DNA of 64,000 nt, taken from positions 806,001 to 870,000 of the forward strand of contig CAJNDT010000313.1 of the NCBI GenBank assembly GCA_905221615.1. Reading direction: 5' to 3'. The notes under the pieces were generated by a model. It was not told the origin of the DNA. It saw nothing but the letters and a program-made list of their open reading frames with translations, and searched no databases. The position numbers were made by a program, and so were the translations under genes. This document shows, one piece after another, positions 1 through 64,000 of this stretch; within the stretch, counting starts at the first letter, position 1; every line of letters begins with the position of its first letter. The stretch comes from Symbiodinium sp. CCMP2592 (taxonomy: Eukaryota; Sar; Dinophyceae; Suessiales; Symbiodiniaceae).

Positions 1-349
1 GGGGCTGTGGGAGTGCACCTTTTTCCACAAAATCTAAGTATCGCATTGTCGAGCCACCTAATGAACCACCTGCGAGAATAGGATACAGGCACACGCACAC
101 ATACTTAAACGAGCATTCATTAAACTTTTTTTTACACACATGTATACCAAGGTATGAGTACACAACCGACATTCTTTCTTTCTCGTTCGCAAGCTGTTAT
201 ATCGTTGCCACGGAAGCTCAAACGGTCTTTCTTGGTTCTCTCGTTTCGTATCTCTGAAGCCATGTCGGAGTTTCGTGGTGATCATATACCAGGTTTGCTT
301 CGTGAACTTGGAGGGCGGGATGGCGCACTTACATTCGATGGGGCTATCA

Positions 350-550
350 TGCGCATATATATATATATATATATATATGCAGAATAAAGATATACGGATG
401 AATGTATATACATATGTCTATATATGTATATATCCATATACATATAAGGATATATATATATATATATATATACCCTCATATGTATGTGTGACATTGTGCA
501 TAATAGAGAGCTCGGCATATGTATAAATATATATATATATGTACTTATGA

Positions 551-624
<74 letters not shown>

Positions 625-625
625 A
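350..625. repeat. TA/TATACA microsatellite cluster
   Basis: Near-continuous (TA)n with interspersed TATACA/TATGTA units. The apparent Tyr/Ile-rich ORFs on both strands are products of the repeat. Confidence 0.9.
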
Positions 626-911
626 CTAAAAGTGCCTTACATTAATCGACAAATGTCGACTTTTCACTATTCATACATAGTTACATACACATATCTGTGT
701 GTGGAGCATGCTTCTAGATGTAGTACAAACTTATGATCTATAAATGATATTTTATTTGATTATATTCCTATTATTATCACCAACCATGCCTTTTGCATTA
801 ATACTCTTATCAATACATTTTAAGATAATAACCGAATATTCAATCCAAATAAAGACAACAATAGCACTAGGTATACGAAACTTTTCAATACACACCAAAC
901 CGATATTCTAT

Positions 912-1124
912 AGATTACCAGCAAAAATTGCGTTGTAAAGTGGCACATACATGTATATATCATATTTTAATTATAGTCATATTCAGAAGAATAATCGGAA
1001 TATAGAAAGCATATTGGATTACCAGCAACAAATGCGTTGTAAAGTGGCACATACATGTATTTATCATATTTTTATTTATAATCATATTCAGAAGAATAAT
1101 CGAAATATAGAAAGCATATTGATA
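912..1124. repeat. Tandem duplication, unit about 105 bp
   Basis: Two adjacent copies share the phrases GATTACCAGCAA, TGCGTTGTAAAGTGGCAC and TCATATTCAGAAGAATAATC and differ by a few substitutions. The second copy begins at about 1016. No coding function is apparent. Confidence 0.85.
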
Positions 1125-1287
1125 TGTGGACAAGCTAAACATATAAATCAATGAACAAATCCTCTAACAAGAACGAAATATAATTTAACATACAAGCATA
1201 ATATGTTCTTTAAGCTTATAAAGTTGTTGGCCAATACAATATATAGATATGCACCCATTTAGGAAAGCCTAGGTCTTCCAAATAATT

Positions 1288-2238
1288 GACTTCATATAGA
1301 GATTTATATACAATAAGATAACATATAATCAAAATTATGAAAATCGACAATAACGAACCAGTATCGTAATAACGAACATGAGATTAAAGATAAAACTTCT
1401 ATTAGTATCCAATTACGATGTTTAAAATTAGCAAATATTTTTCTTATACAATAACGTTATGATAAACAAATAAATAATTATACAAACAAATGAAATAAAC
1501 TAGATTCACTAATTATGCCTACAGTTTTTACTTACGAAAGAAAACAAGGTTTCGCATAGAACAGTACCAGTATTATATTTTTTATATCAACACAGTTTAC
1601 ACATGCATTTCAATAATCGGTACTCATACATATTCACAAATATATACCTATATATATAGATAGCACACATGAATACTTACATATTTCCCACGCACAGGTA
1701 TCTATACACATCCAAGTTTTCTAGTATACTAAGAAGAGCCTATGTGAGATTGAAATAAGATTGAATAACTATACCAATTTACAACAATATAATCACCAGT
1801 ACTGTGCACTTCATCTTTGTTTTGTTAGAAAAATAATCACAAAAACTAATTATCGGCGAATCGGTATCTACCTATATATTTCAGAGACCAATTTAATACT
1901 CCTCGTATTAGCACTAAAAATGGTAGTTACTGTAAAACAAGCGGAGTTCGACAGATAATTGATCGCTATATCACGCAGGCGCCGAGTAGCCTACAAGAAT
2001 GACAAAGGCATAATTAATGAATCTAGCTTATTTCATTTGTTTGTATAAGTATTTATTTGTTTATCATAACGTTATTGTATAAGAAAATTTTTTCCTAAAT
2101 TTGAAGACTGTCATTGGATACTAATAGAAGTTTTATTTTTAATCTCATGTTCGTTATTACGATGCTGGTTCGTTATTGTCGTTGTTCATAACCTTGATTA
2201 TATGTTATCTTATTGTATATAAGTCTCTATATGAAGTC
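1288..2238. mobile_element. AT-rich element with ~200-bp terminal inverted repeats
   Basis: The left arm (1288 to ~1490, starting GACTTCATATAGAGA) is repeated in reverse complement at ~2038-2238 (ending TCTCTATATGAAGTC) with scattered mismatches, around a ~550-bp centre. The arms include the matching blocks CATAACGTTATTGTATAAGA and GTTCGTTATT. No transposase and no clear target-site duplication is visible, so it is best called a non-autonomous long-TIR element. Confidence 0.7.
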
Positions 2239-2457
2239 AAGCAGGGATACCCAAATAGCAATCCATATAGAACTATGCAGTATTTGCTTGTGTGTGTACG
2301 ATATGAAGTCTGCACTCAAGGTGACGTCGCTGTAGTTTTGATGCGCCTCGCATACCCACAAAGCTTCTCATCATCCTGAGAACAAAAAATGCTGATGTGC
2401 AAGTGTGGTATTTCGCACTGCTATCTAGTCGTATACGTTGGCCATGCTACTTTATGT

Positions 2458-2787
2458 CCCTGGGAGTGCGCATCTGCCGTGATTTACGCGCGAGTCTTTC
2501 GAAAAAACCAAAAAAATAAAAAAAAAACAAAGAAACCAAGAAACCAACAAAACCAAAAAAAACAAAGAAACCAAAAAAAACAAAAAAAAACAAAGAAACC
2601 AAAAAAACAAATTATCAGAGGCTCCTGGACTGAGGTGTCCATGGCCGGAGAGTGTCAGATCTTTGGTTTTTTTGTTTTTTGTGGTTTCTTTGGTGTTTTT
2701 GGTTTTTTTGTGTTTTTTGGTTTCTGTGTTTTTTTTGTTGTTTCGAAAGACTCGAGCGTAAATCACGGCAGATGCGCACTCCCAGGG
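2458..2787. mobile_element. Foldback element with 47-bp arms and A-rich/T-rich inner arms
   Basis: Outer arms CCCTGGGAGTGCGCATCTGC... and its reverse complement are near perfect over about 47 bp and include CGTGATTTACG and GTCTTTCGAAA. Inside them the left half is a degenerate AAAACAAAGAAACC array and the right half its TTTGGTTTCTTTG complement, with a unique ~50-bp loop at about 2610-2660. The whole element can fold into one hairpin. The long Lys/Asn- and Phe-rich ORFs are repeat artefacts. Confidence 0.85.
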
Positions 2788-2875
2788 TCCCCCGTTCTGT
2801 AAAGTTACCGAGAGAGACCCCGAAAAGCCTCTGTGTTCCGGGGGTGAAAACCAGGCCAGTGTAGACCCAGTGAAG

Positions 2876-2942
2876 GTGTGTTTGGCTCCACCGAGTTGCC
2901 TAACGGATAAGCTCACTTCCTGGATCTCTTCAGACGCCATAA
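2876..2942 (+). CDS. Candidate exon, unknown upstream gene
   Basis: AG|G acceptor at 2875 and a good GTAAGA donor at 2943 bracket an open frame reading VCLAPPSCLTDKLTSWISSD. Its phase-1 end joins in frame to the candidate exon at 3691. The family is not recognised. C-rich repeat before the next exon and G-rich repeat after it agree with a + strand gene. Confidence 0.4.
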
Positions 2943-3037
2943 GTAAGAGAGGGGACCTAACAACAATTCGAAGGGCTAGAGGCTGGTTTAGAAGTTTATA
3001 TGCGCCAGGAGCGGATGTTTGGATTACTGACTCTTCT

Positions 3038-3127
3038 TACTTACCTGTACTATTTTGGGGAGGCTCCTTATCATTTTAATCATGGTATAATGGGCCCCAA
3101 AACCCTGTTATAATTATTAAGGCCTCA
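3038..3127. mobile_element. Family A foldback (MITE-like), degenerate copy
   Basis: Carries the family core TACTATTTTGGGG...CTCCTTAT...TATAATGGGCCCCAAAACCC and the right end TAATTATTAAGGCC. The left end is eroded. Confidence 0.75.
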
Positions 3128-3690
3128 AGCACTAGCTTTCCAGGGCTGTTTACGTATGACTTAGGGCAGGGTTGTAGAAGGAAGGCATAAGGGTTCTATT
3201 TGCGTTTCAATCTTTAGAGGGGAATTACGGGTGTCATCGGGTGTTTCTGTGTGTTCAATCATGTTTGACCAGGGTTCCTGTTTATGTTTGGGGTATGGAG
3301 TGGCCACAGGGCCAGGTTTGAGCGGGCATAGGGCAAGCCTTTTGGGCTTTCATCATCAGGTTGGGTTTTATTGGGTTCTACCAAGGCTCGATAAGGTTCT
3401 GAACCAAGCTCACAGATTAGAACGATTGCAAAAAACAGCAACACATTGAACATCGCGTTCATATGGCAGTATTACTTATCATACAAAACATATCACAATA
3501 AACAAAACCCTGAGTGTTAAACCTCTCACTACGCACTAACCCCTTCAACCGAAATTTGAAACCCCAAACCCCTAAGCCTCACAAACCCCCAGACCTCTAA
3601 AAACCTTAAACCCCCGAACCCTAAACCCTAAACCCCCAAGCCTCACAAACCCCAACCCCTGAAACAGAAACCGCAAAACCGAAAGCTAAG

Positions 3691-3710
3691 GCCTGGCGTC
3701 GAAGTTGCCG
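3691..3710 (+). CDS. Candidate exon, unknown upstream gene
   Basis: Follows a block of CCCTAAACCC repeat and an AG|G acceptor. Read in the phase supplied by the previous candidate exon it gives LASKLP, or LASKLPAAQ if the donor is the GA at 3719 rather than the GC at 3711. G-rich TTTAGGG-like repeat follows immediately. Unrecognised. Confidence 0.35.
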
Positions 3711-4464
3711 GCGGCCCAGAGGGACCTTTTTCATGGAGAAGGGGGTTGGGGGGAAATGTTTAGGGCTTTTAGAGTTTAGAAGGGCCCATAGACCTTCTGG
3801 GGTTTTTAGGGTTTAATAGGGTTTAATTCGGTTTATGGGGCTCATAGGGTCTATAGGATTTGTAGGGGTGTTTGTTACAAGGGTTTGTAGAGGCTTCACA
3901 CAGGGTTTACTGTTTTTCATAAGCTTTACGAAGGTGTGTTGTAAGGTTGTCTGAACGCTTTTAGACAGGTTCCAATTGGTTTTGTAAGGGCTGTAGATGG
4001 GATGCTGCAATTCCTTTTTTGGATTCGTTGGGGCCTAGGGTGGTTCAGGATTTTCAACGAGGGTTGTTAAAGGTTTTTTTCTGCACGGGCCTACATTAGG
4101 AGGGTCCAGCGCAGCTACTAGTAGGTGCAGCAAAGCGATGGAGCATGGAGCCGTAGGGTTTCTGGCATCGGGCCACAAATTTCTCTTTGGTCTTCACCCC
4201 CAGTGCCTAAGACAAACTAACCTCCAAAACTTTGAGTGCCTCGAAAATTTCCGGCACAATGCAGCAGCTTTGGGTTAGTCTTTACCTCTATGACCAGAAC
4301 CCTTAGAACCTAAACCCTGCACCCAACTCTGCAGTTAAAGTCGAAGACCTTAAACCCATCACCATGTGAGCCCTGATCCCCAAACACTGAACCCTTCAAC
4401 ACATTAAAGTCTTCGGATAGCTGAGGAGGTGACCATCGCAGACCTGTGAGCGCGGCACTTTGAG

Positions 4465-4507
4465 GACTCCTTAGCTGCAGTGGCCCGGCGGAGGAGAAGC
4501 AAAAGGA
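4465..4507 (+). CDS. Candidate exon, basic segment
   Basis: AG|G acceptor, then phase-0 frame DSLAAVARRRRSKR to a GT donor at 4508. An overlapping +1 frame is open much further, to a TGA at about 4620 (containing CWDSLMAAVISSIDTALY), so this could instead be a terminal exon. C-rich repeat lies upstream. Function unknown. Confidence 0.3.
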
Positions 4508-7014
4508 GTGTTGGGATAGTTTGATGGCCGCGGTGATTTCGAGTATTGACACTGCCTTGTATAGCTCTACTACTACAATTACATACGATCTTAAGGAAGA
4601 GAAGAAGCAGCACAGGGTGTGAGACAAGGGTCAGTTTTTTTGGTTTCTTGAACGTTTCGCTTTTGAGTTTACCTGGGGTCTTTAGTGTTGTTTTGTAAAG
4701 GGGCGCTGACACTGTTGCTGTTCCTTGTCGTTGGAGTTGGAATTCGAGTTGTGTTTGTGGTGGTTGTTGTTGCTGTTGCCGTTGCTGTGCGTTTTTGGTG
4801 GCAGGGTTTCATCGTCAAGGTGCGTGGTACGCAAACTGTGTCAATGTTACTGCCCTGCATAAGACAAGGGCTCTCGGTGATGACAGTTGTGATCTCGGTA
4901 TAACTCGGTATGATATGATCATGTCGTTGGTGATGGTGAGAAGGACGAAGCTGATGACAGTTGTGTTCAGTCTAAGCTACGCCGAACACGATGGTCATCA
5001 CCGTCTTCCCCTTAATCATAAGTGTCATATTTTTTAATCGCCTCTCTACTTGCGATAGCGTTACTGTTTCAGCTGCTCACCTTCAGAAAGGACTAATTAT
5101 ATAGAGTCGTACTATAGGGGCCTGAAGAATTGTCCATACTATTCGGTGGTTCCCCAGTATAATTACAGTGAGATGGGCCCCAAAACCCTATCTAATTATT
5201 AAGGCCCCTACATTTATGTAGATCCATGGGCACCATGGTTTCCTGCATTGAGGTTTGGGGCGAAGGATTCCGAACATCGTAGCGCACACAGGAAAATTAC
5301 TAGTTCGATCAGCCTCACCGAAACCCGTCGTCTTGCGATGTATACTCCAAGGTTACCGGATACAAGTCGTACGACATGGCACTATGTAGAAGCTACGACC
5401 AGGAGTTGTAGCAGCAGAAACCTGAGCAGAGCTGTCAGACTTGAGCTTCCAGGTTTGAGTTTGGGCTTTAAGCTCACGTCTAGCTTTGTTCAATTACGTC
5501 ACTGTAATTCGTGGAGCATGAGCAGAAATGTTTGTCTGTTCCCATAGAATTGTACCGATAAGGTGTGTATTGTGGACATCTCTTGCAGAGGCTTCAACCT
5601 GTGGCACACCAACCGATAGTGGTCGTAGGCGGTGCAGGCTGGCTTTACCCAATGCTACAAAGCCGATATTCACGTTGGGACATTGGGTTGACCTTCACGG
5701 GGATGTGTGTGCTCAAACACCCTTCGGCCCATGCTCCTTGCAATGAATCAGATTCAACCATAAGCCCTAATTAGACCATTCCGGAAAACAGGAATCCCAA
5801 GGTCCAACAACATGCTCCGACATACGGATGCTTTACATTGACATGAGTTTTACAGTTGTTACATATTTGGGCTCAGGGCCTTATGCATTTCGTGTTTGAG
5901 AGTTTAGGAAGACCTCGACAAGCCGAATCTGTAAATCACCGGTCACGCTCCATGGAAGCCCCAAAAAACCCCCCAAGCCGTCACACCCGCCATGGAAACC
6001 CTCGAAGCTCCAAGCGACGCATTCTGATGCACGACCTTGGGTTTGATCAGCTGGCCATGCCAAGGCGCCGGGCTGCGGGATACTGTAAGGGATACGGTCA
6101 GGACTACTAGAAGGGATACAGTACCTATGAGGGATACTACAAAGAGATATCAAAATGGTTTGATAAGTTATCGGGCTGTGGGGCAGGGTCTCATACTTCG
6201 CAAAAGGGTTGAGGGATTTTGGTTTCGGGCTTTGAGGGTTCATGCCTGCAGGGCCCAAGGGGGTGTCATCCAGAGCTTCTGGTTTCAGTGTTTGGGGCCT
6301 AGGTGCAACACAATGGCATTCGAACTACCGTAGAATCTGTAGAATACTGAGTTACTCATCGAAGGCTTGTCGAAAAGAAAAGGAGCACAGTAATGGTTGC
6401 AGAATGGCAATACATGCCAGGGCCTGGATACCTTAACCCCTAAACCCGATCCTAAGCCCCAATCTGTGGAGAGCTCAGGAGAAGCGGTAGCGACAACAGG
6501 GAACTCTGATACAGGGGTCTCAAGGTAGAAGTAGGGCTTGGAAATAAGGATACAATAAATTATAGGGACTACGCGGGTAAATTGTTACTATTGTGGGAGA
6601 TATAATGGACATGATTTTCACGAACCCCTCGAGCGAGATGTTGCAAGAATCTATCACAGCCAAGCAGAGTTTAGACACGGCTATCAAGGTCAAAGGTTTT
6701 TTCGAGGCAAACCGCAGGTTGTGAGCACGGAAGTCAAGACGATACTCGCATCAAGTTCTGAGCCTAGGTGTCCTCTGGGATAACTTGATTGGCGCCCGTT
6801 ACCAAGTCCCCCCAAGTCCAAAATCCTCAAGTCGTCAAACACCTCAAACCTTTATACATCCGTGAACCCCGAGCCCTAAACATGAGGTCCCTTAAGGCTC
6901 AGATTTGGTCTGCATCCCTCCGTGAACCCTGCGCCTTTAGAGAACCCTCATCCCTTATAGATCCCTCCTAGAACATGGAACCGTGAGGTCAGCCGTGAAA
7001 CCCATGTGCTGCAG
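4508..7014. other. Intronic or intergenic stretch
   Basis: Apart from the family A element at 5.1 kb, I see only GTT/GTG-rich sequence at about 4690-4800, irregular GGATAC repeats at about 6070-6155, and scattered CCCTAAA-like runs at about 6435 and 6800. A possible exon at 5591 is not well enough supported to call. Confidence 0.5.
5103..5218. mobile_element. Family A foldback (MITE-like)
   Basis: Left end CTATAGGGGCCT, core CATACTATT...GTTCCCC...AGATGGGCCCCAAAACCC and right end TAATTATTAAGGCCCCTACA. The two ends are inverted copies of each other. Confidence 0.85.
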
Positions 7015-7057
7015 GCAGTTGTCACATGTCGCTTTCGACAAGGTCGCAGTCACCCAG
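7015..7057 (+). CDS. Candidate exon, unknown upstream gene
   Basis: Bounded by CAG|G and by CAG|GC. The phase starting with one base gives QLSHVAFDKVAVTQ. TTTCGGGTTTACGGG-type G-rich repeat follows within about 60 bp, as after confirmed exons. Unrecognised. Confidence 0.4.
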
Positions 7058-7202
7058 GCCAGGGTCATGTTTAGAAAACTAACGGCTGAGGGTGCTCAGG
7101 GTGTTTCGGATCTACTGGTAGCTTAGGGTTTCGGGTTTACGGGTTCAGGGTTTGACAGGTTTGGGTAGCTGCACTTCTCTTCAGCGTGCTCTTGGATGCT
7201 GC

Positions 7203-7340
7203 CTACGACTACTACTACTACTACTACTACTACTACTGCTACTGCTACTGCTACTGCTACTGCTACTGCTGCTACTACTGCTACTACTGCTACTACTACT
7301 ACTACTACTACCACTACTGCTACTACTACTACTACCACCA

Positions 7341-7408
<68 letters not shown>

Positions 7409-7564
7409 GCTACTGCTACTGCTACTGCTACTGCTACTGCTACTGCTACTGCTACTGCTACTACTACTACTACTACTACTACTGCTACTACTGTTACAAC
7501 TACAACTACAACTACAATTACAAGTACTGCTACTACTACTTCTACTACTACTACTACTACCACC
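7203..7564. repeat. (TAC)n/(TGC)n trinucleotide array
   Basis: About 360 bp of CTA and CTG triplets in blocks: pure CTA, alternating CTACTG, then CTACAA. Long ORFs of poly-Leu, poly-Thr, poly-Tyr and, on the other strand, poly-Val are consequences of the repeat. Confidence 0.95.
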
Positions 7565-8376
7565 ACTGCTCCACCAAGTCCTGTGAAACGATAAGGAGAA
7601 ACACGCGCGATAGCATCATAACGGATGGACAGATTTCACACGATGTTTTTTCAACACCAGTTGCGTTCTCGCCATGGTGGTTTTTGTAGCCAGAGGGGTG
7701 CCCGTGAATGCCTTGCGCTGCGGGGTCAGGGTTCGCAGCGCAGCAAGTATTTTGCATCCTCTAGCCCGGGACATCTCTTCTGAACTACCATGACCTACTG
7801 CAACTCCTGCTTTTCGGAGAGCCTCGGAGAGCCCCTACAAGTTCGGAAGAAGCATAACCGTAAGCAGCAACGAACGTTATAGTCTTGGCAGATGTACTGT
7901 TAGGAACGAGTTGGGGAACTCGCAGTGCCTCCTTGTATAAAGCGCATGACGGTTTCCTGCTGCAGGAGCGACGCCTGCGTTCATAACATAAATGGATAAA
8001 TAGATATTCATATCGACCTGGCCATGATTTTCCAGGAGTTCACGATTTGATCCTTAAGGCTTCGGGCCGGAGGTGATACCGCCTCTCGACCGGACTTTGT
8101 CCTGGTCACTTTCGACACCACTCCACTCCCAGGAGTTCACTTAAACCACGAGGATGCTGATGATGGTCCTCAAGCACAGACCAGGATTAGGTCTTAGTAT
8201 ATGAAGGCCCCACGAAAGCAGAAACTAATTTCACAAATCATAGTCTAGGAACCCCACCCCCCAAATCCGAAAATAGAAACCCCTGAACCCTAACACTTGT
8301 AACCCTCAAGTAGGAAGCCTAGACCTGACCTGTCAGCCCGCGGTAGAGCCTATGTCGTTGGCAGTCCATCTTCGGC
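7565..8376. other. Intronic or intergenic stretch
   Basis: No repeat array or convincing exon seen. The CCCTGAACCCTAA-like run at about 8270-8310 lies just upstream of the next candidate exon. Confidence 0.4.
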
Positions 8377-8431
8377 ATGCCCTCAATGGCCAACGGCCTT
8401 ACCGTGCGCGACCTCTTGCGCGAGGCAGCTG
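8377..8431 (+). CDS. Candidate exon, possible 5' coding exon
   Basis: From ATG at 8377 the frame reads MPSMANGLTVRDLLREAA and ends phase 1 at a GT donor (8432). An in-frame TAG lies about 30 bp upstream, so this may be a start exon; alternatively the CAG at about 8360 is an acceptor without the usual following G. Its phase fits the candidate exon at 10,279. It could start the upstream gene or a long kinesin N-terminus. Confidence 0.4.
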
Positions 8432-10278
8432 GTTGAGGTCTTAGCCAATAGCAGTGATCTCATCGTACAGTCCCCTTCGAATTCATGACGATACTAAGAT
8501 CTTCAAGGTTGGGGCTCTTAGGGCTAGGGTCAGGTTGTTGGAATATTTGGGTGCATGCACAGGTTCCTCATTTTCATTCAGGACCCCGCAATATTCGTAA
8601 CCTTCCCCACCCCCATGTTGAGATGCGATGGTATGAAGGACGCCTTGATGTCTGCTAAAACCAGCGATAACATAGCTACCACCATCGGATCCTGGGCCTG
8701 ATGTTTTCCTGCGGAGTAGCTGAACCCGTGTCGTGGGCGATATGTTTGAATCAGGTGTCCCGTTGGAGTGCCTTTCAGGATGTTAGAATGGCAGGGTCCT
8801 TCAAGGAACATCGCTCGTATCTATTTCGGTGGACAGTCATGCTGACAGTAAGAGTCCTGTAACAACGGGCCGTGTGCCCTGCACTAGTCTTTGACGGCAG
8901 TTGGCTTTGTATGGGGCGTTGCCACGCATGCACCCAAAACTCCCCAAGCCGGTGCCCCCTGGAAGGTGGGCATCTCCCTAGCAGATGCAGATGTCAAGGC
9001 TCACAGAGTCATGGGTGACTCGATCGCAGTTTCGTCGTCATAGTAGGTTGACTCCCCGTTTTGTTTATAGCCTTCTTTGATAGTTTGTGTATGCATATGC
9101 TGAAAAGTTCTTGTTTCGTGTCGTAGTCAGTATGTTATCTCTTCCTTACAATAACTGAACGTTCTTGCTTCGTAGCTGGAAAACTATCTCCTTTCGCAGT
9201 TATTGACTTGTTTGTTTGATTTCCCGTTCCTGACCCCGGCCATTTTGCAACCTTGATCCGTTGTGCCCTGATTTCACTCGTCCGGACTCCAAGATGTCCG
9301 AGTAGCTTCAGATGGGAAATATACATGATATACCGTTCTTTGTCCATAGGCTTCATCGCTCCTTTATGATTTCCTGTGCTTTTTTGCAGGGGGTTGTTTT
9401 GGGGTGCACGATAGCGTTTTCTTCTGCAAAACAGCACGCAGCCTGAGCTAGGGTTGATTGTGGATCACAGTTACAAGTATTGAATGTTGTTACACCGGGA
9501 TTTAATGTTGTTGCGTCGGAAACGGCGTCAGTCTCGAATGTCTGTTTAGGTGTTGGATAAATCCTGGGTTTATGGAATAGGGGTTTCGGGTTGAGAGTTC
9601 CATCCGGTTCACGGCCTGGGTTGTCAAGCCTCACACCTGGCTTGAACCTTGGGTAAAGCCTTACTGCCCCAAAAATTATTCGTAACAGTTGGATATTATC
9701 TCTGATGAATATCTGACATATTATCTATATCTTAAGTAGCCCTGATTATGACCCCTCATATACACCGTTACAGGGCAGGGAACCCAACGTGCCACACCCA
9801 AAGCCCCTGAACCCTAAACCCTCAGCCCTAGGCACTACATCCCCTTCAGCCCCAAGGCAAAACCGTATCATAAGAGCCATGCCCAAAACCCTCAAATCCC
9901 ACGAGCCCTCATACAGAATATCAAGGCCCTGAGCCGTTAAACTTTTAAACCCGTACAACACCCTACAGGAGTGAGCCTTAAACAAAAACCTAGAATTATT
10001 ATTATTAGTGTATCACTATTATAGTATCATCATTATAGTATTATTATTCATTATTACTATAAACCCCAACAGGGGCCGTGACTAAACTCGACTAAGCCCT
10101 ACACGCTTTAGAAAGGCCTACAGGAGACCTTCTCGTGAAACCTCGTAGAGATTGCTAGGACCCAGCAGAAAGTGCCCCGCAGATCGTCTTACTCTTCTTC
10201 TACAAGCTTTTTCGTACAAACCTGACAAAATGTCGCGACAACCTATTCAGAAGATGAGCAACTTCTTAAGAAGCCTAG
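8432..10278. other. Intron-like stretch
   Basis: G-rich TTAGGGCTAGGG lies at the start (about 8515) and C-rich CCCTGAACCCTAAACCC at about 9800, the intron polarity seen elsewhere. An ATT/ATAGT-rich low-complexity run lies at 9995-10,061. No convincing exon. Confidence 0.45.
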
Positions 10279-10319
10279 GCCTGACCGACTCCCAGCGCGT
10301 TCGGATGTTTACTGAGAAG
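10279..10319 (+). CDS. Candidate exon, charged segment
   Basis: AG|GC acceptor. In the phase supplied by the previous candidate it reads LTDSQRVRMFTEK to a GC donor (10,320). The frame stays open to both sides, and upstream in frame is MSRQPIQKMSNFLRS, so the exon may be longer (from about 10,230). It splices in phase to 10,848. Unrecognised. Confidence 0.4.
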
Positions 10320-10847
10320 GCCCGTCGCTGTCTCCCTGACAGGCTGCAGAGGCTTAGGCTTAGCCTTCCTTCAACGGGTTTAGGGCTCAGGCACTACAGG
10401 GGCTGTTAGAAGGACTATTGGAAGGATTCGGAGTACTACAAGGCTTGTTTGAAGAATTGTTATGAGGGTTACTGTGAGGGTGACTCTACGGCTACACTTC
10501 TTAAAGGGTTCCTTAAGGGTGCTAAAAAGTGCCCTTAAGGGTTTCTTTTGCCTCACGATGCAATGCCAGAAGTGGATCCATTGTCAATTCCGAAAAGCCC
10601 AAAGCCTGTATGTTGACATCAGCGAAGCGCACTCTGCTCTCATTCTGCGCACCGCGGCACAGCTAGTGTCCGCGGCCTTGTTTGACCGCCTCCGTTGAAT
10701 TGTTGCTGTCTTGTTTCTGTAAGCTTTCGATGCAGCGGTTCGCTTTTGTCATGCCCTGATACATGCTGCTCATCTTGCCCTAAATAGTCCCGAAAAGAAG
10801 TTGTGCTGTGGTGGTACGCATATATGAACACCCCCCCCTCCTCCAAG

Positions 10848-10889
10848 GCACTGGACAACATACAGCATGCGCGGGAGCTCCACTCGCAG
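10848..10889 (+). CDS. Candidate exon, helical segment
   Basis: AAG|G acceptor and CAG|GT donor enclose the phase-0 frame ALDNIQHARELHSQ, a helix-like sequence. The frame remains open another 30 codons if the donor is not used. Confidence 0.4.
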
Positions 10890-10958
10890 GTGGAGGATTC
10901 GGCTTCCGCCTCAGGAAACTGGTGCTCAAGTCCGGACAAAGGCTGTTCCAGCATTATC

Positions 10959-11047
10959 TTACCTTTGGTTAGTAGGGAATGGAAGAACGGTAGTTATAGT
11001 AGTTATCGTTGTACCCCATTCTACCATTCCCTACTAACCAAAGGTAA
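10959..11047. mobile_element. Family B foldback element
   Basis: Perfect ~24-bp inverted arms (TTACCTTTGGTTAGTAGGGA and its complement) around a ~40-bp loop. A second member with the core CTTAGTAGGG lies at about 49,252-49,366. The right arm ends in GGTAAGT, a donor-like sequence. Confidence 0.85.
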
Positions 11048-12916
11048 GTTATTTCTGCAGATCCTGGCAGGCAATGACTGCTATCTTGGTATTGCAGCAA
11101 CTCCGTTCCCCACATCTGCCCTCCCTCCCTTTTTTTCCGGCTCGCGACAAGCTTGCTTGCTCAGGCTTCTTTGTAAGTACGGCTGTCAGTGCCAAAGCCT
11201 CCTCCAACTAGAGTGCTCCAACCCGCTCTCAATGTACTTCTTTCGAAGCCCCTTAAACCTCTCAGCAAAGCACTGAACCCCTACAAGCCAAAACCCCAAA
11301 CCCTGCCCTGCAAATCATTAAGCCCAAGAAGCCCGGAAATCGCCAACCCAGAATCGCGAAGCCCTGGCGCCCCTTGACAGACCCTGGAAAGCTCTTGCAA
11401 AGCCTCAGAGAGGTGGCAAACGTCGGCATTGGTGTACCCAGAGAGGAGGAGGACCCCATTCCATCATTCCATTGCCCTAAGACGCCTAAATGCTTCGAAG
11501 TAGGGCAGAAGCCTGAATACTCACTCGTAGGATCCCGTTCTAGCCGTCGAATGCCAGTTCTATTACACAAAGATGACCCAAAAGCCTGTTGGAATTATTA
11601 ATACCGCTATACTGGGACCGTTCAGACTCCAAAGTAGGTACTACACCCCCTTCCCGTCAATTGTGGTAGTGGTAGGGATCCTAATGTTATAACGGCCCTT
11701 TAAGACAGGGGTTTATTCAGAACGAGTCCACCTTTTTGTCCGTATCCCTGGAGTCTTGGGCCTTGACCTATCAGGCTGTAACCTGAAAGTTAATGTTTAG
11801 GGTTCACGGTTGTTGGCGAGCTCGGAGCAAATGTGGCAGGGTTTATTGGGCTTCAAGGGTTAGGATGTCTTGGTGTTGTTCTTCTTATGGAGGGATTTGC
11901 AAAGAGCTTTGCACTTTCAGGAAGAGGCCAGGATTGCACAGGTCGAAGAGCCTTGGACTACCCTAAACCCGAAACCCGAGCCCCCAATTTACGGGTTTGG
12001 CCTTGGCAGGCTTAGTTTGACCTATCAGGCAGGCGTCGTAGGCTTAGAAGCATAGACCATTTGGTCTATGAGGCTGAAGGGTTACCGCATGTAGGGGGTA
12101 GAGATGTCAAGGCGGTTTGACGAGGGCTTTTGGGACAGCAAAGTTTGCTTTTCTTTTAGCAGACTGTCAGCGAGCTGGTGGCACATACGTTCATGGCATG
12201 CAAGCATACGGCGGTTGGTCTAAGCACCGGCATTTACAAGGTCCCTCCGTTTATGGGGGCATCCAGCTATTCCAGGGTCTGTTTCAGACTCTTTCTAAGT
12301 TTCAATCCTGAAGTGATAAGCCAAAATAGGACGTAGGATGTAAGGACAGGCCCCATGTGACAACAACAAGCGCAAATGGGTTGCTTCACTGGCCGCTGCA
12401 TTGCTTGGTGAATCTCTTGCTGTCGGTATGCATGGTGCCCGCTCATCACCTAGGCCTACAAGCCAAACTCCCAAGCTGCAAGCCCTACTCTGTAAACTTC
12501 CTACACCCGAAGCAATTGCACTGAAGAGCTTAAACCATGCAAATTCCCACAACTCTTGTCGGCTCAGAGTGGGGGCGGGCGGCGACCATGCAGCAAATCA
12601 GTACCAACAGCCCCAAAGCCCTAAAGCCAGAAGCCGTGTGCAAAGCAGCTGCAGCCTTTACCTTAGAACCCCCCCCCCCCCCCCCGCCCGACTGCATACA
12701 TCCAAAACCACCTGAGACCCGTTGAACCCGCACCCCCTACAAACACGTCACTCTCGCAAAGCCCCACAGAAACTGGCCGTTTCGCTTGGGCTTGAGACCC
12801 TAAGCCCCTCAACCCTGAACTCCAAAACCCTCGACCAAAACCCCAGTAAGCTCGTTTCTGGACCCTTATGAGACCCTGTAAAAACTTTGTAGCTCCACAT
12901 GGATGTCTGAGTTGCC
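11048..12916. other. Intronic or intergenic stretch
   Basis: A weak candidate exon lies at 11,413-11,451 (AG|G, frame VANVGIGVPREEE, GA donor). C-rich runs at about 11,270-11,370 and 12,790-12,845 and G-rich runs at about 11,800-11,870 are present. A 15-base C tract lies at about 12,670. Confidence 0.35.
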
Positions 12917-12952
12917 ATGGCATCGGGGAATCAGCACTCAATTGCACGGAGC
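12917..12952 (+). CDS. Candidate first exon of the kinesin gene
   Basis: ATG preceded by an in-frame TGA, frame [12 protein letters not shown], ending at the strong donor GTGAGTGG in phase 0. C-rich repeat lies before it and TTTAGGGTTTCAGG-like G-rich repeat after it, as for confirmed exons. Phase 0 joins to 13,797. With the next exons it would give a kinesin N-terminus of only about 30 residues. The rival model starts further upstream (8377). Confidence 0.5.
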
Positions 12953-14959
12953 GTGAGTGGGATCTCTATGCACGCTGGCTTTCAAACTGGTTTGGGCTTT
13001 TGGGATTTAGGGTTTCAGGTTTCAGCGATTCCGCGTTGAGTCCGTGTTGAGGCTTTGAGGTTGTGGTTTAGTGTTTAAGTTTCTGGGTGTTGGTTCGGGG
13101 GTTAAGGCTTTGAGGTTCTGTGGGTTCGTTTAAGGATCGTGTCGAGCGCGTTGGTTTGTAGAGGTTGGGGCTTTGTGCTGTTTCGGGTTTGGTCAGGGCT
13201 TCTTGTTGGAATGTTAGGGTTTGGGGCTCTGTCGGTTCTAGTATAGGGCAGGGTCTATCATCATTTGGTGGTCTTCGGGGTTTAGCTTGTGGGGTTCTAT
13301 GCCTACTAATCACGACGGTTCAGGGTGCAGGCGCATGTACCTTCAAAGCCTAAATCCGACAGTCCTACATGTGTAACCAGGCTAACAGCGGTGCAAGGCT
13401 CTACGAATCCAACTGTGGCATAAGCAACATTTGGCCTAGTCGTTTAAAGCCTTCATGTGGACAGAGGAAACTCTCAGAGTCTCAAGCCTTGAACCCCCAC
13501 AGGCGACGGCTTGAAAGTTCTTCGGTAGTTTCGAACCCGCGCCCTAAGCCGTGGGACCCACACCCAGAACCCCTAAGCCCTGCAATCCTAGAGGTTCCAA
13601 AATTGCCCTCAAAGAATATGACCTTGCATCCATTACCTTCAAACCAAAACCGCGAGACCCCACGAAAGGTTTAACCCGAAGTCGACTTCGAAGCCTAACC
13701 AGACCCACAGGCCTCTGCAGAGCATTCCTAACGCCGAAAGCAACAAACGAGTAGCCTCAGTGAAATCTCAGGTACAGCGCCCCTGCAGCGCCCGAGGATG
13801 AGGGTGCAAAGTCGCTGGATCGCGGTTTCACGATTTAGGGCTCGAGATTAGCGTTTTAGGGACTTCCAAACGGATCCATACGGGTGCTGCTTAAGACTTA
13901 CGGCTCAGGGTCTAGGTTCGGGTCTAGGTTCGGATTTGGGATTCCCAACTGCCTGATTACAGGCTTTTCACTAAGTCAAATTAAGGTTTCCAAGCATTTG
14001 AGAAGCCCTTTACTCAGCCCCCACGAAACAGAAGGTCCAGATTGTGGATCAACAAAGCTCAGAACAGAAGTCCGTTGACGTCCCCAAAGAGTGACCCCAA
14101 ACCCTAAACCCTAAATCCTAATCCCCGAACCCCAAAGCCTAAACCCGAAACCCTAGGAGTCACGAAAGGAAGGCCAAGCCTTCGAACAGGTTACAAGCCA
14201 ACAGAAGCCGAGCTCCTGTCCTAGCGCCTGACGACCTCAACCCACATCCTGAATTCCATATTGTGATATAGTCTATAATATGCCTTAGTATGCCATATTC
14301 ATAGACTATGGTATACTACTGTATACTCTACTATACTATAAGGTGACATGGCGTACTTGGTATATACTGTAATATGCTGAAGTACACCTTGTCACATCAA
14401 GTTTAGGACAGGCTCAGGGTTTAGGGTTTGGTGCTTGGGGTTCAGTTCGCGCAGTGTTGAAGACAGCACAGATAGCCTCATCGCCCAAGATGAAAGCTTA
14501 ACCCCCCCACCCCTTCAGATCCCTGAAACCCTCAACCCTGAACCCTAAACCCCCAGATTCCTGAAACTTAACGCCTCAAATCCGCACCCCTTGCCGAGGC
14601 CCAGCCAAAAGGATGCATCCTCCAAGGTGTCCCTCGGCCCTTGATTGGTAAAGGGTTCATAGAGATTCAGGAGGCTTGATATGGACTCTGCACGGTGTGC
14701 ATGCGGTTTTACAAGTGGTGGTTTGTCAGGGTTTCATGGCTTTCGGGTTTCAAGGTTTAGGGTTTCGGGATTTCAGGGCTAAGGGGTTTGGGGGATTTCA
14801 TTTCTTAGGGCTTTAGGGTTTGTATGGGTCCATCTTGGGAGCTTCAAGGACCTAGGATGCAAGGAGGTTATAGTTGGGCCTGGGGTTGTTCGCAACACAA
14901 CTTACATATACATATATATATACATACACATGTACATACTCATTTTTGTATTTTTGTTT

Positions 14960-14997
<38 letters not shown>

Positions 14998-17900
14998 ATA
15001 TATACATATGTATATATATATATATATATATATGTTATCCTACTCTAGCTGCTCTAGCTGCACAGTTCCGTAAACAAAAAACGTTCCTGATAGTGAGGAG
15101 AATGCGTAACAATAAGGAAACAAAAATTCGTGTCGATGTACTTCCAAGCCCTTAAAGTCCAAAGGTTCAAACCCAAAACACGAATGTCAGTCCTGAGCAA
15201 ACTTACTTACTGTAGGGGCCTCAGTAGTTACCTGTACTACTTGTGGGGGTTCCTTATTGTAACTATAGTATAAACTTATTAAGGCCCCTATAGTACCTGC
15301 TTATGGGATATTGGAGTCTCTGGGTTCAGAGAGACAGAGACGGAGCCTTAAACGTCAATGCTGCCTTGAAGGGCGCATCTTAATGATCGCCACTAGAATT
15401 ACTAGAAGGCTTGCTAGAAGGGCTGGAAGGCTTGAGGGGCTTCAGGGTTTTAGGGTTCAGGGTTTAGGGTTTTAGGGTTTGAGGGTTCAGAGTTTAGGAT
15501 TTGGGACCAGAGTCTCCGCAGTCTTGATGGCTTGGAAATCAAACGCACGCAAGGATCACTCTATACACATAGGCTCCATTGTAGTTCCTTTTTTGGGATT
15601 ACCTGATAGGATCCTAAATATAAGCCACAAAACGGAACTACCATGGAGCCTCTAGGTAGTTTGAGGTCGGCTGCTCGACTAAGTGGCTTCGGAATCTGCG
15701 GGTGAAAGGGTAACTGCAAACGCACTCATCAAACCCTTCGAGCCATGCGGACCTTCCCCCGGATGGATGAATTGAATTGAATTCCTCCGTGAAACCCCTC
15801 AACCATAGCCTGAAAACTAAACTCTTGACTAGACAAAATTCGCATTCCAGATCATCTTAATTATTAATGAACTATTCAGGCCCCTATAATCGCCCCACAC
15901 AGGAATTATGTAAAAACTCGGTGCCCAAGTCCGCATGTTTTGGTGTAGCAGCTTGGATTCTGTAGGATCTCTGCCAGACATGTAAAATCTTAACGCCCCA
16001 AACCCTGTAAAATCCTAGCAGAGGCCTGATCATAAGCTTAAATCCTAAACCCAACTCTCGGATGCTCGCTCCCGTCACCAAGGAACGTGATCGTGCGGCT
16101 GCGGCCGCCAGCCAGTCCGGATGAGGACCGGATGGCTGCGATCTACTTGGCTTTGCATGGGTAATACAGGGGCCTACATAAATACCCCAAGCATTTTTTG
16201 GGGTTCCTGATTATACGTACAGCATAATATGTCTAACATCGGGGACGAAATAATCACCACTAGTAGTTTGGGGGGTTCCCTATTATAAGTACAGTATAAT
16301 ATACACCCAAAGCCCATTCTCATTATTGAGGCCCCTACATTATGCTTTATACTGTGTTCACAAGGCTTCGCAAGCTGTTAAGATATTCTCTCAAAGGGTT
16401 CATCGCAACCGCACCCTGTGTAGGATGTTCGGGGTTTACAGTCAGCGGTTTAGAATAGGATCTATAGTGATACCCTTACGGTTTATGGCTTTTCGGCACG
16501 CGTTCGTTGTGTGATAGTGGTTTGGCTTTGTGGGTGACGCTTTCTTTCTTTCATAGTGATCTGGACTTCCTTGGAAATTGTTGTTTTCCTTAGGCTGCCC
16601 TGACATTTGGCATTCCTTCTCAAAAGCCTCGTCTTTGAGCGCAAACCGTGAGCCCTCAACCCACACTCGAAACTCCACTCAAAACAAAACTTGCAGAACG
16701 CTAGAATTGCAACACAACTTCCCTCCTTGCAAAACTTATACGCATGAACCTTAAACCCGAACCTTCCGCAATGTTGGATCGGCCGAGCGAAAAGGGCTGT
16801 CGAAGAAAAGCAAACTTAAACGGATGTATTTGTACATATGCATATGTATGTGTATATACATATATATATATATATGCACAGCCTGCTACTGTGTAATCCT
16901 TAAGCCCTGACCCCCGGTGAGGACATTAGCGAGGTCTTCGCCTTGACGGAGAAGAAGAGCGTGACCGTGAAGGATCCACTGTCCAGGCCCTTGGGGCCCA
17001 AAGGACTTATGACTGGTACCCCGCAGGGCTTGAATGGTGGTAGTGTTTCTTTCTACGACTTCTAGATTCTAGAGTTTTTGTCAACAAGATTTGGGACCCT
17101 ATAACACACTTCCTCCATTTTTTCCGTGGGTGAGACCAGAGCCCAGAACGTACCTGCAACCGAAAGCGGCAGTTCATCCCGAAAGAGTTGAAGCCAAAAA
17201 CAAATCGATAGGAGCACAGCGTATTCAAGGACAAGCCCAATTCGAAACGAAGAAACCGACGGGGGTTAAAACCCTAAGCTTTAAATCCTGAACCCCTAAC
17301 CCCTGAACCTTAAGCCATAAGCTGCTTGCTTTAAATCGGAGAATCCGTGAGCACAAGAACTCCGGAATGGGGGCTTGTGGAAGCACTTTGAACTGAAACC
17401 AATGCGCCCTAAGCACTGTCCCGGGCACTTCACAGGGGGCGTATGGAGCACAACTTCACCTTCGATCACGTTTTTGCTCCGGACGATGGCCAGGAAGCAG
17501 TGAAGCTCGACCAAAGCTTACGGCTGCGGGTTAAGGGTTCATATATAGAGGATCAGGAGGTTCATTTAATGAGTAAACTAATAAGGAATAGATGGATATA
17601 CTATATATGTAGACTAGATAGACACATACATATACTTGTTGAGGGTTCATCACAGTATATAAAGTTTCTGCTTCGAAGGCGGGGTCGACAATGATTGACA
17701 AGTTATGAGTTAAACGTTGGCTTTGCCGGACGGCTCCCGGCTGAAGGTTGTAATTTGCATTGCGTTTAGGCGTCAGGAGGTGTTTAGTGTTTCTGCCGTC
17801 TCCTTCGGCTTTCGGGACAGGTGCGTGCCTCCTCAGGAGTTTGCATCTGCACTGTTTGGTATTTTTGTTGGCTACGGTGCAGGATTTCTAAGCCCACCCT

Positions 17901-19349
17901 TAACCCTAAACTCCATCAATGTCGTTACTGCGTCAACCCTGCCACAAGGAAAGAGTCAAAGGCCAGAGCTGGTATTTGCAACTCCCCCAGTCACATCTTT
18001 ACGAAGTGATCTTCGGAGCACAGCATAATGTGGTCCCTCAGTGAGAACCCCGCCGGTAACAAGAATGATTGTTGAAACTTTGATCCTGCGATCAAGGCCT
18101 GGAAGACAGGAGTGTGTAAATCCCGAACCGGACCCCTGGCCTCATAAAACCCACACTATGAAATCCTTGCAACTCCCCATAGACCATAGACCCCTCGACG
18201 ACCCGATAGCACCTTTGTAAACCTAAGCCTTAAAGCCTGAACCTCATAAGAACCCTAAACCGTAGCGTAAACCCTAAACCTTATAAAACGGGGCCCATAT
18301 GAGATGGGCTGCCTCATTGAGGCTGCCCGCACCATGCAGTGTAGAAAGAGAACCTTACAGCTTGGCCCTGGGCCATTAAACCCTAGAAGCCCCAAACCCC
18401 CTAAACCCTATACCCCTAAACCCCCAAACCCTAAACCCTAAAACCCTCAACCCTCATGTCAAAACCCCAAACCCCCTAAACCTGAAGCTGCCGTTGGACG
18501 AAGCCAGACATGCCAAGCCCTCAGCCTCACGGGGGCTAAGCAGCAGGTTGACTGATAATTATTTTCCAAAGTTAAGGTTAAGTTCGGGGGTTTGGAGTAT
18601 CTATCTGGCTAAACCCCAGACCAAACCTTGCAACTTCGAGCAAGTATGCAGCTGTCTTGCCACAGAAAGAGATGACAGGGTGACGCGAAGGATGGCATTC
18701 AAGTGTGCAAGAACCTTCTTTGGGAGCTCTCCCCCATCGTTGCAGTCAGAGGTAATTATAGAAAGGGCTGCAACCCACATGGAGATGATTGAGTTATCTT
18801 GGGCGCCGTGGCAAAACGCTGATATTCTGAGGTTTGATGTCGTCGCAAAGCCGCTGGTGGACAACCTGCTGAATGGATTTAACAGCTGCTGCTTTGCCTA
18901 CGGTCAGACTGGCAGCTCGGTGTTGATTTTAGAACACTTTGCTTGGCTTGTCATCGGGGTCTGAAAATTCGATATGTTAGTCCTCAGGGTTCCCGAAGCT
19001 TTCTCTAGTGGTCTGAATGACGTATAGAAACTCCAGATGCCCGGTTCAACCGCGCATTGCGAGTACAGCACCTCCCCCCTCAGGAGGAAAATTGCCGTCC
19101 AACGATCTAGGCCCCTGAGCCCTAAACCTTAGTGCACTTGTAGATGCAACGGTAGCTTCCAGGAGCCCTCAAGTGAAGCCGAACTGCAGTTGAAAGGTCA
19201 GTCTTGAGTCATGTGGCTTGCAGGGCAGAAGCTTTGAGAATGGAGAGATTCCGTGTTGGGCTTTCACATGGGGGGGGGGGGAATGTATCTAGTGTGTGTG
19301 TGCGCGCATGTATACATAAATAAATATATTTATTTATGGAGATAGAGAC

Positions 19350-19384
<35 letters not shown>

Positions 19385-22300
19385 TAGATAGGTAGATAGG
19401 TAGATAGAGAGATAGAGAGATAGAGGGGCAGATCGATAGGACTTTGGGCGTATAATAATATAATCGTTCTGTACAGACAGACTCTTAGGGGATATTCAAA
19501 GCAAGCTTTTAGTTTTCTGACACCTAAACTTAGGGTTCACAAATGCGTGGGTGAAGGGTTTACGGCTTCAGGGCTTAAACTTTTGAGGGCTAGAGGGCTT
19601 AGGCGTTCAGGCTTTAAGGGGACTCAGTTTGATTCAGAGGTGATGTTTAGGCACAGGGTTTAGGGTACCAAGACTGATGTCACAGAAAGTTCTAGCTTCA
19701 GCCTACTTCATCAGTCCAGTTGGCTGGCTTTAGTTTTTTGGGGTCGTAGCATTCATATCTGAATCTAACTGTGCCGGGTGCTATTTGCCAAATGCTCGTA
19801 TAAGCCCAAAGGCTAATTTTGGTACATGCATTTGATCTAGAGATCTGGTGTAGAAGTCCTGGCGTGCAGGAACAGAAGAGGTTCTATGGTAGAGTTCAGA
19901 TTTACTGCAAAAGCCAGAAAGTTGAATCATCGTCCTCGCTTGCGGTACGGTATTACAGTAGGGATCACCGAACTAATCATCCTTACCGCCCTGTTCCAAC
20001 TTTCCGGCGGTCCGCTGTAGTGCTGGTGAGTCATTGGTTAGCAATATCTGCAGCGGCATGAATTTTACTAATGTTAGATGTCATAGAGTTTTCTACTTTA
20101 GTCATGGCATAACAGACTCCAAAGCCCATGCCAGCGATTGAGGCCCGGGTGCGATTATGGGGTTTTTGTAATTTGTGTTAGTCGCCCATGGGTTTGGGGT
20201 GTGTACCATTGCATGCGGACTCGAAGGCTCGCATGGCTAATTTAGGCGGGATGCGGGGGCCTCGTATAGCGATTGAAAAGTTGGTAATGATATTCAAGCC
20301 TTTACAAACCTCGAAACCACTTGTTTGGATCAGTTGATTGTGTGAAAACCTCTTTGAAACCCAGAAATTCTATCACACATGTGTGGTGGCCTTACAAAAG
20401 AACCCTGCAAAGGCCTTTGAACGCCGTGCAAAAAATTCAAAACCATTTCGGCTGAACCCTAAACCCTAATCACACCAGCTTGAGGCTCCGGCAAGACACA
20501 CTCGGTGTTTGGAGAGGGAAACAAGGTGCTGTGGACATTTTGGCCGGTTTACTGCAGGGGCTGTAGGGGCTTGGTTGGGGCTTCTTTTAGGGGTTATAAG
20601 GTGTGATTGGCGTTTGTTAGCACAAGTGGAAGCTTGGGTGATCTTGAATCAGCACTATGGGCTTTCTAGGGTTTATCTGAAGGATTGTCAGAGTTTAGGG
20701 CTTCAGGGTGTCGGCTTCTGCTGGGTTTCTGACGAATACAGTTTGCAAACTCCCAAAGACTGAAATCCTTAGCCCTCCTCGGAACAGACTCTTGCAGCAA
20801 AGATAGCAGCCCATGCCCGAAGCTAGGGTTAAGGGCTTTGGGATTTGTTTAGGATTTAAAGTTTTTGCCACCCTAGGAGCGTGATTTCAGTGGGGCATGA
20901 CCAACTTGAGTCAGATGTCTAACCTAGTTCATATCTTACCCAACTGCATCCTCCGTTTTGTAGGCTTTGCTGTAAAAGCCCGTAGCAGTAGAGTAGGTAA
21001 CCTTTAACCTTTTTGGGGTAGCACCTATATAACCCCTACATAACCAAAGAGGTTAACCTTCAGTTCCCCATGATACCCGACAAGTAGGGTATGGTTGGAG
21101 GCAGCATTCCTGTGACCCGAAGGACCGATCGGTCTCAGGGTGTTGGCCCAAGCCCTGAGCCCCAAAGCTACTACGGAAGCCGTTGAGGAATCAGTGTACC
21201 ATGCCATTCCTTAGGGTTCCTGATCGGATTATAGGTTTATTGTTGTAAGTTACATGAGTAGTATTAGTAATAAAAGTAGTAAATAGGCATATTCGTGATA
21301 GTAATAATAGCAGTTATAGGAATTAATAATAATTAATAACAATAATAACAGTAATACTTTAGTGGGAAAAGGCTCGAGCAAGACACCTTGCAAAACAGAA
21401 GCTACTCCAGGAGCAGCGTGGCCTTCTGGCCCGCTCCATCGAGTACCTTTTTGACAGAATTGAGGGGCAGGCGGAGCAGAAGGAGGCGGGAAGGGCTCCT
21501 AAACCCTCAATTGGGGACATGGGCGTTGCGTGTGTGTTTTCTTTGCTGATAGGAGGACACCGAACCCACCGATGTGACTTGGGGATGTGGAGGTTCGGGA
21601 TGCGTGTAGAGTTCTCAGTGCATACCCCGGTTCCTATTATATGGCAGAACCATACCGGTTTTTACTTTACAAGATTGCACCCAAACACTAAGATCCCCAG
21701 CATCCGTTCGGCTTGCGACATCCCTGAAGCCCGGCCCCGGTGTCTCCAATTGCGGTCGGAATTCATGCCTAACCCCAGCCGTAAATCCACCTGACACCTT
21801 TGTGCGTGTTAAGATCTGCAACCCCTACGGAACATCTCCCGATATTCGCGATGTAGTTGCACTATAGCTCAGAAATTCTGAAGGCCCGCATGTTACCTGA
21901 GACGCCTAGCATCGCTCAGCACTCTGGACTAATCTTTTCAAGCAGTGTCGCCGCATGCGGGAGGTGGGTATGGTGGTCAGCTGCTTGGAGCCATTCCTTG
22001 ATGCCTGCGATGGTTCGCGAAAGACTTCAGAGCTTTTCGCTTGAGGGTGTTGGGTTTGGTGTGTTTTGTTTTCGTCAAAAGAAGGTTGGGGTAGGGGTTT
22101 TGGCCTGCAGCTTGTCGGCGATGTTCAGGAGTTCGAGCAGAATTTAGCCTGATTATCAACAGAATGCCCGCAATCCGACAGCCTTGACACGTGGCCAACC
22201 CTGGTCTTGAACCTGTGGGGGGCGGCCGGGGCCTTCTTGTCTTTGGGGTTCGAAAACAAGCCCCCTAGTACTTCAGGTTCCGTATTGGGTCCTTGGTTTT

Positions 22301-25300
22301 CTTACGCTACCATATCTTCAAGTCCTGTGGTGCGCCGGCACGCCTGAACCTAAACCTGTAAACCATGAGTCTGAAGCCTGAAACCCTGAGTCTCAAAGCC
22401 TTATCCGAAAGTATACATAACTTCCGCACCAAACAGCCCAATGCCCCTTAATTGAGGAACGTACCGAAGCTACAGCAGACTCCGTTTCATGAAGTAGTGT
22501 ATACTCCTTAATTAAAGTGTCTTGCGCTTCTTTTGGCGCCCGACCCAGCCTGAGGGGCGTTCCAGAGGGTCTTCTGTGAGCTATGGCTCGTACTTACTTC
22601 GGTTTGGGAAGTCTTTTCCGTGTCGTGAAAATCTGTGCCCAAGCCGGTGGTCAACAATGTAGTATTGTCGGGTGCCAGGGGCCTGTAGGTGTTTGGTGGT
22701 GGGTTCAAGGTCTCAAGATTAGCAAAGTGGCAGAAGATTGGTAAGTTAAGAAATGGGATAATGTCTCGGATCACCCCGTGCGCACAACCCCGACTACGAC
22801 GCCAGGTAAGCATGACAGACCTAAGTAGCCCTTAGCCTTGTTCGAGGAATGTCTGAACCTAGACCCTAAATCATGAATCCTACATCCTACATCCTCTAAA
22901 CCTTGGTTTACACGTGAGCTGCCCGGCCCGAAGACTCTACACACTGAGACCTAAAATCCAAACCCGAAAACACCACAACCTTGCACCCCAAACTTGTCAG
23001 TCCTACCCGCAAACACAGCAGTCTGTAAACCCCATGCTGTAAACCTTGTACTTAAGGTGCCGGCACTGTAACTTAGACCCTGTTAGAAAAACGGACAGAG
23101 GTGCGCAAGAGATCAGGTAGGCTTCTGTTTTCCCTCGGCTACAAAACCCCACAGTCTAAACCCTAAGTCCCTAAAACCAATGAACCCCCATACAGGATGA
23201 GTGCATACATCCTTCAACCCTAACTGAGCCCTAAAGCACCTAGATAAAGCCCAAACCCTAAAGTTGGCGTTTACCGCCTTACACCCTTGACTGCCGAGGT
23301 TTCCTAGAGATCTACCTGGACCAGGTGCGCGACCTGGGTCGCTTCTCGGACTGAGCTGGCCTTGCCAGATAGCGGGTTGTTTGTAATCTAGAGGTCGGAG
23401 TAGTAGCGGTTGTCGTCCTACTACTACTACTACTACTGCTGCTGCTACTACTACACCTACTACACCTACTACACCTACTACACCTACTACTACTACTGCT
23501 GCTGCTACTACTACACCTACTACACCTACTACACCTACTACACCTACTACACCTACTACACCTACTACTACTACTGCTGCTGCTACTACTACACCTACTA
23601 CACCTACTACACCTACTACACCTACTACACCTACTACTACTACTGCTGCTGCTACTACTACACCTACTACACCTACTACACCTACTACACCTACTACTGC
23701 TACTACTACTACTACTACGACTACGACTACTACTACTACTACTACGACTACTACTACGACTACTACTACGACGACTACTACTACTGCTGCTACTTCTGCT
23801 ACTAGACTCAAGTCGCCGCGTCCTTGCTGTAAGACGCGAAGAGCACTACTACCCTCAGACCAATGACCTTGATGAAGCCCTGAACACGCATTGTAACAGG
23901 GATGCTAATAACAAGGTCCTTAACGAAGAGTGCAAGGCCTGAAATAAGCCCCAATCCGCACAGCTATGATAAAACAGCACCCTATAGAACCCTGTAAGAA
24001 GCAACTGTCGTCGAACCCCTAAACCCTCAGATCCATATTATGAGGGCTTGCGGCTTACATTTTAACGTAGACACCTAGTAAATGGGCGCTAAGATTAGAT
24101 ATTAATCCTTTGCGAGGGAAGAAGCAGGAATCCTAAGCCCTACGAAGCCTATACCCCTAAGTCAGAAACCTTAAACCTCTAAACCACTAAACTCCTAAAC
24201 CCCTAAACCCTATGAGCCCTATGAACCCGAGACTCTAGGCCCAAACCGTACTCCCTGGACGGCGAGGCTTCTATTTGGAAGGCGAGACGCTGGTGGATGA
24301 TGATCCCGTTTCCAAGACGCCCAGTCGCTGGCCAGGGTTTAGGTTTTAAGGTCTAGGGTTTAAGGTTAAGGTTTTAGGGTTTAGGGTTTAAGGTTTAGGG
24401 TTTAGGGTTCAGGGCTCTTGACTTGAGTCGTTTAGGAAGTAACTCTTGAACTCTTGAGCATTGAGGAGAAGTAATGAAGGCTTGATTCCCAAGGGCTTGG
24501 GTGTCGGCTTTACAGGAAAACCGTACAAGTAGGAATCATCGTTGAACAGTGCTGCATGAGCGTGTCTCCGCTTTGGCATTGTGATCGAGTTTGTACATGT
24601 GTGTTGGGTTGCATTGTCGAAGATGTTCACATGCTTACTAACTGGATTTGCAGGGTTTACGATGTGTTGGTTCAAAGTCTGTTCATGCCTACAGACTGCT
24701 TACAAAACAAGAGACCCGAAGCCCCAAAACCTTGGACTTCCCAGGACACCTCTCTGGTTCTTGCATTTAGAAAGCATTCACGCTTCGATGCTTACTAAGC
24801 CCCTGCTTAGATTGGTTTGCATGGGGCTTCGTGTCAGCAAAGACACCCTGTACGGTTTGTTTGCATAGAAGGGAGCGTCTTCTGTGACATCAGCGCATAT
24901 GAAGTCGCAGCACCTCAGGCATACATTGGATGTACGAAAGTGCATCAGGCAAAATTTGAGCATTACATGGTACTGCTACGACTTCTTCAGGGTCACGGCG
25001 ATTTGGGACTACAGTACACGGGCCACCGACCTAATGCAGCCCCGTGTAATTAGTTCGTTAGCTCAGTTTGAGGAACGGCCATGGAAGCCATTTTATCCTT
25101 GATTGCAAGCTTCGCAGTGTGTACACAAAGCATTCTCAAAATCCCAGCTTTCCGATCGGGACCCCACGGGGCTCCTTGCACAACAGCCCCGAACCCTGAA
25201 CCCAAGCCCTGCATTCTAAACCCGAAGCCAAGAAACCCTGAAACTCCACACCGTTTCCAACTCCCTGAAGAAGCCCAGGCATGTCCCGAATGCGGAGCTC

Positions 25301-27371
25301 CCAGTCCGGAAAATCTTTGGGAAGCCGGCCCGGATCTGCCAAGGTCCCCACCACCTTTAAGCGATCCTTTCAAGGGCTCCTCGGAAGGGATCTCTAGGAA
25401 TCCTTATTGGGTTGGTAGGGTTTTGTAGGATATCACTGCGTTTTTGTGGAGTTTTATAGGGTTCTATAGGGTTCTGTAGGATTTTATGGGGTTTGATGGT
25501 GTTTGACAGGGTTTTGTGGTGTTTGACAGGGTTCTTTAGGGTTCCATAGCGCTTGGGGCTTAAGATTTTCTGGTATGATAGGGCTGACTGCAGGGCTTAG
25601 AGTTTTTGTGCTTCGGGTTTAGGTTTTTATTCGGGCTTTGTAAGAGGTTTACTATGCTACCGTGGTTCAGAGTAAAGTCATGACTCCTTTTTCCTGAATA
25701 AGTATATTAATGAGGATCCTGATGTCCAGGTCCCAAAAGAAATGGGCTTTATTAACCGGTGTCCCCATGATTGTACTTACTGTCTGAAGCAGGAAAAGAG
25801 CCAGAAATCTCAAGAATCTCGAGGAAGCACACAGACACCCTCAAACCCTGAAAGCCCCGAGACCTCAGCCCTAAAACAAAAGCCCTGAGCCCTGAAGCCC
25901 TGCCTAAAGTTCAGAGAGAGGGAATGTCGGTATCTCGGAGGCTTGAGTCCGCGAGTACTGAGACCTAAGACATTGCCTCGCAACTCTAGCGAGTTTCCAG
26001 GGGTTTGTACAAGGGGTTTGGAACATCGCAATGCGGGGAGGACAGAGAGTCAGGCAGCCGACCAGCGCTTCTCTGGCTGCACCAGAAACGGTGGTGTAGT
26101 GCTGGTGGCTGAGGGGGCCCTAGTTGTCTGTCTACGGTTGTGAAATTTCATCGGCGCCATGAGACTCCTGTTCGTCCAGGCTGGGTGGGTGGGTGCGTGG
26201 GTGGCGGGTGATCTGCAGCCTTTGTTCTAAAACCGGGCTCGCTTCTCTGCAGCAAGTTGAATTGTGTTGGGTTGCTGTTGTTGTTCTAAATTGGGCTCCG
26301 GTTAGGGTCCTACTCTAGTAGGGACCTGCAAGTACTAGTTACGACGTCTTTACAAGCGAACAACCGTATGTCGGTACATGGCAGGTGGGATCCTTGCATA
26401 AAATCTTACGCTAAATCCTGCTACAAAGACTCCTTGTCGCAGCCCTGAGTTCAACAAAGGGTCATGCAACGGAGCACAGACGGGACGACTTTTTGCAACG
26501 GTACGAACTAAAGCACGACTCATAGGATTTGGGGGTTTAGGTGTTTTGTTTTTGTTGTTACGGTTTAGGCAACATAATTTCGGGGCTAGGGTTTCCGGAT
26601 ACTGTTGAGATGTTCGGACGACACAGGTGCATGTTCGCCTTGCCGTGCCATCTAACTCTGCATCTTAAGCTCGAAAGCTGTTCGGCTTCAGGCAAAACCA
26701 TCCCCAGAACGCAGAAATCCCTGTAAGGCGCCCCTGAAATATGGTAAAAACCTCTCAGTTTGAGTAGCCCTGACATGGAGCTGAGGAGTGGGAGCAGGCC
26801 TGCTTCCGGAGAGGCGAGGAGTCGGCCTCCTTCCGGTAAGGCGGCAGCAGATCGGAGTCGCACCAGTGTCTTGGCATCTCTCTTAAGGGTTTAGGGTTTG
26901 GGTCCCGACTTCACCGTGAATAAGGCTTCTCTGAAGGAACTTGTAGTAGCTGAGAACCGCAGCAGGTGAGCATGTACAAAGTAGCAGTTATAACCTCCTA
27001 TGTTCGGGGCTCGTAGCGTCCTATGTATAGTCTCACCACAATGTTCAACCTTTCTTGCACTTGGGAAAATCGGCAACTGTGCCTTTCGCCCGTTTGCGGA
27101 TAGTTGTCTTCCCTTGTTCTGGCTGCTGAGGGTTTTCTCTCGTCTCTACTACATGTTGGCACCCTGGGATTGATGGCTGATGCTCTGGGCAATGTAGTCA
27201 CACACACACACGCACACATGTATGTAATACAGCTCAATACAATATAACAGAATGCAGATGCGTCTTGAGTATATATATATATATATGTATATACAGATAG
27301 ATAGATAGATGGGTAAGTAGATAGACAGACGGACAGACATATATGTATGTATGTATGTATGTGTGTATGTA

Positions 27372-27415
<44 letters not shown>

Positions 27416-27461
27416 GACAAGCAGATACCGTGCAAAATAAAGAAAAACATTTGTACCCACA

Positions 27462-27494
<33 letters not shown>

Positions 27495-28696
27495 GCACAT
27501 GCCTATACAACACCGTTAGGTGAACAGCCCTAAACCCGAAACAGTTGGCGTCTATTTCCTTGGAGAGCTCGGCACGCAAGGTGGGGCGACGTCCAATCCT
27601 GACGAGTTGGAAGACCTCTATGCAGCTCGGGCAGCCATACAGGTAAACATACACCCCCAAAGGTCCATGCAAATAGTATATGCATCATCCCCAATGTACC
27701 TTTACAGGGACTACTTTAAGGCCACAGTATATACTATTTGGGTACATGGACCCTTGGGGACGGCCAACCGTAAGATTTTCACAGAGACTATAGGGCAAAA
27801 CATCAGCAAACAGGGTGCTCGTTTGGTTGTCTTGTCGGCAACGGCTTCCAGGACTCCTTAGCGGGTGTAAGCTCGATTGCGCACATCGAAACTCACACCC
27901 CGAATCCCCGAAACTCTACGACCCAGACTCTGATCCCCTGCCTTCAGTCAACATTGCTTTGGTGGTTTTGAGCACTCGGTAGCAACCCTGAAACTTCAAA
28001 CGACCGCACACCCTAAACCGAGACCCCTAACTGGCTGATGAGGTTCGTCAGGACCTGCCTAATCTAATTATAAAGGCCCCTACATTACAGTACCATTACA
28101 GGTTCCTTATAGTAGCTTAGGGGTACTTAGAAATTATTTTTAATTTTTGGTTATTATATCCCTAAGAAACCGCTAGAATTCTAATTTTTGCTAGGGTTCT
28201 AACTTCAGTATAGGCAAGCCCCAACCGGCTCATGAGGTTCGTCAGGATCTGCCTATTCATGAGACGCCTCAAGGCCTGGTCTTCGTGGAGGACTTGTCAC
28301 TGATCTTTGGCCGATCTTGAACGGTTTAGGGTTTAGGGGCTTAAGGTTTAGGGTTTAGGGGTTTAAGGTCTAGTTAGGGTTGTTAGGGTTTAGGATGTAG
28401 GGGTTTAAGGTTTAGGGCTTAGGGCTCTTGAAGTCGATGTTCGGTTTTCTCTGGTGGAGTTGCAACAGCACTGGCAAATAGTATTCTTAAAAACGGGTGT
28501 TGGATGAATCGGCGCATGCATGACAAACCATATGTATGTACATATGTAGGTATGTATGTATGTACGTATGCATGTTTGTATGCATGCAGGTATCTACATA
28601 CATATATATGTATATTCATATGTGTACACATACATGTGTTATTAAGATAGCACAACGTATGCGCATCGCATACATGCTAGTATGTGTTTGCATACG

Positions 28697-28727
<31 letters not shown>

Positions 28728-28732
28728 ATAAT

Positions 28733-28766
<34 letters not shown>

Positions 28767-31700
28767 TTTTTGTATGTACGCACTTGTGCTTTCTAGACGC
28801 CTGTTTTGGCGAAGCTTCAACATCCCGCTGGTGTTGGCCGTGGCTTTATCTATTGCTCTATCCAAACCCTATCTGTCTATCTATATACCTACCTATCTAT
28901 CCATCTATCTATCTATCTCTTCATCTCTCTCTCTCTCTCTGGGTCTTATCTCCCTATCTGTCTATCTATCTATTTAACTCTCTAGCTTTCTAGCTATCGA
29001 TCTATGTCTCTATCTACCTCTCTATCTCCATACCCTGCTGCTGATGCCTCCGAAAGCAGCCCAGGATCCCTGTGACAAACATCCGGGAGGCGGCTTCAGG
29101 GTTAGAGATGTAATGTAGAAGCCTAAATAGTTTGCAATATTTTTTTTTTGAGGGGGGGGGGTTCTGAAGATAGTTAAGGTATTGTATAGCCCCCCAAAGT
29201 CCTATTCCGATTTTAAAGGCCCCTTTTTCAATTGGCTCTCGTGCACTCGGGCCTTTAATGAGCTTTGGGGTTTAGGGTTCAGAGTTTTCCTAGGGTGTGT
29301 ATTGGATTTGTTGACGCGGTGTAGGCCTCTGTAGTTCCAGGTACTTTGAGAAATTTCATAGTTTGCTTCTCACCAGTACTTTATGGTTTATGTGCGCATT
29401 TTGGGTTGTATTCCGATTTTCTCATTGCATTTCATTTTAGATACGCGTGCATGGCGAAATCGCTGTGTTCCGCGTCGCGGCTGCCAGGCAACTGAGTCCG
29501 TGTGAGAGAGAGACAGAGGAGTTTCATAGAGTTGCAGGGTGTGGGAGCATGAGAGGTACTTAAATTACCCTGCCCTGGTTTAAACTCAAAACCGGAGCCG
29601 GTCCTTGATTTCTGCTGGCTGGCGAACCTAACTTAACTTGTTGATTATGCAGCTCAAATCTTTGGTCAGCGTCCAATGTGTCGTGATTAGCTTGAAGAGG
29701 TCTTGAGCGTGGCAAACCTGGGTGTGCAGATGCGCGCGACGTTCGCAACTTGACACGAGTTTCAGGGCTTGCGGGTCTTTGCTTTGATGTGGTTAAGTTG
29801 GGTGCGGCCCCCACTCAGTAACAGTTGGATAATATTCATAATATAGATATATGAGGCCCTTAATAGTAGCCCTATTATAGACTGTTACTGTATGGGGGCC
29901 GTACCCAATGGTTAAGGGTTGATTATGAATTGGGCGGCCCCTTTGTGCCCGATTAAAAGGAAAACACAATGCACGAGTCAACAGAGACGCTAGTCCGCTA
30001 GTCAGTCTTTGCAGATTCTCGCTACGCTCTCGGATTTAGAGATGAGGGTGTCTGCTTTCTAAGGGGGTGTGGGCTAGGGGTCAATTCCAGTTGCCGTCCA
30101 CCCTGACAGCTTCAATGCCACACCCTCTGAACTTGAAACCTTGGCCTTAAACCTTGAGCTGCAAAAAACAAGTTGTTGTAGGGTCTCTTTAAAGGAAGGG
30201 TTTTGGTGGATAAAGTTTACTAGGCTACTAGTAAGGCGGCCAAGGTACACCTAGACTTAGACCCTCAACCACAAAAAAGACTAAGACCTCTGAACCCCGA
30301 AAGCCCTAAAACCACATAAATCGTAAACCTCGAGAAGACGAGGAGACGAAACTCAATGCCCGAAGCTCCAGATCGCACACGATCTTCAGTGTGAGCGCCT
30401 TGATTGGCATTTAGGGCTCAATGCAGGGCCCTTCGAAATTGAAACTTTCACGTGCGGAAACATTGCGGCTAGGACCAGGGAATTCGAAGCTTGGAGATTA
30501 GAATTTGGAGACAGTTTAGGTTTGGGGAGTTTAGAGTTTGAGAATTTGAGTAAACGCTAGGGTTTGCCCCAGAAGCCCCAAAGTTCCAAATGCTGCAAAG
30601 CCGTGAGTGCTCTGGATTTAGGGTCTGGGGTTGAGGCTACTGACCTCAGCCCGGAGGATTAGTTTCACAGAATTCGTTTTCCATGCAATAGGCGCGACCT
30701 ACGGTCTCTGAGCATGCGGAATGAATGAGGGTACTGTAAAGCCATGACTCCTCCAGAGCCCCGACCTAACGATCAGCCGCCTGCAATCCGCGACAACTGT
30801 AAGAATGGAGGCCTTGCATATCGCTTCGAAGCCCAATAATCCTTGTAAAACCCTTGAAGGCATTGTGCAGAAGTCGAAGTCCGACCCCAAAAGCGGCGTC
30901 GTCGGCAGTGTCGTCAACTTTGTGGACCTCGCGGGTTCCGAGAGGCACTGGTTACGTTTTCACAGGTTTAGGGTTAGGATTAAGATTTAGGGCGTGTCTG
31001 TGTTTTTGGTTGCTTCTGTGCGTGTGCGTGGGTGTTTTTGGGGAGATGCCTATATGTATAACAGTATGTATATCAGTGTGTATACAATGTGTTTGTTGCG
31101 TACAGTCTACTTTGGCGACCTATAAATTTGTGTAGCATGGGTTTATGCTTTGCATGCATGTATGTTCGTATGTGTGTATGCATGTATGCATGCAGGCATG
31201 GATGTATTTGTGCCTGAGTGTATGTATGTAAGTATGCATGCATGCATGTTTGTATGTGTGTATCTATGTATGTATGTATGTATGTGTACTCATGTATGTA
31301 TGTATGTATGTATGTATGTATGTGTGTATGTATGTGTGTATGTATGTGTGTATGTGTGCATGTTTGTTTGCGGTTGGTAGGCAAGTACGAATGCCATAAA
31401 TCCCAAAAACATAGAGAACCCCCAAACACAGACACACACACACACACTACAAACTACTTACTGCCTGGACGACATACTTGATTGATCAAGGTGTGATCCT
31501 CCAACTGAACTGCGAGACACCACTGTAAGCCCCATAGCCACCGGCCCCTCTAACCCCTCAACCTGAAGCCCTTACCAAGGCTGCAGCCCTTAGTCAACCC
31601 AGGTGCCATCAACGTTGCAAACATGCACAAACCGGGAATTAAACTGAACCACTGACCCCAAGCCCTCCCAATGCCCAAACCCAAGCCCTTAGCCCAGACT

Positions 31701-34700
31701 CTGAGAGCGAGTGGTAAAGCCCTGGTAGGCTGGCGCGCAGCCAGTCGGAAGGAAGGAGGTTTCTTGGCTGCTGCTGAGTTTCAGACGAAAGCGCTGGAAC
31801 GTCAAAGCATGCATGTCTCTTGGGTATGGGGAGCAAGTATTTTCCGATTGAAGCCTCTAGAGATTGACGGACATTTGGTGACTTGCAACAGAAGCTACCT
31901 GAAGGGTCTCTTTTTAGAGGCTGACGTTCCGTTGATAGGGATTCCAAGTTTCTCCGACTGCGTATGTCGTTCTAGCCCCTCGAAATAAGATTCTGACACC
32001 TTGCAGGTTTACCGCTTTGAACCCTAGAAACTCAATTCGCACAATCCCCCATAGTCCCTCCCCAAACCAGGTCTGGGATTCGGCACCGAGGTTTCAGGAA
32101 GCAGTCATCATCAACAGCTCCCTGTCGGCCCTGGGCAAGGCAGGACGAGCTTTGCTTAAGGTGCCAGGGGGGGTTTGGGGGAGAGGAGGGGGTGCTAGGC
32201 CGTTGGCCTAAACCCTCAACCCTAACCGTGAAGTTTAGAGACTTGTTTCGAGTCTCAGGCCTTTCTATTTCGGCCTGTGTGTCGTTTCAAAGAGGGGTTT
32301 TAGAGTTTAAGTCTTCCAGATTTGGTTGGTGCTGTTTAGCTTGTGAAGTTCAGGGGTAGGCACGTGTGTGCGAGTCTGTGTGTGTGTGTGTGTCTTGATT
32401 TTAGGTTTGACACGGGGCACATGGGCGCTCAGAATGATCGTTCAAACAGTGGATTTGTAAAGCTATGTACTCGATACGACCTTCCGAGGGACCTAACCGA
32501 CCTTGTGAACCACCAAGCTCGTATAGTAGCCTGCAAAACTAAAGAACCCTGAAAGGAAGGAAACCCGCCAAAAAAGTAAGGGAGCCCGCAAAGGAACCCT
32601 CAAAAGAACCGGAACCCTTGAAGGACCCTTTACCCCAAGCCCTTTCAGAAACCAAGGAACCTTAAAAGGATCCCTTTGAGGATTCTATTTGGTTAGAGGA
32701 ACCCGTATGGAATTCCTTGTAGGAATCCTTATAAGAACCATTATGGCCCTTTGAAGGATTCCTTAAAGCAAAGATTCCCTCTAAGGATGCAATATGGGGA
32801 ACCACTTTTGAAGGGGGCCCTTTTTATAGAAGCCTCTAATACCCTTTAAAGGGTGCCCTACCATGAAAATCGTATCCCCGAACCCTAAGCCGCTGCCCCG
32901 TGAAAGGTGGTTTTAGCCCTGGCCTCCGACAAAGCGCGGCACATCCCCTACCGCGACTCGAAGCTGACCCGGATCCTCCAGAGCTTGGGCGAAGTTTGGG
33001 ATGTTGGGGTCTTCCAGGGGAGGGGTTGACTTGGGCTTAGGGTTGAAGCTTTAGGCTCTTAGGGGTTTTGTAGGGCTTAAGGTTTTTTGAGTTTTAGGGT
33101 TTAGGGTTCAGGGTGCTATGTCGGAGCTTGGGGTTTGAGCTTGAGTTGTTCCTCGGAGTTGTGCGTAAAGGTTGAGGTTTAGGTTGTGTTAGAGCCGTGT
33201 TCGGGGACACTAGTATACTCTGCGGCATGCTAGGGTGCGGCGGGCATGCTAGTAAGGTTTCTGCTGGTCATGTGGTTGCGTTCGGCCTTCAAACCTTAAA
33301 TTGGCTTGGCTTAAATCCAACACCCGAAACCCCAAAACGCTGGAGTAAATTCAAGCTGCATCAGCTTGTCAAGATTCGCCAAGACAGCTCGCGACGAACG
33401 AGCTGAGAGAACGGTGCTGGTTGGAACGAGCCGGAGGCAAAATCTGGCCGTCCTGGATCTTAAGCAACTAAAACTTGCTCTTGAAGCTGAGCTGCTTCTC
33501 CTTCAGCAAACCTATACCCTAATCCCCCCAGACACACATACACACACACAGTAACAAAAACAAAACAACTGAACCCTAAACCAACCGAAGACAACAGAAA
33601 CCCAGTCCCTAAGCACACCCTGTCCACGCATTGAAGACTTGAGGAATTCTCTGGGTGGTAACTCTTACACCACGCTGCTGACGACCGTCGATCCATCTGC
33701 GGCGAACTACGAAGAGCCCCTTCACGACACAACAGAGTTTAGAAATGCCTCTGCCTCCGGGCTGAGGGCCCGATAGTCGGGTTTATGGGCGTTAGTGCTG
33801 TGCTGAGGCTTCAGGATACATTGGCTTCAGTGGTTTCGGGTTTGCGGCTTAGGGTCTAAAGTTGAGGATACTGGTAAGGTTTGCCAACATCGGGTGGATG
33901 CCACGCACTGCCGCTTCGGGGTTAATTAAGCATAGCGATACCTTCAAGCCTCTTTCAAAGGGGTCCAGATTGGATCGGTCTTGGCTTTCCTACAGGTTTG
34001 TGAGCCTATCAGACTCCAAACCCCACCCATCCTGCGAAAGGAAACTCTACAATCCTGGGGTCAGCTTGTAATCCTCAACCCTAAGAAGCCTTAGATGAAG
34101 CATGTTGGAATCCCAAAACTTGCGGTCAGGGATCGGCTTCCCCCAGGCCCCAAACTCCAAAAGCCTAAAAACCTCAGTCATTTTCAAGCTCCTACGAAGC
34201 TCTTCAATTCGCTGTAAAGATTGTAAAGCCCTTGTAATGCTTTGGTAAAGCCTTCAAGCCCTCGCACGCAACACCCGAAACCATGCAAGAATTCAAATAT
34301 TTTTCTGACTCCCCCAAATCCAATCCAGGTCTCTGAACTCACTCTTCTTTGCAGACCGCTGCCAGAAGCTTGGCAGCGTTTAGGGTTTTGAGTGGTGTTT
34401 ACGGATCATGGCTTACCCTCATCTGGAAACCAAGATCTAAATCCAGCGGCAGCCGAAGAAAGCGGACGACTACAGTAGCTATGCTTTCTCAGGTCATCCG
34501 CGGAAGACACAACAACTAGGTGCACAGACCCCCCTCCAGCAGCCTAAACCCTTTGACCTTAACGACCCCAAAGCCTAAGATTCTGCGTCCTTGCTCGTAC
34601 CGGCAAAGCCTTGTAGACTTAGTAGCTGAGTGGATACACTTTACACTTTTGAGATAATATTACCCACTATAAAACTGAAAGTGTAGACTTTTGGGAGCTT

Positions 34701-37700
34701 ATGAACTCAGCAACTAAGTAGAACACTGAAGCCTTGAAGCCTGGAACTCTAAAGGGTTGCCTGGGTCTGCCTGTCGCTTCCTAAGGAACGTCCAGAACAA
34801 GCCCATTCAAAACGTGGCCAAAGCGGATGCCGAGGGGAATGAAAGGCAGGTTTTCCAAGCTACTGGTAGGGTTTGGGGGTGGTTTAGGGTTTCTGGGCAT
34901 ACGGCTTAGGGCCTGGTGTCCAAGGTCGAGGAGTTCTGGGTTTGGCGTTTTCCATCCAGCGAAAAATTCGATGGTCGGGAATGCGAGGAGTGCCACAATG
35001 CATCAATTGGACTTTGTTTCTAAGACGTGCCGGCCAACAAGCTCTCGCGGGTCAATCGCGAGTTCCAAGCGGCGCGGAATGGAAGCAAGCAACGACAGGC
35101 CATGCGCGATTGAGTGCGGTCGCGTGCGAATCACTACAGGCGGCAACACCGCAAAGCCCTGCATCCGCATTGCCGCGCCAAGAGCAACGGCAGTGCTTCG
35201 GCGCCCAGCGGCTTGTTGCCACGCAAACTCCTGGCAGGGATGTGAGCCAAGCTCGTGGACCGGCTTCGGGTTGCCCGCTCTGAGTTCCACGGGTGGTGGG
35301 CCATTCCGGGCAGCTTCGTCCACATCTTCGGTCAGCACGGTCAGCGCTTAGTGAGTGCCCAGTCTCCAACACAAAGGGAGTCGGAGGCGGAGGCGCAGGG
35401 GACGACGGGAGGACGCTTTGAGGAGCTCGACGAGTGTGCGAAGTAGGATCAGGCTGACTGACTTCTTAACTACGTAGCAAGCTTGGTCATGCCTACAGTG
35501 TCCACGTGCCGCGCAACCACGGTGACAGCGACAATAGCATTCAGCAAGATCAAGCCTCCTTCTGCGACAATGTTCTCTAAGTAGCAAAATGCTGTTCCGC
35601 ATACTGTAGAACTGCAACTATAATGCGTACCTTGGGAGCCATCTCGGCAGAAGACCGGCAAAGATTGAAACAACAGATTATGTGCGACGCTTGTCGATCA
35701 GCTGTCTTTAGCACACTCCAAGACCTTCGAACTGCCATGACTTGCAGGATCGTGAGGCTGCCGTGCTTGCGTGTGCCTGAAACTGACACCGGTGCAGTGG
35801 CCAACAATTGAACAAGAGGTGCTGAAGGCAAGCACTGTCAGGATTGAGTCGACTCACAGAGATCGACCGCACCTGACTGGCGCCTGATAAGCCCAAGCAG
35901 CCACCTGCCATGTGAATTCTGAACCCCTCAATCCTCCCTCCTCGACCCTTCCTAAACCTGTTTGTCTCGGAGAGGATGCTGTGGTGTTGACCGACATCGG
36001 GTTGAGCAGTTTATCTTGCCTACTCGACCTCGTGTGGGATGATTGCCCTTGTTGGTTTCCTGTTTGCCGTTAGTTATGTAACTGAGGTTTGTGTGTGATG
36101 CTCTTCTTTCAGTTTTGAGTTTCGGGTTTTGGAGATCCCGGGCCGGCTGCAGCGTTTTCGGGCTCGGAGTCTTCGGCTCTGAGATGTCAGGGTTCCCTTG
36201 CACGTTGCTACTATGTTTGTTGCTTGAACCCCGTTGTTTCCGTGGGCTAACCTAGCCGGGCATTACGCACCTAAAGTATAAAGCCTCTTTGAAGCTCCTA
36301 TACAGCCCCATCAAAAAGCATGCAGATCTCAACCTTTTTGTAAGCACCGCGGGTAAAACTGCATAGAAACCTAAAACAAATATGTCGCAACTTGTAAAAC
36401 AAATTACAAAAAAGCTCGTAAAAGCCTACACAAAGACGCAAACACCATAGACGCGCCATGAAAGCATACAAGAGAATCATGCACATCCCAACCGTTTTTC
36501 AAAACAACCCTAAACCCTAAAGCAGGCAGATCTCCAAGTTGACCCTGGAGATTGTGAACCTGAAGCACCAGTTGGAGGTTGCGGGTGCAGCCGTTGGGCT
36601 CCTTGGACCCCTTTTTTGCCGCAATCCTAGCTGACTCTCTTTCGGGTTGGGGTTTAGGGCCTTATTGGGTTACTAGAAGGGTTCCTTTAAAGGGCTCTAT
36701 AAGGGTTTGGAGTTTCCGAAAATTAGGGGTACCTTATGCTGGGGGGCCGTAGAAAAAAGGAGCCTACTATTTAGGGTACTATTTTGGGGTCCCCTACTTT
36801 CGGAAACTCCCAGATGACTCTCTTTAGGGTTCGGGCTCCGGGGCTGAATTCGGATTGTGATCGACTTTGGGGTATTCAACGAACTTTGGGGTATTGGGCT
36901 GCTACCCGGTAACCGACTCAATGCTACTCGAAGGCTGGAACCAAAACCTCAAACCTTAAATCCTACATCCGTAGACTCGAAACCCCCGCAACACCAAATC
37001 CCAAAACACCAAACTTCAAACCCCAACATAGACCTTCAGCCCCGAACCTCTAAACCCCCAACCCCCCTCCCCGACCAGTCGGACCTCTCCTCCTAGGCCG
37101 GGAGCGCCAGGAGGGCAGCCAGGGGCTGGCCGTGCACCTGTGGGAGTATCCGGTGTGACGCTTGCTGGGATTTTTGTGTTGCGTTGAGTTGCCTTAGATT
37201 TTCGCAAATGGGCGTGTAGTGGCATGTTTGTAATTATAGGGTTTTAACAGGGTTTTTCGGCAGGTAGAGAGGGGTTGATAGAAACCCTGAGAATGCCTTG
37301 CTGTCCAAGGAAGAGCATGCGTAGCCAGCGCAGCATGCGGTCCGGCGTGGGACAGATGTCCATGGTCCCTCGGCGTAATACGGAAGCCTAGCTAACTTGT
37401 AGGTCGGACATCCTTGTCGGAGTTCGGTGATTATGTATAGAATATTGGTACGACCATTGTAAAACTTCAAGCGTCAAGCACTTGTGGGAAACCATATCTC
37501 CAAAAACTACAAAATTTGAAACCGTAAGCCGGGGCGCTAAACATCAACCCTTCGACACGACTCCCCAAAACAGCAAGTCCTTAATCTTAAAGCCCGAAAG
37601 CACCAAGCATCGCGAAGCCTTCAATCCAAGTATGTTAAGCCTTCACACCCAGAAGCATCAAGCTTATCACCCTCTAGGCTCGAACCGCCCAAACCTTAAA

Positions 37701-40700
37701 GGGTAGTTTCTCGGTAAGATGCCGAATAGAGCCCTAGACAGTCCTGCAGCATCATGTAATCTCCAAACCTTGCCTAGTAAAACCCCAAGCACTCGTAGAA
37801 CCCTACCATCGGATTACGCAGTGCAGCCCAAAACCTACACTTCCCAAAAGCCAACCCTCCACCCCGAAACTCCGAAGCTCCTAAACCTCCCAAAAAAAAC
37901 CCTTCAAGCCCTGAACCCCGATCTCCCCAAAACCCCCCCAGGCCCCTTAAGCCCCCCCCTGCAGTCCCTAAGATAGGGTTTTGGGGCCCATTATACTATA
38001 ATTATAATAAGGAACCCCAACAATAGTAGAGATAAGTATTACGGCCTTATATTATACACCTTCAAACGAACCCTAGTCTTATTTTTAGAGCTCCGAAGTC
38101 CCTAAGCTTTTTGAGGCCGGTAGCATGATGTCCCAGCAGCCCTCGGAGCAGTTGGACTTGGGCGATGTACTGGATCAGGCCAAAGTCGGGTGACGCTTTA
38201 AAGGGAACTCCAGAAAGTTGGAATATGGTTTCAGGGTAGGATACCCTATAACTTACCATAAAGGGTTTAGGAGAATCATATTCCAACTTTCTGGCTTTTA
38301 CTTTAAGGGTGTCTAGGGTGTTCTATCATGTGTCAGGGTTCAGGGCTGGGAGGCTCGGAGTTCTGAGTCATGAGTGGTTAAGTAGGAGGGTTTTTTGCAC
38401 GGTTAAGGACGTTCTAGCTTTCAGGTTCTATCAGGGTGTGAGACTGTCAGGGCTTAGTGCACCTTTTTCGGAGTTCTAGTTTGGAGGTTTTGGGCTTGCG
38501 GCTCGGGGCTGGGGGGGTTTGGGGTCTGGCTTCAGAGTGAGAGAGGGCCTGCCCAGAGTTATAGAGCCTTCAGCTGGGCCTCAATGTTTTATGGTCCGGA
38601 GTTCAGTGTCGTTTGTAAAACCCTAGACCCTAGAAACGCTGATGGTGAGATGTGGTGAAAATTCCAGAACTTATGCCTTAAACCATGCAAGCGCAACCCA
38701 ATTCCCCAAACCCTAGTCCATCCTAGACTTTAAGACATCAGAAGACCTGATGTGGCAGGCCGGCGAGAAGCTCATGAGTGAGCGGAGGCTGGCGTTCCAG
38801 CTGGAGGCCGTAGAAACGATATTTTGGAGGGAACACATCGGAGAGTGTCGGGTTTTCGTAATTTGTTTAGGGTAGGTTGGCGGGGACTCTTAAAATTAGG
38901 GAAACCTCAGCCGAAGGTTCAATAATTTGTGAAACAAGCCCTGCTGTCTAGTGCACATATGTCCGTTCCGTATTTCGCGCCACTCTCGACTTCAGGGTGG
39001 AAGACATCTCCAGACCATTTAAACGATGCAAGACATGGGACGGATAGATTGCTAGCATTTTGCGAAGGGCCTGGATATCCATGATAAGTAAAACAGGAGT
39101 AAGAGGGCAAACTTGACAGCATATATGGAAAGAGTACAATAATCCTAGGAACGCTCGCAATGGCAGGACACAGTTTAACAAGAGACACATACGAATGAGA
39201 TTAAACTTGCGGGATAAGATAGTGGTTTCGTGATCACTTGTTTTCTCTCGCTTGCAGAACTAACCCATAAACCTAAACCGCCTTAGTGACTTCACTGCCA
39301 GGTCAAAGTCCAGCTGGCCGAGGATCAGCTTGATCGCGCTCGCATCGAGCAGCTTGGATGATACTGTGGCAAAGTAGGGCTTCAGGTTTAGCCTCGTGAT
39401 TCCTTCAAGGGTTCCTGCAAGGCTTATTATGCACTCTGCCGAGGGGTTCTAGGGGTTCAGTTCTTGAGGGATCTCAGGGCCCTAGGGTTGTGGTTCAGGG
39501 TCTCTACAAGGAGCTACGAAAAGGATTAATATAAGCGTACTGCTGGGTGAGGGGTTGTTGAACGAATGTGTGTTATTGTGAAGGGCAAGGAAGAAAGGGA
39601 GTAGCATTGGGGTCTGCGTGGTTCTACAAGGGGTTTACAGGATACCATTGTTGTTCGTTTGTCCATGCTGTTACATATGGGTGTGTGTATGAGAAGCTGT
39701 GTATGCGTGACACGGCATACTGAAAACAAGAATCCGATTATTCAGAGTCTTTATTAGAGTCTGCTAACGCTCGTGATTTTGATACTAGTAGTAGCATGGG
39801 GGATGGTGTTGGTGCTTGGTGCTTGACCCTGTTGCCGGTGCTGGTGCTTGGTGCTGGTGCCTGTGCTGGTCAAGATGGTGATGGTGGTGCCATTGGTGAT
39901 GATGATGGTGATAGTTGATAGTGCCAGTCACGGGCGGTTTGTTTGGAAGGCATTGGCAAGGATTTCATTTCGGATTGGAATTTTGATCGCGCGGGTAGCC
40001 AGTGTTTATGTTTGCCCTTTCTTGTTAAGGGGGTCTCCTTCGTAAGACTAGGACAAAGGGCTCCTGGAAAGCTAGAAGCCCCCAAGCGCGAAAGCCCAAA
40101 AAGGCAGTTGCACAGAGATGACAAGAAGCGCAAGGAAGCTGGCATGGTCAAGAATACCATCAAGGCTCCGGTCGTCGTTCTTCGAGTTCTGTTCAGTCCG
40201 CCACGGCGGCGTGCGTTTTCGAGGTCTCTGCTTTGGGATGTTCAGGGTTTGGGATAAGTTCTTTAGGTGTCCATGTTGCGGCAAGTTATGGGAGTGCAGA
40301 GGAAAGGAAGCGAAGGCGGCGAAGCCCTGAACTTCAAACCCTAATTCCCAGCCATAAGCGGCTTTTGGATTAGAGTCCTGCTGGACGAGGCCTTGAAGAT
40401 GGAGATGCAGACGCCTGGCCTTTCTAAAGGAACTTCTAGGTTCCCAGGTAGTATCCGTTTTGATTTTCTTTGAGTTTATGGACTCCCGTTTATGACTGAA
40501 CAAACAATAGCGTGAACAAAGGGAACGTAGTCCACTCATCAGCAACATTTTCTGGTTTGTCACATGGCATGCTAGGGTTTGGTGTGAACCACCGAAACCC
40601 TGGACTAGCAGACTAGGCTGTTCTTGAGAACTGGTTGCATTGTGTTTTGCCGTGTGTCCTTACGGGAGGAGAAAAACTGCAATACTATGCACTCGGAAGG

Positions 40701-41182
40701 TGGGCCAGGTAAACCTTTCTCTAAAGCCCTTCCAAAACATGATGTACAAAGGTCTTCGGGACTTCTTACAGCAAAAGCTGACCCTTGAACCACACCCTAC
40801 TAAACCCTTAAGACCTAAAAAACTAATACGTATAGGGCCTTACTACCTACCTCTACTATTTTGGGGGTTCCTTATTGCAACTATAGTAAACATGCCCCAA
40901 AACCCTATTCTAATTATTAAGGCTCCTACATTCAAGCCTCAAAACAGCTCAGGAAGTGCCAACAGCGATTTGACTACCTCCAGGCTCTCTTTGAGTCCGA
41001 GCAGGTGTGGACTGAGTGGGGTTTAGGATGCACAGCCTTAGTAACTACCTTTATTACTATTTGTTTTTTGTTTGGGGGTGGGATCCTTATTATGGTTATC
41101 ATACAACTTGCCCCAAAACCTTATTCTAATTGTCACGGCCCTCATATTAGAGCGCTGATGAGTTAGTATCAACATCCCTTCG

Positions 41183-41213
<31 letters not shown>

Positions 41214-44200
41214 CTTTTATGATTTATGGTGTAAGGAGCTCTAAAAGCCTTCTCAGATCCTGGAGGCACCGATCTCTGGGTCCAGGGTTCAGGATTTAGT
41301 GACCATGATTTCGGTTTATGGTTTGCGGTTTAGGGTTTAGGGTTTAGGATTTCGGGTTTATGGTTTGCGGTTTAGGGTCGGGTACAGGGTTGGCCCACCA
41401 AAAGTCCGACAAAAGGCAACAGAAACCGTGTGGTTGTTATTGCTTAATTACTACGTCACAGCCTTGCTATTGCTATTAGTAGTATCATGATTAAAAGACA
41501 TGCATACCTACCCAGAAGCACCCCAAGGCCCCTAAGCCCAAAAGCCCCCGACCTCCTTGAAAACAAGCGAAGGGAGACCTGACATGCGAAGCCCTGGCAG
41601 GTGCAACTGACAACGTCCGTGCACCGAAGCTGGGCTCTTGCTCACGGGTTGTTGGCGTCTCATGATTTCTGGAGTTTGCTGTCAGGGTTGTGTAGGTTGT
41701 GCATGGTTTCTAATTTTCGGTTTTATCTCGTGCTTTAGCGAGATATTTGATAATCGCCTATGGGTTCTGTAAGGGTTTGATAGGGTTTTCTGGAACTTGT
41801 GTCATACAGGCATAACCAGGAACACACATCACATGCGGTTAACTGTATTGTTAGTATTTTCAGTGGTGCGGCAACCTGACTCCAGTTTCTCACAGGCCTT
41901 GAAACCCGTATCGGACATTACCATTTTCGCCACCTGGAGGTCTGACATTAAAAGTTGCATCCCTCAAGTTAAGCCCCCATACTAAATCCTTGTAATAGCC
42001 ATTATAGTAGCCCTTATAGACCCCTATTCTAGATCCCCTATAGACCCCTTTAAAGGAAGCCTATGAAGAAGCCCAGGAAGGTCTTTGGAGCTGAAAAACC
42101 GACGGATGGACTTAGCCAGCACCTTTGTGGCCTGGCCTGGTCACTGGTTGGGTTTGTTTAGCTTAAGGTAAAAGCCAGAAAGTTGGAATATGATTATCCT
42201 AACCCTTCTATGGTAAATTATAGGGTATCCTACCATGAAACCATATTCCAACTTTCTGGAGTTCCCCGTAACCCCGAATAACCTAGCTTTTTAAGGACTT
42301 GTATAAGCAAAGCACAATAAGGAACCCTAGAAAGGTAGGTTCTTTAGGGTCCAGGTAGGGTTTGTGAGGGGTTTAGGGTTTAGGTTTGACGGTTCAGGGT
42401 TCATGGATTCAGGGCCTTGTAGGGTTTATTGCTTTGGTTTCTTACAGGGCTATAAACCCCCTTTGGATACTGGGTTCAGGGTTTAGGGTTCGCAGATCAT
42501 TATTACTACTATTATTATCAGTTGTTATTACCATCATAAGTATTATTCGAACCTTGAATCTCTTCCTTGAGCCTGAGACTCTCAGATCCGAAAGCGCCGA
42601 GTCCTGGAATACCAAGACGGAGATGGCTGCAAACCCTTAAACAAACCCTTAAACTCCTAAGCCCAAAAACCCCCACAGCTCTAAACCCTACGGCCTAAAC
42701 CCCTAAGTGTATTGGACCTCTATGTATGATTTGCAGGTCTCGGTTGTTTCGAAAGACGCATAGGGGATACGAGAATACAGAAACCAGTTTCAAAAAATTC
42801 AATTTTTTTCAGAAATTTCCTTCAAAAGGAAAAATTATTGAAAAAATTGAAATTTTTGAAAAAAGACCCTGGCCAGGCCCGGCCGTCGCCCACCAGGAAT
42901 CTTTAAAATTTTTGAAAAAATTGAAATTTTTGAAATTTTTGAAAAAATAAAGACAAATTTCTCAATAATTTCAATTTTTTCAAAAATTTCCTTCGAAAGG
43001 AAAAATTTTTGAAAAAATTGAAATTTTTGAAAAAATAAAGACCCTGGCCAGGCCCGGCCGTCGCCCACCAGGAATCTTTAAAATTTTTGAAAAAATTGAA
43101 ATTACTGAGATTTTTGAAAAAATAAAGACAAATTTCTCAATAATTTCAATTTTTTTCAGAAATTTCCTTCAAAAGGAAAAATTTTTGAAAAAAATGAAAT
43201 TTTTGAAAAAATACAGACCCTGGCCAGGCCCGGCCGTCGCCCACCAGGAATCTTTAAAATTTTTGAAAAAATTGAAATTTTTGAAATTTTTGAAAAAATA
43301 AAGACAAATTTCTCAATAATTTCAATTTTTTTCAGAAATTTCCTTCAAAAGGAAAAATTATTGAAAAAATTGAAATTTTTGAAAAAATAAAGACCCTGGC
43401 CAGGCCCGGCCGTCGCCCACCAGGAATCTTTAAAATTTTTGAAAAAATTGAAATTTTTGAAATTTTTGAAAAAGTAAAGACAAATTTCTCAATAATTTCA
43501 ATTTTTTCAAAAATTTCCTTCAAAAGGGAAAATTTTTGAACAAATTGAAATTGTTGAAAAAATAAAGACCCTGGCCAGGCCCGGCCGTCGCCCACCAGAG
43601 AAATTTGTCTTTATTTTTTCAAAAATTTCAAAAATTTCAATTTTTTCAAAAATTTTAAAGATTCCTGGTGGGCGACGGCCGGGCCTGGCCAGGGTCTTTA
43701 TTTTTTCAAAAATTTCAATTTTTTCAAAAATTTTTCCTTTTGAAGGAAATTTTTGAAAAAAATTGAAATTATTGAGAAATTTGTCTTTATTTTTTCAAAA
43801 TTTCAAAAATTTCAATTTTTTCAGAAATTTTAAAGATTCCTGGTGGGCGACGGCCGGGCCTGGCCAGGGTCTTTATTTTTTCAAAAATTTCAATTTTTTC
43901 AAAAATTTTTCTTTTTGAAGGAAATTTTTGAAAAAATTGAAATTATTGAGAAATTTGTCTTTATTTTTTCAAAAATTTCAAAAATTTCAATTTTTTCAAA
44001 AATTTTAAAGATTCCTGGTGGGCGACGGCCGGGCCTGGCCAGGGTCTTTATTTTTTCAATATTTTAAAGATTCCTGGTGGGCGACGGCCGGGCCTGGCCA
44101 GGGTCTTTATTTTTTCAAAAATTTCAATTTTTTCAAAAATTTTTGCTTTTGAAGGAAATTTTTGAAAAAATTGAAATTACTGAGAAATTTGCCTTTATTT

Positions 44201-47200
44201 TTTCAAAAATTTCAAAAATTTCAATTTTTTCAAAAATTTTAAAGATTCCTGGTGGGCGACGGCCGGGCCTGGCCAGGGTCTTTATTTTTTCAAAATTTCA
44301 ATTTTTTCAAAAATTTTCCCTTTTGAAGGAAATTTCTGAAAAAAAATGAAATTATTGAGAAATTTGTCTTTATTTTTTCAAAAATTTCACAAATTTCAAT
44401 TTTTTCAAAAATTTTAAAGATTCCTGGTGGGCGACGGCCGGGCCTGGCCAGGGTCTTTATTTTTTCGAAAATTTCAATTTTTTCAAAAATTTTTCCTTTT
44501 GAAGGAAATTTTTGAAAAATTGAAATTATTGAGAAATTTGTCTTTATTTTTTCAAAAAGTTTAAAAATTCCTGCTGGGCGACGGCCGGGCCTGGCAAGGG
44601 TCTTTATTTTTTCAATGAATCCCGGCGGGTGACGGCCTCCTTGACCGAGTGGAAAAGGATCAGCCCTTTTCTTCTTTATGAAATTGGAAGGAGCTTTCCT
44701 TTGGTTCTCGATGGTTAGGTAGAGAGTAGAGAACTCATACATTGTCGAGGGTGGGGGGGGCGTCTCTGTCCTCCCTGGCTAGGAGTGAGGTGTCTTCACT
44801 CTTCTCAAGTTGAGAAGCGATTTACCAAGAGTAAATGGAGCTCTCTAGAAAGAAGCTCTCTTCTCTTACAACGAAAATGTCAGGGGGAGCTCTCTTCTTT
44901 TTCTTTAGAGCATGAGGTGGACGACTTCTGGTTCTTTTCAAGAGGGCCAAACCTCTTTGTTTGAAGGGCTCCATCCTTTCTTTGAGCGTATGCTCTCTTC
45001 GTCTTTTGAAGGGGTAGAGGGGATAGTCAGCATCTCCTTTTGCCTAGAAAGAAGGAGGTCTCTTCTTGCCGACTAAGGGGTAAACGGAGCTCTCTTCTTT
45101 CTCGATGTCTTGGAGGGGCTTCTTTGTTTTTTATTGAGATGGAGCTTGCTTCTGTCTCATTAGACTGGAGGAAGCTCTCAGTCTCTTCTTGTCGAGGACG
45201 AGGTAGAGAGGGCTTTTCTTTTTGGAAGCTGCTGGAGCTCTGTCCTCTCGTGCCAGTGTATCTCTTTCTCTACTGAGAGGCAAAGGAGCTCTCTGCTAGA
45301 AAGAAGCTGTCTTCTCTTACCAACAGTAACTTGGATTGAGTTCTCTGCTAGTTTCCGAGGATGAGGTCGAGGGCTTCTCTTTGCCTTTTGAAGGCCGCAG
45401 GGGAGGACCAGACTTCGAATGTCAAGGTTTGAAGTTTGGAAGAGCTCCGTCCCTTCTTTTTGATCGAACGCTCGCTTCAATGTATTGAAGAGGAGTGGAG
45501 AGGAGATGGTCAGGAGCTCTCGCCGCTGACTAAGAGAGAAAGGAGTCTTCTTGTTGTCGACAGAGAGGTAAACAGAGCGCGTGTTTTTCTGAGAAGTTAG
45601 AGGGGCTTGTCTTTTCAATTGTTGGGGTGGAGGACCTGCAACGGGATCTCTTCCTTTACCAAGAGGTTTTTGGAGCAGCCCTCTTCTTTCTTGTGAAATT
45701 GGAGCGAGCTTTCTTCCTGTTTTCGATGATTAGGTAGAGAACTCACACACTGTTGGGGGGGGTCGTCTCTGTCCTCTGTGGCTAGGAGTGAAGTCCAGTC
45801 TTGAGAAGCGGCTTACCAATAGATAATGGACATCTCTTCTAGAAAGAAGCCCTCTTCTCTTACCACGGAACTCTTGGGGAGGAGCTCTCTTCTTGTTGGC
45901 GGCATGAGGTGGGGGAGTTTTCAAGGTTGAAAGCAGGAAAAGAGGCTGGGTGGGAGCTCCACCATCTCTTAGGTTCACTTCCATATTTTGAAAAGGTAGA
46001 AGGGATAGTCAGGATCTCGTTTTTTACCTGTAGAGAAGCTTGGTCTCTTCTTGCCGACTGAGGGGTAAACGTTCTCTCCTTTTTCTCGATAACTTGTAGG
46101 TACATGGTTTTCATTTTGTAGATGGAGCTCTCTTCTGTCTCATCAGGTTGGAGGAAGCTCTCAGTCTCTTCTTCTTTTGCTTTTGTCTTTGGAAGTTGGG
46201 GGAGCTCTGGTAAGCTCCAGTCCAACTTCTGAAGAGGAAGAAGGGATAGTCAGGAGCTCCGACTGAGGGATAAGTGGAGCGATCTCCTCTTTCGCGAAGT
46301 TGGAAGGGCTTATGTAATTTTTCTCGAGAAGCTAGAGGGGCCTGTCTTCTGGGTCGTTGGGGGTAGGGGACCTGCCACGGGATCTCCTCCTTTACCGAGT
46401 GGTAAAGGAGCAGCCTTCTTCTTCTTTATGAAATTGGAGGGAGCTTTCTTTTGGTTTTGGATGATAAGGTATTGCTTCATTGTTGAGGGTAGGGGCGTCT
46501 CTGTCCTCTCTGGCTGGGGGTGAGGTCTCTTCACTCTTCTCAAAGTTGAGAAGCGACTTACCAAGAGTCAATGGAGCTCTCTAGAAAGAAGCTCGCTTCT
46601 CTTACAACGAAAATGTCGGGGGGAGCTCTCTTCTTTTCTTTTAGAGCATGAGGTGGACGAGGTCTGTTTCTTTTCAAGAGGGCCAGACCTCTTTGTTTGA
46701 AGGGCTCCACCCTTTCTTTGAGCGTATGCTCTCTTCGTCTTTTGAAAGGGTAGAGGGGATAGTCAGCATCTCCTTTTGCCTAGAAAGAAGGAGGTCTCTT
46801 CTTGCCGACTAAGGGGTAAACGGAGCTCTCTTCTTTCTCGATATCTTGGAGGGCCTTCTTTGTTTTTAATTGAGATGGAGCTTGCTTCTGTCTCATTAGA
46901 TTGGAGGAAGCTCTCAGTCTCTTCTTGTCGAGGACGAGGTAGAGAGGGCTTTTCTTTTTGGAAGCTGCTGGAGCTCTGTCCTCTCTTGCCAGTGTATCTC
47001 TTCCTCTAACCGAGAGGCAAAGGAGCTCTCTTCTAGAAAGAAGCTGTCTTTCCTTACCAAGAGTAACTTGGATCGAGTTCTCTGCTTGTTTCCGAGGATG
47101 AGGTCGAGGGCTTCTCTTTGCCTTTTGAAAGCCGCAGGGGAGGACCAGACTTCGCTTGTCAAGGTTTGAAGTTTGGAAGAGCTCCGTCCCTTCTTTTTGA

Positions 47201-50200
47201 TCGAACGCTCGCTTCAATGTATGGAAGAGGAATGGAGAGGAGATGGTCAGGAGCTCTCGCCGCTGACTAAGAGAGAAAGGAGTCTTCTTGTTGTCGACAG
47301 AGAGGTAAACAGAGCGCGTGTTTTTCTGAGAAGTTACAGGGGCTTGTCTTATCAATTGTTGGGGTGGAGGACCTGCCACGGGATCTCATCCTTTACCAAG
47401 AGGTTTTTGGAGCAGCCAACTTTCTTTCTTGTGAAATTGGAGCGAGCTTTCTTCCTGTTTTCGATGAACTCACACACTGTTGGGGGGGGGGTCGTCTCTG
47501 TCCTCTCTGGCTACGGCTAGGAGTGACGTCTTCGCAAGACTGAGAAGCGGCCTCCCAACAGGTAATGGACTTCTCTTCGAGAAGGAAGCTCTCTTCTCTT
47601 ACCACGAAAATCTTGGGGAGGAGCTCTTTTCTTGTTGGTGGCATGAGGTGGGGGAGTTTTCAACGTTGAGAGAAGGGCAGGATTTCTCTCTTTGAAGGTT
47701 GGGTAGGAGCTCCGCTATCTCTTCTGTTCATTTCCATATATTGAAAAGGTAGAAGGGATAGCCATGATCTCCTTTTCTTACCTGTAGAGAAGCGTTGTCT
47801 CTTCTTGCCGACTGAGGGGTAAACAAACGGAGCTCTCCTTTTCCTCGATATCTTGTAGGGACATGGTTGTCATTTTGTAAATGGAGCTCTCTTCTGTCTC
47901 ATCAGATTGGAGGAAGCTCTCAGTCTCTTCTTGTCGAGGATGAGCACTCTTCTCTCTCGCGAAGTTGGATGGGGTTGTGTGCTAATTTGAGATGGGGCCC
48001 TCGTCTGTCTCGTTAAGTTGAAGGAAGCTCTAATCTTGTCGAGGATGAAGTACAGAACTTATGCATTGCTTTTGAATACCGGGGGAGCTCTGTCCATGTT
48101 TTCAGGGGCGAGCTCTCTTCAGTCTTCGTAGGATTAGGATGAAGACTTGCCAAAAGATGAAGAGCTCTTCTGGAAAGAAGCTGTCTTCTCTTACCGAGAG
48201 TAGCTTGGATTGAGTTTTCTGCTTGTTTCAGAGGATGAGGTAGAAGGCTGCTATTTGCCCTTTGAAGGCCGCAAGGGAGGACCAGGCTTCTCTTGTCAAG
48301 GTTTGAAGTTTGGAAGAGCTCCGTCCCTTCTTTTTGATCGAACGCTCTCTTCCATGTGTTGAAAAGGAGAGGAGACGAATGAACTCCGAATCGCGGACCG
48401 CGCCGCCGATATGAAAGCAGATGAAAAAGGTTGCGCGATCGTCAGAAATATATGACGAAGGTGTGACAGCTTCTGTTGTCATGTGCTACTCGACGAACCG
48501 CTCCAGAGGTCTAGGCACGGTCTGTAACCACATACCAAAATCTCTTCGTTGCCTTACGCCCTTGAGAACTGTATCATCGGAGGTCCGCTTACCATTCCCC
48601 ACAGCATTCGCGGTCTGGATCTGTCACAGCGTGACAAAGGCAACATAGCATCTCACTGTGTTGCGACCGGTTGTTGGTTCAACCGCTAGTTAAACTCACG
48701 GCTGTTTGATGGACGGTGCCTGCAAAACAGCCTCCAGAGTGGGAAGCAACTAAAGTTGACCCAGCAGAACCCACACATTATACCTAAAGGTCCGTGCCAC
48801 AAACCCCTAAACCCTAGGATGCTGCAGACTGAAGGCCCCCTGGAAAAAGGAGTTTCAAAAAACACAAAACCCTAAACCCTGAACCCCAAGCCCAAAAGTT
48901 ACCCATGCCTCGCTAGAAAGGCTCGGCCTATTCTCGAGTCCGCTCTGGTCGGAGAGGATGGCGTCGAGACGGCTGCGCAGAAGGCGCCCTTTCTCGGGCG
49001 TCGAGCCGGTTTAGGGTTTAGGGAGCTTAGGAGCACATGTAGGAAGGTTCAGGGTGCATGTTGGGGATGTGGGGATTCGGATCCGTGAACCATTTCAGCC
49101 CCTGTAAACCCTGGAACAATTTTGTATGTATCGGGCGCACGAAGGTAGAGATCCTAACCCAAACCCCGAGCCTTCAGCTCACCCAAACCTACAAGGCCTG
49201 GAATTCCGGACATCTCAGCGAACCGAGGAGGACCAGCAACAAAGAACGAGACTGTCTGGTTCTTAGTAGGGCATGGGTTATGGGGACTATCATTGGGGAT
49301 TATATAGAGACTACTACAGGGATCCACTCCGCCATTCCCTACTAAGAACCAGACAGATTAAACTGGCCCCGAGGCCGAGCTAAACACAACCTACTGTACA
49401 CCCTATGCCCTGGAGGGGTATGGGGCTCTGGGCCTCAACTTTACCCAAAACCCCAAAACCCTATCCGTAATCCCTAAGCACTAACTCTTGTAAACGCTTT
49501 ACCATAAACACAAACCCGGTGCGCCATAATAGCGCCGTGGGCTGCAGCTGCCAGGCTATAGACGAGAAGTGTGCGACCCTTGAGAAGGAGTTTGACAGCT
49601 TCACGCAAGCGCTGGAGAGGACTGGGGGCCCTACCTTACCTCGAAAAGCTTACTTGACGAGGAGCTTGAAGCCTAAAGCCGAAACCCTAAACCCTAAGAA
49701 GGAAAGCAACAGAATTCAACTAGCGCCAGACGGTCTAGAGCTTGTGGAAGAAGAAGAAGGAAATCAGAACAGCCTTGCTGAACCCGAGTCGCCCGAGCTT
49801 CCATTTTGCACCAACACCAAGGCCCGGAGCACAAAAAGCCGTAAAACCCTATGTCTTGGTCATAGTTGGGTAACATTTTACAGTTTTATGGGTACTTAAG
49901 CCCAATAGGAAATAAAGATGAACATTTTTAATCCTATCCCAACAATGAACTAGAAGTTTTGTTGTCCTAAACTTTATGGTACCTTCAGCCCAAGAGTAGG
50001 TGGGGCGCTAGGATAGATACAGAACCCGGTATTGGATTGATAATGAGATGTGTTCAGGAACTTGGTTGTTGTCCGGTTTTTGAAGGCGAATGGGGCAAAC
50101 TGCTGAGCATAAGCGGATTGATGTTTGATCTGGAGACATAAGCCACCACCCCTAAACCCAGTAAAACGCTTCTAGCCCGAGGCCTTATCATAAATTCCAA

Positions 50201-53200
50201 GCCCTAAACCCGAAGCGCTGAAACCTGTACGCACCCACTCCATAAAGCCCGAGTTGCAGAGCCGGACAGGAGCCATGCCAGAGAGAGTTTTCAGCTGACG
50301 ACACCTTTCCAGCAGTGGTTTCAGGAGAAGGACCTGTGGAGTTTTGAACTCCTGGGTGTTGGGTGTAGCGTCTTGAGATTTAGGGGTTGAGAGGTTGTGG
50401 CTTTGGGGTGTAGGTTGTGGCTTTTGGTTAGGGTTTTGCGTTTGGGGCTGTGGGGTTTTGGGGCTTTGGGGGCTTAGGGCTTAGGGGGTTTCTCATGTCA
50501 GTTTGGTGTTGGTATTAGTCAGCATTTCGGTGCTTCTTGGTTCAGGGTTTAGGACTCTCGCTCTGGCGAATAAGCGCGAAATCCCTAACCCTAAAGCCAG
50601 AAGCCCATAAACCCTACGAAGCCCTCATCCCTCTAATCCTTTAGAGCCCTACGCTCTTCGGCTCCCTGCTTGGCCGAAGATAGGATGCCGAAAGCGAACT
50701 CGCAGCTGCGGGTAAGGCGAGATGTATCTTCGCCTCTCGGACATGAGATTTAGCTTAAGGGTTATGGGGCTTAAGATTGAGAGTTGCTCTAGGGTTTAGG
50801 GTTCGGCATGTTTTAGGGATCCTTCTGACATGGGATTTGGAGAGGTAATCGGGGTGCCTCTTAAATTCGTACTGGTATGCCCTTACCGTCCCATTCATGG
50901 TTCTGCCATGCCACTATAGTCACCTTGGGAGTACTTCTTCTTAGGCCTCATAGTTGAGTGTTCAACCAAGAGAGACAGAGACAGACATCCTCCTATCCAA
51001 AAACGGTTTTAAACGGCGGGATGAGGTGGATTATCGTGAATGTCATTGTAATGTTGGCAGGCTGCTAAGCCAAAGAAGGAAGTGATGCTCTCGCCAGCAC
51101 CGTTTGTGTTATTGCTGACGCCTCTAGATCCCCCAAATCCTAGCAAACTATAGAATAGAACCGTTGATGGAACACTCAACGCAGTCGTGACAAGAGCGGC
51201 AAGCTAAACAAAGCCCTGCAGAGCCCTAGCATGTCGTTGCGAGCTTTTATATGAAAGGCTGAGGACAGCGGGCAGACGAGGAACACCCTCAAAGTAAATG
51301 AAGTCCATCTGGGACCCTCTGACACAACCTAGTTGAAAGTCCTGAAACAGCTGGGGATAAGAAACCCCGAAACAAACCTTAAGCCCACACCAAACTACCC
51401 TTAACCTTGCGCCGTCTCACGGACCCTAAACCCTCTGCCCTGTGAGGATAGCCGGCAGAAGAAAAACACACCCAAGCCAAAAGCAGCACTTACAAAACCC
51501 TCACGAAGCCTGCATAAATTCAGAGAAGCCTCTGAACCCTGAACCCTAAACCCTAATCCTAATCTCCTGTAAGCCTTTGAATTCAAGAAGCTGAGGATAG
51601 CCGGCAGAAGAGGAACAAGATCCAGGGAGAGCTAATCTCCGCATGGGACTTGGCTCCTCAGAAGAATCAAGGAAGGCTTCATACTATAGGGGCCTAGAAA
51701 AATTACCTATAATACTTTGGGGGGGGGTTCTTTATTATAACTATAGTATAATGGGCCCCAAAGCCCCATTCAAACTCTTAAGGCCCCTATATTAGCTTCT
51801 GGGGTGCAAGTTGTTTTCGAAGGGCTCTTATGAGGGTTCCCATGCGGAATTCTTGCTGTGTGGGTTGGTGGTCCGTTTTTTTATATTTTTTATTGGTATT
51901 AGGGCGCCGGCTTGGCGATGTAGGCCTATGTTTCTGTGTTGGGCCGTAGTTTATGTTTTGTGTGAACCAAATCTAGGGGCCGAAATAATTACATGTACTA
52001 TGTAGTTATTTTCATTATCTTTTTTGTTTTTTTTTTTTTTTGGGGGGGGGGGTCCTGATTATAACTGTAGTATAATGGGCCCCTATATTAAATCCTTGTA
52101 ATAGCCCTTATAGTAGCTCTTTTAGACCCCTTTAAAAGGAACTCCGTTCGAGTTATTAAGGCCCCGATGCGAATCTCTCTGCGGCTTCCCGGGAGGAAGG
52201 CCAAGGAGCACCAAAAGTCGCACCTACGATGTAGGTTACCAGTTGTTGCGAAAATCCTCACTTAAGAAGTAGGTTTCTAGTCGTTACTAGTCATGTGTAA
52301 TGTAAACCGTTTCAACAACTATGCAGGTAACCGGAGCCTAAAATAGTGCAGTTCTCGATCAACAACAGCAGCAGAAAGCAGCACGAGCAATTTTCAGGCG
52401 CATTTGCCACAAGGCCATGGCTTGTCCTGCTTGTCTGAACCCTGAACCCTGCACCCAGAAGCAATGAACCTTAGCCCCAAGCCCCGATGTCTAGCCGGAC
52501 CTCACGAAAAGCAAGCCCCGAGCCTTTGCTTCAAAACTTCGCCCAGCTTACAAAGCATTACAATTCCAGGCACAGCGTCTCTTCAAGATCGTGGAGGCGG
52601 GCCTCAGCGAACCACATGAGCCTTGACCCCAAAAGCCTTAAACTCGTACTCAACCTTAAGGCTCTAAACAGTAAGCCTGCACCCAAACGCTAAAGCCTAA
52701 ACAGTACGCTCCGGTGACAGCAAACCCAAAGTTCCTTTCACAGCAGGGCAGCTCTACAAAGATATGCCGGTGTCGGTTTTGGGTTAAGGGTTCAGGTTCA
52801 CCTTGCACCCCAAGCTAACATAGGGCCTTAGTAAATGGAGTAGGGTTTCGGGGCCCATTATACTACTCATAATAAGGAACACTCGAATAGTATAGGTAAT
52901 TATTAAGGCCCCCATGTTACATCCTAAGCTAAGAAATCCCATCTTTGGAGAGGCGCAGAGTGCCGGGGTGCCCAATGAGGATCGCTGCAAGGCTGGTTTC
53001 TGCTGGCTTTTGCTGGGTTTGGCCAGATGGGCTTTTTACGGTTTTGGCTTAGGTCTAGCCCTCACGGTATGCATGTCTGAAAGGTTGATTTGAGCCGAGT
53101 TTTATGCATGATTCAGCAATATGAGCTTGATGAAAACGTGGCAGCGCCTCGTGTAGGCATTCACAACGGAGTGCAGTGCAGAATGCAACCCCGTCAGAAT

Positions 53201-56200
53201 TCCAGAGGTCCCCTTTACGTGGGTTTAGGTAGCATCGCAGGGCCGTGAATGCGGCGTTTAGGTTGCTGAATGTAGGAGCCTACCTAGATGCCTGATTAAT
53301 CAGTCAGATGCAGTACTACAGTTAGTTCTTAGGCTCACTTAGTACGGCTGCCGTGTCCAAACAAACTAGACTATTCAGGCCTCTCCAGTTGGTCTTGATG
53401 CCCCGGGCCAGTTTCATGTTGGAGGTTGTATTTGCTATGCAAAGAAGGAGGGGAGGAGCGGGAAAAACGACCACAAGATGCGCAGGAAAGCTGAGGTTGC
53501 GACATGTTCGTCAATAACATCTGAGTTACTGTGAGAAGCTCGCCAGGACAAAGACTTCAATGCAAAGCCTGGTAGCCTGCATAAACCCAAAGCGCTAGTT
53601 GTGGTAGGTTTTGGGGCCCCGAGATTGAAATCGCAGATCGCCGTATAAATCGATTTTCCCTGAGGTGCATCGCGTGGATCCGACGATGCCAGTGGTTACA
53701 ATGCCGCTGGTATCTTCGCAGCACACGTGGAGCTTGGATAGGCTTAGGGCGTTTATGTTTACCAGCACAGTCTCCTGGTACCTTCGGCCTATTGGGGGGG
53801 GTATGTCGGGACAAAGCTTAGGGGTAATAACTTCGTAGAAGGTTGGAGCCTGGGGGGGCTTTGGGCTTAATTAGGGTGTTCCAGGGACCAGCTGTTGCTG
53901 TTTAGGCTATTGGGGCAGTTCATTTCATGGTTTGCACTTCAGAGTTCCTCCCTATTCTACTCTTATTCTGCGTAAGGTCTAACACGAAGGGTTCTTTTAG
54001 GGCTGAGGGTTTCAGCGTCAGAGTTAGGGCGTAGGGTCTCCTCCACACTCCTACGCCGAACCCCAACACCAAAGCCCCAGATCCTCAAGTTCGATCATGG
54101 GTAACAGACCGCTCATTACAGGTTGCAAAGTCTTCTGTAGGGGCTGGTAGGCCGGTGGACCGTCGATACCATAATCCCTACTGTAAAACCTGCCCGATAC
54201 GAGGGCCCAAACACTTAGTAGCATTATCCCCCTATGCTCCCTGATCTCTTATTATAGTGTGGGTTAGCCCTCTTCCAGTGGTAACATGAAAGCCCCAATA
54301 TCCAATACAAGAAGTAAACCCTAAACCCTGAACCCGAAACCCCTAAACAGTAAACCCCTAAGCCTTAAACCCCAAAGCCCAAAACCCTAAACCCACCTGA
54401 AGCCCTAAACCCTTAAACCCTAAACCCTACTAAACCCTAAACCCTACAAACCCTACTACAGCCTAGGCCCAAGACCCTAAACCCACCTGAAGCCCTAACC
54501 CCCGAAACTCTAAACCCTAAGCCTTAAGCCCTACACCTTCAAAACAACGAAAGACCAGGTTGGCTCTAGGCCCTCCTCAAGAAGATCCTCCAAAAACACC
54601 GCTGGGGAAGGCTCCAAAGAGGCGAACCCGCAAAAGCTTACGGGTTTAGGGGTTTAGGGGCTTAGGGGCTTAGGGGTTTGGATTTAAGGGTTGTGGGTTT
54701 ATTAGGGTTCAGGGGATTAGGGTTTATTAGGGTTTATCTGGGTATATTAGGGTCTAGGGCTTTAGGTTGTATGCATGCTTTAGGGCTCTAGGGTTCTAGG
54801 GTTTTTTTAGGACACTGGCATTTGTGGTTGGAGTTGTGAATTAAGGGTTCTTGGGTTCGGGGTATAGGGTGGGAAAATCTGATTCTTTAACAGGGTTGTG
54901 TTGCTGGATGTTGATTCGAAGACTTTGTCTTGGATTTCGGGTCTACAGTTGAGGTTCAGGTTTCGTGTGGTCTTAGGGTTGGGGCATTTAATCTGTTGTT
55001 TTGGGTATGTCGTTTTTTTTCTTGTTGTTTGCGTTGTTGGCTGATGGTCGTGGGCCCATGGTCATGGGCCGTTGTGGGTTTAGGATGCTGGTTTGGTTTT
55101 GGGGGTCAGGGTGGCATTTTGATTCTTGATTCAGGCATCTGTCTGATCGTGTTGTGGCTTAGTGTTTCTTGGCGGGAGATGCATCGGAATGATGAGAGGG
55201 TGGTTCTGATAAGGCCTCACAGTGCTAGATGCCCTGCTGGCAACACTAGGATGCCCCGTAGTACCCTGATTCCGATTTTGTAGTCCTAGGTTCCCTATAA
55301 CGTTCTACCCACTACCAAAAAGGGAGCCCTTTTTATTCCTAGGTTACCGGGCATCCGAGAACAGAATGCAATGAAAAGGGTTTCGGCAGCTTTGCGGACA
55401 ATCTGCCATGGTCAACTTCGCAGAAACAATAGGGAAGTCAAGTCGGCTTGCCGTGATCATAGCAATCCCCAAGCATACTCATGTTCTGACCCCCGCCGTT
55501 GGGCCTAAATCAATCCCTAAACCCGACTCGTTTTCGGACATTGTGCTTGTAGGCCCTGACGCTAGAGCCGCGTAATCAGGAGACGTCTCCGCGAACTCTG
55601 GCTGGGAAGATCGCATCGCTCCTTGTCGGGCTGCCAGACCCACCACTCCGATCCGATGCAAAGGTGCCGTGCTTTGTTGAAGATGGGTGGGGGGCGTGAG
55701 GGTGAGGTTCGGGGGAGGGTCGCAGGAATTTTGAAGATTCTTCACGGCGGGTGTTGTCTATCGTTCGAGGCGGTTTAAGGCTTGGGGCATGATATTACAT
55801 CAGTGATGCCGCACGCATTCTTCTAGGGTTAAGTTGGGTTTATTCAGGGTCTTGCAAGAAATGCAGGAATGATTGAGTGCGTAGTTGGGGTTCTTTTCGG
55901 TGCTACCTGCACAACACTTACTTCGTGCAGGAGTTTCCGACAAGGTGTGTGCCTCATGCGCCCTGAAGGACCACATGTCCCCTCTTGGGTATGTATGGTG
56001 TGCCGTACACCTGTATGTAATATCAACCATGAAGCCTATTGTGCGGTTCATGTGGCCCTTCATAAGTACGTAACCTAAGCCTGCGACGCTCTCAATGTTT
56101 GCGATGTAATCGAATACTCATGACTCAGGTGGCCTTAGACCCCCAAAACAAGGCAATAGACAGACCCCTGAGGGATTACACTCTTTCTCTACATAGAATG

Positions 56201-59200
56201 GTTCTCTCAGCGCGAAAATGAGGATCCTTATGAATAGATTTGTTCATACGTGAAGCGGGGTTCGGTGAGAAGGGATCTACATCAATGGAGGGACCTGCAT
56301 AATTAATTCGATTCGGTTTAGGCATTTCAGGTGTGTGTTCTGCTCTGAGTGCATTGGGAAAGTCATGAGGAATGAGACTAATAAGTAGTCAGGCCCCGAC
56401 ATCCGTCTTCTAATCGTGTACATTCCGTTGCGACATTGCCTACCACTGCCTGCACTTTGCCTGTAGAGCCAAAAGCTTGTTAAACTGTGACTATGCCTTG
56501 AAGAACCGCACTGGGCAATCAACAGCCGATGTACCACGTTTAGGGCTTAAGGCTTGGGGGGGGGGTAACCCAAGCCGCGATGGGCAATTGAAAGTGAGTT
56601 AGTGTTGGGGCTCAAGAACTCAGACTGGATCCGCAGCCTGTGGCTTAATGCACTGAATTAATGCTCCAAAATGTTTCTGGTAGCCACCTCAACCCAACAT
56701 CCTGAACGGCCTGGAACCCTCCCTCCCCTAACCCCAAAAGCTTCAGCCCTGAACACTGTCAACCCAACAAAAGCTTCAGCCATGTACGGTCCATAAAACG
56801 ATTTAGCAAACACAGTCACGACCACACGCTTGTAAAAGCCTTTAAGCACCATTATAGAACTGAAAACACTGCTATTAAACCCGCAGCCCTGGATCAGGAC
56901 ATTCGCGAGCAGCTGTGCAAGACGCCTGCGCAGCCCTCCGGCGCAGACACCCTGCAGCCTCCTGGCGGCCTGGGGGTTAGACCTACCTGAGCGCATTGCA
57001 GGGTTTAAGGGGGGGGCGTTATAGGCTTTTGAGGTTAGGGCGGGGTGTATCAGGTTGAAGAATTCGCCATACCCTCAAAACCCTATTCCAGTCAATAAGG
57101 CCCTTACCTTAAAACCTCAGCTCATTCGATGTCGGTGCTTCTGGTTCCGAGTTCAAGATTCCGAGTGCTGCAAGCCCCAAAACATCCAAGTACCCATACC
57201 CTGCAGGACACAAACAATAACCAGAAACCCAACTCCCAACAGACTGTTACAACTTCCCACCCTTAGGCTTTGACAACTTCTACTTCTCCAAAAATTATCT
57301 GATGAGAAAAACTGCAGAGTTCTTTCCATCTCGAAACCCTGAACCCTATGGCCCCTAAGCCCTATAAACCCTAAACCCTATAAACCCTAAACCCTATGAA
57401 CCCTAAACCCTAAAAACCCTAAACCCTATAAACCCTAAACCCCAAACCCCAAAGCGTCGGCTCGAGGCCTTGTCGACCCAGCGCCCCCACGGTTCGGCCC
57501 ACGAGCGCGGGCTTCACGAGAAGCCGAGCCAGCAGCGAGACCTGGCGTAGTTTTCTTTTTTTTTAAAAAAAAAGTTATACTAAGACTAGTACTGATACTA
57601 GTTATGCAAATAATTTTAAGTAATCATAACAAAGACTAATACTGACACTAGTAATATATAATATGAGTATTCTTTTTATAAAAGCAGTACTAAGACTAAT
57701 ATCTAATACTGATACTAGTAATATATAGTACGAGTAATCATAACAGTAGTTGTAATAGTAATACTAGCAGTAGCTTCAAGGAGCAGAAGTTGCAAAGCTT
57801 TTGGGTAAAGCGAAGTTTCTTTGCAAGGGCCTCCAGGCCTCCAATAGGTGTTAAATGGGCTTGGAAGCTTCTCGGTACAACGCAGATTGCATTTGAGGGC
57901 TTGCATAGCTTTTTGCAGAGTCTGAGAAATCGATTTTTCGGGTTTCAAGGGAAATCGGCACAGCGATCTTCAATATCGAGGATTTTTTACGGTCTTATAG
58001 GGCTGTGTAAGGGCTTAGCGGGTTTAAAGTATCTGGTTATGGTGTACTGCAGGGCCACCAAGCCACCAAGCCGTAACGAGCTTGAAGGTGTAGCGGTTGC
58101 AAGAGGAACAAGGCAGTTATAACATCGGGCAGCTGTCTAATCTTAGATGCCTCTCCAGATGTTTCTGTTTTGTTATGCTGCCCCTGTTACAGTACAACAC
58201 AAATGAAACTGATTCTAATGCATAGCAGCCGCACACTCTTTCTGTGACATACGTTTGCAGCCGCACATGCATGAACTGGGATGAGCCCACAATTGAGTCA
58301 CGGTACACAGTGCAAGACAAGCATGCACCGAAAGTCACGACAGACCGCTTATGCTAAGAGCCTGAAACGACGACTGTACACCATCACACTCTGGTCCCTG
58401 AAAGTAGCTTTCCCTTGGAATTGCAATCAGAAGACCCCAATGCTCAATCTTGAAGCCCTCTTTGTTCTGACTTCTCTACTGGGGATTCCCGTCAGCGTCC
58501 CGTGGTGAGGAAACCGCCGGTTCTGCTACGGCCACCTCAATCAGCGGCGAAGATGTTCCTTCGAAGACTTCATTCATAGTTATCTCATGTTCCCTGTGTA
58601 AAGATAGCAAGCAGTCAAGCCGAGCTTTTCAGGCAGGTTCGTAGACCAAGGTTCTTGCAATCAGCGGTTGCAGTTGGTGCTCTTTGCATAAGAAGTAGTC
58701 TGACTCATCCGGTCAATGTGAGGGCCCCTTGCTTTCTGACGTTCCCACATCCTGAGCTGTCACAGGAAAGCCGAGATAGGGCTTGGAGTTTCCATGAACC
58801 CTGAACCCGTTAACCGCGACACCCCACGCCGAACCGCTACAACCTTAAGCTTTAAACCTCAGGCTTAAATCCTAGGTCAGAACGACCCTATTCACAATTC
58901 GTGTGTGGGCACCTCCAACAACGGAACCCTTGAAAAGGTCCCTAGCTTGACCCACAGAGCTGCACCACCTCACCTCTTCAAACCCGTAACCCTAAATCTA
59001 GTCCCATCCCTCGGACCTCTTGTAAACCCAATTCTCGAACCAAACCCATGGTAAAAGCTCGACTTAGCACGAACTTTGGGGTGCCTTCACTGGGTTCCTA
59101 CAGCACACCACGCAGGCTTGGGTCCCGAACTTGGTTCAGAAGGGTCTAGTACCGGGGGTCTCCCTAAACCTGACACCCAACGCCTACAGCAGAGGTGTCC

Positions 59201-61293
59201 TGGTGGGACGCCGATGGCTTTGCCAGAGACTTCTGTGATCTCGACGTCGCTCCCAGAGACGAGAGTGGGGAAGCTTGACGAAGTTCTGAAGATCTAGCAT
59301 TACGTCCTAGGTTTGTCAGTACCCATCTTGCCTGTGTTTTTCGGGCTGTTTATGGTTTTCCTGTTTTAAACGTAAGAGCAGGAGCAATATTTTTTTTACC
59401 GTCTACTAGACAGCGGAGTGAAGAAAGTGACGGAAAGCTCGAACATCACCTTCTCATTCCCAAACACTAAACCTTATCCGCCTTATGCCGTCTTCTGATT
59501 TCTGGAGTTCGGGTATGTTCGACTCAGAGCATACCCATTGAGAGGCTTAGCGAGATGGGTGTTACAAGGTGAAGAGTACTCCATGATCGCATTGGTGGTT
59601 CACAATTGAGCGCTCATGATAGGGGTCATCTTAGGGAATCCAACGCCTAGCTGCGTGTCCCAGCTCTGGACACTCGTTTGTCCAGATCGCATACGGTCGC
59701 CAATAGCACGGACAATATCACAAGGGTCATATGGTTCTGCCAACCCTGCTCAGTCCAGGCTGAGCGTACCGACCGAGCTATATATCACAGATTCCCTCAA
59801 GCTTCAAAAGAGACGAGGAGCAGGATGCCCCAACTCCGGGCTAGGGGTGGGGACTGGAACGCGCTGAGATCTTCAAAGAGAACTGAAGGGTTCATAGGCG
59901 ACTGGCAGCATACAGCGGGTGTCCATCGCTTGTGGTGGCTGCCAGTCCATGCAGTTTGTGGTTGCTCCTTCTTCGGAATTCTTACTGTGCCTGTAAGATG
60001 CAATGAACAGGGAGTCCTTCTCCTTACTGCTTTTGACCCTAAGCACTAAGCCCGAAGCCCTAGACCACCAAGCCCGAATAAAAGCTCAACACCCACCCCA
60101 AATCCGAAACCGCTGGGTTTAGCCTCAGGAGGGTTTTCCCTCTGTCTGCCGGTTCACTGTACTATACAGTAGGGGCCGTAGTAATTACCAATACTATTTT
60201 GGGGGGTGGTCTTTATTCTGATAACAGGAAAAATGGGCCCCAACACCCTATTCTAATTAATGAGGCCCCTGCATTAGCCGAGGCCCAGGAAGTCTTGGAA
60301 AGCCTGTGCCCAGCGAGGCAGGAGGAACGTCTCGGCGGGTTTCCCTGCTTTGGGATCTCACTAGGAGGCTTTTGATTCTGTCTTGCTATAAGCCCAATTA
60401 AGGGGTTATTAAAAAAACACAGCTTTTGCCATATCATAATAGGTTTAAGGGGCATGCGGACTTCATGGTTCATGGGTAGTTCGATTCTACCTGGGTTCTA
60501 GGTGCCCCATCACGAACTCTAGCTACAGTTGTTTCACATGTTACTCTACGAACTGGGCCAGCTGACCCTTGAAGTAGGCTGCGCACTTTCTTCAAAGAGG
60601 TGCACGACGTGTCACATCCCAAAGCCCCACCCGAAACCCCTGGGTCACCTGTAGCCTCAAGCCCTGCGTGTCCAACTCTTGCAGCCCCTAGCTCGGGGTC
60701 CTTTGAACTCATATAGGGTCCTTAAGAATTAGAATGGGGTTTAGAGGTATATTCTACCATGGTTATTTTAAGGAACCACCAAAACCCTACTCTACTTATC
60801 AGTAACACCCCTATGTTACGTCATCCTAAAGCTGCCGGGAAGCCATGGAAGTCCGACGGAAATCCAGCGAAGTCCTCGGACTTCAACCCGGTAGGCTCCG
60901 GGCCCTCTGCACGTCGCTGCATCGGCGGGTCAGCTTGTCAAAGGCGGACAAGGTGGGGCGACGAATTCAATAGCTGAGCAGGCAGAAACTTTAGCTTTCT
61001 TTTGCAGGAGCCCATCGTCTTGGGCTTTATGTTTGGAGTTTAGGGTTTCAGGTTTAGCCAACTTGTTCAATGTCATGTTGCTGCTATAGTATTGTGTAAC
61101 ATTTCGCCAATTCTCTTGTTCTAAGCCGTCCGATTTGATCTTGATAGTACAGCAGTAGGATATCTCCCATTGATCTTGTTCTAAGCCTTCCCAACCAATG
61201 CAATGATCTGACCCGAAAGCAGCCGAGCTTGCACAAACCCAAACCGCGAGGCCTTAGGTTAGAAGCCTTCATAGTAATAGTCATAGTCATAGC

Positions 61294-61346
<53 letters not shown>

Positions 61347-61414
61347 AAGTAGTAGTGTTGGTAGTGGTAGTAGTAGTAGTAGTAGTAGAAGTAGAAGTAG
61401 AAGTAGAAGTAGAA

Positions 61415-61475
<61 letters not shown>

Positions 61476-61559
61476 TGTAGTAGTGGTAGTGTATTAGTGG
61501 TAGTGGTAGTTGTAGTGGTAGTGGTAGTGGTAGTGGTAGTGGTAGTGGTAGTGGTAGTG

Positions 61560-61628
<69 letters not shown>

Positions 61629-64000
61629 CTAGTACTAGTACTAGTACTAGTACTAGTACTAGTACTAGTACTAGTACTAGTACGAGCATAAGTACGAGCA
61701 GAAGTACGAGCAGCAGTACGAGTAGTAGTACGTGTAGTACGAGTACTACGAGTAGGACGAGTAGGACGAGTACGGGTCGAGTAAGAGTAAGAGAATTAGC
61801 ACGGAATAGTAACACTCACAATAAAAGCAGCAAAAATAATCAAGAATCAAAATGATAACAAGAAGAGTATTAATAGCACTATTACTATAGTAATACTGAT
61901 ATTATAATAGCAGACAGTAAGAGTTCTAGCGGTCTTGTAAGTCTCAGGGTCCAAGGTCTGTGAAGTTGTTCAACCCAAAAACTCTTTGTCTAATCCCCAA
62001 CCCCTACACACCTCAAACCCCACAATGAATTCTAAGAAGAGTGGTAATAGTAAAACTAGAAGTATCATGCTTCCGCTCCTCCGGGGCCTTAGTCCAATCA
62101 TTGATCATCGAGGCAGCGATATATAGGTTAGGATATTCCCGATATATGTAGGGGTGGTGTGGTGTGCCCCAGAACCCTATTCCAGTTTTTTCAGTCATCT
62201 ACCTCACAGAGCGTTGGGTTTATAGGGTTTGGGTCTTGTATCTCAGGCCGTAGCCTGAGTTCCAAGGGCAGACGTCGCGTCTCAGGGACGGGGCTTGTAA
62301 GGAAAAGCTACCTGTACTTCACGGACCTTCGTAAGGTTACCAAGATTCTGAGGGATACGCTTACTATCACTTTTTTTAAGAGTAACCTCAGGATCCCTGC
62401 AGGTTGTATATACACCCAAAAATCGCTGCCACCCAGCCCTGAACCGACACTCGAACATTGTATGAGTCACAGTCAGTATTTGCGGTAGCACTACTACGGC
62501 CTTTCAAAGGAGTGATAAGCAGTCATGTGCTTGTTGAGTTGGTAATGTGTACATCACATCAACTCATATCACTCCCAGTTTCAGGCTGCTGAAAAGGCCA
62601 AAGCCTTGGACGAGGTCGCCCGGCGGCTATCCCACTCGGAGACTTGTCCGAAACCCCCACAGCTGAGGCCCCCCGACACCGGGAGCCAGCAATCCGGTTA
62701 ATGAGGGTCTGACGCCTCTGAGGGTTTCTGAACAATTCATAGTATAGTTGTTTGTTTTTATTGGTTTTGGCATTTGTTGTGTTTTACAATATTGTTCAGC
62801 TCGTACCTGGTTCGTGTCCAGCGCCGGAGTTTGTGAGGTTTGGAAGTGTGCTTAGAGTGGTGTTGAGGCGATGTTCAACGGAAGCCAGAGAAATGGTTGA
62901 ATCGGTGGGTTTGTCCCTGTGTAAATACAAAAGACCGTTTAGGAGTTGGAGGTTTGTTGGTTGAGGTTGTTTATGTTTTGCTCCCGTTTCTTTGGGTTTT
63001 GTGGTTCAGCCCTAACCTTAAGCCCAAATATGGGGGGGGCCTAAATAATTATCTATACTATTTCTAGGGTTCCGTTTTATAGCTATAGTATACTATGCCC
63101 CAAAACCCTATTCTAATTAAAAATTCAGGCCGCTAGATTAAACCCAGAAGTATCAGTCTTAGACCCAAACCGCAGCCCGGAAGCCTCAATCTCATAGGGA
63201 TCCTTAGGGGTGTAGGGGGGAGGGGTGTAGGGGACTATATTTCCTTAAATAGGCCTTATTAGTCCTTATTATGGGCCTTAAGGCCCCCTACCCCCCCTCC
63301 CCTCACACCCCTAAGGATCCCTATGACAATCTGGAATCCTGATACCCTGTAACCCAAGGAGACCGTCGACCGCATTCGTGAGATGGAGCGGGAGATCGCG
63401 AAGTACAAGGACATATGGGAGTTTCTGAAAATAGGGGACCCTAATGTAGTACCCTAAATAGTAGGATCCGTATTGCAAGGACCCCAAAATACGGCACCCT
63501 AGTTTTCGGAAACTCCCTTTTGTCTGGGTTCGGATTTCGGCAGAAGGGTTTCGAGCTCAGGGCTTGGAGTTTGGAGATTCGGGTCTCCGGTTCAGGAACT
63601 GGGGTTTGGGATTTAGGGTTTAGGCTAGCTTGCGGGTTTAAGTAAGGCCTTGCGAATTTCAGGAGCTGGTGCTGTAGGAGTTTTGGATTTGAGGCTCTGC
63701 AATTTGATATGCCACCTGTTTGAGTCGGCTGTGGCCGACGATGGCACCGTAATCCCCCATGTGTTTCCTTGGCCAAACACCCTGAAGTTCCCGTGGAGTT
63801 CCATAAAGCCCACCTATGAAGCCTCATCAATGCCTTCTGAGGCCCTTACTAACCCTCCTGGTCTGCTGAGGAGCAGCAGGTGGTCCAGCACGAGGAGCAG
63901 TACAACCTCGAGTGCGTCCTGAAGCATTGCAACGAAAGCTGGTCTTCCTTGGGCAACTGAGGTCCTGAAAGCTCCAAGTTTAACATCCGGGTGCCGGCGT
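12917..64000 (+). CDS. Kinesin with N-terminal motor and coiled-coil stalk (whole gene, 3' incomplete)
   Basis: ATP-driven microtubule motor assembled from exons listed below. The motor (16,083-34,845, about 335 residues, normal for the superfamily) contains, in order, [18 protein letters not shown], the P-loop [31 protein letters not shown] (switch I), [10 protein letters not shown] (switch II), [30 protein letters not shown] and FADRCQNVQNKP (end of motor). Every catalytic motif is intact. Charged Glu/Lys/Arg/Gln-rich exons follow to the window end, as expected of a coiled-coil stalk. The motor at the N-terminus predicts a plus-end-directed type by analogy. I cannot assign a subfamily: FADRC near the neck resembles protist orphan kinesins, and parts of the motor resemble kinesin-12. 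Cargo and cellular role are unknown. Coding density is about 5 percent. The stop codon is outside the window. Confidence 0.9.
13797..13817 (+). CDS. Candidate kinesin N-terminal exon
   Basis: GAG|G acceptor, phase-0 frame DEGAKSL ending at a GA donor; a GT donor seven bases further would end in phase 1. Flanked by C-rich repeat on the left and TTTAGGGCTCG-type repeat on the right. Confidence 0.45.
14169..14189 (+). CDS. Candidate kinesin N-terminal exon
   Basis: AAG|G acceptor directly after a dense CCCTAAACCCTAA block; phase-0 frame EGQAFEQ to a GT donor at 14,190. Confidence 0.45.
14599..14626 (+). CDS. Candidate exon
   Basis: GAG|G acceptor after C-rich repeat; frame AQPKGCILQ ending phase 1 at GT (14,627); dense G-rich repeat follows at 14,720-14,820. 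The phase does not fit the 15,666 exon directly, so another exon would be needed at about 15,300-15,360. Confidence 0.35.
14905..15035. repeat. TA/TACA microsatellite
   Basis: ACATATACATATATA-type array followed by two long pure TA runs. Confidence 0.9.
15211..15294. mobile_element. Family A foldback (MITE-like)
   Basis: Left end TGTAGGGGCCTCAGTAGTTA, core CTGTACTAC...GGGGGTTCCTTATTG, right end TTATTAAGGCCCCTATA. A short but well-preserved copy. Confidence 0.85.
15571..15651. mobile_element. Small foldback element next to an acceptor
   Basis: AGGCTCCATTGTAGTTCC is matched by GGAACTACCATGGAGCCT at the other end. It ends 14 bp before the candidate exon at 15,666. Confidence 0.8.
15666..15685 (+). 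CDS. Candidate kinesin exon preceding the motor
   Basis: GAG|G acceptor; phase 0 gives VGCSTKW with a GC donor in phase 2, which joins exactly to the phase needed by the exon at 16,083 ([13 protein letters not shown]). No C-rich repeat precedes it, so support is moderate. Confidence 0.45.
16083..16134 (+). CDS. Kinesin motor exon 1: beta-1 strand
   Basis: AAG|G acceptor, GC donor. Encodes [24 protein letters not shown] is the conserved first beta strand and nucleotide-contacting RP of kinesin motors. Phase 2 in, phase 0 out. Confidence 0.88.
16164..16337. mobile_element. Family A foldback, two nested or tandem copies
   Basis: Starts ATACAGGGGCCTACATAAAT and ends CATTATTGAGGCCCCTACAT. In between the core (GGGGTTCC..ATTATA..GTACAGTATAATA) occurs twice, so one copy seems inserted in or fused to another. 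Confidence 0.75.
16922..16986 (+). CDS. Kinesin motor exon 2
   Basis: GAG|G acceptor, CAG|GC donor. Encodes [20 protein letters not shown], the beta-1a/1b region, weakly conserved in the family. The phases match its neighbours exactly. Confidence 0.82.
17436..17501 (+). CDS. Kinesin motor exon 3: FTFDHVF
   Basis: CACAG|G acceptor. Encodes [20 protein letters not shown], the classic kinesin FxFDxVF strand. Only a GA donor after GCAGT restores frame with exon 4 (QEAV-FDVV). Confidence 0.93.
17502..18831. other. Kinesin intron 3
   Basis: Starts GAAGCT. Simple sequence near 17,540-17,660, G-rich runs early and dense CCCTAAACCC at 18,245-18,480. A 157-codon open frame overlapping its 3' part (18,494-18,964) is in phase with exon 4, but family alignment supports only the last 80 nt as coding. 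Confidence 0.7.
18832..18911 (+). CDS. Kinesin motor exon 4: helix alpha-1 and P-loop start
   Basis: GAG|G acceptor. Encodes [17 protein letters not shown] and then [10 protein letters not shown]. The glycine codon of the P-loop is split, and the donor must be GC (G|GCAGCT) to give GQTGSGKT with exon 5. Confidence 0.95.
18912..20484. other. Kinesin intron 4, within the P-loop
   Basis: Starts GCAGCT. Contains a GA/GATA microsatellite at about 19,320-19,440, a G run at 19,270 and TTTAGGG-like sequence at 19,530-19,670. C-rich repeat CTGAACCCTAAACCC precedes the acceptor. Confidence 0.75.
20485..20513 (+). CDS. Kinesin motor exon 5: P-loop GSGKT
   Basis: 29-nt exon completing [13 protein letters not shown], the ATP-binding Walker A. 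GAG|G acceptor; GA donor (GGA|GAGGGA) gives phase 0 to exon 6. Confidence 0.92.
21235..21360. repeat. AT-rich TAATAAT/AGTAG low-complexity run
   Basis: Irregular GTAGT/AATAATA triplet-like sequence just before exon 6; no gene. Confidence 0.6.
21372..21489 (+). CDS. Kinesin motor exon 6: helix alpha-2 region
   Basis: AAAAG|G acceptor. Encodes [15 protein letters not shown] and then [25 protein letters not shown](I/L)..LF is the conserved post-P-loop helix. The longest recognised motor exon. GA donor in phase 1. Confidence 0.93.
22555..22575 (+). CDS. Kinesin motor exon 6b: 21-nt microexon
   Basis: GAG|G acceptor, GT donor (GTGAGC). Encodes AFQRVF and two thirds of a Cys codon; with exon 7 it reads [15 protein letters not shown], filling the family strand before (S)FLEIY. 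Both phases fit. Confidence 0.8.
22576..23298. other. Kinesin intron 6b
   Basis: Starts GTGAGC. G-rich GGGTTCAAGG-like sequence at about 22,680-22,710, then C-rich CCCTAAATC/CCCTAAGTCCC at about 22,860-23,260. No exon seen. Confidence 0.6.
23299..23337 (+). CDS. Kinesin motor exon 7: [12 protein letters not shown]
   Basis: GAG|G acceptor, GT donor. [12 protein letters not shown] corresponds to the near-invariant FLEIYNE.(V/I).DLL; Asn-Glu is replaced by Leu-Asp. Confidence 0.94.
23413..23806. repeat. (TAC)n minisatellite with CACCTACTA and TGCTGCTGC blocks
   Basis: Higher-order array: runs of CTACTACAC alternate with CTACTACTACTGCTGCTGC blocks four times, ending in CTACGA triplets. It begins 75 bp after exon 7, inside the intron. 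Poly-Tyr/Cys and poly-Val/Ala ORFs are artefacts. Confidence 0.95.
24267..24323 (+). CDS. Kinesin motor exon 8
   Basis: GAG|G acceptor, GT donor (CCCA|GTCGCT). Encodes [18 protein letters not shown], corresponding to the family G.YV.GLTE strand after the FLEIY helix. Confidence 0.85.
24324..27580. other. Kinesin intron 8 (long, may hide further exons)
   Basis: Repeat polarity alternates G-rich (24,340-24,415), C-rich (25,190-25,240), G-rich (25,420-25,630), C-rich (25,830-25,900), G-rich (26,540-26,600). This would fit one or two undetected exons (candidates near 25,278 and 26,800) inserted in loop 8. TA/GATA arrays lie at 27,190-27,495. Confidence 0.5.
27190..27495. repeat. TA, GATA/GACA and GTAT microsatellite cluster
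   Basis: CACACA, (TA)n, GATAGATA, GACAGACA, TATGTATG and (TA)n blocks in succession. Tyr/Ile-rich ORFs here are artefacts. Confidence 0.9.
27581..27642 (+). CDS. Kinesin motor exon 9: helix alpha-3
   Basis: AAG|G acceptor, CAG|GT donor. Encodes [20 protein letters not shown], the helix-3 segment preceding switch I. It joins exon 8 as ...TPS-GATSN. Confidence 0.92.
27654..27759. mobile_element. Foldback element just after a donor
   Basis: Arms CCCCAAAGGTCCATG and CATGGACCCTTGGGG with inner matching CAAATAGTATAT. It begins 11 bp after the exon 9 donor. Confidence 0.85.
27760..30342. other. Kinesin intron 9
   Basis: Partial family A end at 28,066-28,105, G-rich TTTAGGG repeats at 28,320-28,425, TA/GTAT microsatellites at 28,525-28,765, and CTAT/CTCT arrays at 28,860-29,030. 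CCCTAAAACC precedes exon 10. No exon seen. Confidence 0.6.
30343..30388 (+). CDS. Kinesin motor exon 10: switch I
   Basis: GAG|G acceptor, GT donor (TTCA|GTGTGA). Encodes [20 protein letters not shown] is the switch I signature that senses nucleotide. Confidence 0.96.
30860..30944 (+). CDS. Kinesin motor exon 11: switch II
   Basis: AAG|G acceptor. Encodes [16 protein letters not shown] followed by [11 protein letters not shown](R); DLAGSER is the switch II signature. GC donor inside the Arg codon. Confidence 0.96.
31050..31375. repeat. (GTAT)n/(GTATGCAT)n microsatellite
   Basis: About 300 bp of TATG units with GCATGCATG interruptions; Cys/Met/Tyr-rich ORFs are artefacts. Confidence 0.9.
31729..31755 (+). 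CDS. Kinesin motor exon 11b: 27-nt microexon
   Basis: TAG|G acceptor, GA donor. Encodes LARSQSEG, giving [20 protein letters not shown], exactly the loop expected between switch II and helix alpha-4 in kinesins. Both phases fit. Confidence 0.88.
32091..32139 (+). CDS. Kinesin motor exon 12: helix alpha-4
   Basis: GAG|G acceptor. Encodes [16 protein letters not shown] (family: E...IN.SLSALGKV). The donor is AAG|GCAGGA (GC), required for LGK-VVLAL with exon 13. Confidence 0.95.
32540..32870. repeat. Degenerate AAGGAACCCT-like short tandem repeat
   Basis: Many copies of AAGGAACCCT/AAGGATTCC in both orientations in the last 350 bp of intron 12; not telomere-like. Confidence 0.6.
32907..32980 (+). 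CDS. Kinesin motor exon 13: [11 protein letters not shown]
   Basis: AAAG|G acceptor. Encodes [20 protein letters not shown] and [16 protein letters not shown] is the microtubule-binding signature. GA donor (CTCCA|GAGCTT) completes Gln with exon 14. Confidence 0.97.
33644..33715 (+). CDS. Kinesin motor exon 14: SLGGNS
   Basis: GAG|G acceptor, GC donor (GAAGA|GCCCCT). Encodes [20 protein letters not shown] and NYEE. Family: (D/N)SLGGNS.T...V.PS..NYEE. Confidence 0.96.
34329..34364 (+). CDS. Kinesin motor exon 15: FADRC
   Basis: 36-nt exon. CAG|G acceptor, GA donor (TGCCA|GAAGCT). Encodes [11 protein letters not shown], the helix alpha-6 motif (E(S/T)L.(S/T)L.FA.R). A CAG|ACC further in gives a wrong frame. 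Confidence 0.94.
34616..34735. mobile_element. Foldback element in intron 15
   Basis: Imperfect arms ACTTAGTAGCTGAGT...ACTTTACACTTTT and AAAGTGTAGACTTTT...ACTCAGCAACTAAGT around a short loop. Confidence 0.7.
34786..34845 (+). CDS. Kinesin motor exon 16: neck
   Basis: AAG|G acceptor. Encodes [25 protein letters not shown] closes the motor domain (family A..I.NKP.(V/I)N). GC donor (AAAG|GCAGGT) in phase 2. Confidence 0.95.
34970..35830. other. Coding-like, repeat-poor island inside intron 16
   Basis: GC-rich and free of CCCTAAA-like repeat, with open frames on both strands. On + the protein-like frames include [20 protein letters not shown], then [20 protein letters not shown], then [20 protein letters not shown] (35,635-). 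The kinesin frame skips it: exon 16 joins exon 17 in phase. It may be a decayed retroposed cDNA or a nested gene. I recognise no family. Confidence 0.4.
36526..36584 (+). CDS. Kinesin neck/coiled-coil exon 17
   Basis: CAG|G acceptor right after CCCTAAACCCTAAAG, GT donor. Encodes [20 protein letters not shown], the start of the coiled coil. Confidence 0.92.
36700..36818. mobile_element. Family D foldback element
   Basis: GGAGTTTCCGAAAATTAGGGG inverted at the right end as CCCCTACTTTCGGAAACTCC. A second copy lies at 63,417-63,519. Confidence 0.85.
37097..37128 (+). CDS. Kinesin stalk exon
   Basis: TAG|GC acceptor continues exon 17 in phase as [13 protein letters not shown] donor preferred, other ends possible. 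Confidence 0.7.
37973..38055. mobile_element. Family A foldback, reverse orientation
   Basis: Reads TTTTGGGGCCCATTATACTATAATTATAATAAGGAACCCC, the reverse complement of the family core; both ends are present but degenerate. Confidence 0.8.
38116..38178 (+). CDS. Kinesin stalk exon
   Basis: GAG|G acceptor, phase-0 frame [22 protein letters not shown] donor at 38,179 (or GT at 38,185). Unrecognised, polar. Confidence 0.75.
38198..38306. mobile_element. Family C foldback element
   Basis: Arms CTCCAGAAAGTTGGAATATG and CATATTCCAACTTTCTGG. A reverse-oriented second copy lies at 42,160-42,268. It starts within 20-30 bp of the preceding donor. Confidence 0.9.
38759..38809 (+). CDS. Kinesin stalk exon, coiled coil
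   Basis: CAG|G acceptor, phase-0 [19 protein letters not shown] donor. Amphipathic, helical. Confidence 0.8.
39302..39337 (+). CDS. Kinesin stalk exon, coiled coil
   Basis: CCAG|G acceptor, phase-0 [12 protein letters not shown]; the frame continues ARIEQLG to 39,356, so the donor (GC at 39,338 or GA at 39,357) is unsettled. Confidence 0.75.
40390..40409 (+). CDS. Kinesin stalk microexon (tentative)
   Basis: GAG|G acceptor, frame ALKMEMQ with a GA donor in phase 2 that fits exon 40,953. Confidence 0.5.
40832..40932. mobile_element. Family A foldback (MITE-like)
   Basis: GTATAGGGCCTTACTACCTA...CTACTATTTTGGGGGTTCC...GCCCCAAAACCCTATTCTAA..TTAAGGCTCCTACATT. It ends about 20 bp before the acceptor of the next exon. 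Confidence 0.9.
40953..41004 (+). CDS. Kinesin stalk exon, coiled coil
   Basis: CAG|G acceptor, frame [22 protein letters not shown] donor. Confidence 0.85.
41038..41151. mobile_element. Family A foldback, diverged
   Basis: TAACTACC..TTACTATT..GGGATCCTTATTATGG..TGCCCCAAAACCTTATTCTAATTG..CGGCCC; starts 34 bp after the preceding donor. Confidence 0.75.
42056..42076 (+). CDS. Kinesin stalk exon, coiled coil
   Basis: AAAG|G acceptor, phase-0 EAYEEAQ(E), GA donor at 42,077 or GT at 42,081. Confidence 0.65.
42160..42268. mobile_element. Family C foldback element, reverse copy
   Basis: Same arms as 38,198-38,306 in opposite order: GTAAAAGCCAGAAAGTTGGA at left, TTCCAACTTTCTGGAGTTCC at right. Confidence 0.9.
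42586..42621 (+). CDS. Tentative stalk exon
   Basis: Frame [12 protein letters not shown] after CTCAG|A, lacking the usual exonic G, with a GA donor. Local repeat polarity argues against it. Confidence 0.25.
42737..42754 (+). CDS. Tentative stalk exon
   Basis: TTTGCAG|G acceptor after a long C-rich run; phase 0 gives VSVVSK with a GA donor. An alternative to the 42,586 exon. Confidence 0.3.
42785..44640. repeat. Palindromic satellite array, period about 176 bp
   Basis: Five copies in one orientation (GC-rich cores starting about 42,868, 43,042, 43,218, 43,394, 43,569), then, after a switch at about 43,598, seven in the other (about 43,664 to 44,569). Each unit joins a GC-rich core, CCTGGCCAGGCCCGGCCGTC, to AATTTTTGAAAAAATTG-type sequence. 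The ORFs of 70-150 codons here are read-through of the repeat. Confidence 0.95.
44641..48360. repeat. Higher-order tandem duplication rich in GAGCTCTCTTCT
   Basis: A block from about 44,640 to 46,375 is repeated at about 46,380-48,000 (offset about 1.74 kb) with high identity. Inside each block two shorter related halves of about 1.0 and 0.74 kb can be seen (start sites near 44,640, 45,645, 46,380, 47,385). A further partial copy lies at 48,160-48,360. The + strand is rich in CTCTCTTCTT tracts. Minus-strand ORFs up to 199 codons (46,780-47,379) are shared by the copies but match nothing I know. Confidence 0.85.
48361..48920. other. End of the 6-kb kinesin intron
   Basis: Non-repetitive, with short protein-like frames on + (about 48,384-48,450, [16 protein letters not shown]). 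The last 130 bp carry CCCTAAACCC/CCCTGAACCCC repeat before the acceptor. Confidence 0.4.
48921..48979 (+). CDS. Kinesin stalk exon
   Basis: AAAG|G acceptor, phase-0 [22 protein letters not shown] donor in phase 2. TTTAGGGTTTAGGG follows. Confidence 0.8.
49228..49258 (+). CDS. Kinesin stalk exon whose end lies in a foldback arm
   Basis: GAG|G acceptor, frame [12 protein letters not shown] donor. The last bases and the donor (CTGTCTG|GTTCTTAG) form the left arm of a family B foldback. Confidence 0.65.
49252..49366. mobile_element. Family B foldback element
   Basis: CTGTCTGGTTCTTAGTAGGG at left and its complement CCCTACTAAGAACCAGACAG at right; the inner part is also partly symmetric. Shares its core with 10,959-11,047. 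Confidence 0.85.
49555..49619 (+). CDS. Kinesin stalk exon, coiled coil
   Basis: CCAG|G acceptor, phase-0 [20 protein letters not shown] and (E)R, GA donor in phase 2. Clear heptad-like pattern. Confidence 0.88.
50270..50330 (+). CDS. Kinesin stalk exon
   Basis: ACAG|G acceptor, frame [22 protein letters not shown] donor in phase 0; aromatic-rich. Confidence 0.65.
50684..50704 (+). CDS. Kinesin stalk exon
   Basis: TAG|G acceptor, phase-0 DAESELA to a GC donor, or DAESELAAA to the consensus GTAAGG donor at 50,712. Confidence 0.6.
51061..51096 (+). CDS. Tentative stalk exon
   Basis: GCAG|G acceptor, phase-0 [14 protein letters not shown] donor. Confidence 0.45.
51264..51293 (+). CDS. Stalk exon or decoy, repeat copy 1
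   Basis: GAG|G acceptor, [12 protein letters not shown] donor GTAAAT. Similar to 51,447 and 51,596. Confidence 0.45.
51447..51476 (+). CDS. Stalk exon or decoy, repeat copy 2
   Basis: GAG|G acceptor after [21 protein letters not shown]. No good donor directly after, so probably not used. Confidence 0.25.
51596..51628 (+). CDS. Kinesin stalk exon, repeat copy 3
   Basis: GAG|G acceptor after dense [24 protein letters not shown] with a GA donor, or ...GE with GC. The best supported of the three copies. Confidence 0.7.
51682..51794. mobile_element. Family A foldback (MITE-like)
   Basis: CTATAGGGGCCTAGAAAAAT...TTCTTTATTATAACTATAG...ATGGGCCCCAAAGCCC...CTTAAGGCCCCTATATTA. Confidence 0.9.
51974..52171. 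mobile_element. Composite family A foldback
   Basis: A family A copy with a long T/G run, joined to AAATCCTTGTAATAGCCCTT sequence that also occurs at about 41,985-42,050; ends TTATTAAGGCCCCGATGC. Confidence 0.75.
52196..52216 (+). CDS. Tentative stalk exon
   Basis: GAG|G acceptor 25 bp after a foldback end; EGQGAPK to a GT donor. The other phase, KAKEHQK, is more coil-like. Confidence 0.4.
52237..52332. mobile_element. Imperfect foldback
   Basis: GGTTACCAGTTGTTG matched by CAACAACTATGCAGGTAACC with an A/T-rich centre; family unknown. Confidence 0.55.
52570..52600 (+). CDS. Kinesin stalk exon
   Basis: CCAG|G acceptor, phase-0 [12 protein letters not shown] donor in phase 1, matching the next exon. 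Confidence 0.75.
52818..52921. mobile_element. Family A foldback, reverse orientation
   Basis: CATAGGGCCTTAGTAAATGG...GGGGCCCATTATACTA...TAGGTAATTATTAAGGCCCC. Confidence 0.88.
53448..53485 (+). CDS. Kinesin stalk exon, highly charged
   Basis: AAG|GA acceptor; in the phase from 52,600 it reads [15 protein letters not shown] donor. Confidence 0.65.
54310..54545. repeat. Dense CCCTAAA telomere-like tract before an exon
   Basis: More than 20 CCCTAAA-like units, many exact, ending 25 bp before the 54,570 exon. Confidence 0.9.
54570..54608 (+). CDS. Kinesin stalk exon
   Basis: TAG|G acceptor, phase-0 [13 protein letters not shown], frame open to 54,634; donor uncertain. CCCTAAA tract before, TTTAGGG tract (54,645-54,860) after. 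Confidence 0.75.
54645..54865. repeat. TTTAGGG telomere-like tract after an exon
   Basis: GGTTTAGGGG/GGTTTATTAGGG units in the opposite strand sense to the tract before the exon. Confidence 0.9.
55580..55612 (+). CDS. Tentative stalk exon
   Basis: CAG|G acceptor, phase-0 [11 protein letters not shown]; the alternative phase [11 protein letters not shown] is also open. Confidence 0.4.
55613..56897. other. Intron-like stretch
   Basis: Little repeat except G-rich sequence at 55,680-55,850 and C-rich at 56,700-56,760. Open frames at 55,800-56,080 on both strands are unrecognised. Confidence 0.4.
56898..56975 (+). CDS. Kinesin stalk exon
   Basis: CAG|G acceptor, phase-0 [20 protein letters not shown] and PPGG; donor uncertain. 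Confidence 0.65.
57066..57113. mobile_element. Family A foldback remnant
   Basis: Right half only: CTCAAAACCCTATTCCA...TCAATAAGGCCCTTACCTTA. Confidence 0.55.
57467..57543 (+). CDS. Kinesin stalk exon
   Basis: GAG|G acceptor following a CCCTATAAACCCTAAA tract; phase-0 [20 protein letters not shown] and SQQRDL; GC or GT donor at 57,544-57,546. Low helix propensity. Confidence 0.7.
57544..60168. other. Intron-like stretch
   Basis: ACTAGTACTGATACTAG-type low complexity at 57,575-57,775. A candidate exon at 59,195 (GAG|G) has two open frames, [20 protein letters not shown] and a +1 frame ending [11 protein letters not shown]-rich repeat at 58,790-59,060 lies upstream of it. Confidence 0.4.
60169..60276. 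mobile_element. Family A foldback abutting an acceptor
   Basis: AGTAGGGGCCGTAGTAATTA...ATGGGCCCCAACACCC...TTAATGAGGCCCCTGCATTA; ends 6 bp before exon 60,283. Confidence 0.9.
60283..60338 (+). CDS. Kinesin stalk exon, coiled coil
   Basis: GAG|G acceptor, phase-0 [19 protein letters not shown]; donor uncertain (GT in GGG|GTTTCC or earlier). Confidence 0.75.
60712..60818. mobile_element. Family A foldback, diverged
   Basis: ATATAGGGTCCTTAAGAATT...TTTTAAGGAACCACC...ACACCCCTATGTTA; ends about 13 bp before the next coding frame. Confidence 0.6.
60832..60970 (+). CDS. Kinesin stalk exon (ends uncertain)
   Basis: Frame [20 protein letters not shown] continuing [20 protein letters not shown] to a TAG near 60,970. 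Helical and charged. The acceptor (AAAG|C) lacks the usual G. Confidence 0.5.
61274..61795. repeat. (GTA)n/(GTG)n/(GTACTA)n trinucleotide array
   Basis: About 520 bp: (AGT)n, (AGA AGT)n, (GGT AGT)n, (AGT)n, then (AGTACT)n and AGTACGAG units. Poly-Val, poly-Leu and poly-Thr ORFs are artefacts. Confidence 0.95.
61796..62507. other. Intronic stretch
   Basis: AT-rich short repeats to about 61,920, a possible eroded family A end near 62,150, and GGGTTTATAGGGTTTGGG at 62,215. No exon recognised. Confidence 0.4.
62508..62577. mobile_element. Foldback element abutting an acceptor
   Basis: GGAGTGATA...TTGAGTTGGTAATGTG and CACATCAACTCATATCACTCC form an imperfect hairpin; ends 7 bp before exon 62,585. 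Confidence 0.75.
62585..62638 (+). CDS. Kinesin stalk exon, coiled coil
   Basis: CAG|G acceptor, phase-0 [20 protein letters not shown] donor. Confidence 0.88.
63030..63138. mobile_element. Family A foldback (MITE-like)
   Basis: GGGGGGGCCTAAATAATTAT...TACTATTTCTAGGGTTCC...GCCCCAAAACCCTATTCTAA...AGGCCGCTAGATTA. Confidence 0.85.
63194..63327. mobile_element. Foldback element, G-rich/C-rich arms
   Basis: CATAGGGATCCTTAGGGGTG...GGGGGGAGGGG and its complement ending CACCCCTAAGGATCCCTATG; arms of about 45 bp, 32 bp before the next exon. Confidence 0.9.
63359..63409 (+). CDS. Kinesin stalk exon, coiled coil
   Basis: AAG|G acceptor, phase-0 [19 protein letters not shown] donor (AAG|GACATA). Confidence 0.9.
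63417..63519. mobile_element. Family D foldback just after a donor
   Basis: GGGAGTTTCTGAAAATAGGG and CCCTAGTTTTCGGAAACTCCC; starts 7 bp after the donor; partner of 36,700-36,818. Confidence 0.88.
63871..63915 (+). CDS. Kinesin stalk exon, coiled coil, last in window
   Basis: GAG|G acceptor, phase-0 [17 protein letters not shown] donor at 63,916; the frame stays open to a TGA near 63,960. The gene continues beyond the window. Confidence 0.82.

Follow-up and report, generated by a model that had tools for sequence, protein, structure and literature searches.

How dinoflagellate spliceosomes recognise short exons that lie between kilobase introns, with degenerate GT, GC or GA donors, is an open question, and so is the way in which the introns grow. 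The telomeres of F. kawagutii and of other dinoflagellates are built from TTTAGGG units, and in Symbiodiniaceae 25-74% of intron borders are given as GC/GA-AG (PMC11453091). In human LCAT intron 4, G-rich and C-rich intronic enhancers are described as acting jointly on a weak tract (PMC2481429), and G-quadruplexes are described as common near donors in mammalian introns (PMC5778605). Symbiodinium microadriaticum introners with inverted ends have been described, as have GC and GA donors among families of introners (PMC9860276), and insertion of telomere repeats at breaks has been documented in rodents and primates (PMC2246262). Among the titles and abstract beginnings listed for telomere-like repeats in introns together with dinoflagellates, introners, splice sites or breaks, with few subscription journals covered, none describes an opposite polarity of such repeats at the two ends of an intron.

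The stretch analysed here, called the window, is 64,000 nucleotides of Symbiodinium sp. CCMP2592 DNA (G000:C313:806001-870000) from an assembly of 1,098,105,373 bases in 5,383 contigs. Repeats were counted as 7-mers, any rotation of TTTAGGG being scored as + and any rotation of CCCTAAA as -, either exactly or with one mismatch. The window holds 438 exact TTTAGGG-type and 461 exact CCCTAAA-type 7-mers, about 14 per kb, and ten order-1 Markov simulations of it gave 45-80 and 41-59, respectively; telomere-type arrays are thus present inside the window far above chance (438/461 against 41-80 simulated), as is expected of interstitial telomeric sequence. Across the assembly, 69,045 exact four-unit matches were found, true telomeres counted in, and a control pattern gave 0. 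An Rfam scan at gathering cut-offs and a tRNA scan of the window found nothing, and a Pfam scan of the three + frames with stops read as X, covering 48-63 kb and 28-43 kb, found kinesin pieces only.

Repeats of other kinds were also observed. A tandem array at 42790-44570 has periods near 175 and 351, mostly with 94-97% matches and partly inverted, and from its end to about 48.8 kb there are zero exact telomere-like 7-mers. Long trinucleotide arrays of the CTA/TAG type, with several reading frames open through them, lie at 7203-7560, 23418-23804 (kinesin intron 5) and 61272-61682, and an inverted repeat of 235 bp, 92% identical, lies at 1286-1520 and 2006-2240. Repeat families of 80-120 bp, mostly fold-back and MITE-like, are found at 10958-11050, 49254-49352, 36709-36816, 38203-38307 and 37973-38051; families of this kind were also listed at loci L010, L017, L024, L043 and L051, and three of the five occur in repeat-poor loci too. 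Elsewhere in the assembly, U1 snRNA genes recur in tandem with a unit of about 2,136 bp (contigs C2929, C3641, C4008 and others; at least 42 matches). Such tandem U1 genes are a dinoflagellate trait and, with the GC/GA donors and AG|G acceptors, point to a dinoflagellate.

The window carries an 11-intron kinesin gene on the + strand (17.4-33.7 kb), whose twelve exons encode one motor domain. The exons were defined independently of polarity, with a profile from kinesin reading frames of the same genome, Pfam, and inspection of frame and borders by eye; tblastn with the genome's own kinesins was too noisy, and the profile was used instead. The borders of exons 1, 4, 5, 8, 11 and 12 are less certain than those of the other exons, and the borders of exons 9 and 10 were shifted by 14 and 20 nt after the polarity count, restoring the frame. 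The introns are 475-3,245 nt long, with GT, GC and GA donors and acceptors that are mostly AG|G. Third-codon GC is 0.74 in these exons and 0.68 in the exons of L024, a second repeat-rich kinesin locus, against 0.51-0.66 in 14 telomere-poor kinesin frames.

Along this gene, exons on the + strand alternate with arrays located by 7-mer scan, those of CCCTAAA type being on the - strand and those of TTTAGGG type on the + strand. Part of exon 1 with its donor (17443-17501; frame and coding score) is followed in the 3' part of intron 1 by CCCTAAA-type clusters with 42 exact matches (18251-18616), and then by exon 2 with its donor (18832-18911; Pfam and profile). Exon 3, which encodes the P-loop (20485-20525; profile), is adjoined upstream by a CCCTAAA-type array with 9 exact matches (20455-20469) and followed by TTTAGGG-type clusters with 8 (20586-20853). 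Exon 4, of uncertain end (21411-21466), exon 5 (23299-23337), exon 6 (24267-24336) and exon 7 with its donor (27581-27642) were placed by frame and border inspection; CCCTAAA-type sequence precedes exon 5 with 17 exact matches (22863-23262), exon 6 with 15 (24017-24212) and exon 7 with 4 (27528-27537), and TTTAGGG-type clusters with 34 exact matches run from the exon 6 donor onward (24334-24659), the donor GTTTAGG lying inside the array. Exon 8 (30335-30394; profile) is followed by exon 9 (30871-30964; profile, frame and border inspection), whose donor GTTTAGGG is the first unit of an array, and a TTTAGGG-type cluster with 7 exact matches continues downstream (30965-31145). Exon 10 with its donor (32091-32139; profile) is followed by two CCCTAAA-type matches (32881-32888) upstream of exon 11 (32907-32982; Pfam and profile), by TTTAGGG-type clusters with 14 exact matches (33037-33183) downstream of it, and by a CCCTAAA-type cluster with 6 (33516-33582) upstream of exon 12, whose end is uncertain (33644-33730; profile).

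A putative extra exon-like segment on the + strand (28246-28309) lies in intron 7 within a gap from a - to a + cluster (gap coding z 3.6); a TTTAGGG-type array (+, 28322-28417) adjoins it 3', and 30 exact TTTAGGG-type matches lie within 100 nt of its proposed donor. This segment and 24267-24336 resemble the same kinesin region, and a duplicated or alternative exon is possible. Outside the gene, a candidate exon at 54,570 has a CCCTAAA-type array with 58 exact matches upstream (-, 54315-54520) and a TTTAGGG-type array downstream (+, 54642-54860).

The opposite repeat polarity at the intron ends is real. In the 100 nt of intron next to each splice site of the 11 window kinesin introns, the exact TTTAGGG:CCCTAAA counts are 40:10 at donors and 0:40 at acceptors, in line with the claim of the earlier note that TTTAGGG-type sequence occupies the 5' part of introns and CCCTAAA-type sequence the 3' part; with one mismatch allowed, the counts are 152:26 and 4:142. 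For triplet runs, GGG and CCC number 40 and 7 at the 11 donors and 6 and 37 at the 11 acceptors, and after masking of telomere-like 7-mers with one mismatch allowed, GGG:CCC is 17:2 at donors and 5:10 at acceptors. At two donors, those of exons 6 and 9 as placed, the GT itself is supplied by a telomere-like unit, GTTTAGG. In several introns only one end carries an array. The sign is wrong for the arrays at donors 4 and 10 and weakly so at donor 7, donor 5 has no array, and acceptors 4 and 7b are without the right sign. When the motif track was rotated over the gene, the observed score was never reached at distances of 100, 200 or 300 nt; with exact matches, p was 0.0025 at 500 nt and 0.006 for whole intron halves. 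Ten internal exons placed randomly reach the polarity score with p = 0.003, which is the more cautious figure because the clusters are long.

Five pairs of sites had been named as examples of this polarity, and four of them have exact right-sign matches in both members and zero of the wrong sign, although 32,020-32,060 holds only 1 exact and 4 one-mismatch matches; in the fifth pair, 13,490-13,560 contains 0 exact and 5 one-mismatch matches. Only the pairs at 24.3-27.5 and 31-32 kb lie in introns between homology-supported exons, those at 34.9-36.5, 54.3-54.9 and 13.0-13.5 kb being outside the homology-supported exon region. A microexon that had been placed at 31,729 proved unnecessary, the donor CACAG|GTTTAGGG and the acceptor CCGAG|GTTTCAGG joining exons 9 and 10 in frame.

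To the window were added 20, 8 and 10 further kinesin loci, 39 loci in all, and 3 of the 39 are repeat-rich: the window, L024 on contig C5121 (51 per kb) and L043 on contig C3824. The other 36 are repeat-poor, with 0-2 matches per kb and 0-5 per locus. On C5121 (minus strand), CCCTAAA units ending in CCCAG|G precede a motor exon. On C3824, the P-loop exon lies between CCCTAAA and TTTAGGG clusters, and so do two kinesin-like segments that come after it; these two were read out of right-sign gaps, so that their count is partly circular. Pooled over three genes on three contigs at 100 nt, donors were right in 12 cases and wrong in 3 with 1 tie (n=16; sign p 0.035), and acceptors were right in 15 and wrong in 2 (n=17; sign p 0.002), with exact TTTAGGG:CCCTAAA counts of 98:10 at donors and 1:136 at acceptors; at 150 nt, the pooled donors stood at 12 vs 4 (sign p 0.08). 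In L024, an apparent stop past the last kinesin exon (minus strand) is followed by about 500 nt without a TTTAGGG cluster, then by a CCCTAAA array and then by an exon-like gap; this layout is what a splicing-signal model predicts, in a single case in which the exon is possibly not terminal.

It is very improbable that the polarity arises from the way exons were chosen, from the small sample or from clustering of the repeats. Such an artefact would be favoured by the two C3824 exons and the one intron-7 segment that were found through right-sign gaps, by the uncertainty of some borders, and by a random-placement p that is 0.003 and not lower. When the three gap-noticed segments are left out, however, donors are still right in 9 of 13 cases (3 wrong, 1 tie) and acceptors in 13 of 14 (1 wrong), and the agreement extends across three contigs.

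The pattern TTTAGGG...CCCTAAA is its own reverse complement, and the resulting bracket marks exon versus intron, not transcript direction. Since it reads alike on both strands, the genome-wide strand bias relative to transcript direction, whose absence was to have counted against the earlier note, cannot decide on the bracket. Cluster gaps of 60-200 nt, an exon-like length, made up 28 of 47 gaps from - to + versus 9 of 45 gaps from + to - (Fisher p = 1.3e-4, the band having been picked post hoc); rank tests on the gap lengths were weaker (p 0.05-0.12), and alternation of cluster signs along the window was not significant (p 0.09). Coding potential in - to + gaps relative to other gaps gave p 0.01 without the known exons and 0.04 with them, lending weak support, and the same test gave no significant difference over 2.9-16.8 kb or over 34-64 kb.

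On either side of an exon, the G-rich strand runs 5' to 3' outward, as at chromosome ends. The same geometry would be left if the arrays were fossils of insertion, each end of a break gaining telomere repeats before the ends rejoin as TTTAGGG...CCCTAAA, or if they came from an introner with telomere-like inverted ends; neither course needs a present function. This origin is rather unlikely, though the outward direction agrees with it, as do the 209-nt intron on C5121, whose first part is G-rich and last part C-rich, the telomere repeats known from breaks in rodents and primates and the introners of S. microadriaticum. Against it stand the one-ended arrays of several introns and the blastn comparison of the window with itself and 45 loci (about 328 kb of 1.1 Gb), in which repeat families were seen, 80-120 bp long and mostly fold-back, none tied to the arrays, and in which no multicopy element with telomere-like inverted ends appeared. 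Because both intron borders carry AG|G, short target-site duplications would be masked. Shared repeat families were also considered as the source of the arrays, and blastn gave no support for this.

Window intron 2, which is 1,573 nt long and bears an array, also speaks against an origin of introns by insertion. In the paralogue L035, an intron at the same site and in the same phase (QTG|G-SGK; sense about 539-612) is 74 nt long, GC-AG and array-free, and because the site and phase are shared without the array, the array in window intron 2 was probably added after the intron existed; parallel intron gain at this site may be the alternative. Among the few introns compared, arrays accompany long introns and array-free ones are short. 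In the same assembly, six array-free introns whose borders are exactly placed are 74-139 nt long with GC or GA donors and show no G-run bias at the donors; GGG:CCC is 2:7 there and 2:6 at acceptors.

In the telomere-poor kinesin loci the bracket was absent. For 50 exon flanks in 26 such loci, no polarity was found at 20-120 nt, the counts being 4:4 upstream and 2:1 downstream for exact matches and 47:48 and 39:30 with one mismatch, and no clear G/C skew was seen in these flanks. The bracket is not a general splicing requirement or code of this genome, because the telomere-poor flanks and the array-free introns do without it. A general G/C skew of introns was considered as a cause and rejected, being absent within 120 nt of telomere-poor exons and at the six array-free donors. 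At 120-300 nt downstream, the telomere-poor flanks lean to TTTAGGG with one mismatch (58:21; G 0.29, C 0.26), and in the 36 telomere-poor loci (L009-L023, L025-L036, L040-L042, L044-L049) the sense strand leans to TTTAGGG by 114:45 exact and 1,727:1,241 one-mismatch matches, or, counted by locus, 18 vs 8 with 10 ties (p 0.08). Such a lean relates to the transcript strand and is a different thing from the bracket.

The telomere-rich loci differ in surroundings as well, with a GC of 0.47-0.48 vs 0.51-0.58 (L020, with Ns, set apart). Repeat families are common to rich and poor loci, and contig C1 has one repeat-rich kilobase and, at least 36 kb away, three sampled kilobases without exact matches. 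Since C1 has both kinds of stretch and the families are shared, the arrays are most likely the mark of a compartment within a single genome; alternatively, C1 may be chimeric. A second organism in the assembly, considered in view of the lower GC of telomere-rich loci and the higher third-codon GC of their exons, was judged unlikely on the same two grounds, the families shared with telomere-poor loci and both kinds of stretch on C1.

The earlier note had proposed that an intron's UUUAGGG end could pair with its CCCUAAA end, looping out the intron and bridging its splice sites. The ends are complementary by construction, and a structure of this kind is described for the nonconventional introns of euglenids and for Amoebophrya introners (PMC4770533, PMC7789003). 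Bridging is nevertheless improbable here. In a permutation test on predicted duplexes of 12 introns, with the borders as in the polarity count, a 5' end paired with its own 3' end no more strongly than with that of another intron (p 0.87 at 80 nt and 0.80 at 150 nt), and this part of the proposal gained no support; pairing between two 5' ends was about equally strong, and one-sided introns exist.

The reading ranked first, with a probability of roughly 0.38, is that the degenerate TTTAGGG arrays act as strand-specific splice-flanking signals derived from abundant telomere-like repeats, a function suggested by their position, the two donors made of repeat units, the scarcity of the UUUAG|GG mimic before acceptors, the right-sign enrichment at intron ends and the known G/C-rich enhancers. 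G-runs at the start of the intron would help in donor definition, a role that G-rich intronic enhancers or G-quadruplexes play elsewhere. Before the acceptor, the C-rich and AG-free CCCUAAA tract would exclude competing AGs and may aid recognition of the branch site or tract, and UUUAG|GG by the acceptor, mimicking an AG|G acceptor, would be purged. Such signals would require no pairing between intron ends, and the arrays would be raw material that is plentiful in the repeat-rich compartment. That TTTAGGG is almost missing from the 100 nt before acceptors (1 vs 136) is consistent with splice-flanking signals. Against them stand the absence of arrays elsewhere in the sampled kinesin loci of this genome and the conservation, which shows no sign of being stronger at intron ends, the exact to one-mismatch ratio being 0.21 there vs 0.20 in interiors.

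The same ratio of 1 vs 136 would be expected if orientation were only filtered, arrays spreading at random and selection removing false acceptors (UUUAG|GG) or other disturbances of splicing. A filter of this kind is distinctly unlikely to be the whole explanation: it accounts neither for the scarcity of CCCTAAA after donors (10 vs 98) nor for right-sign arrays being denser near intron ends than in interiors, CCCTAAA-type matches near acceptors of the window gene numbering 40 per 1.1 kb vs 280 of both signs over 15.5 kb of intron. A wider reading is less likely than not: telomere-type repeats that run outward from exons on both sides, like chromosome caps, would define the long introns of one compartment as a working system. 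The introns may have been built or enlarged by telomerase-like addition at breaks, or the repeats may have been recruited as strand-coded signals for donor and acceptor, which can even supply the donor GU.

A repeat that brackets exons by strand would be a practical signal for gene finding and a clean system in which 'signal' can be separated from 'scar'. Should the repeats be functional, splicing would be among the roles of telomere-like DNA; should they be scars, introns would have been enlarged by way of telomere-type end healing.

Compared with known systems, the locus shares with the introners of Amoebophrya and Symbiodinium microadriaticum an intron-rich alveolate genome, GC and GA donors and inverted complementary intron ends, which are found here although several introns are one-ended; introners, however, occur as repeated families whose copies carry inverted repeats, 8-20 nt long in Amoebophrya, along with direct repeats or target-site duplications, whereas the arrays here are variable, tandem and telomere-like. 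Intron ends that could pair are likewise common to euglenid nonconventional introns and to this gene, but here most borders are GT/GC/GA-AG, with a few uncertain, and pairing of an intron's own ends is not favoured, so that neither the non-canonical borders nor the own-end pairing of the euglenid type is seen. Interstitial telomeric sequences at breaks in rodents and primates are also short telomere-like arrays inside chromosomes, and the available parts of those reports describe neither a link to exons nor arrays paired in opposite orientation. Plant telo boxes (Arabidopsis, rice) resemble the arrays in being telomere-like genic motifs with a positional bias that includes the first two introns, but they are single motifs linked to the promoter or the 5' end of the gene, and in the accessible portions of the sources an opposite polarity at intron ends is not described. 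With the G- and C-rich intronic enhancers of LCAT intron 4 and similar cases, the window gene shares G-runs and C-runs in introns with weak signals, the G-runs lying near donors and the C-runs near acceptors as they do not at the six array-free donors; enhancers of the LCAT type are short and partly interchangeable motifs, while here heptamer arrays are split between the two intron ends and belong to one compartment only.
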